Virus record (IMG/VR): IMGVR_UViG_3300021197_001894
Coordinates: 1 to 35,337 of that record
DNA: 35,337 nt
Strand: one strand, 5' to 3'
DNA from: a virus
Shown here: positions 1 through 35,337 of the stretch, piece after piece
How positions within the stretch are numbered: position 1 is the first letter of the stretch
Layout of the letters: every line of letters starts with the position of its first letter
The notes under the pieces: generated by a model
What the model saw: only the letters and a program-made list of their open reading frames with translations
Database searches by the model: none
What the model was told of the DNA's origin: nothing
Position numbers and translations under genes: made by a program

Positions 1-61
1 AGTGAGTTTTAGTGGTCATATCACGAGCACAAATGCAAAAGGAAGTATCTACAGGAGATAA
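1..61 (+). CDS. 3' end of a gene entering from the left (partial)
   Basis: An open frame runs in from the window edge and stops with TAA at 59-61, giving a C-terminus that ends in NAKGSIYRR. Its last codons overlap the ribosome-binding site (AGGAGA) of the next gene, as is usual for the packed late genes here. Only about 19 residues are visible, so no family can be assigned. By position it would be the last gene of the head/packaging block that is missing from the window. It could also be chance open frame. Confidence 0.35.
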   Translation, partial: VSFSGHITSTNAKGSIYRR

Positions 62-65
62 GAAA

Positions 66-176
66 ATGAATAAAAAACTAAAACCAATACCATCAAAAAA
101 TAAAGGTCTTAAAAAATTACCTAAAAAAGTAAGGAATAAAATGGGCTTTAAGAAAAAAGGTGGAATAGTAAAATAG
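66..176 (+). CDS. small very basic protein, 36 aa, KKGG C-terminus
   Basis: A 36-residue protein, one third lysine, with no acidic residue visible. It ends in the motif KKKGGIVK. The start is well supported: AGGAGA lies 7-8 bases upstream of the ATG. The next small frame begins directly after the stop. Function is unknown. The lysine-rich character suggests nucleic-acid contact or packaging with the DNA. The GG-containing tail resembles motifs in the other small basic proteins downstream and in the large ejection-type proteins of the same operon. Confidence 0.6.
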   Translation: MNKKLKPIPSKNKGLKKLPKKVRNKMGFKKKGGIVK

Positions 177-248
177 ATGTGTAAGTGTAATGAAGATTAC
201 GAATGTATATGTGGACTTGAAATAGAAGAGAACAATAAAAATGACTAA
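177..248 (+). CDS. tiny Cys-rich acidic peptide, 23 aa
   Basis: The ATG follows the preceding stop with no gap, and the frame overlaps the next gene by 8 bases. The peptide has two CxC pairs, Cys2/Cys4 and Cys10/Cys12, in an otherwise acidic sequence ending NNKND. That arrangement could hold a metal ion or form disulfides. No clear ribosome-binding site is visible beyond translational coupling from the gene before. I do not recognise a family. The tight packing and the non-random cysteine pattern are the reasons for calling it. It may still be a chance frame in a 64-base gap. Confidence 0.4.
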   Translation: MCKCNEDYECICGLEIEENNKND

Positions 249-519
249 ATTATGTAAAAGAGGAAAAGAAGCCGCAAAGAGAAAGTTTGACGTTTATCCT
301 TCAGCGTATGCAAATGCGTATGCTTCTAAAATTTGTGCTGGTAAAATAAAAGACCCTAGTGGTAAAAAAAGAAAAGATTTTAAAGGACCTAAGCCAATGG
401 CAAAAGGTGGTTCAATTTCTCAACAAAGAAAAAAGATATCTAATTATGATCAAGGTGGAATAGCTAAAGGATGTGGAATGATCATGGAAAATAAAAGAAA
501 AGTAACTCAAAAAATGTAA
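241..519 (+). CDS. basic late-region protein with KFDVYPSAYAN motif
   Basis: A 92-residue lysine-rich protein. Residues 5-35 (CKRGKEAAKRKFDVYPSAYA, then AYASKICAGK) match a short module I know from small proteins of cyanophages and other marine viruses, of unknown function. The C-terminal half has two GG motifs, MAKGGSIS at 53-60 and DQGGIAKGCG at 70-79, followed by ENKRK. The stop overlaps the next ATG by one base (TAATG). It is likely a DNA- or virion-associated protein given its charge and its place among late genes, but nothing in the sequence proves this. Confidence 0.7.
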   Translation: MTKLCKRGKEAAKRKFDVYPSAYANAYASKICAGKIKDPSGKKRKDFKGPKPMAKGGSISQQRKKISNYDQGGIAKGCGMIMENKRKVTQKM

Positions 520-803
520 TGGCTAAATCTGGCTTAAAAAAGTGGTTTTCTCAAGAATGGGTTGATATAGGTTCTCCAAAAAAAGGAGGAGGATTTGCCA
601 AGTGTGGTAGATCGAAACAAAAGAAAGATGCTAAAAGAAAGTATCCAAAATGTGTTCCTAAGTCAAAAGCCACAAGTATGTCAAAGGGAGAAAGAAAATC
701 AGCAGTGTCAAGAAAAAGAGCAGTGGCTCAAGGAGTTGGTGGTAAACCAACTAATGTGAAAACTTTTGTCAAGAAAAAAACAAGCAGAAAAAATAAAGCT
801 TGA
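519..803 (+). CDS. DUF5872-like small basic protein
   Basis: 94 residues, strongly basic. Recognisable blocks in order: WFSQEWVDIGSPKKGGGFAKCGR (residues 9-31), YPKCVPKSKA (42-51), a KGERKSAVSRKRA stretch (56-68), and KPTNVKTF near the end. This pattern is typical of a small-protein family common in cyanophages and pelagiphages that I recall as DUF5872. The paired cysteines (Cys29, Cys45) and arginine/lysine richness suggest nucleic-acid binding, but no function is established. It starts on the A of the previous stop and overlaps the next gene by 38 bases. Confidence 0.72.
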   Translation: MAKSGLKKWFSQEWVDIGSPKKGGGFAKCGRSKQKKDAKRKYPKCVPKSKATSMSKGERKSAVSRKRAVAQGVGGKPTNVKTFVKKKTSRKNKA

Positions 804-1350
804 TGTAGTTAATTGGTCCAAGACTGTCTTGGAACCAATGAATAAACATATAGGTTTTCCAGCGTGTCCTTTCGCTGCTAAATGGAGAAAAGATAAAAAA
901 GTGCGAATTGAAGTTCGCATGGATAAGTCTAAATATGAAAAACACTTAACTTCTGTCATTAAGTCTTGGAATAAAAAAGAACATGATATTATAATTTACT
1001 GCGACCCTTTTTTTGAACAATATAATCCTGAACAATTTCAAGAAAAAATAGATTTTTATAATAAAACCTATAACAGAAGAGATGTGTACTTTATGGGATT
1101 TCATCCTGAAACACCTGCTGATCCTGATAGTGAAGCTTTTCTTTGTGACCCCACTGAGGAACCTGTAAAACATGGTGACTTAGAATATTCTATGATGCTT
1201 ATACAAAAATTTAAACAACTGTATGATGCAAGTTGCAAACTACATAAGATAGGCTATTATAAGAAATGGCCTAAGGAATACTACGATGAAGTAGTAGCTG
1301 AAAGGCAAAATACGTACGAAAAACTTTTTAAAAAAGGAGTAAAGTCATGA
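766..1350 (+). CDS. DUF1415-like protein of unknown function
   Basis: A 194-residue soluble protein. It shows a Trp at 17, a PACPFAAKWRK block at 32-42 followed by a V-R-I-E-V strand, a GFHPETPADPD block at about 111-121, and a helical C-terminus. The order W, then CPFA, then a basic strand, then FHP resembles the bacterial DUF1415 family, where LCPFA and FHP are the signature. I infer a distant relation. The start appears to be TTG at 766, because an in-frame stop (757-759) lies just upstream and the next ATG (residue 25) would remove Trp17. It overlaps the preceding gene by 38 bases and the following one by ATGA. Confidence 0.65.
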   Translation: MSRKKQAEKIKLDVVNWSKTVLEPMNKHIGFPACPFAAKWRKDKKVRIEVRMDKSKYEKHLTSVIKSWNKKEHDIIIYCDPFFEQYNPEQFQEKIDFYNKTYNRRDVYFMGFHPETPADPDSEAFLCDPTEEPVKHGDLEYSMMLIQKFKQLYDASCKLHKIGYYKKWPKEYYDEVVAERQNTYEKLFKKGVKS

Positions 1351-1565
1351 TGGCAAAAAAGAAACAAGTAATGAAAAAAGGTGGCATGGCCAAAAAGCGT
1401 GGCGGTGGCATGATGAAGAAAATGAGTATGGGTGGAAATGTTTCACCAAGAAAAGCAATGGCCATGGGAATGATGGATGGTGGTCCAGCAAAGAAAAAAT
1501 CTGTCGTTAAAAAACGTGGTGGCGGAATGATGAAAAAGCGTGGCGGCGGAATGATGAAAAAATAA
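1347..1565 (+). CDS. Lys/Met/Gly-rich low-complexity protein
   Basis: 72 residues made almost entirely of lysine, methionine and glycine. The unit KRGGGMMKK occurs three times (residues 18-25, 57-64, 65-72), and KKGGMAKK and SMGGNV occur between them. The start is supported by AAGGAG about 6 bases upstream and by an ATGA overlap with the previous gene. There is no enzyme-like region. The composition suggests an unfolded, nucleic-acid-binding or condensing peptide that may be packaged in the virion, but this is inference. Two ATG codons in tandem leave the exact start uncertain by one residue. Confidence 0.65.
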   Translation: MMAKKKQVMKKGGMAKKRGGGMMKKMSMGGNVSPRKAMAMGMMDGGPAKKKSVVKKRGGGMMKKRGGGMMKK

Positions 1566-1566
1566 T

Positions 1567-2250
1567 ATGGCTACCTCTGGTACAACTACTTTTAATTTAG
1601 ATATAGATGACGTTGTAGAAGACGCTTACGAAAGATGTGGCGTTGAAACACGTTCAGGCTATGATTTAAAATCAGCTAGAAGAAGTTTAAATATTCTTTT
1701 TCAAGAGTGGATGAACAGAGGTATTCATTTATGGAAAGTAGAAAATGAAACTGCTAATTTAACAGCAGGCACAACTACCTATACTGCTCCAAGTGATGCA
1801 AGTGATGTTTTAGAAATGACTTTTAGACAAATATCAAGTGGCACAACAACTGACACTACTATGACTAAAATATCACGATCAGAGTATCAAGCGATTCCTA
1901 ACAAATTTTCTCAAGGTCAACCTACTCAATATTATGTCGAGAGAAATTTGTCTAACGTTCAAATTAATCTTTATCAAACACCTAATACAACAGATACTCA
2001 AATTAATTATAACTACATAGGTAGGATACAAGACGCTGGAGCTTATACAAATCAGCCTGACGCTCCTTTTAGATTTCTTCCTTGCATGGTTTCAGGTTTA
2101 GCTTTTTATTTATCGCAAAAGAAAAACCCTCAAATGACTCAATCTTTAAAATTATATTATGAAGATGAATTACAGAGAGCTCTCACCGAAGACGGACAAA
2201 GAGCATCTGTTCATTTAGTTCCTCAAAACTATTTCATAAACGGTTCATAA
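1567..2250 (+). CDS. head-tail connector / tail accessory protein (P22 gp4-like)
   Basis: 227 residues. The N-terminus (DIDDVVEDAYERCG, then SARRSLNILFQEWMNRGIHLW) and the following TAGTTTYTAPSDASDVLE strand pair are typical of marine phage proteins annotated as tail accessory factor or packaged-DNA-stabilisation protein like P22 gp4, which seals the portal exit. It sits immediately before two further connector-type genes, as expected for this role. The family assignment rests on remembered sequence pattern. A tail-tubular or adaptor role by another name is possible. Confidence 0.65.
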   Translation: MATSGTTTFNLDIDDVVEDAYERCGVETRSGYDLKSARRSLNILFQEWMNRGIHLWKVENETANLTAGTTTYTAPSDASDVLEMTFRQISSGTTTDTTMTKISRSEYQAIPNKFSQGQPTQYYVERNLSNVQINLYQTPNTTDTQINYNYIGRIQDAGAYTNQPDAPFRFLPCMVSGLAFYLSQKKNPQMTQSLKLYYEDELQRALTEDGQRASVHLVPQNYFINGS

Positions 2251-2251
2251 C

Positions 2252-2584
2252 ATGGCTACCTTTGCTACAGGTAAATATGCTGTTGCTCTTTGTGATAGAT
2301 GTGGTCAACAATATAAGTTTGCTCAATTACAAGAAGAGTGGAACGGTTTGATGACATGTCCTGAGTGTTTTGAAACTAAGCACCCTCAATTAGACCCTTC
2401 TTTTCATAGTGCTGATGCACAAGCTTTACCTTGGACTAGACCAGCGAGACAAGAACCTATGACTGTTTTTGTTGGAGCTTCAGGAGACTCATCTTTTGAA
2501 TCAAATGGAATGCAACCGTCTAAACCAAGTAGAGCATTGATTATTGGTTCAAGTGTTGGTAAAGTGACAGTGGAGATATCATGA
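2252..2584 (+). CDS. zinc-ribbon protein of the connector module
   Basis: 110 residues. A CDRC motif at 14-17 and a CPEC motif at 36-39 form a four-cysteine zinc ribbon. This is followed by KHPQ and a WTRPARQEP segment, then a flexible Ser/Gly-rich region. This layout is conserved in many podovirus and myovirus genomes between head-tail connector genes; its function is not known to me. The gene begins 1 base after the previous stop and overlaps the next ATG by 4 bases, so it is translated as part of the connector set. A structural or assembly role is inferred from context. Confidence 0.7.
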   Translation: MATFATGKYAVALCDRCGQQYKFAQLQEEWNGLMTCPECFETKHPQLDPSFHSADAQALPWTRPARQEPMTVFVGASGDSSFESNGMQPSKPSRALIIGSSVGKVTVEIS

Positions 2585-3267
2585 ATTATTCAGAACTTTT
2601 AGATAATGTAAGAAATTACACAGAAGTAACAAGTGATGTGCTGTCTAATTCTGTGATTAATGTTTTTTTAACTAACATAGAAAATAAAGTAGCTAGACAA
2701 TTAGATTCTGATGATCAAAGAAGATATGCCACTACAACCTTTGAAGCCAATAATGCTTTTCTAGATGTTAGTGGTCCAGAAGGTGGGTTTAGATTTGCTA
2801 GAGCATTACAAATCGTAGCTGATGATGGAACAAGAACTTGGTTAGAGCAAAGAGATGCCACTTTTATGGACGAATATTCGGTAGAAAGATCCACGACAGA
2901 TACAAATTTTACAGGGCAACCCAAGTATTGGGGTAATTGGGACGCAACAACCTTGATTGTAGCTCCTACTCCAAATGTAGCTTATACAGTGGAGATGTGG
3001 TATGATGAAACAGCCGAAAGATTAGGGAATGGTTCAGGAACAACCTCCACCACAACATTTTTGTCTAATAACGCTCCTGAAGTTTTATTATTTGGAACTT
3101 TATCGGAGGCTTTTTCTTACTTGAAAAACCCACAAGATATGCAATTATACGAAAGTAAGTACCAAGTAGCTCTGCAAGATTTTGCACAAGAGCAAATGGG
3201 TCGTAAACGTAGGGATGAGTATCAAAATGGTGTGTTACGAATTCCGATGAAATCGCTAACACCATAA
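2581..3267 (+). CDS. putative phage adaptor / tail-neck protein
   Basis: 228 residues. It begins with a helical segment (MNYSELLDNVRNYTEV, then SVINVFLTNIENKVARQLD) followed by a beta-rich middle with FMDEYS and QPKYWGNWDATTLIVAPTPN. This order is characteristic of phage adaptor proteins, of the SU10-adaptor type as I recall it, that attach below the portal. The C-terminus is helical and basic (FAQEQMGRKRRDEYQNG). It directly precedes the repetitive structural genes. The identification is by pattern and context; no catalytic motif is expected. Confidence 0.6.
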   Translation: MNYSELLDNVRNYTEVTSDVLSNSVINVFLTNIENKVARQLDSDDQRRYATTTFEANNAFLDVSGPEGGFRFARALQIVADDGTRTWLEQRDATFMDEYSVERSTTDTNFTGQPKYWGNWDATTLIVAPTPNVAYTVEMWYDETAERLGNGSGTTSTTTFLSNNAPEVLLFGTLSEAFSYLKNPQDMQLYESKYQVALQDFAQEQMGRKRRDEYQNGVLRIPMKSLTP

Positions 3268-3282
3268 GGGAGTAACTAAAAA

Positions 3283-3726
3283 ATGACAATAAATCAAGCA
3301 GTCTGTGCTTCATTTAAAAAAGAACTGTTAGCAGGCGATCATGATATTGATAACGATACAATCAATCTCGCTCTGTACACAAACTCTGTAACTTTAAATG
3401 GAAACACAACAGCCTATTCCGCAACAAACGAAGTAGGTAATTCAGGAACATACGCAGCAGGTGGTATAACTTTAACAAGTCCAACTATCGGCTTAACAGC
3501 AACTAGCGCAACAGCTTCTACAGCATTTGTTGATTTTGCAAACGCAAGTTTTACATCAGCAACAATATCTGCTCAAGCAGCTTTGATCTATAATAGATCA
3601 TCAGCTAATACAAACGCAGCTATTTGTGTTCTTGATTTCGGTGCAGTAAAAACATCAACAAACGGTACATTCACAATCGCATTCCCAACTAATGATGCTT
3701 CAAGTGCTATATTAAGATTATCTTAA
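3283..3726 (+). CDS. beta-rich virion structural protein
   Basis: 147 residues, Thr/Ala/Ser-rich. The start CASFKKELLAGDHDIDND, the YSATNEVGNSGTYAAGG segment and the C-terminal VLDFGAVKTSTNGTFTIAFP block make up a protein type I have seen in many marine phage tail modules, usually called a structural or tail protein of unknown function. A GGGAG lies 11 bases before the ATG. It has no enzyme motif. By position between the neck genes and the tail fibre it is probably a virion surface or tail-fibre-associated protein. Confidence 0.62.
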   Translation: MTINQAVCASFKKELLAGDHDIDNDTINLALYTNSVTLNGNTTAYSATNEVGNSGTYAAGGITLTSPTIGLTATSATASTAFVDFANASFTSATISAQAALIYNRSSANTNAAICVLDFGAVKTSTNGTFTIAFPTNDASSAILRLS

Positions 3727-3743
3727 TTTAGAGGAGCATTACC

Positions 3744-4730
3744 ATGGCAGATGCTTGGGGTGAAAATAATTGGGGCGAAGGGGCATTTGGCCAACAAAGC
3801 TCGATCACGGTATCTGTTACTGGGTTATCGACTACAACAGCATTAGGAACTGAGTCTGTTGTTGCAGATGCATTAGTAGCCGTTTCAACTTTATCTATGA
3901 CCAGTGCGTTAGGCACTGCAGTAGGTGAACCTGAAAATGTCACGTTTCCTACAGGTGTTTCATTCGAAACACAACTCTCTGGAGCATTAGCAATTGAAGA
4001 AGGCGCAGGTGTCGTTCTCGGAAGTTTATCCACATCATTTGGTTTAGGCACTGAAGTAGCAGACGGAACCGTTGATGCAGGTTGGGGAAGAAATACTTGG
4101 GGTTCTTTCGCATGGAATGAAAATATAACTCAAGAGGTTAGCGTCACAGGTGTGGCGATGTCCACGGACTTAGGCACTTCTACAGTTGAAGTAGGTTCAG
4201 GTGTCATAGTTTCTGTAACAGGCTTAGAGATGACAAGTGCTCTAGGTGATACAACTGAAACAGGAACATCTCTTGTTACTTTAGATAGTCAATTAGTAAG
4301 TGTAGCTTTATCAGGAGCGACTGTTTCTGGTGAGGGAAGTGTTGCAGTTATTGCACCTTCCGATCAATTAGACTTTGCTATTGGAACTCCTACTATTGAA
4401 ATATTTACACAAGTAGATCCTGTTCCAGTCACTATGACTTCTGCACTTGGAACTGCTGTGGCAGAGGCAGATGCTCTTGTACAACCTACAGGAGTTTCAA
4501 TGACCTCTGCTTTAGGTACGGAAACAGTAGAGGTAGGAACTGGTGTAATTGTAAGTGTTTCCACAGTTGCCATGAGTTTTGCTGCAGGAACAGCAACAGC
4601 TACAGGTGGAGCTATTGTTAACTTAACAGGACTTGACTTATCGATAGTCACAGGAAATCCGTTTGCCACACCTTGGGCAAATGTAGTAACAGGTGCAAGT
4701 AATACTTGGACAGGGGTAGACGCAGCATAA
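3744..4730 (+). CDS. repetitive tail protein with MTSALGT repeats
   Basis: 328 residues, almost free of lysine and arginine. It is built from degenerate repeats of about 20-30 residues whose core reads V(S)xTGhxMTSALGTxxVE. Clear copies lie near residues 27-40, 51-62, 136-150, 158-170, 229-240 and 251-265. Two Trp/Gly motifs, WGENNWGEGAFG at 5-16 and WGRNTWGSFAW at 114-124, interrupt them. The ATG is preceded by GAGGAG. The repeat predicts a stacked beta structure, fitting a fibre or other elongated virion part. Families like this are common in marine phages, without a proven role. Confidence 0.65.
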   Translation: MADAWGENNWGEGAFGQQSSITVSVTGLSTTTALGTESVVADALVAVSTLSMTSALGTAVGEPENVTFPTGVSFETQLSGALAIEEGAGVVLGSLSTSFGLGTEVADGTVDAGWGRNTWGSFAWNENITQEVSVTGVAMSTDLGTSTVEVGSGVIVSVTGLEMTSALGDTTETGTSLVTLDSQLVSVALSGATVSGEGSVAVIAPSDQLDFAIGTPTIEIFTQVDPVPVTMTSALGTAVAEADALVQPTGVSMTSALGTETVEVGTGVIVSVSTVAMSFAAGTATATGGAIVNLTGLDLSIVTGNPFATPWANVVTGASNTWTGVDAA

Positions 4731-4736
4731 AAAGTG

Positions 4737-4764
4737 TTGCTTGAATAACAAAAAAAGATATATT
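4737..4764 (+). promoter_or_regulatory. possible promoter before the tail-fibre gene
   Basis: TTGCTT at 4737-4742 and TATATT at 4759-4764 are separated by 16 bases in the 50-base gap upstream of the tail-fibre gene, one of the longest gaps in the late region. The -10 box matches consensus at 5 of 6 bases, the -35 at about 3-4. In such AT-rich DNA chance matches are frequent. Confidence 0.28.
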
Positions 4765-4780
4765 TTAGAGAGGTTTAAAC

Positions 4781-5884
4781 ATGGCAAGTACATATACAAG
4801 TAGATTCAAATTAGAAAAGATGGAAACAGGGGCTAACGCCAATACCTGGGGTACAAATACCAATAATAATTTGGATGTTTTAGATGCCTTTGGTGGTGGT
4901 TATTTAGCTAAATCTGTTGCAGGTTCTGCTAATATTACTCTTTCAACTGCTGATGCAGATCCAACCGCTGAATCAGCGAATAAAGTAATTGAACTCACAG
5001 GAGCCTTAACGGGAGATATCGTAGTATTTATTCCTGCCGTTGAAAGCGATTATGTTTTCTTTAATAATACATCAGGTTCTCAAACTCTTACCATAGCTGC
5101 AACAGGTCATACAGCAAATGGTTTTGTTATAACACAAGGAGCATACTCACATGTTTATTGTGAGGGTACAGCTAATTTTAAAATTTATAATGCAGTTGAC
5201 AAATTAGGAACAACAGCTTTTAAAGGTGTTGCAACTTTTGATGCAGGAGCCACAGTTGCTTCTGGTCAAAATTTAACTGCAGGTGGTGGTAACATCACAC
5301 TTAGAAGTAATGGACAAGTTCAGGCTACTTTATTTACAGGTAGTGGTGCTGGTTTAACAGGAGTTGAACCTTTTGCTTCAGGAACTAAAATGGTTTTCTA
5401 TCAAGCCTCAGCTCCAACAGGTTGGACACAAGATACCGCTACTGCATTAAGTGATGCTGCTTTTCGTGTGACTACAGGTTCAGGTGCAGGCACAGGTGGT
5501 AGTGATACTTTTCAAACAACTTTTGTATCAACTAAAAATGCTGATACAAGTTCCGCAACAGTTTCTGTTTCAGGATCAGTTGGAGGTCATACCTTATCGA
5601 CACCTGAGATATCTAGTCACAAACATGGTATGGTAAATATGGCAAATAATCCTCCTGTAAGACCTCAACAACCTTTTCTTACTACCGCAGCATCACCTAG
5701 TGCCACTCAAGATAATCAAGTTGAGTACGATACAAATAATAATTTACGTAACGTTGCAGATGCAGGTGGCGGTGGATCTCACTCTCACCCATTTAGTGTA
5801 TCTAGTTCTTCTCTAGGCGGTACTATCTCTGTTCCTGCGATGAACATAAAATATGCAAACGTAATTGTAGCCGCTAAAGACTAA
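4781..5884 (+). CDS. tail fibre with phage tail-collar domain
   Basis: 367 residues. Residues 1-40 (KMETGANANTWGTNTNNNLD) are the N-terminal segment common to marine phage fibre proteins, probably the attachment part. A beta-rich middle follows. From about residue 200 (SGTKMVFYQASAPTGWTQD) the sequence matches the phage tail-collar domain, with the usual metal-type histidine clusters HKH (about 278-280) and HSH further on. The product is expected to be a trimeric receptor-binding or side fibre. AGAGAGG precedes the start. The oxygenase/glycosyltransferase cassette begins 4 bases after the stop. Confidence 0.78.
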   Translation: MASTYTSRFKLEKMETGANANTWGTNTNNNLDVLDAFGGGYLAKSVAGSANITLSTADADPTAESANKVIELTGALTGDIVVFIPAVESDYVFFNNTSGSQTLTIAATGHTANGFVITQGAYSHVYCEGTANFKIYNAVDKLGTTAFKGVATFDAGATVASGQNLTAGGGNITLRSNGQVQATLFTGSGAGLTGVEPFASGTKMVFYQASAPTGWTQDTATALSDAAFRVTTGSGAGTGGSDTFQTTFVSTKNADTSSATVSVSGSVGGHTLSTPEISSHKHGMVNMANNPPVRPQQPFLTTAASPSATQDNQVEYDTNNNLRNVADAGGGGSHSHPFSVSSSSLGGTISVPAMNIKYANVIVAAKD

Positions 5885-5888
5885 TTTT

Positions 5889-6440
5889 TTGTATCAAATA
5901 TTAGATAACGTTCTAAAAAAACCATCATTAAAATTTTTATATAATGAGAGTTTATCTACCTATGGTTGGCAATTAAATAGAAAATCTCAAAAGAATGAAG
6001 ATAAAGGATTTGGAGGTTTAATTCTTTCAGATAATTATCAACAATCAAATAACAGTTTTTTATATGGATTTAATATTTATTTATATCAACAAATATTGTC
6101 GAACTTTAAAAGCAACGTTTTAGAGGATCAACCACTACCTAGAAGAATACATTTAGGAGCAAAGTATAAAGGAAATGTAGGATCAAATCATAGGGACACT
6201 GATCACATTGATGATACTACTATATTATTTTTTAATAATCCTTTTTGGGAAAAAGATTGGGGAGGGGGAATTGTTATAGAGAACGAGTTAATAGATTATG
6301 TTCCAGGGAGAGCCATAATTTTTCCTTCAGTATTTTTTCATCACGTTGAACAAATTAAATCTGACGAGTCTCCGATTAGACTTGCAACAAATTTTATCTT
6401 TAACTATAATTTTAAAAGTTTAAAAAATGCCAATATTTGA
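5889..6440 (+). CDS. putative 2-oxoglutarate/Fe(II) oxygenase (first of four)
   Basis: 183 residues. The double-stranded beta-helix signature of 2OG/Fe(II) dioxygenases is visible: His101-x-Asp103 (NHRDTDH), a GGG strand at 125-127, then PGRAIIFPSVFFHH with His151 as the distal iron ligand, and Arg164 (SPIRLATNF) as the probable 2OG-binding arginine. Such enzymes hydroxylate proteins, nucleic acids or small molecules; the substrate is unknown. The start must be TTG at 5889, because an in-frame stop ends at 5870 and no ATG follows soon. It overlaps the next gene by 14 bases. Confidence 0.72.
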   Translation: MYQILDNVLKKPSLKFLYNESLSTYGWQLNRKSQKNEDKGFGGLILSDNYQQSNNSFLYGFNIYLYQQILSNFKSNVLEDQPLPRRIHLGAKYKGNVGSNHRDTDHIDDTTILFFNNPFWEKDWGGGIVIENELIDYVPGRAIIFPSVFFHHVEQIKSDESPIRLATNFIFNYNFKSLKNANI

Positions 6441-6888
6441 TCCTGACGGTAAATGTCCTCTTTTAAATAAGAAATGTATTAAGCATCAATGTGTTTGGTA
6501 TAATATGCTTCAAGGTAAGCACCCTCAAACAGGATTAGATGTTCAAGAATGGGGATGTTCCATAGCTTGGATTCCGTTATTATTGGTAGAAAACTCACAA
6601 CAAATTATGGGCACAAAGGCTGCTACAGAGTCTTTTAGAAATGAAATGGTTCAATCAAATAACATAATGACTAAGGTTTTAGCTCAAAGCGGTGATGCAA
6701 AAAAAGCAATGGCAACCGCTACTTCTATATTTGAATTGATAGGTAATCATCAGGAGGCTATTGATAAAAAAGACTCCTCTTTGGAGGATAAAACTATTTT
6801 ACAACTAAGTAATAATAAGGTAAAAGTAAAGAAAGGTAAAAAGGTAAAAAAAGATGGCAACAACAGTAAACAACACAACAGTAAATAG
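6427..6888 (+). CDS. conserved marine-phage protein with four-Cys N-terminus
   Basis: 153 residues. The N-terminus has Cys10, Cys17, Cys22 and Cys43 in the frame CPLLNKKCIKHQC, then EWGCSIAWIPLLLVEN. This is followed by a helical region (QQIMGTKAATESFRNE) and a lysine-rich, probably disordered tail. I recognise the N-terminal pattern from cyanophage and pelagiphage genomes, where it has no assigned function. The cysteines could bind zinc or an iron-sulfur cluster. The last 35 bases overlap the next gene, so the lysine-rich tail is constrained by two frames. Confidence 0.68.
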   Translation: MPIFDPDGKCPLLNKKCIKHQCVWYNMLQGKHPQTGLDVQEWGCSIAWIPLLLVENSQQIMGTKAATESFRNEMVQSNNIMTKVLAQSGDAKKAMATATSIFELIGNHQEAIDKKDSSLEDKTILQLSNNKVKVKKGKKVKKDGNNSKQHNSK

Positions 6889-7285
6889 TAGATTAACTAT
6901 TATTTTTGATGCGGCTGGATCATTAGATGGAGATGGACCAAGAATTGGAACAGGTAATACTGAATCTGACGTTATTATTGATAACGAAACTCATTTAAAC
7001 TTTCGTTCTCATACGGAGATTGATGCCAATATCCATGCTTTACAATGGAATGCTAAGACTAATACTGGAGAAATAGAGTATATAGATAATAGGGAAAATG
7101 AATCTATATCTTCTCTACCTCAATGGGCAACAAACGTTGTTATAAGAGTTGAAGCACAAAATGTTTGGAATGAATCGTTTAATACCTCTATGAAATCAGA
7201 TGATGCGGATGTTCAAGCGAGTTCTACAACAACCGCAAATACAAAAAGAGATGAGTATCTGACTGCACACAGCATTACTTACTAA
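6854..7285 (+). CDS. conserved hypothetical late protein
   Basis: 143 residues, acidic, predicted beta-rich. It begins MATTVNNTTVNSRLTIIFDA, has an EIDANIHALQWNAKTNTGEIEY segment that looks like a beta hairpin around a Trp, and ends with a helical TKRDEYLTAHSITY. I do not recognise a characterised family. The position inside the cassette between two oxygenase genes suggests either a tail-fibre accessory protein or a substrate/partner of the cassette. The start lies inside the previous gene and is preceded by purine-rich sequence. Confidence 0.6.
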   Translation: MATTVNNTTVNSRLTIIFDAAGSLDGDGPRIGTGNTESDVIIDNETHLNFRSHTEIDANIHALQWNAKTNTGEIEYIDNRENESISSLPQWATNVVIRVEAQNVWNESFNTSMKSDDADVQASSTTTANTKRDEYLTAHSITY

Positions 7286-7304
7286 AGTTTTTCTGTAAAA
7301 AATA

Positions 7305-7853
7305 ATGTTCAAAGAACACGTATTATCAATAAGCAAGTTTATACCAAAACAACACTGTAAAAAAATAATTGATTATTTTGATCACGGAGCAGAAGATGCT
7401 GCCACAGTATCTGGGATGAATAAGAATGTAAGAAATTGTACGACAAAAGATATTTTGTCTACAAAGTCTTTTGGACAAAAATTAGTTACCAATTATGTGA
7501 TGGGTAAGATTTTTGAAATTTGTAATATTTATCAAAAAAATCATAAATTTTTTAGTATTAATAAAATAACTCAATTAGATATGTTAAAATATGAGTATAA
7601 TGAATTTAAAGCAGGTTATGATTTTCACACGGATATGGGACACACATGTAGTGAAAGACAGTTATCAATATCAATAGCTTTGAACAATGATTACACTGGT
7701 GGAGAATTTGTTTTCAATTTTAATGGACAAGAAGTACAATATACACAAAACATTGGAGACGTAATAGCTTTTCCCTCTTCTTTTATGTTTCCTCATAAAG
7801 TAAATAAAATTCAAAGCGGAACTCGATATGCTTTAATAGGTTGGGTAGTATAA
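7305..7853 (+). CDS. putative 2OG/Fe(II) oxygenase, prolyl-4-hydroxylase-like (second of four)
   Basis: 182 residues. All expected catalytic residues are visible: His108-x-Asp110 (DFHTDMGH), a GGEFVF strand, then GDVIAFPSSFMFPHKV with His164 as third iron ligand, and Arg174 (SGTRYALIGWV) for 2-oxoglutarate. The N-terminus (SISKFIPKQHCKKIIDYF) matches the helical lead-in of prolyl-4-hydroxylase-type enzymes. The reaction would be hydroxylation coupled to 2-oxoglutarate decarboxylation. Nothing here identifies the target; the surrounding tail genes suggest a virion or host-surface substrate. This is the most canonical of the four. Confidence 0.8.
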   Translation: MFKEHVLSISKFIPKQHCKKIIDYFDHGAEDAATVSGMNKNVRNCTTKDILSTKSFGQKLVTNYVMGKIFEICNIYQKNHKFFSINKITQLDMLKYEYNEFKAGYDFHTDMGHTCSERQLSISIALNNDYTGGEFVFNFNGQEVQYTQNIGDVIAFPSSFMFPHKVNKIQSGTRYALIGWVV

Positions 7854-7855
7854 AG

Positions 7856-8452
7856 ATGGAACCTTTATTCATAAAAGAATTTTTACCAAAACAAATTTTA
7901 ACCTTTTTAAATTCATATTGTGTATTAAACTTTTCTAAACATAGAAATTTTGAAACAGACACACAAACAAATAGTCTTATAGGTGTCTATGGTAATAATG
8001 TCATGGAAACTCTTTTGGATATGTCTACTCCTGTTATTGAAAAAAATGTGGGCAAAAAACTTTGGCCTACTTACTCTTATTTTCGTATTTATGATAAAGG
8101 TTCAGATTTAAAAGTTCATAAGGATAGACCTTCTTGTGAATATACAGTGGCTTTATGTCTAGGAGCAGATCCTGTTGATAAGCCTTATGAGATATTTGTT
8201 GGAGAAGAAGATGAAACTTCAGATTATAAATATTATAACGAACAAGAAGAATACAGAAGATATCGAATTGATCACAAATTTCTCATGTTACCTAATAATG
8301 CATTAATATTTAAAGGTATGGATAAAATTCATTGGAGAGAAATATGCACTCATGACCACTTCATAACGGTATTTTTGCATTATGTTGATCAAGAAGGTGA
8401 TTTTAAAGAATATAAATGTGATAAGAAAGAAAGTTTAGTTTCTATTAAATAA
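7856..8452 (+). CDS. 2OG/Fe(II) oxygenase-like protein with atypical Arg site (third of four)
   Basis: 198 residues from the ATG at 7856, two bases after the previous stop. An in-frame TTG 15 bases earlier lies inside the upstream gene and is less likely. His88-x-Asp90 (KVHKDRPS) and His159 (KIHWRE) give the iron triad, inside a FRIYDKGSDLKVHKD context typical of phage 2OG proteins. No Arg is seen about 10 residues after the distal His, where the 2OG-binding residue usually lies; the region reads THDHFITVFLHYVD. Arg161 directly after His159 may serve, or the cofactor mode differs. Confidence 0.68.
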   Translation: MEPLFIKEFLPKQILTFLNSYCVLNFSKHRNFETDTQTNSLIGVYGNNVMETLLDMSTPVIEKNVGKKLWPTYSYFRIYDKGSDLKVHKDRPSCEYTVALCLGADPVDKPYEIFVGEEDETSDYKYYNEQEEYRRYRIDHKFLMLPNNALIFKGMDKIHWREICTHDHFITVFLHYVDQEGDFKEYKCDKKESLVSIK

Positions 8453-8457
8453 TCTAA

Positions 8458-9171
8458 ATGTCCTTAGATATTAAATTTATAAGTCCTATAAAAGAAATAC
8501 CCTCACCCTCTCCTTCGAAACTTTTTATACCAGATGGATTTAAAAAAATGGAAAGATCAACAGGTGGAAATCCCACTCAAGGAACGGTTAAGAGATGTGT
8601 TCCTTTTTTAGATGCCTTAACAACAGGATATATAATTCCTTTTGCGAGCGATATTCACTACATATATAATGAAGACGAAAAAGCGGCAGAGTTTACTTTA
8701 CCTAAAAATGTTACGTCTATTGATAAACATTATATAAGTGTAGGATTGCATGCCAATTCTCAGGTTGATCAAGAATTAAGACACAACAAAAGAACTGTTG
8801 AGGCTGTTTTTAAATTTACTAATCCTTGGAAAATAATTACTCCTCCTGGTTATAGTTGCATTTTTACTCAACCTTTTAATAGAAACTTTCCTTTTAAAAT
8901 TATTGATGGAATTGTTGATACAGATATATATCCAAATCACGTTCATTTTCCTTTCTATTGGACAAATGATTCTCTAAAACAATTTACAATAAAAAGAGCT
9001 AGTCCTATGGTTTTAGTAATACCTTTTAAAAGAAATTCATGGCAGATGTCAGTTGAGCATATTGGACTTTCTGAACATACTAAAAGAGAAACTAAATCTG
9101 CTAGAAAATTTTTCTACGAATTCCTTGACAATTATAAAAGAAAATTTTGGTTTAAAAAAGAATATAAATAA
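8458..9171 (+). CDS. DUF6065-like protein
   Basis: 237 residues, no membrane segment. The region PPGYSCIFTQPFNRNFPFKI followed by DGIVDTDIYPNHVHFPFYW and PMVLVIPFKRNSW matches what I remember of DUF6065, a family of cupin-like beta proteins of unknown function found in phages and bacteria. In that family the PPGY, EGIV(D/E)TD and I.P.+R elements occur in the same order. It sits between two oxygenase genes and touches the next start, so it is part of the cassette. A carbohydrate or small-ligand role is possible but unproven. Confidence 0.62.
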   Translation: MSLDIKFISPIKEIPSPSPSKLFIPDGFKKMERSTGGNPTQGTVKRCVPFLDALTTGYIIPFASDIHYIYNEDEKAAEFTLPKNVTSIDKHYISVGLHANSQVDQELRHNKRTVEAVFKFTNPWKIITPPGYSCIFTQPFNRNFPFKIIDGIVDTDIYPNHVHFPFYWTNDSLKQFTIKRASPMVLVIPFKRNSWQMSVEHIGLSEHTKRETKSARKFFYEFLDNYKRKFWFKKEYK

Positions 9172-9686
9172 TGGAAGAAGTAATATTTCAAAAAAGATCT
9201 TTGTACAAAACCAAGTACACAGGTGATTTGAATTCTCTAGATAAACAAATTAATCATTTAGCTGAATTTGATAAAGGAAGAAAAGAAACTAATATTGGAG
9301 GATATCAAAGTAATTTTATTAATTTTGGCTTTGATGAGTTATTAACCTTTGTATTTAATACTGCAAAACACACACCTTTATTACAAGACAAAAATTTCAG
9401 ACTTGGTGGATTTTGGTTAAATATAAATAAAGGTAGTGATTATAACGAAACTCATATGCATTCCATGAACGCAGTGTCGGCTGTTTATTATCACAAAATT
9501 TGTTGCAATGAATCTCCTATTGTTTTTACAAATCATATTCCATATATACAAAAACATTTGTTTAAATTTGTACCAAGTAATCAAGACATAATTTTTTTTG
9601 ATGGACTAGAACCTCATTATGTAGAACCTTGTAATCAAAAAGAACACACAAGAATATCTATAGCATTCAACTTGCTTTTAGAGTAA
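9171..9686 (+). CDS. putative 2OG/Fe(II) oxygenase of the TIGR02466 type (fourth of four)
   Basis: 171 residues. The sequence GFWLNINKGSDYNETHMHSM (residues 80-99) followed by VSAVYYHK, IIFFDGLEPHYVEP and RISIAFNLLLE follows the TIGR02466 / 2OG-FeII_Oxy_5 family, in which the proximal ligands are His-x-His or His-x-Asp. Likely ligands are His95, His97 and His149, and Arg161 would bind 2-oxoglutarate. It is clearly different in sequence from the other three oxygenases, so the set did not arise by a recent local duplication. Its start overlaps the previous stop by one base. Confidence 0.7.
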   Translation: MEEVIFQKRSLYKTKYTGDLNSLDKQINHLAEFDKGRKETNIGGYQSNFINFGFDELLTFVFNTAKHTPLLQDKNFRLGGFWLNINKGSDYNETHMHSMNAVSAVYYHKICCNESPIVFTNHIPYIQKHLFKFVPSNQDIIFFDGLEPHYVEPCNQKEHTRISIAFNLLLE

Positions 9687-9705
9687 TAAAAATAAAGGAG
9701 AAAAA

Positions 9706-10521
9706 ATGATTAAACCAGAAGAAATTAAAGATCAAAACTTTAAAATATTTTTAGGAATGCCAATGTATGGCGGTATGCTTACTGAATCGACTTTACATGG
9801 CTTGTTGGAGTTACAGTCTTGGACTCAAGCTAACAATGTTGCAATGAGAATACAAACAATGGGTAATGAAAGTTTAATTACTCGTGCTAGAAATACCATA
9901 GTCTCTATGATGATGGATCAACAAGATTTTGTTGCTACACATCTTTTATTTATAGATGCTGATATAGGTTTTACATGGCAAAATATTCAAAGATTACTTT
10001 GTATAGATAAAGATGTAGCTTGTGGAATTTATCCTAGAAAACATTTATATCTTGAAAAGATTAAAGACATTTTAGAAGAAAATCCAAATGCTACTCCTGA
10101 TGATATTGAAGCTAGGGCTTTAGGATACAATGTAAATTTTGATGACCCTCTAAATTTAAAAGGTGAGGGAGGTTTTTTTCCAGTGCAAGAAGCAGCCACA
10201 GGTATGATGCTTGTGAAAAGAGAAGTATTTAGAACTATGATGAAGAAGTTTCCTGAAAGAAAGTATGAGTCTGATCAAATTGTTAATGGTGGATCTTATA
10301 AGTCTGATAATTGTTACGATTTATTCGCTGTTGGACCCTACAAAACTAAGACTAAAGAAGGTCAACCACAAATAAGATATCTATCCGAAGATTACTACTT
10401 CTCTCGTCTATGGCAAGAGTGTGGTGGTGAAATCTGGGCTGACTTAGCTATGCCTTTAACTCACTTTGGTAATAGAGCATTTAAAGGTCATGTTGGGTCT
10501 TTAGTTGCTAAAAAAGAGTAA
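9706..10521 (+). CDS. GT-A glycosyltransferase
   Basis: 271 residues. The start FKIFLGMPMYGGMLTESTL, the NESLITRARN block (54-63) and the metal-binding DAD motif (Asp84-Ala-Asp86 in LLFIDADIGF) mark a GT-A fold nucleotide-sugar transferase. This type is common in marine phages, where it ends with a segment like YLSEDYYFSRLWQECGG and a THFG motif. It would transfer a sugar to an unknown acceptor. The cassette context suggests a virion protein, with hydroxylated side chains from the adjoining oxygenases as a possible acceptor. AAAGGAG precedes the ATG. Confidence 0.75.
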   Translation: MIKPEEIKDQNFKIFLGMPMYGGMLTESTLHGLLELQSWTQANNVAMRIQTMGNESLITRARNTIVSMMMDQQDFVATHLLFIDADIGFTWQNIQRLLCIDKDVACGIYPRKHLYLEKIKDILEENPNATPDDIEARALGYNVNFDDPLNLKGEGGFFPVQEAATGMMLVKREVFRTMMKKFPERKYESDQIVNGGSYKSDNCYDLFAVGPYKTKTKEGQPQIRYLSEDYYFSRLWQECGGEIWADLAMPLTHFGNRAFKGHVGSLVAKKE

Positions 10522-10539
10522 TTTATATATATTGGCGTC

Positions 10540-12366
10540 ATGCCATTAGTAAATTTTAGACCAGCACCCGGTATCAATAAAGAAGTCACCGACTACACAG
10601 GCGAAGGCAAGTGGACAGATGGGGATAACGTACGTTTTTTTCAAGGATTACCACAGAAAATTAAAGGATGGGAGAAGTTTATCTCCACGACTTTGGTGGG
10701 TGTGGCTCGTGATCAACATGCTTGGGTAGCATTAGATGGTACGAGATACAATGCTATTGGCACTGATAGAAAGCTTTATGTTATAGAAGAAGGATTAGCT
10801 TATGACATTACCCCTATTAGAGAAACACAAGCTTTAACTAATCCCTTTACTACAAACGCAACAACCTCAGTAGTAGTAACCGATACTGCACATGGAGCAA
10901 CGAAAGGTGACTTTGTTACTTTTGATTCTTTCTCAGCTATTGATGGCTTGGATATGAATAAAGAATTTGAAGTTACATCAGTAGCTAATAACAATGCTTA
11001 TGTTGTAACAACAACCGCTGCTGCTTCAGGATCAACAGCAAGTGGTGGTGGATCAGGCAATGCTAAATATCAGATATCAATTGGACCTGAAATATCTACT
11101 TCAGCTTTTGGTTGGGGCACAGATGGTTGGGGTGATGGAGCTTGGGGAGAACCTTCAACAGTTTCGAACGTAACCTTAGAAGCTCGTCAGTGGTCCTTGG
11201 ACAATTTTGGAGAAGATTTAATTGCAACAGTTTTAAATGGTGGTGCCTTTAGGTGGGACACATCAACAGGTGTAAGCACAAGAGCTGCTGCTATATCAGG
11301 TGCACCAACCGCATCAAGAATAAGTTTAGTTTCAACGCCTGATAGACATTTACTTTTTATGGGAACAGAAAACACAATTGGAAATATAGGTTCGCAAGAT
11401 GATTTACTTATAAGATTTTCGGATCAAGAAGATATTACTACGTATCAACCTACAGCAGAAAATACTGCTGGCTCATTAAGAATTGCTGACGGATCACGGA
11501 TCGTGGCAGCAGAGCGATCAAGAGGTCAAATACTTGTATGGACAGATACATCATTACACTCAATGCAGTTTATTGGTCCTCCTTTTACTTTTGGTTTACG
11601 ACAATTAGGTCAAAACTGTGGAATCATTGGTAGTCACGCAGGACTTGATTTGAACGGTGTTGCCTATTGGATGTCGCAAGATTCTTTTTATCTGTTTGAT
11701 GGTACAGTCAAAAAATTACCGTGTACCGTGGAACAATTTGTTTTTGACAATATTAATATAACAGGATCAGAAAACGCTTTTGTAGGTCACAACGGTGAGT
11801 ACAATGAAGTATTATGGTTCTATCCGAGAACAGGATCTGACACAATTAACGCAGTAGTGGCTTACAACTATTTAGAGCAAACCTGGTGGACAGGAACACT
11901 AGATAGAACAACTTGGATTGATAGAGAAGTTTATGACAACCCTGTAGCCTCGGACTACTTACCAACGACCACGGCCAACAATGAAGTTATCTCTGGTTTA
12001 ACTGATGGTGCCACTCAAATGTTTTTACATGAGACAGGAAATAACGCAGACGGTCAAGCCATGACAGCTTTCGTGAAATCAGGATCTGTAGAAATAGGTG
12101 ATGGTAATGATATTCTTTTTGTACAAAAACTTATTCCTGATATTCAAAATCAAGAAGGCACTTTAAATATGAATTTAGAATTCAAATATTATCCAAACAA
12201 TACGACAAGTGTCATTAAGACAGCAACCTTTACTGATACTACAGAGTTTGTAAGCTTACGAGGAAGAGGTAGAGAATTCACAGTCAACGTTGTCTCTAAT
12301 ACAACAGGCACCGCTTGGAGATTAGGAACACAACGTTTTGATATTCAACCCGATGGTAGAAGATAA
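10540..12366 (+). CDS. tail hub / packaged-DNA stabilisation protein (P22 gp10-like)
   Basis: 608 residues, longer than P22 gp10. The N-terminus PLVNFRPAPGINKEVTDYTG, then WTDGDNVRFFQGLPQKIKGW, is the signature of phage stabilisation proteins that form the tail hub below the portal and hold the needle. A beta-propeller-like middle (VYWxQ-type turns, WMSQDSFYLFDG, EVLWFYP) follows. A WG-rich insert, GWGTDGWGDGAWGE at 191-204, resembles the Trp/Gly motifs of the 328-residue tail protein. The stop overlaps the ATG of the next small gene. Confidence 0.75.
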   Translation: MPLVNFRPAPGINKEVTDYTGEGKWTDGDNVRFFQGLPQKIKGWEKFISTTLVGVARDQHAWVALDGTRYNAIGTDRKLYVIEEGLAYDITPIRETQALTNPFTTNATTSVVVTDTAHGATKGDFVTFDSFSAIDGLDMNKEFEVTSVANNNAYVVTTTAAASGSTASGGGSGNAKYQISIGPEISTSAFGWGTDGWGDGAWGEPSTVSNVTLEARQWSLDNFGEDLIATVLNGGAFRWDTSTGVSTRAAAISGAPTASRISLVSTPDRHLLFMGTENTIGNIGSQDDLLIRFSDQEDITTYQPTAENTAGSLRIADGSRIVAAERSRGQILVWTDTSLHSMQFIGPPFTFGLRQLGQNCGIIGSHAGLDLNGVAYWMSQDSFYLFDGTVKKLPCTVEQFVFDNINITGSENAFVGHNGEYNEVLWFYPRTGSDTINAVVAYNYLEQTWWTGTLDRTTWIDREVYDNPVASDYLPTTTANNEVISGLTDGATQMFLHETGNNADGQAMTAFVKSGSVEIGDGNDILFVQKLIPDIQNQEGTLNMNLEFKYYPNNTTSVIKTATFTDTTEFVSLRGRGREFTVNVVSNTTGTAWRLGTQRFDIQPDGRR

Positions 12367-12533
12367 TGGCAAAATTAATACTACAAAGATTTCCTGACCC
12401 TAGACCTGAGTATGATGCTCAACAGTCTGCTGAACTAATTCGACAATTAGAGGAAATGATACAACAATTGAACACTCAATATACACAAGACACTCAAGAG
12501 GAGTCCACAAGAAGAGCGTGGTTTTTTAGATAG
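12366..12533 (+). CDS. small coiled-coil protein, 55 aa
   Basis: 55 residues. The ATG overlaps the previous stop by one base (TAATG) and the TAG is followed immediately by the next ATG. The sequence starts MAKLILQRFPDPRPEYDAQQ and continues as a Gln-rich helix with heptad spacing (AELIRQLEEMIQQLN). The RFPxPxxEYD plus QLN helix pattern recurs next to tail-hub genes in marine phages. A structural or chaperone role is likely from position; the function is unknown. Confidence 0.68.
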   Translation: MAKLILQRFPDPRPEYDAQQSAELIRQLEEMIQQLNTQYTQDTQEESTRRAWFFR

Positions 12534-12887
12534 ATGGCTGACGTATTTAAAAGGTTTACACAAAAAGCAGCTAACACTGCAGCTATAACAATTTTTACAG
12601 TTCCTGTTGCAAATGTGGCAGCAACTCCTCCAACACCTGTTTCTACCTTCATAGTTCAAACGATAGTTCTTCATAATGATTCAGGATCAGGTACTGTTAA
12701 TGCAAAAATAACACATAATAATGGTTCTACTGACGTAGAGATCAACAACATTGATGTAGCTCATGGATCTACTCAACAACTCAATGGACCTTTTGTGTAT
12801 GAGGGTGGAGATTCTTTAAAAATTGAAGCGTCTTCAACAAATCTCACCTCTGATATATCTGTATTAGAAGTCAAGCAACAACAATAA
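12534..12887 (+). CDS. small beta-sandwich virion protein
   Basis: 117 residues. MADVFKRFTQKAANTAAITI is followed by an alternating hydrophobic/polar pattern (TFIVQTIVLHNDSGSGTVNA, then GPFVYEGGDSLKIEAS) expected for an Ig-like or jelly-roll sandwich. Proteins of this form lie beside the tail hub in many marine phages and are presumed virion decoration or tail proteins. No catalytic residues are apparent. It follows the small coiled-coil gene without any gap and is the last gene before a 40-base intergenic space. Confidence 0.6.
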   Translation: MADVFKRFTQKAANTAAITIFTVPVANVAATPPTPVSTFIVQTIVLHNDSGSGTVNAKITHNNGSTDVEINNIDVAHGSTQQLNGPFVYEGGDSLKIEASSTNLTSDISVLEVKQQQ

Positions 12888-12892
12888 ACCTG

Positions 12893-12919
12893 TTGATTTC
12901 CTAGCTTTCTATCTATAAA
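12893..12919 (+). promoter_or_regulatory. possible internal late promoter
   Basis: In the 40-base gap before 12928, TTGATT (12893-12898) and TATAAA (12914-12919) lie 15 bases apart, shorter than the usual 17. Transcription would start a few bases before the ATG, and there is no ribosome-binding site before that ATG, which fits a near-leaderless message. The match is modest for AT-rich DNA. Confidence 0.25.
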
Positions 12920-12927
12920 AATAGAGT

Positions 12928-13179
12928 ATGGCAAAGATTGTAGATGAGCCAAAGATTTTGCGTTATGACGTGATCAATGGTGAAAAAATTCCTGTGTATA
13001 GTGCAAAAGTAGAGACAACTGTCACTAACACTAAAACAGGTCAAGAGTATACTTCACACGAGGATTGTCAGGCAGATATTGACAATCCAGATACAGACAC
13101 AACAGAAGCAGATATTAGAAGAGATGTTCACGTAACAGCTCCCAATGTATTTGCAGGGGCACACACTCTCCCTGAGTAA
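12928..13179 (+). CDS. conserved hypothetical, 83 aa
   Basis: An acidic 83-residue protein. Its centre reads VETTVTNTKTGQEYTSHEDC and then QADIDNPDTDTTEADIRRDV, a Thr/Asp-rich strand-loop arrangement. I associate this type with marine phage tail modules but know no function. No ribosome-binding site is seen upstream; a possible promoter lies in the gap before it. It precedes the block of ejection-type proteins. Confidence 0.6.
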   Translation: MAKIVDEPKILRYDVINGEKIPVYSAKVETTVTNTKTGQEYTSHEDCQADIDNPDTDTTEADIRRDVHVTAPNVFAGAHTLPE

Positions 13180-13188
13180 AGGAATAAA

Positions 13189-14220
13189 ATGCAAGAAAAG
13201 GAGTACGCACAAATTTATGAATTAGGTCTCGGATCGCTGATCGGTGACTTCTTTCAAAATGTTAAGGACACTGTCACAGGTGTTGCTAGAGCTGTCGCTC
13301 CGATTGCTCCTTATGTTTTACCTTTTTTACCTATTCCTGGTATTGGATCTTTAAGTCCTGCATTAACAAAACAATTAATAGGAGCAGGTATTGGATTAGC
13401 CGCAGGTCAAAAACCAGTTGACGTTGCAAAAAATATGGCTCTTCAAGCAGCAACATCTGGAATTGCAAGTAGTCTTAGTGGAGGAAAATATGGAGACTCT
13501 TTCAAACAACAATTAGGTTTAGCTGACACTGGAGGACAAGACCAAAGCTTTATGCAAAAATATGTTACAGGGGAGGATTCGTTTTTAAGACAAACATTTG
13601 ATCCTACTCAAAGAGGAGAGAGACTAACTTCCGCCGCCACAAAGTTTGATGAGGCAATGGGTCAAGCGGGAGCGTATCAAGATTACTATAAAAACGCTTT
13701 AGATAAAGCTGTAGCAAGTAACAATCCAGAGGTGCTTTCTACATTCTTAAATAAGTTTCCCTCTCCAACAGAGAAGACAGGTTTTGGTTATAAGTATGGT
13801 CCGCTATACGCGGCAGGCAGTGCACTACTTCCTTTCGCCCTTCGTCAAGGCGAGCCAGATGAAGGGGGAACAGGATATGATGAACAAGCGAGAGAAGATT
13901 TCACTTTCTCCTACGCCGCTGACGGCGGTGAGGTAACAGGTGGTATCGCCAATAGCGGACAAAAAATAGAACACCCTGATGGTAAAGTAAAAGAACATCC
14001 AAAGCGTATCGGTGAAATTGCAGGAGCTGGAACGGGAACTTCTGATGACATTCCTGCAATGCTATCGGATGGAGAGTTTGTAATGACTGCTCAAGCTGTA
14101 AGAAACGCGGGCGGCGGATCGCGGAAAGCGGGAGCAAAGAATATGTATAAATTAATGAAAAGTTTAGAAAAAGGTGGTAGTTTATCTAAACAAAGTATGG
14201 GCATGGTGGGGAGAGCATAA
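13189..14220 (+). CDS. tail/ejection-module protein with DDIPAMLSDGEFVM motif
   Basis: 343 residues. Residues 32-100 are hydrophobic and Gly/Ala/Pro-rich (VLPFLPIPGIGSLSPAL, GAGIGLAAGQ), suggesting membrane interaction. The C-terminal third carries TSDDIPAMLSDGEFVMTAQA (284-303), a motif I know from many phage tail-module proteins, and the GG motifs ADGGEVTGGIA (244-254) and EKGGSLSK (327-334). The likely role is a minor virion protein delivered with the DNA or assembled at the tail hub; this is inferred from composition and from its place before other internal-protein genes. The stop overlaps the next start by one base. Confidence 0.65.
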   Translation: MQEKEYAQIYELGLGSLIGDFFQNVKDTVTGVARAVAPIAPYVLPFLPIPGIGSLSPALTKQLIGAGIGLAAGQKPVDVAKNMALQAATSGIASSLSGGKYGDSFKQQLGLADTGGQDQSFMQKYVTGEDSFLRQTFDPTQRGERLTSAATKFDEAMGQAGAYQDYYKNALDKAVASNNPEVLSTFLNKFPSPTEKTGFGYKYGPLYAAGSALLPFALRQGEPDEGGTGYDEQAREDFTFSYAADGGEVTGGIANSGQKIEHPDGKVKEHPKRIGEIAGAGTGTSDDIPAMLSDGEFVMTAQAVRNAGGGSRKAGAKNMYKLMKSLEKGGSLSKQSMGMVGRA

Positions 14221-15143
14221 TGGAAGAAGAAATTCAAGGTAAATATTTAGGGTACTTAGATAGTATCAAAGCTCTTCTTGATGATATTAAAGCGGGTGAT
14301 GTCCAAGGTGTCCCTGAACAAAAATTAGCTGAATTAAACGACCTTTATTCGAAAGCTCAAGATCAGTTTACTCAAGGAATTGGTTCCTATCAGGATTATG
14401 TTGATACAGGTGCTGGAACTATGGCAGAGGGTGTTGGTGCTCTAGGTCAAGCTAAAGATTTGTATGGGGAAGCTGCTGATGCATATAAAGGTATTGGTAA
14501 AGCTCCCACTTTAGAAGATCTTCAATCTTATATGAATCCTTATCAACAAACGATTCAAGATGAAATTGCTAGAACATACAATATAGCTAGGACTAAAGCA
14601 GACGCTAATGCTGTAGGTGCAGGTGCATTTGGCGGTGGACGTGAAGGTGTGCAAAGAGCCTTAATGACAGAAGATGAGGCAAGAGCAAGGTCTCGTTCAA
14701 TGGCTGATGCTTTTAACTATGCCACACAACAAAAGTATGCGAGAGATTTAGCTAGTGCACAAGGCTTAGGTGCAAGTGCGGGTGGTATTGGTAGCTTAGG
14801 ATCACAATTTGGTGCTTTAGGTGCAGGTCAAGCGGGTCTTGGTTTTGATGTACAAAAAGCAGGGTTAGTAGACATAGGTACCATGTTAGACTTTGCAAAC
14901 TTACAGCAACAACAAACACAAAAAGGTTTCGATGTTGATTATGCTAATCAGTTAGCACAATATCAGCAACCGTTTACAGAGTTAGGGTTTTTAGGATCAG
15001 CGTTTGGTTATGCTCCTTCTATACCTCAGGTAGCCTCGGCTGGAGGTGGTGGCAGCTTATCTCCTTTACAACAGACAATAGGATATGGAATGGCTGGTCT
15101 CGGAGCACTTAGCGGATTAAAAGGAATGCAAGGGTTATTCTAA
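14220..15143 (+). CDS. putative internal virion / DNA-ejection protein
   Basis: 307 residues, mostly helical and Gln/Ala/Gly-rich. YMNPYQQTIQDEIARTYN (about residues 108-125) followed by DANAVGAGAFGGGREGVQRA is a recognisable signature of a phage protein family encoded between the tail hub and the large ejection proteins. The Gly/Ala-rich C-terminus (GYGMAGLGALSGLKGMQGLF) is hydrophobic enough to meet a membrane. It is likely carried inside the capsid or tail and released during DNA entry. There is no enzyme motif. Confidence 0.65.
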   Translation: MEEEIQGKYLGYLDSIKALLDDIKAGDVQGVPEQKLAELNDLYSKAQDQFTQGIGSYQDYVDTGAGTMAEGVGALGQAKDLYGEAADAYKGIGKAPTLEDLQSYMNPYQQTIQDEIARTYNIARTKADANAVGAGAFGGGREGVQRALMTEDEARARSRSMADAFNYATQQKYARDLASAQGLGASAGGIGSLGSQFGALGAGQAGLGFDVQKAGLVDIGTMLDFANLQQQQTQKGFDVDYANQLAQYQQPFTELGFLGSAFGYAPSIPQVASAGGGGSLSPLQQTIGYGMAGLGALSGLKGMQGLF

Positions 15144-17518
15144 TGAATGTAGTTATGCAAAGACCAATGTTTAGACCTCAAATGGTGAGAAGACAACAGG
15201 GCAGCTCTCCCATGGGAGAAATGTTAGATCCCAATTCTGTTGTAAGAAGTGGTGAAATACTGAGTCCTGATCAAAGAAAAAGTTTTTTAAATATGTTAGA
15301 TCCCAATTCTGTTGTAAGAAGTGGTGAAATACTGAGTCCTGATCAAAGAAAAAGTTTTTTAAATATGTTAGATCCCAATTCTGTTGTAAGAAGTGGAGAA
15401 ATGTTGGTTGATCCCAACTCTGTTGTAAGAGAGGGTGAAATGCCAACAGAAGAACCAATGAATTCTTACACAAAAGCTTTATTAGATGATGAATTTAGAC
15501 GTTTTTTAATAACCGAAATACCTAACGGTCAAAATATTTTAGAAATGTTGTTACAAGGTAATACGCCTGAAAACTTTAGTACTTTAGTTCCATTATTAAA
15601 TGAGTTTACTAATTTTAAAATTTCAAACGAAATGAAAGAAAAAGGCGCTCTTCCTCCTCAAGGCGACATGATACCAGAGGAGGAATTGATGTTTTTAAAT
15701 AGATTAAAAAACATGGCTGAGGGTGGTGAAATGACTGCTGACGCTGTGGGTATTGCCGATGGACTAGATGCGGAGGAAGAAATGATGACCGCGGTTAGCG
15801 AACCGTCAGACGCAGGTATCGCTAAGGTATCCCCTGACCAGTATGTTCAGCTAATGAATGAGGTTAGAGGTGATGACATTCCTTTAGAGGGAAGAGTACA
15901 AGAATTAGCAATGAAGGTAGGAGAAAAAGACGCTCAGGACACCCCTTTATCTGTTCTCGCTTTGGTACAACCAGTTTTTGAATTAGAGGAGCAAGGTGGT
16001 ATTGCTCAAACACAGGAGGCTCAAAGTATGTCTCAACCAATGATGCCAACTGCGGCTGATCAACTAGCTAATCCGCAAAATATGGGAATAGTTAGAGCGA
16101 ATACAGGACTTTTTATTAATTCAGCAGATGCTGTGCCTTTTGCTGGGCAAGACATGTCAATGAGTTTAAAGATGCCTACAGGAAACACAGCGGCATCCTC
16201 TCCACAAAACTATGATATTTTACAAGGGATGATGTCTCCTACTCAGTATGATTTTATTACGAAAATGGGAGAAAATATGTTTGATATGGGAAAGCCACCT
16301 GTGGATATTACTCAAAGAGCAAAACAATATGAGGAAAAATTATTGGACAATGCTGATTTAAAGGGTCAATTTTTAACTAGTGTGGTCTCCCCTTTGTTGC
16401 TTCAAACTGCTCAAGACATCTTAGATCCTAACAAATCTTTTAGTGAAATTTTGATGGGAGGATTTAGTAGAATTGGCACTGCAGGTCAGGCTGGAGAGAA
16501 ACTAAAACAGCCTTATAAAACACAAGCCTTAAACTTAGCAACAAAAGACAAAGAAATTCAAGCTACGAAACAGTCAGACTTCGTTAAACTTTTTGGAGCA
16601 GAGGCAATTAAAAAAGCTTTTGCGGAACAGAAGAACAGAGAAATAATATTTCAAAACGTAGGTGGAGTTCCTATTCCCTTTGATAAAGACACTGGTCTCC
16701 CCATCAGCAGTGCGGATATATATTACACCTCTCTAACAAACACAAAAATGGAACAGATAAATAAAGGACTTAAATTACAGACAGCTCAGTCAGTTAAAAA
16801 TTTGTTCCCTGATTTAACTAATGAAGAATTAATTCAAATCGATCAAGACACAGATTACTTTGTAAAAAATAGTCCTCGATTTAAAGAAGAGTTTTATGAG
16901 ACAGATGAGGGTAGAAAATTTAAAATGTCACAAGAAGACACTTTAAGAAAAGAGTATCTAGCTCAAACAAAAGACTTTTCTTCGGCTGTCAGACAGTTTT
17001 CTATTCTAGATACCATAGCCGCAGATTCCACTGGTGCCACTGACATGGCTCTGGTCTTTACTTACATGAAAATTTTAGATCCAACCTCTGTTGTTAGAGA
17101 TAGTGAATTTGGTTTAGCGGCATCTACTGACTTATCTATGTTTGAGAATATAAGTCTGAATACCATAAACAAGATTCTCAATGGTCAAACGGTTTTAACA
17201 CCTAAACAAAGAGCAACTCTTATCTCCGCGGCGAGAGGGGCAACACTGGGAGCTTACAGAGCCTATGAAGGAGTTAGAAGTGGTTTTGAAAATATTGTGG
17301 ATGAGAGAGGTTTAAGCTCTATATCAGTTCTTCCCGACTTTACATCTAATTTAAAGTTACCTACGGTAGGTGATTTTGATAGTCTTCCTGATAATAAAAA
17401 GTTTGATTACTATAAGGAATTGGAGAAAGTCTTTAATTTACCATTAACGGATCGCGGAAAAGAATTCAATCTTGATAATCCACAAGATATTATAGACAGG
17501 ATAAATAGTCCAGGTTAA
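15143..17518 (+). CDS. large ejection-type protein with repeated LDPxSVVRxGE motif
   Basis: 791 residues. Residues 27-100 hold four copies of an LDPNSVVR(S/E)GE unit, two of them full 24-residue repeats also containing LSPDQRKSFLN. Residues about 224-290 (AGIAKVSPDQYVQLMNEVRG, then PLEGRVQELA, then VFELEEQGGIA) form a block I know from marine phages. The C-terminal part contains LDPTSVVRDSEFG (645-657) and, about 35 residues later, LTPKQRATLI, the parental-looking form of the N-terminal repeat. The role is inferred as an internal virion protein ejected with DNA. Length and neighbours fit; no lytic domain is visible. Confidence 0.65.
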   Translation: MNVVMQRPMFRPQMVRRQQGSSPMGEMLDPNSVVRSGEILSPDQRKSFLNMLDPNSVVRSGEILSPDQRKSFLNMLDPNSVVRSGEMLVDPNSVVREGEMPTEEPMNSYTKALLDDEFRRFLITEIPNGQNILEMLLQGNTPENFSTLVPLLNEFTNFKISNEMKEKGALPPQGDMIPEEELMFLNRLKNMAEGGEMTADAVGIADGLDAEEEMMTAVSEPSDAGIAKVSPDQYVQLMNEVRGDDIPLEGRVQELAMKVGEKDAQDTPLSVLALVQPVFELEEQGGIAQTQEAQSMSQPMMPTAADQLANPQNMGIVRANTGLFINSADAVPFAGQDMSMSLKMPTGNTAASSPQNYDILQGMMSPTQYDFITKMGENMFDMGKPPVDITQRAKQYEEKLLDNADLKGQFLTSVVSPLLLQTAQDILDPNKSFSEILMGGFSRIGTAGQAGEKLKQPYKTQALNLATKDKEIQATKQSDFVKLFGAEAIKKAFAEQKNREIIFQNVGGVPIPFDKDTGLPISSADIYYTSLTNTKMEQINKGLKLQTAQSVKNLFPDLTNEELIQIDQDTDYFVKNSPRFKEEFYETDEGRKFKMSQEDTLRKEYLAQTKDFSSAVRQFSILDTIAADSTGATDMALVFTYMKILDPTSVVRDSEFGLAASTDLSMFENISLNTINKILNGQTVLTPKQRATLISAARGATLGAYRAYEGVRSGFENIVDERGLSSISVLPDFTSNLKLPTVGDFDSLPDNKKFDYYKELEKVFNLPLTDRGKEFNLDNPQDIIDRINSPG
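15221..15442 (+). repeat. 72-bp in-gene tandem repeat, two full and two partial copies
   Basis: Copy 1 (15221-15292) and copy 2 (15293-15364) appear identical base for base. Copy 3 starts at 15365 and follows them for about 32 bases before diverging. A shorter degenerate copy lies at 15407-15442. The frame is kept, giving 24-residue peptide repeats. The base-level identity points to recent duplication. Confidence 0.9.
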
Positions 17519-17525
17519 AAATGAT

Positions 17526-20072
17526 ATGGCTGAAGATTTCAACCCAATATTAGGTAAAGAAACAGGGACTTATGATCCCTTTAGAAGTGTTAAAGATATT
17601 CCTTTAATTCCTATACAAGAAGATGAAGCATTTAAGCCTTATGTCTCCAATGCGGAAAACTTTTTATCTTTTTTGGCTCAACTAGAAGAGGAAATTGGAC
17701 CTGATATATATCCCAAAGGGAAAAGCGACAAAGTTGCTTTTAAAGATAGATTATTTGCTGATTTAAAGGAGGGAGTCAGTAAGGCAGGTGAAATAGGTTA
17801 TGTGAAAAACCTTTATGGAGAAAATAATGTCTTCTCCGATAATGAGGGAAACATTGTTTTTAGAGATGAACCAGGAGCTAGCTGGGAAGCATACAATCCT
17901 GAATTCTCAGCAGACAATGTATCAGAAATGTTTATACAGCCAATTGAAATGGCTAGTGAGGTAGTACAATTTGGTCCCGCTATGTTTACTGCTAATCCTA
18001 TAACCGCTGCCTTAACAATGGCTGCTGGAGAGGGAGCCTTACAATATATATCTTCTCAATTACCAGGTGAGGAAAACCTAACTAATGAGGAAAGAGCATT
18101 TAGAATTGTGTCTAATGGTGTGTTGGGTGGGTCTACTCAGTGGGCTGCTAACGGTTTCTTAAATTGGATTACAACTGTTAACCCTGTAAAAAACTTTGCT
18201 ACAAAAAATATTGTTAAAACAATTAAAGGAAAAAAAGGTAGTGAGGCTAGAGCTTTTTATGAGGAGGGTTTAAGATTACAAGAAAAATATGGAGCACTTA
18301 GTTTATCAGAGATAAGCGGTGATAAATTTTTAAGACAAATAGAAGACTTTTTAAGAGGGTACTACCTGACGAGAGGTCAGGGAGCTGATTTAGCGTTTGA
18401 ACAGATAACCAACACTGCTACAGCAATACAGAATATGATGAAACAACTGTACGGCAAGCAGGGAGGTCCTCTTTTAGGAAACAAAATTACTACTGCTTAC
18501 AATAATATTTTAGATAATCTAATTAAAAATAGAAAAGTTAGAGCTGATGAGGGGTTTGCCAATTTATCTAAGTTAAAAGATCAAAACTCAGGAAAAATAG
18601 TTGATTTTTCTGAGATACCTTTATTAAATACAAATAACTTTGTAGCTAAATTAGATGAATTAATAGCACAATACAAACCAATGGGCACAGGGGATGACTC
18701 TCTGTACAGGAGTTTATTAGACGCTAGAGCATCTTTACTAGATGATACAGGGGGAGAGGGTGTATTAACTGCTCTTCAATTTCAAAATTTAATTAGTCAA
18801 TACAGTTCAGCCGCAGCGGGAACGGGTAGTGTCTTCAAAGATTTAGGTGCAGCTGCTCAGAAGAGACCGTCCAGAGAATTATTGGATGCTTTAAACAAAG
18901 ATTTAGATCAAACCATTGAGAGTGGTTTACTGGGTAATGTTCAGTTAAAACAAATGAGTAACACCATTCAAACCGCTGTGGCAAAAAATTTACAAAAAGT
19001 AAGAGACGATTACAAAATAGACTCTGACTTAATAACAGCTTTAGAAAATTCTTTTTTAAGTGGTTTTATTCAAACAGGGAAAAAATCTGCGGATGACATT
19101 GTTAATCAATTTACTAAGTTAAGCGCTCAAGAAACAGAGGAAGCTTTAAAGTTTTTAAGGGACAACGGATATGATGATGTCATTCAACAAATGAAAGCTA
19201 CTCTTGTAGAGGATTCTTTTATTAAATCCTTGAGACCGATTGAAGATTTAACCTTAGAAGCTGAAAAACTATCTAAAGCAACTAGAGCTGGGGGACAAGC
19301 TCGAGACTCGGTGCAATCTAATAAATTTGATCCTTTGGTTTTTAAGGATATTTTAGATCCTGTTAGGTTTATGCAAAATCTTAACAAATCTTTAAAGGGA
19401 ACTGCTGGTGGAGGTAAAGGTAAGGCAGAAATTTTATTTTCAAAGGAAGAGTTAAAAGAAATAGGAGATGTTTTAGAATATATTCGAAGAGCTAATTTTA
19501 GTCGTGTAAGTCCCAAGGCAAGTATGCTTGATATTGTTTTGGGTTTTGTAAATTTACCTGGTTTAGTAGCGAGAGCGGGAGGTATGAATTATCTCTCTAA
19601 GTTATTATTAACAAAACAGGGTAGAGACGGTTTAGAGAATTTTATTGCTCTTCAAACAGGAGAAAAACAAGTAAAAGATTTAACAAAAAATATGGCTGCC
19701 AATGTAGTATTTTTTACAGAGTCAATGATGGATTATCAAACAGAGTTTGCCACAACAGGATCTTACTACGGTCAAGAACTTTTGGATGATGTTAAGAAAA
19801 AAGCAGAAGAGTTTATTCCTAAAATACAAGCACCAGAATCAGAGTTTATAGAGATGGAACCTGATACTCAAAATTCACAGTCCTTTAATATTCCTTCTCC
19901 TCAAGTGTCCCGCGGACAGGGGGTAGACGTTATCCCTCCTTTGTCTTCCCCCATTAATCCGCAGACCGTGGCTAGCTTAGAGTCAATTGGCATGCCTCTT
20001 TTTAATGCAAAAGATGGTGGTCTCGCTAGTTTAGATACAAATAAATTTAAAAGACCACAGGTGGTAGCATAA
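17526..20072 (+). CDS. large helical ejection-type protein, 848 aa
   Basis: 848 residues, largely helical. A hydrophobic stretch at about 149-176 (FGPAMFTANPITAALTMAAG) could insert in a membrane. Long amphipathic helices follow (residues 290-640), and a proline-rich segment near 770-810 leads to a GG motif, DGGLASLD, at 830-837. Size, location after two internal-protein candidates and composition fit the largest of three DNA-ejection proteins, comparable in position to T7 gp15/gp16 or P22 gp16/gp20. No sequence identity to those is claimed. No transglycosylase motif is seen. Confidence 0.6.
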   Translation: MAEDFNPILGKETGTYDPFRSVKDIPLIPIQEDEAFKPYVSNAENFLSFLAQLEEEIGPDIYPKGKSDKVAFKDRLFADLKEGVSKAGEIGYVKNLYGENNVFSDNEGNIVFRDEPGASWEAYNPEFSADNVSEMFIQPIEMASEVVQFGPAMFTANPITAALTMAAGEGALQYISSQLPGEENLTNEERAFRIVSNGVLGGSTQWAANGFLNWITTVNPVKNFATKNIVKTIKGKKGSEARAFYEEGLRLQEKYGALSLSEISGDKFLRQIEDFLRGYYLTRGQGADLAFEQITNTATAIQNMMKQLYGKQGGPLLGNKITTAYNNILDNLIKNRKVRADEGFANLSKLKDQNSGKIVDFSEIPLLNTNNFVAKLDELIAQYKPMGTGDDSLYRSLLDARASLLDDTGGEGVLTALQFQNLISQYSSAAAGTGSVFKDLGAAAQKRPSRELLDALNKDLDQTIESGLLGNVQLKQMSNTIQTAVAKNLQKVRDDYKIDSDLITALENSFLSGFIQTGKKSADDIVNQFTKLSAQETEEALKFLRDNGYDDVIQQMKATLVEDSFIKSLRPIEDLTLEAEKLSKATRAGGQARDSVQSNKFDPLVFKDILDPVRFMQNLNKSLKGTAGGGKGKAEILFSKEELKEIGDVLEYIRRANFSRVSPKASMLDIVLGFVNLPGLVARAGGMNYLSKLLLTKQGRDGLENFIALQTGEKQVKDLTKNMAANVVFFTESMMDYQTEFATTGSYYGQELLDDVKKKAEEFIPKIQAPESEFIEMEPDTQNSQSFNIPSPQVSRGQGVDVIPPLSSPINPQTVASLESIGMPLFNAKDGGLASLDTNKFKRPQVVA

Positions 20073-21439
20073 TGTCAATAATGCAAACAATTCAAGCTAA
20101 TAGAGCAAACCGAAAACCAAAAAAAGTTGGCTTTAGTGATGTAGGTAATCGTGGTAGTTACACACCAGGTGGTGATTCTTTTAAAAATTATAGTCAAAAA
20201 GATCAAAACATCATGTTTGATCAAGCAGGTGGTAAAGATAAACTTATTGATCAAGCTTACAATATACAACAAAAATACCCAAGAGGTCCAGATTTTCAAA
20301 GATATTTAAATAAAGCAAAACAATATCAAGGAGGACAATCTGCTGGTGGTAAAATACTTGAGGGTCCTGATGGTATCATGCGTTTACAAATGTCTGGTGC
20401 CGATGTTCCTATGAAAGATGCACAGGGTCGAACTATTTTATCAATGATGCAGCCTGAACTGACAGCACAAGCTCCAACATTTGGAGAATTTTTTCAAGAT
20501 ATGGTAAGAGGTGCTGGGAATATGTTGGGTGGGGTTGCAGAGGCGGCCATGTCAGGTAAGCTTGGTTTTACAGGTGCTGTTAAAGATATTTGGGATAGTG
20601 TTAGAAGTAACTTTAGTGGTGAAAGTCAGGGAATAGAAACCGTTCCAAGACCTGATCCTTTTTCAAGTGGAGCAGACGCAGGAGGGGCTTATGTATCTGC
20701 TCCACTTAATAATCAAAAAATTGGGACGCAAGTGATGAATAGTATAATTCCTCAGGCTAACGCACCAGAAGATGTAATTCCTTTCCCAACTTCATCAGGC
20801 AGGAATATTGGTGATGAGAGTGATCCATCAATATTTGGTATAGACAATGCTGGTGTATCTCTTCCTTATCAAAGAAGCACAATAGAAAATCCTAATTTAA
20901 TTAATATGCCTCGGGAAAATGTAAATCTTCCTGAATACTATGACCCTAATAATACCTTGGGTAATATATATTTAGAGAGTATTGGTGTTGTTCCTGAGGG
21001 AACTATTGGATCAGATTTAAGAACTGAACTATCTCCTGAAGAAAGAACAATACTAGACAAGTACCTATTTGAGAAAATGCTTAAAGAAGAGCAAATGAAA
21101 AATAAACAAAAAGAAGATTTTTATAATCAACCTCCTGAAACAAATCCAATTGGACAACCCGTTCTTATGGCCGAAAATACAGGATTACCTTCTTTAATGG
21201 ATTTATATAATTTTTCAAAAAACCCTCAAATAAAAACACCTATAGGTAATTTAAGATTTGATAATGTTTTTTCAGGGAAACCCGAATTAGGCTACTCTAA
21301 TACAGTAGATATATTTGGACAACCTGTTGACTTAAATGCTAGAGTGGGTCAGGGGGGACTAAACTTCGGAGCATCAATGAATTTTAAAAAGGGTGGAAGT
21401 GTAGACAAATACGCTGGCTTAGGTTATAAACTTAAATAA
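20072..21439 (+). CDS. late virion-module protein of unknown function
   Basis: 455 residues. The N-terminus is basic and Gln/Asn-rich (MSIMQTIQANRANRKPKKVG). The middle is Pro/Gly-rich and probably extended (residues 110-330). The C-terminus repeats the operon's GG motif: FKKGGSVDKYAGLGYKLK at 438-455. A DNARVGQ-like beta stretch (VDLNARVGQGGLNFGAS) just before it suggests a small folded domain. I do not recognise a family. It begins on the last base of the preceding gene and ends 1 base before the gene leading to the lysozyme, so it belongs to the late operon. Confidence 0.58.
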   Translation: MSIMQTIQANRANRKPKKVGFSDVGNRGSYTPGGDSFKNYSQKDQNIMFDQAGGKDKLIDQAYNIQQKYPRGPDFQRYLNKAKQYQGGQSAGGKILEGPDGIMRLQMSGADVPMKDAQGRTILSMMQPELTAQAPTFGEFFQDMVRGAGNMLGGVAEAAMSGKLGFTGAVKDIWDSVRSNFSGESQGIETVPRPDPFSSGADAGGAYVSAPLNNQKIGTQVMNSIIPQANAPEDVIPFPTSSGRNIGDESDPSIFGIDNAGVSLPYQRSTIENPNLINMPRENVNLPEYYDPNNTLGNIYLESIGVVPEGTIGSDLRTELSPEERTILDKYLFEKMLKEEQMKNKQKEDFYNQPPETNPIGQPVLMAENTGLPSLMDLYNFSKNPQIKTPIGNLRFDNVFSGKPELGYSNTVDIFGQPVDLNARVGQGGLNFGASMNFKKGGSVDKYAGLGYKLK

Positions 21440-21529
21440 ATGAAATTATTAAGAATTATTATAAATATGTTTAAACGAAAGGTAGAAAAAGACCCTCACG
21501 AAGAACACTGGGGTATAGGTGCAAAATGA
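21440..21529 (+). CDS. 29-aa peptide coupled to lysozyme
   Basis: The ATG begins directly after the preceding TAA, and the TGA overlaps the lysozyme ATG (ATGA). The peptide has a short hydrophobic N-terminus (MKLLRIIINMF) and a charged C-terminus containing DPHEEHWGIG. Its position suggests a lysis-related or coupling peptide. Eleven hydrophobic residues are too few for a classical holin. No other holin or spanin candidate is visible nearby. It may simply keep ribosomes moving onto the lysozyme start. Confidence 0.5.
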   Translation: MKLLRIIINMFKRKVEKDPHEEHWGIGAK

Positions 21530-21975
21530 TTGAAATTACTGATTCATTGAAAAATAGAATTCGTCTTCACGAAGGCTGTGTATTAGAGCCATACGAGGAT
21601 TCACTAGGCAAGCTCACTGTTGCCATAGGACATTTAGTTCAACCTCATGAAAGAAAAAGATTTCAAAAGGGAGTCTCTATAACACAAGAGGAAGCCAATG
21701 AGCTTTTCGAAATGGATTTAAATAGAGCAGCAGCGGGAGCTGATGTTTTAATTGATGAGTGTATTGGTCACGATTTACCTCAACACGTAGGTGAGGTAAT
21801 AGTTGAAATGGTTTTTCAATTGGGAACTCAGGGGGTTCGAAACTTTTCTAAAATGTGGAAAAACATGAGGAATAGTAAATGGAAGGAAGCCTCAGACGAG
21901 ATGAAAGATTCCAGATGGCATTCACAAACACCGAAGCGTTGTGAATCCCTTGCTGAAATTATAGCGAATACTTAA
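21526..21975 (+). CDS. T4-type lysozyme (GH24 endolysin)
   Basis: 149 residues. The GH24 catalytic triad is in place: Glu16 in RLHEGC, Asp25 in YEDSLGKLT, and Thr31. The spacing of 9 and 6 residues is the same as Glu11, Asp20 and Thr26 of T4 lysozyme. GHLVQPHERKR and the C-terminal SRWHSQTPKRCESLAEII (like the WxxQTPxRA region of the family) support this. The enzyme cleaves the glycan strand of peptidoglycan at lysis. There is no signal peptide, so a holin is needed for release, but none is obvious here. It is the last gene of the rightward late operon. Confidence 0.93.
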   Translation: MIEITDSLKNRIRLHEGCVLEPYEDSLGKLTVAIGHLVQPHERKRFQKGVSITQEEANELFEMDLNRAAAGADVLIDECIGHDLPQHVGEVIVEMVFQLGTQGVRNFSKMWKNMRNSKWKEASDEMKDSRWHSQTPKRCESLAEIIANT

Positions 21976-22148
21976 AGAGTTCTTCTAATAAAATTAGGGA
22001 ACTGACCTTCATTTTTGTATGTCATATAAGCGGCATACCAATCTTTTTTATATTCTGCTTGGCAGAAATCTTTGATTGACTCGTCTTTGTCATTACTCTT
22101 AAAGAAGTTTAAGAAATGATCTTTTGCTTTGTTGGTTAAGTTAAACAT
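21972..22148 (-). CDS. 58-aa protein, last gene of the leftward operon
   Basis: A 58-residue protein with a strong AAGGAG ribosome-binding site about 8 bases before its ATG. It begins MFNLTNKAKDHFLNFFKSND and has a Trp/Tyr-rich core KKDWYAAYMTYKNEG. Its last codons overlap the end of the convergent lysozyme gene by four bases. I recognise no family. The quality of the start site and the residue composition make it a real gene. It is separated from the rest of the leftward operon by 177 bases with a weak terminator-like hairpin, so it may be expressed differently. Confidence 0.68.
   Translation of the reverse strand: MFNLTNKAKDHFLNFFKSNDKDESIKDFCQAEYKKDWYAAYMTYKNEGQFPNFIRRTL
21978..22003 (+). 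terminator. probable late-operon terminator
   Basis: Two nested stems follow the lysozyme stop by two bases. AGTTC (21978-21982) pairs with GAACT (21999-22003), and CTAAT (21985-21989) pairs with ATTAG (21993-21997) around an AAA loop, with a small 2/1 internal loop between. A T-rich run (CATTTTTG) follows a few bases later. It lies inside the 3' end of the opposing 58-residue gene. Confidence 0.45.
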
Positions 22149-22183
22149 AATTTTTCTCCTTTTTAATAATTTTTAATCCACAG

Positions 22184-22217
22184 GAAAGAAAAAAAGAATT
22201 GTTGTTTACGCACAACA
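22184..22217 (-). terminator. weak intrinsic terminator-like hairpin in the 22149-22325 gap
   Basis: On the minus strand, TGTTGT (22217-22212) pairs with ACAACA (22205-22200) around a 6-base loop, followed by ATTCTTTTTTTC. The stem is only 6 bp and AT-rich. It could end the replication operon after the DUF3310 gene. The rest of the 177-base gap holds an imperfect inverted repeat (TGACGACC near 22245 and GGTCGTTA near 22290) and nothing else I can name. Confidence 0.35.
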
Positions 22218-22325
22218 GGTATGATATTTTAATTATAAGAATAGTGACGACCAAAATTATATGGAAGGAAACTTGTGTATATTTAGAAAAGGTCGTTAGA
22301 TTAGTGTCTCTTGCAATTTATTAGT

Positions 22326-22535
22326 TTAATAACTGTCGTCGCTATTCTCATATTTTTTAATTAATCTTTGCAAGTACCATTGAGCTTTCTTTAAATCTTC
22401 TAATCCATTCTTTTTCTTAAATCTAGTTACATATTTAATTACATTGCCTTGAAAATAATCCATTTCATGAGCATCTATATAATCAGCAGTCTCTATTTTA
22501 CTTTTATAGTAATCAGGGTTTATCTTATCACTCAC
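22326..22535 (-). CDS. DUF3310 protein
   Basis: 69 residues from a GTG start at 22535 that overlaps the polymerase stop as GTGA; GGAGAGG lies just upstream. An in-frame TTG 15 bases earlier is less likely. The sequence NPDYYKSKIETADYIDAHEM, then FQGNVIKYVTRFKKKNGLED and KKAQWYLQRLI, is the DUF3310 (SaV-like) signature found throughout phage replication modules. The domain is small and helical with a conserved Asn/Tyr/Arg core; its biochemical role is not settled. It follows the DNA polymerase directly. Confidence 0.85.
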   Translation of the reverse strand: MSDKINPDYYKSKIETADYIDAHEMDYFQGNVIKYVTRFKKKNGLEDLKKAQWYLQRLIKKYENSDDSY

Positions 22536-24412
22536 TGCGCCTCTCCCCAATTATCTCCTACAGCTACATCCACCTTTGATGGAATATTTAATTCAATAGC
22601 ATTTTCCATTACCTCTATTATTTTTTCTTGCTGTTCTTTCGAACCATCAACACTAATAGCTAGTTCATCATGAATTTGTATCATTGGAATAACACCCTCT
22701 TTATAAAGAGTCACCATTGCCTGTTTGGTTTGATCGGCAGCGCTACCCTGAATTAATCTATTCAATGCTTTATATGTACCCGCTCTTTTTAAGGGTGTAT
22801 TAATGCCGTGCTCCTCTTTTGCTTTCTCATAAGGATATGCTCGATGAGCACCAAACGCTTTTGGCTCCCACAAATCAAAGTGACATTGTCTTCCTAGAAA
22901 TGTTTTTACCTTTCCTGTTTTACCTGCGTGATCTGAAACTCGGTCAGCTAACTTCCTAACAAAGGGAACTCTCTCATTATATTCGGTGATAAGTAGTTTT
23001 GCCTCCTCAGGGTTAATTCCTAGCTGATCTGCTAGTTTTCCAACACCCATTCCATAGAATAACCCTAAATTTATGGTTTTAGCGCTCTTACGTTCGATTT
23101 TTCCAATCTCCGCCATGATCGTATGGAAGTCAGTGTTTTTATCGTCCCTGTAAGCTCCTACGAGCTTTTCTGAACCAGCTAAACCTATAAAATCAGCATA
23201 ATGAACCACTAAACGCGGTTCCTGCTGTGAATAGTCAAATGAACCCCACTTCTCCCCCTCTTCAGGTAAAAATAGACTTCTGATCATTGTTCCTATTTTA
23301 ATATCTGCCTCTTTACTATCTCGAGCAGGTATCTGCTGTAGGTTAGGATTAGAATAACTAAATCTCCCCGTCACCGCTCCGCCATTCTCGGTTCGTAGTT
23401 GATTGATATTGGCATGAATTCTACCGTTGTGGTTATATCTTTCTATCGTATGGAGAAACGTGGTTCGCGCTTTGTTGTATTCTCTCGCTTGAACGATTGC
23501 CTTTGGCACGGGATGAGGATGATTTTCTAAAAAGCTTTTTGTAAAACTAGGATTACCTTTATCCGTTTTAGGATAATCAATCTTACAAAGATCAAAGATA
23601 GAGGCGATAGATCTAGCCGCCCAAATATCTACCTTACCACCTGTTTTATCGTGAACAAAATTAAGTAATTTATTTTCTCTTTTAATTAACTCTTTTTCTG
23701 CTACCCCTAATTTATCTAAATTAACTCTCACTCCCTTCTTTCTCATTTCCATAAGAACAGGAAGGAGATCTGTTTCTAAATTAAAAACAGTTTCTAAATT
23801 ATTTTTAGTGACTTCCACACTCAGTCTATCCCAAAGCTTAAGACAGAGAACCGCGTCTTGCTCTGCATATTCTCCCACGAACTGAGCAGGTATCTTATAC
23901 ATCTCTGCTTTAGCATCGACACCCCACTGTGCCGCTGTTTCTTTTAACAAAAACTCATTTTTACTTTCTCCTAAATACTCTTTAGACATTGCATTTAAAG
24001 AATAACTAAATCTATTTTCATCAATGAGAGGTCCCGCAATCATCGTATCAATAATACGACCATTCCACTTAACTCCCTCTGCCTGTAACCAACCAAAATC
24101 ATAAGAGGCATTATGGGCAATCTTCTCGCAGTCAGTGGATAGCATTTCATTTAACCAATCAAAAACTATTTCAGGAGAATGATTAAAACCTGTCTCATGT
24201 CGAATAGGATAGTAACCCTCCCAACCATCAACAGCGATAGCTACTCCAATAATGTGTCCATCGTTTGTAGCCCAGCCAGCACCCTTTTCTGTGATGTTAG
24301 GGTCTTTTGTCTCTAAATCGATGGCAATTCTTTTTGCATCTTTAATATCTGGAAAGTCCATTGGTGGTAGCCACTCGGATTTAGGTTTAAACATTCCTAT
24401 TTGCTTACTCAT
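22532..24412 (-). CDS. polA: DNA polymerase, family A, with 3'-5' exonuclease
   Basis: 626 residues. Exonuclease motifs: Asp32/Glu34 (AIDLET), Asp105 (NASYDFGWL) and Tyr182/Asp186 (YAEQD). Polymerase motif A is FDYSQQEPR (Asp393), motif B is RKSAKTINLGLFYG (Arg441, Lys445, Tyr453), motif C is HDE at 581-583. There is no 5'-3' exonuclease domain, as usual in phages. The position equal to E. coli Phe762 is Leu449, a known viral variant. It replicates the phage genome with the neighbouring primase, helicase and ssDNA-binding-like protein. GGAGG precedes the ATG, which overlaps the upstream stop by four bases. Confidence 0.95.
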   Translation of the reverse strand: MSKQIGMFKPKSEWLPPMDFPDIKDAKRIAIDLETKDPNITEKGAGWATNDGHIIGVAIAVDGWEGYYPIRHETGFNHSPEIVFDWLNEMLSTDCEKIAHNASYDFGWLQAEGVKWNGRIIDTMIAGPLIDENRFSYSLNAMSKEYLGESKNEFLLKETAAQWGVDAKAEMYKIPAQFVGEYAEQDAVLCLKLWDRLSVEVTKNNLETVFNLETDLLPVLMEMRKKGVRVNLDKLGVAEKELIKRENKLLNFVHDKTGGKVDIWAARSIASIFDLCKIDYPKTDKGNPSFTKSFLENHPHPVPKAIVQAREYNKARTTFLHTIERYNHNGRIHANINQLRTENGGAVTGRFSYSNPNLQQIPARDSKEADIKIGTMIRSLFLPEEGEKWGSFDYSQQEPRLVVHYADFIGLAGSEKLVGAYRDDKNTDFHTIMAEIGKIERKSAKTINLGLFYGMGVGKLADQLGINPEEAKLLITEYNERVPFVRKLADRVSDHAGKTGKVKTFLGRQCHFDLWEPKAFGAHRAYPYEKAKEEHGINTPLKRAGTYKALNRLIQGSAADQTKQAMVTLYKEGVIPMIQIHDELAISVDGSKEQQEKIIEVMENAIELNIPSKVDVAVGDNWGEAQ

Positions 24413-24669
24413 ATAAAATCCTCCAAAAGCATAGGAGTTCTCTCTCCGACAAACGCTCCCACTATGTTATAGTCTATATATTCGATAGCCTCTTCTACTG
24501 TCATTTTATCCCTGTCTCTTAATTTGTAAGCAATTTTTTGTCTACTATAAATAAGAATGTCTTCCATCCCACATCTGCTTCCAACACCTAAAACACAGTC
24601 ATCAAAACCATCCCATTTAATCATTTCATCATCTAAAAGACCGTGATCTTTTAATTCTTTTAAGTTCAT
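24409..24669 (-). CDS. conserved phage replication-module protein, 86 aa
   Basis: 86 residues. WDGFDDCVLGVGSRCGMED, a tyrosine-containing strand, and then VEEAIEYIDYNIVGAFVGERTP form a pattern I have seen in many unrelated phages beside polymerase or helicase genes. The function is not known. It overlaps both neighbours by 4 bases (ATGA), so it is translationally coupled between the UvrD-like helicase and the DNA polymerase. The strong conservation of the GxxT/SRCG and GERTP segments suggests a folded binding protein. Confidence 0.72.
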   Translation of the reverse strand: MNLKELKDHGLLDDEMIKWDGFDDCVLGVGSRCGMEDILIYSRQKIAYKLRDRDKMTVEEAIEYIDYNIVGAFVGERTPMLLEDFI

Positions 24670-26255
24670 ATTCTATAAGCCTCCCTTGATTGAGGTAAGA
24701 CAACAAATAAATTGTGTCTCGCTCTTGAAAAGGCAACGTAAAATAAACGATGCTCATTAATAGGATTGGTGCGGTAATCTTCATACGCCATCTTTCCTAT
24801 ATCAAGAGAGACAATAACATTATCTGCTTCACCACCTTTTTGTTGGTGGATCGTGGATAGCGTTATCCTTGGTTCTTTACCTATGTCCTCACCCCTTGAC
24901 TCTAGGTTTTCCAAGTATGCTCTTGTTTCTGTATTCAAGGTAGTCATTACATCTACCCAAGAAATTCCAAATTCAGCTTCCAGTCCGTAACTTTCTTTTA
25001 GTTCTTTAAAACAAACTTTTTTATCAGGAAAAGCTTTCTTTTGTTCTGACACTACTTTTTTATATCCCCTCGCTACAAAACCTTTTCCAATGCTTTTATA
25101 TAAATTATCAATCATTCTAATCGGAACTTCATTTGTTTCGCTTCTCATTAATTCTTTCCAAGTTAGTATAGCATTTCTTTCCTGTGCTTTCACAGAATAA
25201 CGATACTTATTATCCCGCATTTTAACACGAAAAAATACATTCTTTTTACGTAATACTTCTTCTAAATCCTCTCTAATTGTCCTTGTTCTACCCATTACCA
25301 ACCAACTACCCTCAGAAACATTAAGATGATAGATACCTTTAACAAATTCTACATTCCCATCTCTCTCAGCGGGTTTCCATTTAATATCATCATAGGCAAC
25401 TATCTGCTCTTCAACACGATTAACAACTTCCCAAATTTTTCTTGGTACTCTCTTTGATTGATCTAAAACAATCGTTTTAGAGGACTGAGTTTTTACCTCA
25501 ATGGCTCTTGCCACATCAGCGTCAGCCCAAGTATAGATAGCCTGATTAGGATCCATCGCAATATAAGACACCTCTGATGCTTTCCAAATCATCTCTGCCA
25601 TTTTCCATTGGATCGTGGACATATCCTGTGACTCATCAAAAAATACAACACGAAAAGGTTTAACTCTATCTTGCTTTACATAGTTACTGATCAAATCAGT
25701 AAAATCCATTTTAGGACCAGAGTCTTTAACAAAAGAACCTGTGATACCATCAGTAAACTTTTCATAACCTTTTTCTTTATATTCTTTTAGTCCTTTAGAA
25801 ATATACTCAAGTTTGTGATAGATAATATCTTTTGCAAACATTGTCCAACAATCTCGTAAATCAATATCTCTTCGCTTTGCTTTTTCAATTAACTGAATGT
25901 ATTTGTCGTCGTAGTTATTGTAAAAACTATCGTCATCATTATTAACATTAATTTTAATCCGAAGTACATCCTCTACATTTCTCCAATCATTTTTACTCAT
26001 TATATAATCACGACTTAAACCTAGCTGACGCAAGGCATAAGAGTGAAGTGTGGAAAAGCTTTCTAATTGAGAGGCAGGTATTTTAAATTTCTCACTGGCT
26101 CTCTGTTTAGCTTCGTCTACCGCCTTGTTTGAAAAAGAAAAGAAACCAATCTCATCAATCGAGTATCCCTCAGCAATATACTCTTCTATCTTATCTAAGA
26201 TAAAAGTTGTTTTGCCCGTGCCTGGCGGTCCGATGACAACAATAGGTTTACTCAT
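24666..26255 (-). CDS. UvrD/REP-type superfamily 1 DNA helicase
   Basis: 529 residues. Motif I GPPGTGKTT (9-17), Ia FFSFSNKAVDEA, Ib STLHSYA, motif II FFDESQD (Asp207-Glu208, Gln210-Asp211), a QKGGEADNVIV motif V region, and motif VI FYVAFSRARHNL. This is the full SF1A order, on a protein somewhat shorter than UvrD. It is an ATP-driven 3'-5' helicase, presumably the replicative or repair helicase of the phage. The first residues overlap the end of the methyltransferase gene by 8 bases. Confidence 0.88.
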   Translation of the reverse strand: MSKPIVVIGPPGTGKTTFILDKIEEYIAEGYSIDEIGFFSFSNKAVDEAKQRASEKFKIPASQLESFSTLHSYALRQLGLSRDYIMSKNDWRNVEDVLRIKINVNNDDDSFYNNYDDKYIQLIEKAKRRDIDLRDCWTMFAKDIIYHKLEYISKGLKEYKEKGYEKFTDGITGSFVKDSGPKMDFTDLISNYVKQDRVKPFRVVFFDESQDMSTIQWKMAEMIWKASEVSYIAMDPNQAIYTWADADVARAIEVKTQSSKTIVLDQSKRVPRKIWEVVNRVEEQIVAYDDIKWKPAERDGNVEFVKGIYHLNVSEGSWLVMGRTRTIREDLEEVLRKKNVFFRVKMRDNKYRYSVKAQERNAILTWKELMRSETNEVPIRMIDNLYKSIGKGFVARGYKKVVSEQKKAFPDKKVCFKELKESYGLEAEFGISWVDVMTTLNTETRAYLENLESRGEDIGKEPRITLSTIHQQKGGEADNVIVSLDIGKMAYEDYRTNPINEHRLFYVAFSRARHNLFVVLPQSREAYRI

Positions 26256-27210
26256 ACTGCACCTGTAATAATAAGCTTCCTTCCTTACTAAATCTTAACT
26301 TCATTACTTCTTTGTATTCTCTGTTAAGTTCAATCAACACTGCATTTCTTTTATGTCTATGTGCCGCTACCCCAGTCGTGCCTGACCCACCAAAAGGATC
26401 TAAAACTGTTCCATTTTCTGGGCAACCCGCTAAAACACAAGGCTCAATTAAATCAATAGGAAAGGTAGCAAAATGTGCTCCCTTAAATGGTTTTGTAGTA
26501 ACACTCCAAACATTTCTTTTATTTTTCTTTGTGTAATTATTCTTTTTCAATCCACCCATTCTTGATCTACCTGGTGTATTATTAAGTTTAGTAGTATCTC
26601 TATCTCTATTTAAATTATCGTAAGTTAAACAGTCTTCTTTAATTGCCTCATGATCATAGTAATAGGATTTATTCTTTGTTATTAACCATATCTTTTCATG
26701 AGAGGAAGTAGGTCTATCCCTAACACTCTCTGGCATAGGATTAGGTTTTGACCAAATTATTTCTGATCTCACATACCATCCGTCTTCCTGTAAAGCGATT
26801 GCCACTCTATTAGGTATCATCATTAAATCTTTTTCTTTTATGTCCTCAAAAACAACTCCTCTCTTACTACCTTTCGTAGGCAAGTCTTGCCTTGAATTAC
26901 TAATAGTTTGTTTATGATAGTCAGGACTTTTATATAAATTATCTTTGTTTCTTGTTGGTCGATAATTGTAATAGCTGTCTCCAACATTCCACCATATTGT
27001 GGCAGTGTCTTTTAACTTAGGTTTCATTAACCTAAAAAGATTGACGGTGTTTTGTATATAATCTTTGTAATGCTTTTCTAAACCCATTTGGTTTTCATTA
27101 CCGTAATCTCTTAAACCAAAGTAAGGAGGAGAGGAGACAACACAATCAATAGAGTTATCTTCTAAGTCTTTTACCTTCTCAAAACTATTTCCAAATAATA
27201 CCTTTATCAA
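26248..27210 (-). CDS. DNA methyltransferase, beta class (N4-cytosine or N6-adenine)
   Basis: 320 residues. The catalytic SSPPYFGLRDYG motif lies at residues 26-37, and the SAM-binding LDPFGGSGTT motif near 270-279, followed by AVLIELNREY. Catalytic motif before SAM motif is the beta-class order. A GLKK/NVWSVTT block (about 224-240) is part of the family core. No cognate restriction enzyme is encoded next to it, so protection of phage DNA from host restriction, or marking for timing, is the likely role. The target sequence cannot be read. The gene is embedded in the replication operon. Confidence 0.9.
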   Translation of the reverse strand: MIKVLFGNSFEKVKDLEDNSIDCVVSSPPYFGLRDYGNENQMGLEKHYKDYIQNTVNLFRLMKPKLKDTATIWWNVGDSYYNYRPTRNKDNLYKSPDYHKQTISNSRQDLPTKGSKRGVVFEDIKEKDLMMIPNRVAIALQEDGWYVRSEIIWSKPNPMPESVRDRPTSSHEKIWLITKNKSYYYDHEAIKEDCLTYDNLNRDRDTTKLNNTPGRSRMGGLKKNNYTKKNKRNVWSVTTKPFKGAHFATFPIDLIEPCVLAGCPENGTVLDPFGGSGTTGVAAHRHKRNAVLIELNREYKEVMKLRFSKEGSLLLQVQYE

Positions 27211-28763
27211 AACGGAATCTCCTCCTCTTTTACTTCTTTTTCCATATTAGGAATATCTAATTCTGGTTGCCCTACGGTTAACTCTTGTATTTTCCAAAGT
27301 CTAATTCTTACATTTTTTACTGTCTTGATCAGGTCTTCCGCCTCATACTCTTCTCTCAATCTAACAGTCACCCATGCTCGAGACTCTTTAAAATCATTTC
27401 TCTTTAAATGATCCATTAAATCTTTTAAAGCAAAATAGGTATACCCTTCCTCATTATAGGATTTGCCTAAAAAGATATCATCAAAGCTTAGTGCTTCTCC
27501 CTGATGTAAACAAAACTCTTCTAGTAGTTCTTTGAATTCACCTTTCTTGGTCACCTCTTCGGGAGGATAGTCAATCGATATATTCTCAAATAACTCTGAG
27601 TATGTTCTATTCCACTCTGCGGCACTCATGTTCATTATCCCTGTATTTAATTGCTCAAGACATGCTTGAATAATTTTACGATGGTTCATTAAGTCTTCGG
27701 TATTAGGTATTTCTACTCTTCTGTCATCAACATTAAGAAAGTATCTTGGTGGATCCGACTTATAAACTTTTAAATCAGAGTACACAGGATGCTCTCTATC
27801 GTTGTCACCACCCACACCAAATTTTCTCTTCTTACATAAACGTTTATTACAAAGAGACTCAATTGGTGGCTGAGTACATCGATACATATACTTTGGTGCA
27901 CCCTCATTATCACTCTGACTTATTTGTCGTATAACAGATATTACCTCATCCGCTTTCAGCGGTGGGTGGATATATACTCTATTATATTCTTCCGTTAATT
28001 CTGCAAAGTTATCAGGACTAGACTTCCTATAAAATACTCCGATATTGAAGAGAGCGTTATTGCGGGAACCATCGCTCACTCCTTGCTCCGTGAGTATCTG
28101 TAAACAAGGAGGTCCGTCCTTGATAACTTCGTTCTTGAAATCTGTCTTGATGCTTGACAGATCACCAACGACCATTGAGTCGTATAGCGCAAGAAACTGT
28201 TCTAGTGTGGCACCCGATCCATCCTCCTTGAGTGCGTATCTATTTCTTCCATGATAGGGTAAGTTAATCCAACTCCCTGTATCTCTCTTCTGTTCTCCCT
28301 CTCTCTGAGATAACTCAATTTGTTTAGGAAAAACTTCCGCTGAGGGATATCCAATTGCGGTTGCCATTTCACTTAATTTTAATTGTATTTCTTTAGCGGC
28401 AACTGCCTCTTTCATAAATAAATATAAATGAGCGCCACCACTTTTTGATAGACACATAACTAATGGAAACTTTTTATCTTTAATCTTTTTCTGTAGTGCC
28501 TTGTGATCCAGTGGATAAACATCAATATCAATAGCACCAAACAGGCACTGATTATCATCGTTGATCGGAACAATACCCATGGCAGGGTACTCTCCCTTCA
28601 AGTGTTTTTGAAATTTCTCAGTGGTCGGCGGTTCGTGGACAGTCTTCATTCGAGCTTCCACTTTTTTACCGTTTTGTGGTTCGTTTGATTTCTCAAACAC
28701 ACCATGGGCTCGCTCTAAACCCGTAAATATATTCTTAAATTTTTCTACAAATGCATCATTCAT
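27207..28763 (-). CDS. archaeo-eukaryotic-type primase (AEP) with cysteine domain
   Basis: 518 residues. The AEP active site is visible: Asp79/Asp81 (FGAIDIDVYP), SKSGGAHLYLF with His112, and INLPYHGRNRY. This type is close to the primases of TOTE-like and phage systems. The C-terminal part has GPPCLQIL (Cys220), GSRNNALFNIGVF, and Cys296, Cys305, Cys310 (RCTQPP, LCNKRLCKKRKFG), a four-cysteine set that may bind a metal or Fe-S cluster. The tail is acidic. The enzyme would make primers for the family A polymerase. AAGGGA lies upstream of the ATG, in a leader with long inverted repeats. Confidence 0.85.
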   Translation of the reverse strand: MNDAFVEKFKNIFTGLERAHGVFEKSNEPQNGKKVEARMKTVHEPPTTEKFQKHLKGEYPAMGIVPINDDNQCLFGAIDIDVYPLDHKALQKKIKDKKFPLVMCLSKSGGAHLYLFMKEAVAAKEIQLKLSEMATAIGYPSAEVFPKQIELSQREGEQKRDTGSWINLPYHGRNRYALKEDGSGATLEQFLALYDSMVVGDLSSIKTDFKNEVIKDGPPCLQILTEQGVSDGSRNNALFNIGVFYRKSSPDNFAELTEEYNRVYIHPPLKADEVISVIRQISQSDNEGAPKYMYRCTQPPIESLCNKRLCKKRKFGVGGDNDREHPVYSDLKVYKSDPPRYFLNVDDRRVEIPNTEDLMNHRKIIQACLEQLNTGIMNMSAAEWNRTYSELFENISIDYPPEEVTKKGEFKELLEEFCLHQGEALSFDDIFLGKSYNEEGYTYFALKDLMDHLKRNDFKESRAWVTVRLREEYEAEDLIKTVKNVRIRLWKIQELTVGQPELDIPNMEKEVKEEEIPF

Positions 28764-28784
28764 TTATTGGTTCCCTTAATAAAT

Positions 28785-28849
28785 GATACGGCAACCCCCA
28801 ATTAACATAAACGAGGAGAAATAATATAGCAGGGACTGCCGTATCCTGC
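28785..28849 (-). promoter_or_regulatory. inverted repeats in the primase leader (possible attenuator)
   Basis: GATACGGCA at 28785-28793 is exactly complementary to TGCCGTATC at 28837-28845, a 9-bp dyad 43 bases apart. A second stem, GCAGG (28829-28833) with CCTGC (28845-28849), uses the same right-hand bases, so the two folds exclude each other. In the leftward mRNA this lies between the ssDNA-binding-like gene and the primase start. Mutually exclusive hairpins suggest attenuation or translational control; a protein-binding dyad or recombination site is also possible. Confidence 0.4.
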
Positions 28850-28858
28850 GCTAGTAAG

Positions 28859-29725
28859 CTAGAATGGTAAATCGGACTCCGAGTCACCACTCTTCGAGGC
28901 ATCTCCGCGACCCTTTTGCGGAGAAACTTGTTCATCGGAAGTATCTTCTTCTACACCAGATACCTCACCTTTATGAATAGCCTTTTCAAATTTAACGGCA
29001 TCATTAAATATTTTTTCAATATTTGGATTATCCATTTCATCAATCCAGTCACCCTGATTGATTACCCAATCATAGTAGTCACCTTTTTTACCAGGCACTG
29101 ATTTTGTAGAAAGTTTATATGATCTAGCAAAATCTTTAGGTTGATAAATTTCATCACCATCAATTCTTCTTTGATTAGCCATTATAGAATTCCATGTTCT
29201 AGATTTTTTTAGCTGAGTAGATTTCATTTTAATAATAGCTTGATTCCAACTTCCGTCTTCCTCAACGACAATCACATAGTGTTCAGCGGTGTTTTGAACG
29301 TAAGTCTCCCCACCATCTAAAATCTCTATGTTATTCTCATTTCTAAACACTCTGCCATCTCTCTTCATTTTCTCGTATTCTTCAATGGTATAAATATTTA
29401 AAGGACTCGTCGCTTTATCTCTGTCTGTATGCCACTCTGTATATCTTCTTCGATAGTATACAGGTAGAACAGTCAAATTATCGTAAAGCTTTGATGTAAC
29501 ACTATTAAAAATCATACCCTCTTCGGCACCTTGAATATAATTATTGTTATCTTTTTTTCTTTGTGGAGAAGCAGATACAATAACTTTTAAATAGGGTATC
29601 TGATAATCTTCTGCATCTCTCTCATTTAAAGATGCACCAGCTTTTCTCAAAATTGAATTATCAAATACAGCTACGCTTTTCTTTTCTTCTTTTACTACTT
29701 GTTGTGTTTTACTTTTCTCTGACAT
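28859..29725 (-). CDS. putative single-stranded DNA-binding protein
   Basis: 288 residues. The C-terminus is acidic and ends SESDLPF, like the protein-interaction tail of bacterial SSB proteins (DDIPF). The core has YQIPYLKVIVSASPQ, then GMIFNSVTSKLYDNLTVLPV and YYRRRYTEW, a pattern I know from phage proteins in recombination/replication modules. A basic N-terminal region precedes it. It probably coats ssDNA and recruits replication proteins. The OB fold cannot be proven by eye. The neighbours (primase downstream, conserved protein upstream with a 3-base gap) fit a replication role. Confidence 0.6.
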   Translation of the reverse strand: MSEKSKTQQVVKEEKKSVAVFDNSILRKAGASLNERDAEDYQIPYLKVIVSASPQRKKDNNNYIQGAEEGMIFNSVTSKLYDNLTVLPVYYRRRYTEWHTDRDKATSPLNIYTIEEYEKMKRDGRVFRNENNIEILDGGETYVQNTAEHYVIVVEEDGSWNQAIIKMKSTQLKKSRTWNSIMANQRRIDGDEIYQPKDFARSYKLSTKSVPGKKGDYYDWVINQGDWIDEMDNPNIEKIFNDAVKFEKAIHKGEVSGVEEDTSDEQVSPQKGRGDASKSGDSESDLPF

Positions 29726-29728
29726 ATT

Positions 29729-30268
29729 TTACTTACCTTTCTTGATATTAATTTTATGTCCGACATAAACACCAAATGTTTCCATTGGGATGTCTTTACC
29801 GTTCTCAATCATTTCACGAATGAAACCTTTGAGGGTCATAGGTTCAACTTTGATATTTCTATCAGCGTCTAAACCTTTACTCGCCAAGTCACTATAAATT
29901 TGATCAGCCTTTTCGTCTTCTGCTCTACCAAATTTTAAGACAACTTGATTTTTTATAATATCATCATACCCGTGTTCACGAAGCCAATCAAACGCTGCCT
30001 CTTGATTATCTTTGGATATGCTTCCAGTATAAAATGGTTTGATGTCTACAGATTGTCCATCTGACATCTTAATTGATTTAACACCACGCTCTTCCATTAA
30101 AGAAACAATTTGTTCTCCATTTTGTCTGAGCAGGTCTTTTTTTACCTTCATTAATGACTCTAAATCGTCAATTTCTTTTTCTATTTTTAATTGTTCCTGA
30201 CATGCTTTTGATATCGGATCAACCTCACTGACTTCAAAATCGCTTTTCTCTTTTCGTAAATCTAACAT
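29729..30268 (-). CDS. conserved phage protein with N-terminal coiled coil
   Basis: 179 residues. Residues 20-60 are a Lys/Glu/Leu-rich helix with coiled-coil spacing (LKIEKEIDDLESLMKVKKDL). Next come the conserved elements SIKMSDGQSVDI, AAFDWLREHGYDDIIKNQVV and VEPMTLKGFIREMIENG. The same order occurs in a widespread phage family near ssDNA-binding or recombination genes; its role is undetermined. AAAGGAAAAC before the ATG supports the start. Analogy to Gam-like or host-nuclease inhibitors is conceivable because of the coiled coil but not supported further. Confidence 0.7.
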   Translation of the reverse strand: MLDLRKEKSDFEVSEVDPISKACQEQLKIEKEIDDLESLMKVKKDLLRQNGEQIVSLMEERGVKSIKMSDGQSVDIKPFYTGSISKDNQEAAFDWLREHGYDDIIKNQVVLKFGRAEDEKADQIYSDLASKGLDADRNIKVEPMTLKGFIREMIENGKDIPMETFGVYVGHKINIKKGK

Positions 30269-30283
30269 TACTGTTTTCCTTTC

Positions 30284-30634
30284 TTATTCGTTTATGTCAA
30301 CTCTGATAGGAAAGTAATCTCTTTCTAATCTATCATATTTTAACATATTATATCTACCATTAGATATAGTGCTTGCAACGGCACATGTCAACCCTATTAA
30401 TGCAGGATCTCCAACAAGTACTAAATAATCAGTGTCTTTAAAGTTTTTTAAGATCTGTTTTATTTTTCTAATTGTGGGTTGTGGAGACATCACTACTTGT
30501 TTTTGGCTATCAAACAAATAAATTATCTCTCCAAATCTTTCTGCTTGAGAAAAATCAAGTCCTCTCAAGGTTCCATCGATGTGTTTACGCAATACTTTTT
30601 GTATTACATAGACTTTACTTTTACTTTCACTCAT
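30284..30634 (-). CDS. conserved phage protein, first gene of the leftward replication operon
   Basis: 116 residues from the ATG at 30634, which has a purine-rich AGAGAG upstream. A longer in-frame start 51 bases earlier would run into the divergent helicase gene and is unlikely. The sequence has SKVYVIQKVLRKH, DFSQAERFGEIIYLF, VMSPQPTIRKIKQILKNF and then DYLVLVGDPALIGLTCAVAS, an alpha/beta pattern. I know similar proteins from marine phages, without a function. Being promoter-proximal in the operon, it may act early. Confidence 0.7.
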   Translation of the reverse strand: MSESKSKVYVIQKVLRKHIDGTLRGLDFSQAERFGEIIYLFDSQKQVVMSPQPTIRKIKQILKNFKDTDYLVLVGDPALIGLTCAVASTISNGRYNMLKYDRLERDYFPIRVDINE

Positions 30635-30665
30635 GTAATAATTCTCTCTTAGAATAATAATTACC

Positions 30666-32126
30666 ATGCTGTTAAATAAATACAAGTTTAAAACTAAGCC
30701 TATGGAGCATCAGCTTGTTGGTTTGGCGGGAATGCTTAATCAATTTGAAAAGAATTCACCTGAGTATGCTTTATTCATGGAAATGGGATGCGGAAAAACA
30801 AAAGTTCTTATTGATGGAATATCTATTCTTTTTGATAACGGAAAGATAAATCAGCTACTCGTCGTTTGCCCTAATGGAATAAAATATAATTGGAGAGAGG
30901 AATTAGAAAAACATTTAGCTGAACATATTGACTATGATGTTCACGTTTGGGAGGGAGCAAAAACAAAAAAAGAACAAAATGAAATTAAAAAAGTTTTGTT
31001 TGCTACAGATCAAAAACTAAAAATTTTAATCATGAATATTGACTCAGTCATTACTAAGTTTGGATCGAGTGTTGCAGAAAAATTTACTCTCGTTGATAAA
31101 ACTTTAATGTGTATTGATGAGTCGACTATTATTAAAAACATGTCTGCTCAAAGAACAAAGAGATGTATTAAGATTGGAACATTTGCAAAATATCGAACCA
31201 TTCTTACAGGATCACCAATTACAAAATCACCTGAAGACTTATATGGTCAGTGTGCCTTTCTCAGTGAAGACCTGCTCGGCTTTAGTTCTATCTACTCTTT
31301 TAGAGCGCGCTACTGTAATCAAGTAAAACTAAACTTTGGTGGGCGAAGCTTTAACAAGGTAACAGGATACAAGCGGTTGGAGGAGCTAACGGATAAAATA
31401 CAGCAGTTCTCTTACCGCGTAACAAAGGCAGAGGCTTTAGATTTACCTGATAAAATTTATATGAAGAGACGCGTACCGATGTCCGATAAACAATTAAAGG
31501 CTTACATCATGATGAAGAATGTTGCCCTAGCGGAGATTGATGGGGAGCAACTAACAACCGCTACTTTGATTGCACAATTAAAAAGATTACATCAAATTGC
31601 CTGTGGATATATGACTACCGATGAGGGAGGTTTGATTGATTTTTCTGAGAATAGACTAAAAGAATTACTTGATACAATTGAGGAGGTAGACGGAAAGGTA
31701 ATTATCTGGTGTTCGTATCGCCATAACATTAGAAAGGTTATTGAAACGCTGGACAAGAAATATGGTCAGGGGTCAGCGGAGGGTTTTTATGGAGAAACTC
31801 CCAGTGTAGAGAGACCAAAAATATTAAAAAGATTTAAAGATCCTGAACATCATATGAGATTTTTGGTAGGTCATCCGCGAACAGGGGGTTATGGCTTAAC
31901 TTTGAATATAGCTAAAACTATGATATTTTATTCTAACGATTATGATCTAGAAATCAGAGAACAAGCTGAAGCTAGAAATCATAGAATAGGAACAGAGGAT
32001 AAAGTGACGTATGTTGACTTAGTCTGTGAGGGAACGGTAGACGAAAATATTATTAAAAGTTTACGTTCTAAAATTAACATCGCCAGTGAAATACTTGGTG
32101 AAGAATTTAAGGAGTGGTTAATATGA
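30666..32126 (+). CDS. SNF2-type (superfamily 2) helicase/translocase
   Basis: 486 residues. Motif I is MEMGCGKTK (Lys44, Thr45), motif Ia VVCPNGIKYNWREE, and motif II is IDESTIIKN (Asp151, Glu152) in place of the usual DEAH. Motif III TGSPITKSP, and the C-terminal RecA domain with GHPRTGGYGLTLNIA and EARNHRIGTEDKV (motif VI), complete the SNF2/SWI2 order. It moves along double-stranded DNA and may remodel protein-DNA complexes, or act with the downstream nuclease. It is divergent from the replication operon with only 31 bases between the two start codons. The ribosome-binding site is weak. Confidence 0.9.
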   Translation: MLLNKYKFKTKPMEHQLVGLAGMLNQFEKNSPEYALFMEMGCGKTKVLIDGISILFDNGKINQLLVVCPNGIKYNWREELEKHLAEHIDYDVHVWEGAKTKKEQNEIKKVLFATDQKLKILIMNIDSVITKFGSSVAEKFTLVDKTLMCIDESTIIKNMSAQRTKRCIKIGTFAKYRTILTGSPITKSPEDLYGQCAFLSEDLLGFSSIYSFRARYCNQVKLNFGGRSFNKVTGYKRLEELTDKIQQFSYRVTKAEALDLPDKIYMKRRVPMSDKQLKAYIMMKNVALAEIDGEQLTTATLIAQLKRLHQIACGYMTTDEGGLIDFSENRLKELLDTIEEVDGKVIIWCSYRHNIRKVIETLDKKYGQGSAEGFYGETPSVERPKILKRFKDPEHHMRFLVGHPRTGGYGLTLNIAKTMIFYSNDYDLEIREQAEARNHRIGTEDKVTYVDLVCEGTVDENIIKSLRSKINIASEILGEEFKEWLI

Positions 32127-32308
32127 TATTAAGTCCTAACCGTGAAAAAATAGATCACAAGAAGCTGAAAGAAGCTTGTGAATGTTTTAATGAATTAATT
32201 AAAATGCAAGAAAGTTTAGATAAATACGAAAAGTGGGCTATGGCTAATATTATACATGAGACTGCTTTGGAGTTAGCTGAAACTATAACAGAAAAATTAA
32301 AAGAATGA
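32123..32308 (+). CDS. small helical protein, 61 aa
   Basis: Starts at the ATG overlapping the helicase stop (ATGA). The preceding AAGGAG, inside the helicase gene, is a strong ribosome-binding site. It is almost fully helical and charged: HKKLKEACECFNELIKMQES, then WAMANIIHETALELAETITE. The two cysteines at 19 and 21 are close together. I recognise no family. It is coupled to both neighbours by 4-base overlaps, so it belongs to the helicase-nuclease operon. Confidence 0.62.
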   Translation: MILSPNREKIDHKKLKEACECFNELIKMQESLDKYEKWAMANIIHETALELAETITEKLKE

Positions 32309-32496
32309 GAAATAGGAAGTATATATTACAAAAGAAACCCGTTTATGAATACAGTGACCCTAGATCTTCAGAAAATTCAAAACACGCTGAGAATCAAAGA
32401 AAACAACAAAGAAGGTTGGTTAGTAAATTATTAGGAAAAAATTATTTTACAAATACACAATCTGTAATGGAAATAAATGAAGGAAATAAAAAATGA
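32305..32496 (+). CDS. small basic protein, 63 aa
   Basis: 63 residues, basic, Gln/Asn/Lys-rich, with few hydrophobic residues. It opens MRNRKYILQKKPVYEYSDPR and has a HAENQRKQQRRLVSKLLGKN segment that would form an amphipathic basic helix. The start and stop overlap the flanking genes by four bases each. No family is recognised. Nucleic-acid binding is plausible from charge. Confidence 0.58.
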   Translation: MRNRKYILQKKPVYEYSDPRSSENSKHAENQRKQQRRLVSKLLGKNYFTNTQSVMEINEGNKK

Positions 32497-33122
32497 AACA
32501 CAGTTATTTTAAAATACCAGGATGGTTTAATTACTCAGAAACTTACAATATCATTGTTGATCAAATTAATGATGATGGAAAAATTGTAGAGATAGGTTCT
32601 TTTTTAGGGAGATCTACTCACTATTTAGCAACAGCATTATATAATGCTGGTAAAGAAAATGTAAAAATTTATTCAGTAGATACTTTTGAGGGATCGTCAG
32701 AACACTCAAACTTAGATTTACCAAAAGATTTTTCATCAACGTTTAAACAAAACTTAGAATTTTTTATTGAAAAAGGAATGGTAGTTGTTTGTCAGGGAAG
32801 ATCAGATGATCCTAGAATATTAGAACAATTTGAAGAAGCTACTATTGATTACATTATGGTTGATGGAGCCCATGAATATGAGCCAGTCATGGATGACATT
32901 CAAAATTGGTGGTCTAAATTAAAAACTGATGGTGTGATGTTTGGGGATGATTATAGTTTAGCTTCAGTTTCAGAAGCAGTACAAGTTTCTCTGTCAAAAC
33001 TAAAAGCTAAAGGATTAGGGGTTAATAGTAGTCAAGAGCAAACTTGGTACACTGGAAAAAACCCTGAAAAACTTAAAGTTTTTGAAAAATTAGTTCCAGG
33101 CCAGAATACTTTAAAAAAGTAA
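32493..33122 (+). CDS. class I SAM-dependent methyltransferase (Methyltransf_24-like)
   Basis: 209 residues. SAM-binding motif I KIVEIGSFLGRST (Glu33, Gly35, Gly39) is followed by KIYSVDTFEG (Asp63) for the ribose, and DYIMVDGAHEYEPVMDDI (Asp124, His127) in the place of the catalytic/metal motif. GVMFGDDYS follows at 147-155. This is the TylF/Methyltransf_24 fold that usually methylates small molecules or sugars, not DNA. Its substrate here is unknown. It lies among DNA-processing genes, which is unexpected, and overlaps the previous gene by 4 bases. Confidence 0.8.
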   Translation: MKHSYFKIPGWFNYSETYNIIVDQINDDGKIVEIGSFLGRSTHYLATALYNAGKENVKIYSVDTFEGSSEHSNLDLPKDFSSTFKQNLEFFIEKGMVVVCQGRSDDPRILEQFEEATIDYIMVDGAHEYEPVMDDIQNWWSKLKTDGVMFGDDYSLASVSEAVQVSLSKLKAKGLGVNSSQEQTWYTGKNPEKLKVFEKLVPGQNTLKK

Positions 33123-33137
33123 ATAATTTTCTATACT
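33110..33137 (+). promoter_or_regulatory. possible promoter giving a near-leaderless message
   Basis: TTTAAA (33110-33115) and TATACT (33132-33137, 5 of 6 to consensus) are 16 bases apart. The ATG of the next gene is only 6 bases after the -10 box and there is no ribosome-binding site, so transcription would begin at or near the start codon. Confidence 0.4.
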
Positions 33138-33143
33138 AAAGCT

Positions 33144-33422
33144 ATGGATTATCAGCTTGAGTATGTCGTTTGGAGAGACACTGTCGAAGAGGAATCTGGA
33201 TGGCACACATACGGTGATATGAAAAAATTAAAAACCGCTATATGCGATGAAGTGGGATGGGTTCTTCAAGAAAATAAAGATGAATTAAAATTAATGGCTT
33301 CCATGATTAGACAAGACAAAGAGGGTGGACGCACAATTGTACTTTATAAAAGCTCTATCATTCATAGAATGACAATTCCTCTTAAATTATATTCTGATGA
33401 CAATAAAAAAAATCTCGACTAG
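33144..33422 (+). CDS. conserved phage protein, 92 aa
   Basis: 92 residues. YQLEYVVWRDTVEEESGWHT, then AICDEVGWVLQENKDELKLM and TIVLYKSSIIHRMTIPL, make a beta-rich small domain. I know it from many phages, where it has no function assigned. It begins 21 bases after the methyltransferase, with a possible promoter in the gap and no ribosome-binding site. The last 26 bases overlap the nuclease gene in another frame. Confidence 0.68.
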   Translation: MDYQLEYVVWRDTVEEESGWHTYGDMKKLKTAICDEVGWVLQENKDELKLMASMIRQDKEGGRTIVLYKSSIIHRMTIPLKLYSDDNKKNLD

Positions 33423-33759
33423 TCACATAAACGATAAACATGTTAAGGGAATAGTATCGGAACTTAAAGCTATTCAATATCTTTTGGAGCAGGGCTTTCT
33501 AGTATTTCAAAACGTAGCCCCCAATGGAATTATTGACATTGTGGCAATCTCTCCTGACGATGAAACCTTTCGCATTGATGTTAAAACCAAATCTAGAAGG
33601 AAAACAAAAAGTAAAAGAAGACAGATTGGACATGAAATTTATCGGTCACCGAGTAAACTTCAGAAGCAAATGAATGTTGTTCTGGTGGTCGTGGGCAGCG
33701 ACTCGTGGAAAGTTCACCCTACTAGATCGGGACTCTCTAAATGGATTAAGCAGAAGTAA
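33397..33759 (+). CDS. PD-(D/E)XK nuclease, Holliday-junction-resolvase-like
   Basis: 120 residues. The nuclease core is visible: Glu22 in VSELKAIQYLLEQGF, Asp47 in NGIIDIVAI, and Asp61-x-Lys63 in RIDVKTKS, with a basic arm (RRKTKSKRR) after it. This is the PDDEXK_5 / archaeal Hjc-like arrangement and the usual size. It would resolve branched DNA or take the place of a T7 gp3-type endonuclease in replication and packaging. The start overlaps the previous gene by 26 bases. Its end overlaps a convergent small gene by 14 bases. Confidence 0.82.
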   Translation: MTIKKISTSHINDKHVKGIVSELKAIQYLLEQGFLVFQNVAPNGIIDIVAISPDDETFRIDVKTKSRRKTKSKRRQIGHEIYRSPSKLQKQMNVVLVVVGSDSWKVHPTRSGLSKWIKQK

Positions 33760-33958
33760 AATATTTTTCAGAACAAAAAGCAGTTGGATAGGCATTCATC
33801 ATCTCTAACTCTATTTTAGTTTTTAACATTGCACCCATATTTAAACACTCTCTCATACTATTAAAAGGATCTTTCATAGGAACTATTTTACAAGTATCCT
33901 CAAGACTTAGTGAGGGATTATACATACAAACAATCATGAATAAGTATATTTTTGCCAT
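33746..33958 (-). CDS. small Cys-containing, possibly exported protein
   Basis: 70 residues. MAKIYLFMIVCMYNPSLSLE looks like a short hydrophobic leader. The rest holds Cys23, Cys38 and Cys62 in a small folded segment (DTCKIVPMKDPFNSMRECLN). Similar peptides (KIYLFM.LCMYN, then CKIIP) occur in marine phages I recall. Export or membrane attachment is possible; the leader is only about 8-10 strongly hydrophobic residues long. No ribosome-binding site is seen. A promoter candidate ends about 12 bases upstream. It is convergent with the nuclease gene and overlaps it by 14 bases. Confidence 0.66.
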   Translation of the reverse strand: MAKIYLFMIVCMYNPSLSLEDTCKIVPMKDPFNSMRECLNMGAMLKTKIELEMMNAYPTAFCSEKYFTSA

Positions 33959-33969
33959 TGAACAATGCT

Positions 33970-33999
33970 AACATAAAAGTCAACAAATTTATTTAACAA
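33970..33999 (-). promoter_or_regulatory. possible promoter of the 33746-33958 gene
   Basis: On the minus strand TTGTTA (33999-33994) and TATGTT (33975-33970) are 18 bases apart, each matching consensus at 4 of 6 positions. The start codon at 33958 would be only a few bases into the transcript, which agrees with the missing ribosome-binding site. Confidence 0.35.
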
Positions 34000-34017
34000 A
34001 AACAAAAATAAATAGGT

Positions 34018-34032
34018 AGATATTTGATATCT
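34018..34032. promoter_or_regulatory. palindromic operator-like site
   Basis: AGATAT (34018-34023) and ATATCT (34027-34032) form a perfect dyad around TTG. It overlaps the -35 region of the extended -10 promoter at 34038-34046, the usual place for a repressor site. It is short and AT-rich, so chance is possible. Confidence 0.35.
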
Positions 34033-34037
34033 GGGTC

Positions 34038-34046
34038 TGATATAGT
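34038..34046 (+). promoter_or_regulatory. extended -10 promoter
   Basis: TGATATAGT is an exact extended -10 layout (TG, one base, then TATAGT matching TATAAT at 5 of 6). The -35 region is poor, as is usual for extended -10 promoters. The short gene with AAAGGAG begins 31 bases downstream. Confidence 0.5.
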
Positions 34047-34077
34047 GGTCGTTCACCCCAAAATAAAGGAGATTAAA

Positions 34078-34203
34078 ATGACAGAAAACCAAGAAAACAA
34101 GCTAATTATTGCATATTTACAGGACGTAATTGCGCAAATGACAGCTTACAAAGAATATAAGGCTGAAGACAGTCAAATAGAAGAGAGAGCAAGAACTAGT
34201 TAG
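34078..34203 (+). CDS. 41-aa helical acidic protein with its own promoter
   Basis: 41 residues. It has a strong ribosome-binding site (AAAGGAG 7 bases before the ATG), an extended -10 promoter upstream and a strong hairpin at its end, so it is a complete transcription unit. The sequence is one charged helix, MTENQENKLIIAYLQDVIAQ and onward to EERARTS. The family is unknown. Its size, isolation and position at the early end suggest a host-takeover or regulatory peptide, which is inference. It is convergent with the next gene and their stops overlap by four bases. Confidence 0.68.
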   Translation: MTENQENKLIIAYLQDVIAQMTAYKEYKAEDSQIEERARTS

Positions 34204-34218
34204 GTTCTTCTTCTCTCT
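34182..34218. terminator. hairpin at convergent stops, probable terminator
   Basis: AAGAAC (34191-34196) pairs with GTTCTT (34204-34209) over a 7-base loop. After a 2x2 internal loop, AGAGAGA (34182-34188) pairs with TCTCTCT (34212-34218). On the plus strand AAAATTTCTTTT follows. The total is 13 bp. It sits exactly where the 41-residue plus gene and the 68-residue minus gene end, and could stop transcription from both sides. Confidence 0.6.
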
Positions 34219-34406
34219 AAAATTTCTTTTCCTCTCTCAACTAATTTTCTCCAAAAACTAAAATCATAGAGTTTCTCTGATCCATCCGTAAACTTCACCA
34301 ATACTTTTTGAGCAATATGCTCCTCTTCATCGGGTACGTCTACGTATTCGACCTTATAGATAGTCTTCTCAAAGAAGTGTGGATTATCTTTAAATATCTC
34401 CAACAT
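34200..34406 (-). CDS. small charged protein, 68 aa
   Basis: 68 residues. A beta-type N-terminal half (KTIYKVEYVDVPDEEEHIAQ, then KVLVKFTDGSEKLYDF) is followed by a basic helix (WRKLVERGKEILERRRT). No family is recognised. The start follows a promoter candidate by a few bases, with an AGGA touching the ATG, so the message is probably leaderless or nearly so. It is convergent with the 41-residue gene. It is likely an early regulatory or host-interaction protein by position only. Confidence 0.62.
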   Translation of the reverse strand: MLEIFKDNPHFFEKTIYKVEYVDVPDEEEHIAQKVLVKFTDGSEKLYDFSFWRKLVERGKEILERRRT

Positions 34407-34417
34407 TCCTAAAATTT

Positions 34418-34446
34418 ATCATAAATTACAAATAATTTATACTAAA
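34418..34446 (-). promoter_or_regulatory. promoter of the 34200-34406 gene
   Basis: On the minus strand TTTAGT (34446-34441) and TATGAT (34423-34418, 5 of 6 to consensus) are exactly 17 bases apart. The expected start of transcription lies about 5 bases before the ATG at 34406. The -35 box overlaps the stop of the upstream 50-residue gene. Confidence 0.45.
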
Positions 34447-34594
34447 GTTTTTCTAATTTATCATAATACTCTTTAACAATAAGATATAATTGAGTGGGCT
34501 TTGTTCTTAGAGTATCCTTACAAATTCTATCTAATAGCTTTTGAGTTTCCACAGACATAATCTGAGACACCCATTTTTTATCTTCTTTCGACAT
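34442..34594 (-). CDS. 50-aa protein, possible ribbon-helix-helix regulator
   Basis: 50 residues with AAGGAG 6-7 bases before the ATG. The layout is a short strand (SQIMSVE), a helix (TQKLLDRICKDTLRTK), a turn at KP, and a second helix (TQLYLIVKEYYDKLEKL). This resembles the CopG/Arc ribbon-helix-helix fold, where the second helix starts with a polar cap and carries hydrophobic residues at i, i+3/4. That is inference from shape, without a signature motif. As an early-region DNA-binding protein it would be a candidate reader of the palindrome at 34018. Confidence 0.58.
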   Translation of the reverse strand: MSKEDKKWVSQIMSVETQKLLDRICKDTLRTKPTQLYLIVKEYYDKLEKL

Positions 34595-34659
34595 TCTTCG
34601 CTCCTTTTTAATATAATTTCTTTACTTATATAATATTTAATATGAAAATAAAATAGTTA

Positions 34660-34685
34660 AAATAGGGAGTTTTTACCCCCTATTT
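34660..34685 (-). terminator. intrinsic terminator after the outer leftward genes
   Basis: AAATAGGG (34660-34667) pairs with CCCTATTT (34678-34685) over a 10-base loop, 3 bases after the stop of the 62-residue gene in the leftward direction. On the minus strand the stem is followed by TTAACTATTTTATTTTC. It separates the two outermost leftward genes from the 50-residue gene. Confidence 0.55.
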
Positions 34686-34688
34686 AGA

Positions 34689-34877
34689 TTAAATAACATT
34701 GATAATTTCATTGATTGCATTTAATTCTTCTCTGAGTTTGTCGATCTCGTGATCAAACCTCATGTTTACTATATCAATTTTAGAAACATTTCTAACCTTA
34801 ATATATTTTTCAAGCTGTGATACAATCTTCTGCTTTCTCTTTGCGTGTTTCTCTATCCAATACTTTTCCGTGTTCAA
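34689..34877 (-). CDS. 62-aa coiled-coil protein
   Basis: 62 residues, almost all helix, strongly charged: YWIEKHAKRKQKIVSQLEKY, then a short VRNVSKIDIVNM break and EIDKLREELNAINEIINVI with leucine/isoleucine heptads. It could form a dimeric coiled coil. It overlaps the previous gene by ATGA and is followed by a terminator, so the two form a two-gene unit. No family is recognised. Confidence 0.6.
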   Translation of the reverse strand: MNTEKYWIEKHAKRKQKIVSQLEKYIKVRNVSKIDIVNMRFDHEIDKLREELNAINEIINVI

Positions 34878-35146
34878 GCTATATTTCCTCTCAATTTATC
34901 TGTTTCTTTATCCAGAAATTTAATGGCTAATCTAACCATTGTTCTTGTCCTATCTCTTTGCATCTCCTCAATATTAGTCACATATCGATTATGGACTTTC
35001 GGATTGCGGACTTTGAAAAGATACCTAGGCGGATATCCTTTTTTGTTACAAAAAGCGCTGTAAACACTTTTTTCTGTTTCAATAATTGAGATGTCATAGC
35101 CTCCCTCAATTGTTGTGTGATTAACACATGGATATAATATTGTCAT
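34874..35146 (-). CDS. outermost leftward gene, 90 aa, basic
   Basis: 90 residues from the ATG at 35146, which has AAAGGAAG before it. A longer in-frame start 21 bases upstream would include that site in the coding sequence and is rejected. The first half is beta-like (TILYPCVNHTTIEGGYDISI); the second is basic, with GYPPRYLFKVRNPKVHNRY and a helix rich in Arg (EEMQRDRTRTMVRLAIKFLD). This may bind nucleic acid. It lies directly downstream of the tandem repeats and a good promoter, so it is probably among the first genes expressed. Confidence 0.65.
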   Translation of the reverse strand: MTILYPCVNHTTIEGGYDISIIETEKSVYSAFCNKKGYPPRYLFKVRNPKVHNRYVTNIEEMQRDRTRTMVRLAIKFLDKETDKLRGNIA

Positions 35147-35167
35147 GTTCTTCCTTTCTATTATCAT

Positions 35168-35197
35168 ATTTTATCATAAATATTTCTAAAAATACAA
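35168..35197 (-). promoter_or_regulatory. promoter of the outermost leftward operon
   Basis: On the minus strand TTGTAT (35197-35192) and TAAAAT (35173-35168, 5 of 6) are 18 bases apart. Transcription would begin near 35160, leaving a short leader with AAAGGAAG before the ATG at 35146. A TATGATAA sequence overlapping the -10 box also occurs at the 34418 promoter. Confidence 0.5.
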
Positions 35198-35326
35198 CTT
35201 TATTTTTAGAAAAACTTTCCAGCGCACTTACACTTTTTAGAAAAAAAATTCCAAAAATCATTACACTTTTTAGAAAAAAATTTTCAGCGCACTTACACTT
35301 TTTTGAGTTTTTGAGTTTTTTGGAAA
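35194..35326. repeat. 32-33 bp imperfect tandem repeats upstream of the early promoter
   Basis: Units begin at 35194 (degenerate), 35230, 35263 and 35295 (partial). The shared core is ACACTTTTTAGAAAAAAA, ending in a CAGCGCACTT block in units 1 and 3 and in a different block (CAAAAATCATT) in unit 2. The spacing is about three helical turns. The last unit runs into GAGTTTTTGAGTTTTTTGG and then GC-rich CCCCCGAGG at the window end. No gene lies in 35147-35337. The array could be iterons, operators or an upstream promoter element. Confidence 0.75.
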
Positions 35327-35337
35327 AACCCCCGAGG

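Follow-up and report, generated by a model that had tools for sequence, protein, structure and literature searches.

The window analysed in this work, the whole of a 35,337-base virus record, encodes a small basic protein of 92 residues that ends in a 21-residue peptide (tag A), and this peptide recurs at a fixed distance from the C-terminus of many otherwise differing phage proteins. Two further C-terminal peptides, tags B and C, are carried by other small proteins and in part by the same bodies. We propose that the tags are modular C-terminal docking peptides for the virion, placed on DNA-associated internal proteins and similar in their working to the T4 capsid-targeting sequence (CTS), and we give this reading a probability of about 0.5.

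The late block of the window

The window comprises a late block (66-21439) and a replication block starting at about 22300, and the portal and capsid genes of this phage fall outside the record. All the genes located below by window coordinates are encoded on the plus strand. The late block opens with a basic protein of 36 residues (66..176), which has a VRNKMGF body, KKGGIVK at its C-terminus and no tag. In the 92-residue basic protein (241..519; phrog_27331, 2.3e-18) a body of the YPSAYAN type (residues 1-46) is joined through a linker to tag A, GGIAKGCGMIMENKRKVTQKM (residues 72-92; 454..516), which scores 63.8 bits against the tag A profile and lies exactly at the C-terminus. This is the one canonical tag of the window. 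The adjoining basic protein of 94 residues (519..803; phrog_23735) has a KWVDIG body and no tag, and a 72-residue Lys/Gly/Met protein (1347..1565) is built from KKGGM and KRGGGMMKK units, which resemble the linkers preceding tag B in the viral loci L359 and L403. A head-tail adaptor protein of the SU10 adaptor family is encoded at 1567..2250 (PF24175, 7.8e-13; phrog_12985, 2.4e-37). A second, differing protein of this family (2581..3267; PF24175, 1.4e-19) is separated from the first by one gene.

Tag A

Tag A is a C-terminal peptide of 21 residues with the consensus GGIAKGCGxVMxNRRKxTKxY. The peptide KKGGIAK taken alone is in mild excess, with 115 viral-contig stretches against 65 for the reversed peptide; it falls inside an open reading frame (ORF) in 76 of the 80 loci examined out of those 115, and many of these ORFs are small and basic with the match near the C-terminus. 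Among these loci GGIAKGCGxVMx(N/D)RRK recurs 21 residues from the end of differing proteins, as in the 92-residue protein of the window. A scan of viral contigs for GGIAKGCG returned at least 120 stretches. Among the matches listed, the string lies in an ORF in 117 of 118 newly fetched loci, starting exactly at -21 in 110 of the 117 ORFs, at -27 or -28 in six and at -17 in one. The residues outside the search string are as fixed as those inside it, since all 78 distinct 23-residue tails of exact length among the matches listed have Arg at -7, Lys at -6 and Thr at -4. Viral-contig counts here and below are at least the figures given and come from non-random samples; the ORFs were called mechanically, and the tags were defined partly on the same data as the counts. 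A profile of tag A reached 15 bits or more in 132 of 7765 ORFs, 125 of them exactly C-terminal, and in no reversed or shuffled sequence; as for tag B below, the profile counts include the sequences that built the profile.

On bacterial genome contigs GGIAKGCG was found in 42 stretches, two of which have a true tag A (L545, Rhodobiaceae MED766, and L546, Halieaceae). Both belong to metagenome-assembled genomes and are perhaps phage contigs, and a bacterial origin of the tag was rejected on this basis.

The AlphaFold2 model of the 92-residue protein (mean pLDDT 61.5, pTM 0.36) predicts two helices in the body, with block means of pLDDT of 70-81 for residues 1-40 and 46-55 for the rest. Such low confidence in linker and tag would be expected of a peptide that folds on its partner, and equally of any loose or disordered tail.

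Tags B and C

Tag B was first seen beside tag A genes. Its consensus is GGxVRGxGxAIRGxxFKGxF, in which GG..RG.G.A.RG is often followed by F-K-G-V-F. A search with a degenerate pattern gave at least 120 loci; among the matches listed, 43 of 120 loci had no ORF match, and 68 of 78 ORF matches lay within 25 residues of the C-terminus, starting at -20 in 41, at -19 in 12 and at -14 in eight. A few of the pattern matches, in GC-rich ORFs, look like chance. The profile of tag B reached 15 bits or more in 66 of 7835 ORFs, 58 exactly C-terminal, against five reversed and no shuffled sequences.

In order to avoid tag bias, a sample of loci was gathered through the adaptor protein, taking the best 80 of at least 560 relatives from at least 600 stretches; these are close relatives of the window adaptor (57-100% identity) rather than phages at large. 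After removal of A- and B-like ends, GG followed by a hydrophobic residue occurred 23 times in the last 20 residues of 370 C-termini of this adaptor sample, against 11.5 (sd 3.1), with no excess in the three windows before. Charged GG showed no excess in the last 20 residues of the untagged proteins of the sample (14 against 12.4 expected), and for plain GG the excess extended to other positions (118 against 85.4 between -60 and -40). The residual excess of GG with a hydrophobic residue exposed tag C, a C-terminal Y(Y/I/F)(K/G)(D/G) followed by two hydrophobic residues (e.g. ..YYKDLL). Among 7495 ORFs, a count without ORFs cut by a contig end, control loci of the reversed pattern and bacterial loci, the hexapeptide was exactly C-terminal in 60, within the last 10 residues in 56 and interior in seven, with one match in reversed proteins. 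In the adaptor sample 74 of 74 hexapeptides end within four residues of the C-terminus and none was found in reversed proteins, a count that is no independent test as the tag was spotted in that sample itself. Tags B and C end alike by eye, often in aromatic-Lys-(Gly/Asp)-hydrophobic-hydrophobic.

The linkers ahead of the tags are often of low complexity and GG pairs are frequent in glycine-rich virion proteins, so that the tags could be thought an ordinary convergence of Gly/Lys-rich ends. Such an origin is however refuted for tags A and C, and we find it scarcely credible for the tags: at the profile score shuffled sequences gave nothing and reversed ones none (A) or five (B), and the distance from the C-terminus is fixed.

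The GG that opens tag A and most B tags might alternatively be a cleavage point, the C-terminal piece being a propeptide removed by, or a label for, a prohead protease. The T4 CTS is N-terminal and is removed by the prohead protease, and the T4 internal proteins are processed in this way. The opening Gly residues are however present in only 85-87% of 55 distinct B tags, and GG in the last 32 residues of 24 of 51 distinct C tails, while the ends are conserved, which makes cleavage a very improbable account of the tags.

Bodies that carry the tags

When the tags were removed from 195 ORFs bearing tag A or B, the bodies fell into at least 28 clusters, with 158 in a single cluster; one further tagged ORF, with a body shorter than 20 residues, was left out of the clustering. 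The figure of 28 is a lower bound because the permissive linking rule lumps lysine-rich sequences together. Deduplicated in the adaptor sample (best 80 of at least 560), the YPSAYAN body has tag A in 17 cases, C in 17, B in one and none in five; the KWVDIG body has C in eight and none in nine, and the VRNKMGF body C in one and none in six. Over all the non-bacterial loci, counted without deduplication, YPSAYAN is found with A in 122 cases (inflated by the searches), B in eight, C in 26 and none in 19; KWVDIG with C in 31, B in two and none in 59; and VRNKMGF, in 39 ORFs, with B in three, C in two and none in 34. One tagged body, in locus L403, is LysM/endolysin-like, and of 35 other tagged proteins one or more match endolysin families. 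In each of 19 loci there are two or three A/B-tagged genes, mostly neighbours. The data directly support a fixed C-terminal place for the tags, several unrelated bodies for each tag and different tags on one body.

EF-hand-like segments (e.g. DLTGDGKVTQADI) recur in small proteins, both tagged and untagged (L359, 2506-2820; L468, from about 9003; L430, 11831-11956).

Matching B tags within one phage

Ten loci have at least two B tags on bodies without detectable similarity, the near-duplicate locus L063 being left out. The mean identity of these tags is 0.717 (range 0.45-0.90) against 0.493 (sd 0.040) for random tag sets (p=0.0002), under a null that ignores phage relatedness; an earlier version with 15 pairs, the near-duplicate locus included, gave 0.727 against 0.492. 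The pairs differ by 77 synonymous and 80 non-synonymous codon changes in 280 codons, which is too many for recent copies. The identity would also be raised if the tags of a lineage had descended from an old shared ancestor.

These counts bear on a further explanation, by which the conservation would reside in the nucleic acid, as DNA or RNA elements or recombination joints that happen to fall at the 3' ends of genes. Bodies and tags are indeed reshuffled, as would happen at recombination joints. Third codon positions vary in tags A and B, however, and the B tags of one phage match as proteins in spite of their synonymous differences. An element at the DNA level was rejected on these two grounds; the explanation is largely refuted and its chance negligible. 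The matching of B tags within one phage and the variation at synonymous sites are both directly supported by the data.

Gene neighbourhood and charge

In the adaptor sample (best 80 of at least 560), tag A, B or C is present in 46 of the 51 loci with at least 2 kb upstream: A alone in 15 and B or C in various combinations in 31, with none in five. Restricted to tags A and B, with a stricter threshold for B, 25 of the same 51 loci are tagged. Over the 80 loci, 118 of 1400 complete ORFs have a tag, ORFs cut by a contig end being left out of the tag, body, terminal-GG, charge and hexapeptide counts. All 118 tagged genes share the strand of the adaptor gene, 117 of them at a distance of at most 2.5 kb. 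The neighbours scanned, 128 of 253 candidates beside tagged genes, matched the SU10 adaptor (16), the portal (13) and GroES (10), and less often terminase, holin and lysozyme families; many match nothing of known function.

The tags might instead dock their proteins on a host or phage complex outside the virion late in infection, for instance the host polymerase, the ribosome or a membrane complex, and a single host partner in each phage would likewise produce matching tags. We consider this quite improbable, given the 117 of 118 tagged genes so close to the adaptor gene and all on its strand (best 80 of at least 560), and the presence of portal, GroES and terminase among the neighbours.

The tagged bodies are strongly basic. 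In the adaptor sample (best 80 of at least 560) the median net charge per residue is +0.19 for 95 tagged bodies, 92 of which lie above +0.05, and -0.02 for 847 untagged proteins, the 405 untagged proteins near the adaptor having the same median of -0.02. Gene position and basic bodies are thus also directly supported. Such bodies, the RRK of tag A and the GG..RG.G.A.RG of tag B would suit tails rich in RG/GG and Lys/Arg that raise the affinity for DNA or RNA without any protein partner. We regard this alternative as unlikely, since loose RG tails would not be expected to keep an exact C-terminal register, often with an aromatic or hydrophobic last residue, to include a tag C (YYKDLL) with acidic and hydrophobic residues, or to match within one phage as the B tags do. 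RG/RGG nucleic-acid motifs comprise multiple RG or RGG in no fixed place; tag B has two RG at a fixed spacing, as tags A and C do not, and its RG repeats may simply bind nucleic acid.

The GroES proteins encoded near tagged genes contain KGGILF, KGGVIL and KGGLIL (L426, 18645-19112; L006, 11146-11586; L007, 23415-23882). KGG followed by hydrophobic residues in phage GroES recalls the GroEL-binding mobile loop of GroES, and its resemblance to the KGGI of the tags may be chance.

Proposed role of the tags

The basic bodies, together with the low-confidence tail of the AlphaFold2 model, led us to propose a C-terminal virion-docking peptide. We infer from the observations above a docking partner, and entry into the virion, contact with DNA and ejection of the tagged proteins. 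In the mechanism proposed, the phage family of the window and other uncultured phages would attach tag A, B or C to changing small basic late proteins, with their genes sitting beside those for portal, GroES and head-tail adaptor, and the GG would often act as a flexible joint from body to peptide. Each peptide would be bound by a phage-encoded partner that is present while head or tail is assembled, such as the procapsid shell, the scaffold, the portal or the adaptor, and any body bearing the tag would thereby be taken into the virion. The basic bodies would rest against the packaged DNA and leave with it at ejection. Tentatively, the tags may serve many uncultured phages as combinatorial address labels, in which a few mostly basic bodies (YPSAYAN, KWVDIG, VRNKMGF, EF-hand-like, NPKQAIAI, LysM and others) are combined with a few C-terminal labels (A, B, C and perhaps more), each directed to a distinct docking site, and related genes switch label between lineages as the docking sites change.

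Pelagibacter is among the most abundant bacteria of the sea, and the proteins so marked would form a class in phages related to those that infect it. If the tags direct proteins into virions, sequence alone would mark DNA-bound or injected phage proteins that otherwise go without annotation, and it could be tested directly which of the small proteins pass into the cell during infection. The tags would also provide a compact, transferable signal by which foreign proteins could be loaded into capsids of this kind.

The docking proposed here differs from the T4 CTS in its C-terminal position, which sets the tags apart from that N-terminal signal, and in having at least three tag types, with different types on the same body; packaging is demonstrated in T4, while the tagged proteins are known from their sequences. 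The CTS is a short conserved peptide common to otherwise highly diverse internal proteins, and the lysines of these proteins contact packaged DNA (PMC3012670). The short conserved signal on diverse bodies (at least 28 clusters for tags A and B) and the basic character of those bodies (92 of 95 tagged above +0.05 per residue, best 80 of at least 560) are points of likeness. Encapsulin cargo-loading peptides bind in a pocket of the shell protein. They are short, C-terminal, present on unrelated cargo and encoded beside the gene of a shell that resembles the HK97 capsid (PMC7355545). The tags are likewise C-terminal peptides on unrelated bodies; the encapsulin peptide has about 10 residues and is cellular, whereas tags A and B have 20-21 residues and C about 6-10, in late regions of phages. 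Five ejection proteins leave the head of phage SU10 (PMC9509320). Two proteins of the window belong to the SU10 adaptor family, but the first 50,000 of the 77,327 bases of SU10 contain no A, B or C tag. Finally, the double-glycine leader is N-terminal and ends in GG, in contrast to the tags, where the conserved part follows the GG and is C-terminal.

Tags in named phages

The tag search covered parts of 11 named phage records. HTVC023P has tag B in gp32 and gp51 and tag C in gp52 and gp53. In psg01, tag A is found at 27156-27350 of the record (L426, 17157-17351), in an ORF without annotation there, and tag C in the next gene. That next gene (L426, 17351-17719) is annotated only from 17501. Short genes make up many of those with a tag, the record of at least one genome omits such a gene, and annotation may generally miss small tagged genes. 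The order in psg01 is portal, small genes (the 38-residue, tag-A and KWVDIG genes among them), GroES, three more genes and capsid, and the window likewise has those small genes (36, 92 and 94 residues) upstream of the adaptor. HMO-2011 gave one chance-like match to tag C, in a gene of the early half. The stretches searched of DSL-LC04, HTVC027P, CRP-901, SU10, MW202675, P-SCSP2, HTVC106P and HTVC203P gave no tag; the YPSAYAN body occurs without a tag in HTVC027P, P-SCSP2, HTVC106P and HTVC203P.

Small proteins whose genes closely follow that of the portal, or lie near it, have the C-termini KGTRRMRPDKKPVKATWY (psg01; L426, 16127-16318) and RGTKRMLKDKKKTATWY (HTVC027P; L007, 20967-21158), which may represent a fourth tag or a divergent form of tag A.

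Used alone as very short queries against PHROG, none of 10 tag peptides found a match. In tblastn searches of annotated phages with short, low-complexity-filtered queries, tag A gave one match (psg01) and two B tags gave none, and a single tblastn query made by joining six tagged proteins retrieved no relative from 50,697 phage records. Such tags were absent from the titles and abstracts found in the open-licence literature.

Glycine pairs in the large late proteins

The first-pass annotation had ascribed one GG motif to eight late proteins and suggested, as one explanation, a short signal common to proteins that enter the virion: a docking peptide, a maturation-protease site or a membrane or peptidoglycan contact. 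The eleven peptides on which it rested were all recovered in their proteins, and both residue positions given for them are correct. The pattern [KDQE]GG[AVILMFGSE] was counted in late and early proteins against within-protein shuffles. Taken together, the 28 late proteins have 14 sites where shuffles give 7.3 (p=0.018). Five of these, against 0.9, fall in the four small basic proteins at 66-176, 241-519, 519-803 and 1347-1565 (p=0.0025), and the other 24 show no significant excess (nine against 6.5, p=0.21), nor do the five proteins of 13189-21439 (seven against 4.2, p=0.13) or the 22 early proteins (three against 2.1, p=0.35). The enrichment over shuffled controls thus holds for the small basic proteins and fails for the remainder, and the pattern, described as absent from replication proteins, is present in early proteins at three sites, e.g. 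QQKGGEADN in the helicase. A post hoc count of GG[ILVMF][AST] in the 13189-21439 block gave a weak excess (five against 1.4, p=0.014).

The 13189-21439 block has five genes, including those for a 307-residue protein like DNA ejection proteins (phrog_4287) and for a protein of 343 residues (13189..14220). The latter has ADGGEVT and EKGGSLS, both in a C-terminal third resembling tape-measure proteins; residues 236-341 match tail tape-measure families (phrog_6090, 5448, 23013 and others), with phrog_6090 at 2.5e-08 over residues 274-324. The matched region includes both GG sites and is not a C-terminal tag, and this too speaks against a single motif. The 791-residue protein (15143..17518) has AEGGEMTA and EQGGIAQ, and the 848-residue protein (17526..20072) has KDGGLASL close to its C-terminus; none of these three bears tag A, B or C. 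When five large proteins are compared with the relative L004, 6 of the 10 charged GG sites are conserved, as are 14 of the remaining 24. With no significant excess and no better conservation, the GG sites of the large proteins are ordinary as a class, and convergence of Gly/Lys-rich sequence is the likely account of most of them. One motif for the eight proteins was rejected on the shuffle test and the comparison with L004. For the 21-residue tag of the 92-residue protein, a short docking signal on virion proteins remains a good lead, though not for the others as one motif; the annotation had overlooked that the second GG of that protein opens a C-terminal tag of fixed length.

A virion protein of the window matches phrog_3287 and its relative in DSL-LC04 is annotated as a stabilization protein. 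Judged by its 608-residue protein, the window is closest among named phages to DSL-LC04 (48% identity) and to two pelagiphages, HTVC023P and HTVC027P. At the N-terminus of the 791-residue protein a tandem repeat is seen, with DPNSVVR at residues 29, 53, 77 and 90 (window about 15227-15440), and DPNSVVR is missing from the homologues in L003 (724 residues) and L004 (719 residues).

It had likewise been overlooked that the last GG of the 455-residue late protein (20072..21439) opens a tail, KKGGSVDKYAGLGYKLK (residues 439-455, nucleotides 21386-21436), which is nearly invariant among its relatives. In this family (the window protein and L552-L588) the C-terminal end GGSVDKYAGLGYKLK is almost invariant and the N-terminal parts differ. 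The GGSVDKYAGLGYKLK tail falls in an ORF in 36 of 38 stretches, at position -15 in all 36. The bodies that precede it form three to five clusters by their first 80-120 residues and a single one by their first 150. The modularity of GGSVDKYAGLGYKLK is thus unsupported because its bodies link into one family, and it was rejected as a modular tag.

Follow-up and report, generated by a model that had tools for sequence, protein, structure and literature searches.

A putative two-gene hydroxylase module associated with the tail-fibre tip of marine phages

The window analysed here, a 35,337-nucleotide stretch of virus record IMGVR_UViG_3300021197_001894, contains a contiguous cassette of genes between a tail fibre gene (4781..5884; phrog_31104, 7.9e-24; tail fibre family phrog_12796, 8.3e-9) and a gene for a virion structural protein, the ‘hub’ (10540..12366; phrog_3287, 1.6e-87), which forms the downstream border. 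All of these genes lie on the plus strand, in late-gene orientation. When the window was compared with phage records at the nucleotide level, only two partial matches were found, both within the hub gene. An earlier note, made from the sequence alone, had described four adjacent 2OG/Fe(II) oxygenase-like genes in this cassette together with a DUF6065-like gene, a four-Cys protein and a glycosyltransferase (GT). Its open reading frames are all present, and the four divergent oxygenase-like genes (starting at 5889, 7305, 7841 or 7856, and 9171) are borne out by family matches or by fold. The iron triads assigned to them also hold, being conserved in relatives for gp5889, gp7305 and gp7841 and, for gp9171, falling as an HxH...H motif within a PF13759 match.

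Two of the four oxygenases, gp5889 and gp9171, are accessory, and their genes, like the DUF6065-like gene, are gained and lost among the loci of relatives. gp5889 (5889..6440) begins with TTG where its nearest relatives have ATG at the same position, scores just below the curated cut-off for PF13640 (1.3e-5), matches the NCBIfam FlmC 2OG oxygenase (8.7e-6) and carries a triad, H101/D103/H151, that is invariant in 15 sequences; it also matches phrog_274 (3e-11), whose name, ‘DNA endonuclease V’, is doubtful for this protein. gp9171 (9171..9686) passes PF13759 (2.8e-9), TIGR02466 (2.1e-8) and phrog_81 (2.3e-22). The DUF6065-like protein P0006 (8458..9171; phrog_7084) does not itself match PF19541, while 12 of 14 aligned relatives do (best 9.3e-8), and its membership of DUF6065 therefore rests on homologues; its model (pLDDT 82.6) has a dUTPase-like fold (Z ~10 to dUTPases), and the gene is present in 14/30 hub-selected loci.

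A third oxygenase, gp7305 (7305..7853), is prolyl-4-hydroxylase (P4H)/PKHD-like. It passes Pfam PF13640 (9.3e-12) and has an HxD...H triad in which H108 and H164 are invariant and D110 is at least 90% conserved among relatives, as is R174, an Arg ten residues past the distal His. The family match, the triad and the downstream Arg are those of a P4H-like 2OG oxygenase. When the family profile was searched against structures, it matched a PKHD hydroxylase (3dkq, 1.8e-12) and a P4H (5hv0, 2.9e-9), as well as PHD2 and LH3; no DNA demethylase was matched at the threshold used. The four oxygenases had been called unlike one another in sequence, and they are indeed divergent, but BLAST single-linkage clustering of relatives’ 2OG ORFs (gp7841 left out) placed gp7305-type and gp9171-type ORFs in one cluster of 403 ORFs, so these two types are distant kin. 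Nor do four oxygenases in 4 kb represent the high dose that had been supposed, as 30 complete hub-selected loci of sister phages contain 3-10 each (median 5).

The fourth oxygenase-like protein, gp7841 (7841..8452, probable start ATG 7856; P0005), belongs to phrog_2954. Pfam and NCBIfam searches with gp7841 gave no match, its HTVC023P, S-PM2 and HTVC008M family members likewise had none in NCBIfam, and a PDB sequence search with the gp7841, GT and DUF6065 profiles returned nothing useful. In structure prediction, as proposed in the earlier note, the gp7841 model (pLDDT 92.7) has a prolyl-hydroxylase fold, aligning with PHD from Trichoplax (Z 15.4, 3.3 A, 166 residues) and with P. putida P4H (Foldseek 3.2e-7). 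It shares fold and HxD...H site with bacterial P4H and PKHD hydroxylases and PHD2, as gp7305 shares their distal Arg, but gp7841 is phage-encoded, is paired and is only 10-14% identical to these proteins. Its putative metal ligands H93/D95/H164 (H88/D90/H159 when numbered from the ATG at 7856, as in the earlier note) are invariant across 40 viral sequences with identity down to 27%, as well as in another 18 sequences from phages and bacteria. Unlike the known hydroxylases, gp7841 has no Arg or Lys at the usual 2OG-binding position, 8-14 residues past distal H164, which makes its own catalysis doubtful; the invariant R82 and R166 could substitute as 2OG-binding basic residues, and gp7841 is possibly either an unusual enzyme or a partner that does not itself catalyse.

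PHROGs labels both phrog_2954 and phrog_3531 ‘ferrochelatase’, and phrog_2954 proteins are so called in marine-virus papers (PMC9599517, PMC11561400). We rejected this identity for gp7841, given its prolyl-hydroxylase fold and the finding that 0/40 family members match Pfam ferrochelatase (E 0.1). The structure matches listed for gp7841 are 2OG-oxygenase-fold proteins, although the lack of chelatases in that list is no test alone. Judging from the model, the database name appears to be a mistake.

gp7305-like and gp7841-like proteins tend to occur together. In 12 loci the two domains are fused into one protein, and the 79 gp7841-type ORFs from viral loci include 11 fusions, 33 with a gp7305-type gene alongside and 31 with a different 2OG gene no more than two genes away. 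The pair is found in 28-29 of the 30 hub-selected loci and adjoins the fibre module in most relatives, and pairing or fusion of the two types extends far beyond this clade. Because they are fused in some phages, the two proteins probably form a heterodimer.

The neighbouring fibre has a conserved N-terminus and a variable C-terminal tip (mean distance across 55 loci of 0.20 for the first 120 aa versus 0.66 for the last 130 aa), and relatives display three tip architectures. No collagen-like Gly-X-Y repeat is evident in the window’s fibre; type B fibres are 21% Gly and the separate adhesin of type C is 30% Gly. The window’s module is of type A, the commonest, and includes the four-Cys protein (6427..6888), whose Cys 10, 17, 22 and 43 are conserved in 67 loci, and the small protein gp6854 (6854..7285), which the four-Cys protein always precedes. 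Across 35 type-A loci, gp6854 distances correlate with those of gp7841 (0.76) and gp7305 (0.74), making it a candidate tip protein, chaperone or substrate.

The link to the tail fibre suggested in the earlier note is strengthened by the way in which the pair diverges. Rank correlations of distances with the fibre C-terminus are 0.67 for gp7305 and 0.62 for gp7841, compared to 0.33 and 0.27 with the fibre N-terminus, 0.20 and 0.10 with the hub, and 0.26 and 0.14 with the GT. Controlling for hub and GT leaves partial correlations with the C-terminus of 0.66 and 0.61, respectively (0/2000 permutations). Within type A, gp7305 and gp7841 correlate with each other at 0.80. The fibre C-terminus and gp7841, ~900 bp apart, correlate at 0.65, whereas the fibre's own N- and C-termini do so at only 0.24 (n = 28). 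These patterns are those expected of a fibre-tip-linked module, though physical linkage may account for part of them: in loci that place the GT immediately beside the pair, GT and pair correlate at 0.47 (n = 15), the level expected from linkage alone. As this control gave no clean split between function and linkage, the co-divergence is support, not proof, that the pair evolves together with the fibre tip rather than with the GT or hub.

The earlier note had also proposed hydroxylation followed by glycosylation, as on collagen hydroxylysine, and this part of its pathway fared less well. The putative GT-A-like glycosyltransferase P0008 (9706..10521; phrog_1574) has no Pfam match; it matches PHROG glycosyltransferase phrog_34859 (4.1e-5), its HTVC023P homologue reaches Anp1 (GT62) below the cut-off (2.7e-4), and its DxD motif, D84-A-D86, is invariant in 17 sequences. 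Besides this motif, the pathway is favoured by the near-universal presence and proximity of GT and pair in the clade and by gp7305 profiles weakly touching procollagen lysyl-hydroxylase structures. However, the GT behaves as a constant backbone gene: it is present in 30/30 hub-selected loci, including two without gp7841 (L102, L121), it varies much less (mean distance 0.18 vs 0.56-0.65), and its distances do not co-vary with those of gp7841 in type A (0.02, n = 35). The expected co-occurrence also fails in other phages, as the GT family member of phiM12 lies among replication genes, none of those within 5 kb being annotated as an oxygenase, and that of ACG-2014f lies ~65 kb from the oxygenase fusion. 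Interdependence of GT and oxygenases in an LH3-like pathway is not supported, and we regard this pathway as quite unlikely. Collagen LH3 and Mimivirus L230 share the idea of such a pathway with the cassette; here GT and oxygenases are separate proteins.

Some relatives’ cassettes also encode a sulfotransferase, an O-carbamoyltransferase, a methyltransferase and a tryptophan halogenase. Bacterial relatives of gp7841 are usually accompanied by a second 2OG oxygenase, and are found with lasso-cyclase-like enzymes (L230, L234, L238), with an HprK-related kinase and a sulfotransferase (L236, L238), with a radical-SAM RiPP maturase and a C39-2OG fusion (L237) or beside an NRPS module (L231); only 7/13 apparently non-phage bacterial loci read as peptide natural-product clusters, the remainder not. 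CanE, a lasso-peptide 2OG hydroxylase, modifies a ribosomal peptide with the help of a partner protein (PMC9266682). The likeness to the phage pair is one of type of function, with no sequence comparison, and gp7841’s bacterial relatives sit in lasso-like clusters; in phages, by contrast, the substrates would be large structural proteins that lack a leader peptide.

Taken together, these findings suggest a fibre-tip maturation island with a core peptide hydroxylase, gp7305 plus gp7841, and optional decorating enzymes, a reading to which we give a probability of roughly one half. It draws on the gp7841 fold, the metal ligands, pairing and fusion, fibre-tip co-divergence and the bacterial peptide-tailoring context, from which we infer catalysis, substrate, heterodimer and an effect on host binding. 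The two proteins would be exchanged between phages along with the receptor-binding fibre end and its small adjoining genes, and would hydroxylate side chains on the tip or a tip-associated protein late in infection, with gp6854 a candidate substrate here and Gly-rich adhesins in other module types. Optional neighbours, such as the other oxygenases and, in relatives, the sulfotransferase, O-carbamoyltransferase, methyltransferase and tryptophan halogenase, may then add marks, leaving a receptor-binding surface that is chemically diversified or stabilised. More tentatively, RiPP-type chemistry might mature the receptor-binding tips of marine phages: each tip type would be inherited with its own two-subunit peptide hydroxylase, after which sulfation, carbamoylation, methylation, halogenation or additional oxidation could optionally follow, and chemistry, not sequence alone, would diversify host range. 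Against the fibre-tip reading, physical linkage alone can yield co-divergence, gp7841 is without the usual Arg/Lys, and several T4-like phages have their array close to neck/baseplate genes or a helicase, away from fibre genes.

The published view is host-directed: cyanophage modulation of 2OG/NtcA has been proposed (PMC3037559), as has host metabolic reprogramming by such genes (PMC9602691), and ‘ferrochelatase’ and 2OG genes have been reported as AMGs (PMC9599517, PMC11561400). Were the oxygenases to target metabolites or the surface of the host, or 2-oxoglutarate levels in the cell, one would not expect the pair to track the fibre C-terminus rather than backbone genes. The half of this argument that rests on a ‘ferrochelatase’ is lost because the gp7841-type protein has a hydroxylase fold, and 2OG depletion would need no specificity, yet the proteins are very diverse; we consider such reprogramming of the infected cell a rather doubtful explanation. 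That a recombination hot spot beside the fibre merely collects oxygenases of diverse roles, with the fibre-type match due to hitch-hiking, would fit the gain and loss of accessory genes, the GT’s correlation with the pair when adjacent and the listing of oxygenases together with fibres among metaviromic-island genes (PMC3909814). Retention of the pair in nearly every hub-selected locus, ligands invariant at 27% identity and recurrence of the pair or fusion far outside the clade make this improbable. Modification of DNA bases or nucleotides by the oxygenases and GT, with DUF6065 as a dUTPase-like nucleotide enzyme, might be suggested by the DUF6065 model and the phiM12 GT, but the neighbourhood consists of late structural genes, gp7305 matches peptidyl-hydroxylase structures rather than DNA demethylases, and bacterial relatives occur in peptide clusters; it is very improbable.

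HTVC023P-type pelagiphages likewise carry several non-orthologous 2OG genes and a phrog_2954 protein adjoining one of them (PMC9599517, PMC11561400); published as a metabolic ferrochelatase, this protein is here predicted to fold like a prolyl-hydroxylase, is partnered by gp7305 and co-diverges with the fibre tip. T4-like cyanophages (S-PM2, syn9, S-SCSM1 with 24 genes, S-CREM1 with 10, nine of them consecutive) also have many small, divergent 2OG genes in extended arrays, the gp7841 family (T4-GC 615) among them. Their arrays differ in being larger and often near neck/baseplate genes, gp7841 and gp7305 are fused in ACG-2014f and S-SCSM1, and the roles put forward in the literature are in host metabolism, DNA repair or protein modification in general. 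Our literature search, which covered mainly open-access papers, found no proposal or demonstration of phage tail-fibre hydroxylation by these enzymes. New here are the gp7841 fold, the pair and its fusions, the fibre-tip co-divergence, the kin in bacterial peptide clusters and the decorating genes of relatives.

Few unexplained genes are as common in marine phages as those for small 2OG oxygenases, which are usually classed as host-metabolic AMGs. If the fibre-tip reading is true, many of them would have the virion as their target, and phrog2954, described as a ‘viral ferrochelatase’ AMG from pelagiphages and from a seasonal time series (PMC11561400), would be a hydroxylase-fold partner. Such phages would chemically modify the part that recognises the host, an old puzzle could be put to the test by mass spectrometry of virions from cultured phages, and phage tail tips would be a source of peptide-modifying enzymes.

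Eight same-strand ORFs (designated gp plus start coordinate) fill the space from the tail fibre gene (4781-5884) to a virion structural protein, the hub (10540-12366; phrog_3287), in this 35 kb viral contig, whose closest named DNA relatives, matched via the hub gene only, are the pelagiphage-type 023Pt_psg01 and HTVC027P. Four of the eight had been read in the earlier note as 2OG/Fe(II) oxygenases with iron-binding triads. Among these, gp7305 and gp9171 score above Pfam 2OG-oxygenase cut-offs, this family match being the evidence for gp9171 as a probable enzyme of the kind, and gp5889 falls slightly under them. The triad proposed for gp5889 (H101/D103/H151) is invariant, as are H108 and H164 of gp7305, in which D110 and R174 are at least 90% conserved; the gp7305 profile also matches PKHD and prolyl-4-hydroxylase structures. 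The fourth, gp7841, has no Pfam match and belongs to phrog_2954, a PHROG family labelled ferrochelatase.

Structure prediction, which the earlier note had proposed as a check, gave a gp7841 AlphaFold model (mean pLDDT 92.7) whose top Foldseek match in the PDB is a Pseudomonas prolyl-4-hydroxylase (3.2e-7) and which aligns to PHD-type prolyl hydroxylases with a Z of 15.4 (VIA-align). Its triad, H93/D95/H164, is invariant across 40 sequences with identity down to 27%. Among viral models, gp7841 matches 'Ferrochelatase [S-SM1]' (5e-11), and an H-x-D ... H-W-R signature is common to the "ferrochelatases" of S-PM2, S-SM1, S-RIM32, S-RIM44, syn9, HTVC008M, HTVC023P and HTVC033P, all of which keep H93, D95 and H164. 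With a prolyl-hydroxylase-like model and no ferrochelatase-family match in any gp7841-family member tested, we reject the assignment of gp7841 as a ferrochelatase. The mislabel has spread to the literature, where ferrochelatases are reported to always adjoin a 2OG oxygenase (PMC9599517) and phrog2954, taken as ferrochelatase, is seasonally enriched (PMC11561400); family members in S-SCSM1 and S-CREM1 are already annotated as 2OG oxygenases. gp7841 lacks the Arg/Lys that usually binds 2OG downstream of the distal His, and may therefore be either an enzyme of unusual type or a partner with a structural role. Doubtful PHROG labels were met on gp5889, gp7305, gp7841 and L106:14226-14879; apparent mislabels of 2OG/Fe(II)-oxygenase-type families are phrog_274 'DNA endonuclease V', phrog_2297 'DNA endonuclease', phrog_1644 'minor coat protein' and phrog_2954/phrog_3531 'ferrochelatase'.

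In most relatives gp7841 is adjoined by gp7305, and a single family, PHROG 3531, covers both. Fusions of the two account for 12 ORFs among the fetched loci, including AIX32120 (ACG-2014f), QFG06512 (S-SCSM1) and L203:3323-4450. Retrieving viral loci with a gp7841 query gave 79 gp7841-type ORFs: 11 fusions, 33 immediately next to a gp7305-type gene, 31 with a different 2OG gene at most two genes away, three at contig ends and one without any. Phages in culture that encode both genes are HTVC023P, HTVC033P and HTVC008M (host Pelagibacter HTCC1062) and S-SCSM1 and S-CREM1 (host Synechococcus). Since the pair is adjacent or fused in relatives, a heterodimer of gp7305 and gp7841 would be the natural inference.

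Cassette content was compared in 80 loci sampled via the putative glycosyltransferase (GT; P0008, 9706-10521) and 80 sampled via the hub, a query free of any presupposition about the GT. The 30 complete hub-selected loci, fairly close kin with hub identities of 84-100% so that the counts are valid for one clade, contain the GT in 30 cases, a gp7305-type gene in 29, gp7841 in 28, and DUF6065 and gp5889-type genes in 14 each. They hold 3-10 2OG genes (median 5), and the four of the window are thus not the high dose they had been taken for. Accessory genes of relatives encode O-carbamoyltransferases (14 loci), sulfotransferases (8), methyltransferases (7), JmjC-like proteins (19 and 7), a tryptophan halogenase (L054) and DUF6445/2OG proteins; most of these enzyme families act on or generate side-chain hydroxyl or ring positions. 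Flavin-dependent tryptophan halogenase genes lie in or beside oxygenase cassettes at L054:11058-12566 and L242:5645-7273 (both PF04820) and in S-RIM44 (L248:1-993; annotation only), a placement that would suit a role in halogenating a virion protein. Outside the window's cassette, 32493-33122 encodes a Methyltransf_24/TylF-like O-methyltransferase, whose family also supplies an accessory gene to the L067 cassette, and near-identical repeats, 'LDPNSVVRSGEILSPDQRKSFLNM' (15143-15473), open a 791-aa late-region protein.

Two further cassette proteins were characterized. The name DUF6065 given to the 8458-9171 product stands as a family name for relatives of that protein; its model (pLDDT 82.6) has only dUTPases among the matches listed, at a Z near 10, moderately over the background level quoted by the tool, and a GIVDTD-like motif is conserved in the alignment of window and relatives (A3). 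A dUTPase-like fold is thus predicted for DUF6065 proteins. The four-Cys protein (6427-6888), with C10, C17, C22 and C43 conserved, is kept in 67 loci, invariably between the fibre and gp6854, and resembles a fibre-module protein that binds metal or forms disulfides.

The pair diverges together with the fibre tip. Mean distances over 55 non-redundant loci were 0.66 for the fibre C-terminus, 0.65 for gp7305 and 0.56 for gp7841, compared to 0.20 for the fibre N-terminus, 0.18 for the GT and 0.13 for the hub. Rank (Mantel) correlations with the fibre C-terminus, fibre N-terminus, GT and hub were 0.67, 0.33, 0.26 and 0.20 for gp7305 and 0.62, 0.27, 0.14 and 0.10 for gp7841; with hub and GT controlled for, the fibre C-terminus still gave partial correlations of 0.66 and 0.61, respectively (0/2000 permutations). 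Four module types with differing tips were distinguished: type A, that of the window (collar-type tip, four-Cys protein and gp6854); type B (Gly-rich tip); type C (a fibre with a different C-terminus and a separate Gly-rich adhesin); and type D (pair inverted). Type-C loci, including L022, encode immediately upstream of gp7305 a conserved protein of about 183 aa and unnamed family ('INYHHHxDEYD...RH'), possibly an additional divergent oxygenase.

Within type A (n = 35), gp7841 correlates at 0.80 with gp7305, 0.76 with gp6854, 0.49 with the fibre C-terminus and 0.02 with the GT. Physical linkage must contribute to this co-divergence, as gp7841 and the GT correlate at 0.47 in the 15 loci where the GT abuts the pair. 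The two ends of the fibre gene correlate at only 0.24, but its C-terminus and gp7841, about 900 bp apart, at 0.65 (n = 28), which places a break inside the fibre, with the tip moving with the pair. The pair follows the fibre tip, and linkage is part of the signal.

Hydroxylation of a tail or fibre protein followed by glycosylation by the neighboring GT had also been proposed. P0008 is probably GT-A-like, with an invariant DxD and weak GT matches. It behaves as a backbone gene across relatives, and its homologues elsewhere are placed apart from the oxygenases, among replication genes in phiM12 and, in ACG-2014f, among tail collar genes some 65 kb away from where the oxygenase fusion lies; this pathway is therefore possible but not supported. 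The phiM12 homologue (gp034, L255) is flanked by recombination endonuclease and sliding-clamp genes, a setting that could be a sign that DNA is glycosylated in this phage.

Scanning genome contigs turned up 20 loci with gp7841 relatives; about 13 are apparently non-phage, and seven of these have the look of peptide natural-product clusters. Lasso-cyclase-like proteins occur in Mucilaginibacter (L230; 6.5e-137), Methylomonas (L238; 9.6e-78) and an Acidobacteriia MAG (L234; 1.3e-87), all scoring below the curated cut-off, so that 'lasso-like' is the right word. HprK-related kinases and sulfotransferases accompany L238 and L236, a radical SAM RiPP maturase and a C39-2OG fusion Spirosoma L237, and an NRPS adenylation-thiolation-thioesterase module Rhizonema L231 and its near-duplicate L232. 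Another 2OG oxygenase usually lies nearby, and this gene context is the strongest hint that gp7841 relatives may act on peptide substrates. In L230, L231, L234, L236, L237 and L238, the gp7841 relative, second oxygenase and sulfotransferases are possible new peptide natural-product tailoring pairs. CanE provides an example of 2OG enzymes that, aided by a partner protein, hydroxylate lasso precursors (PMC9266682).

Arrays of 2OG oxygenases are well known in marine phages, and bigger elsewhere (PMC3037559, PMC9602691, PMC9964418), and metaviromic-island tables already list Fe(II)-dependent oxygenases together with host-recognition genes (PMC3909814). Within the literature covered, the following are new: a hydroxylase fold for the 'ferrochelatase', the fact that it pairs and fuses with gp7305, joint divergence with fibre tips, and the RiPP-like surroundings of the bacterial relatives. 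From these findings we infer that the cassette enzymes may hydroxylate the fibre.
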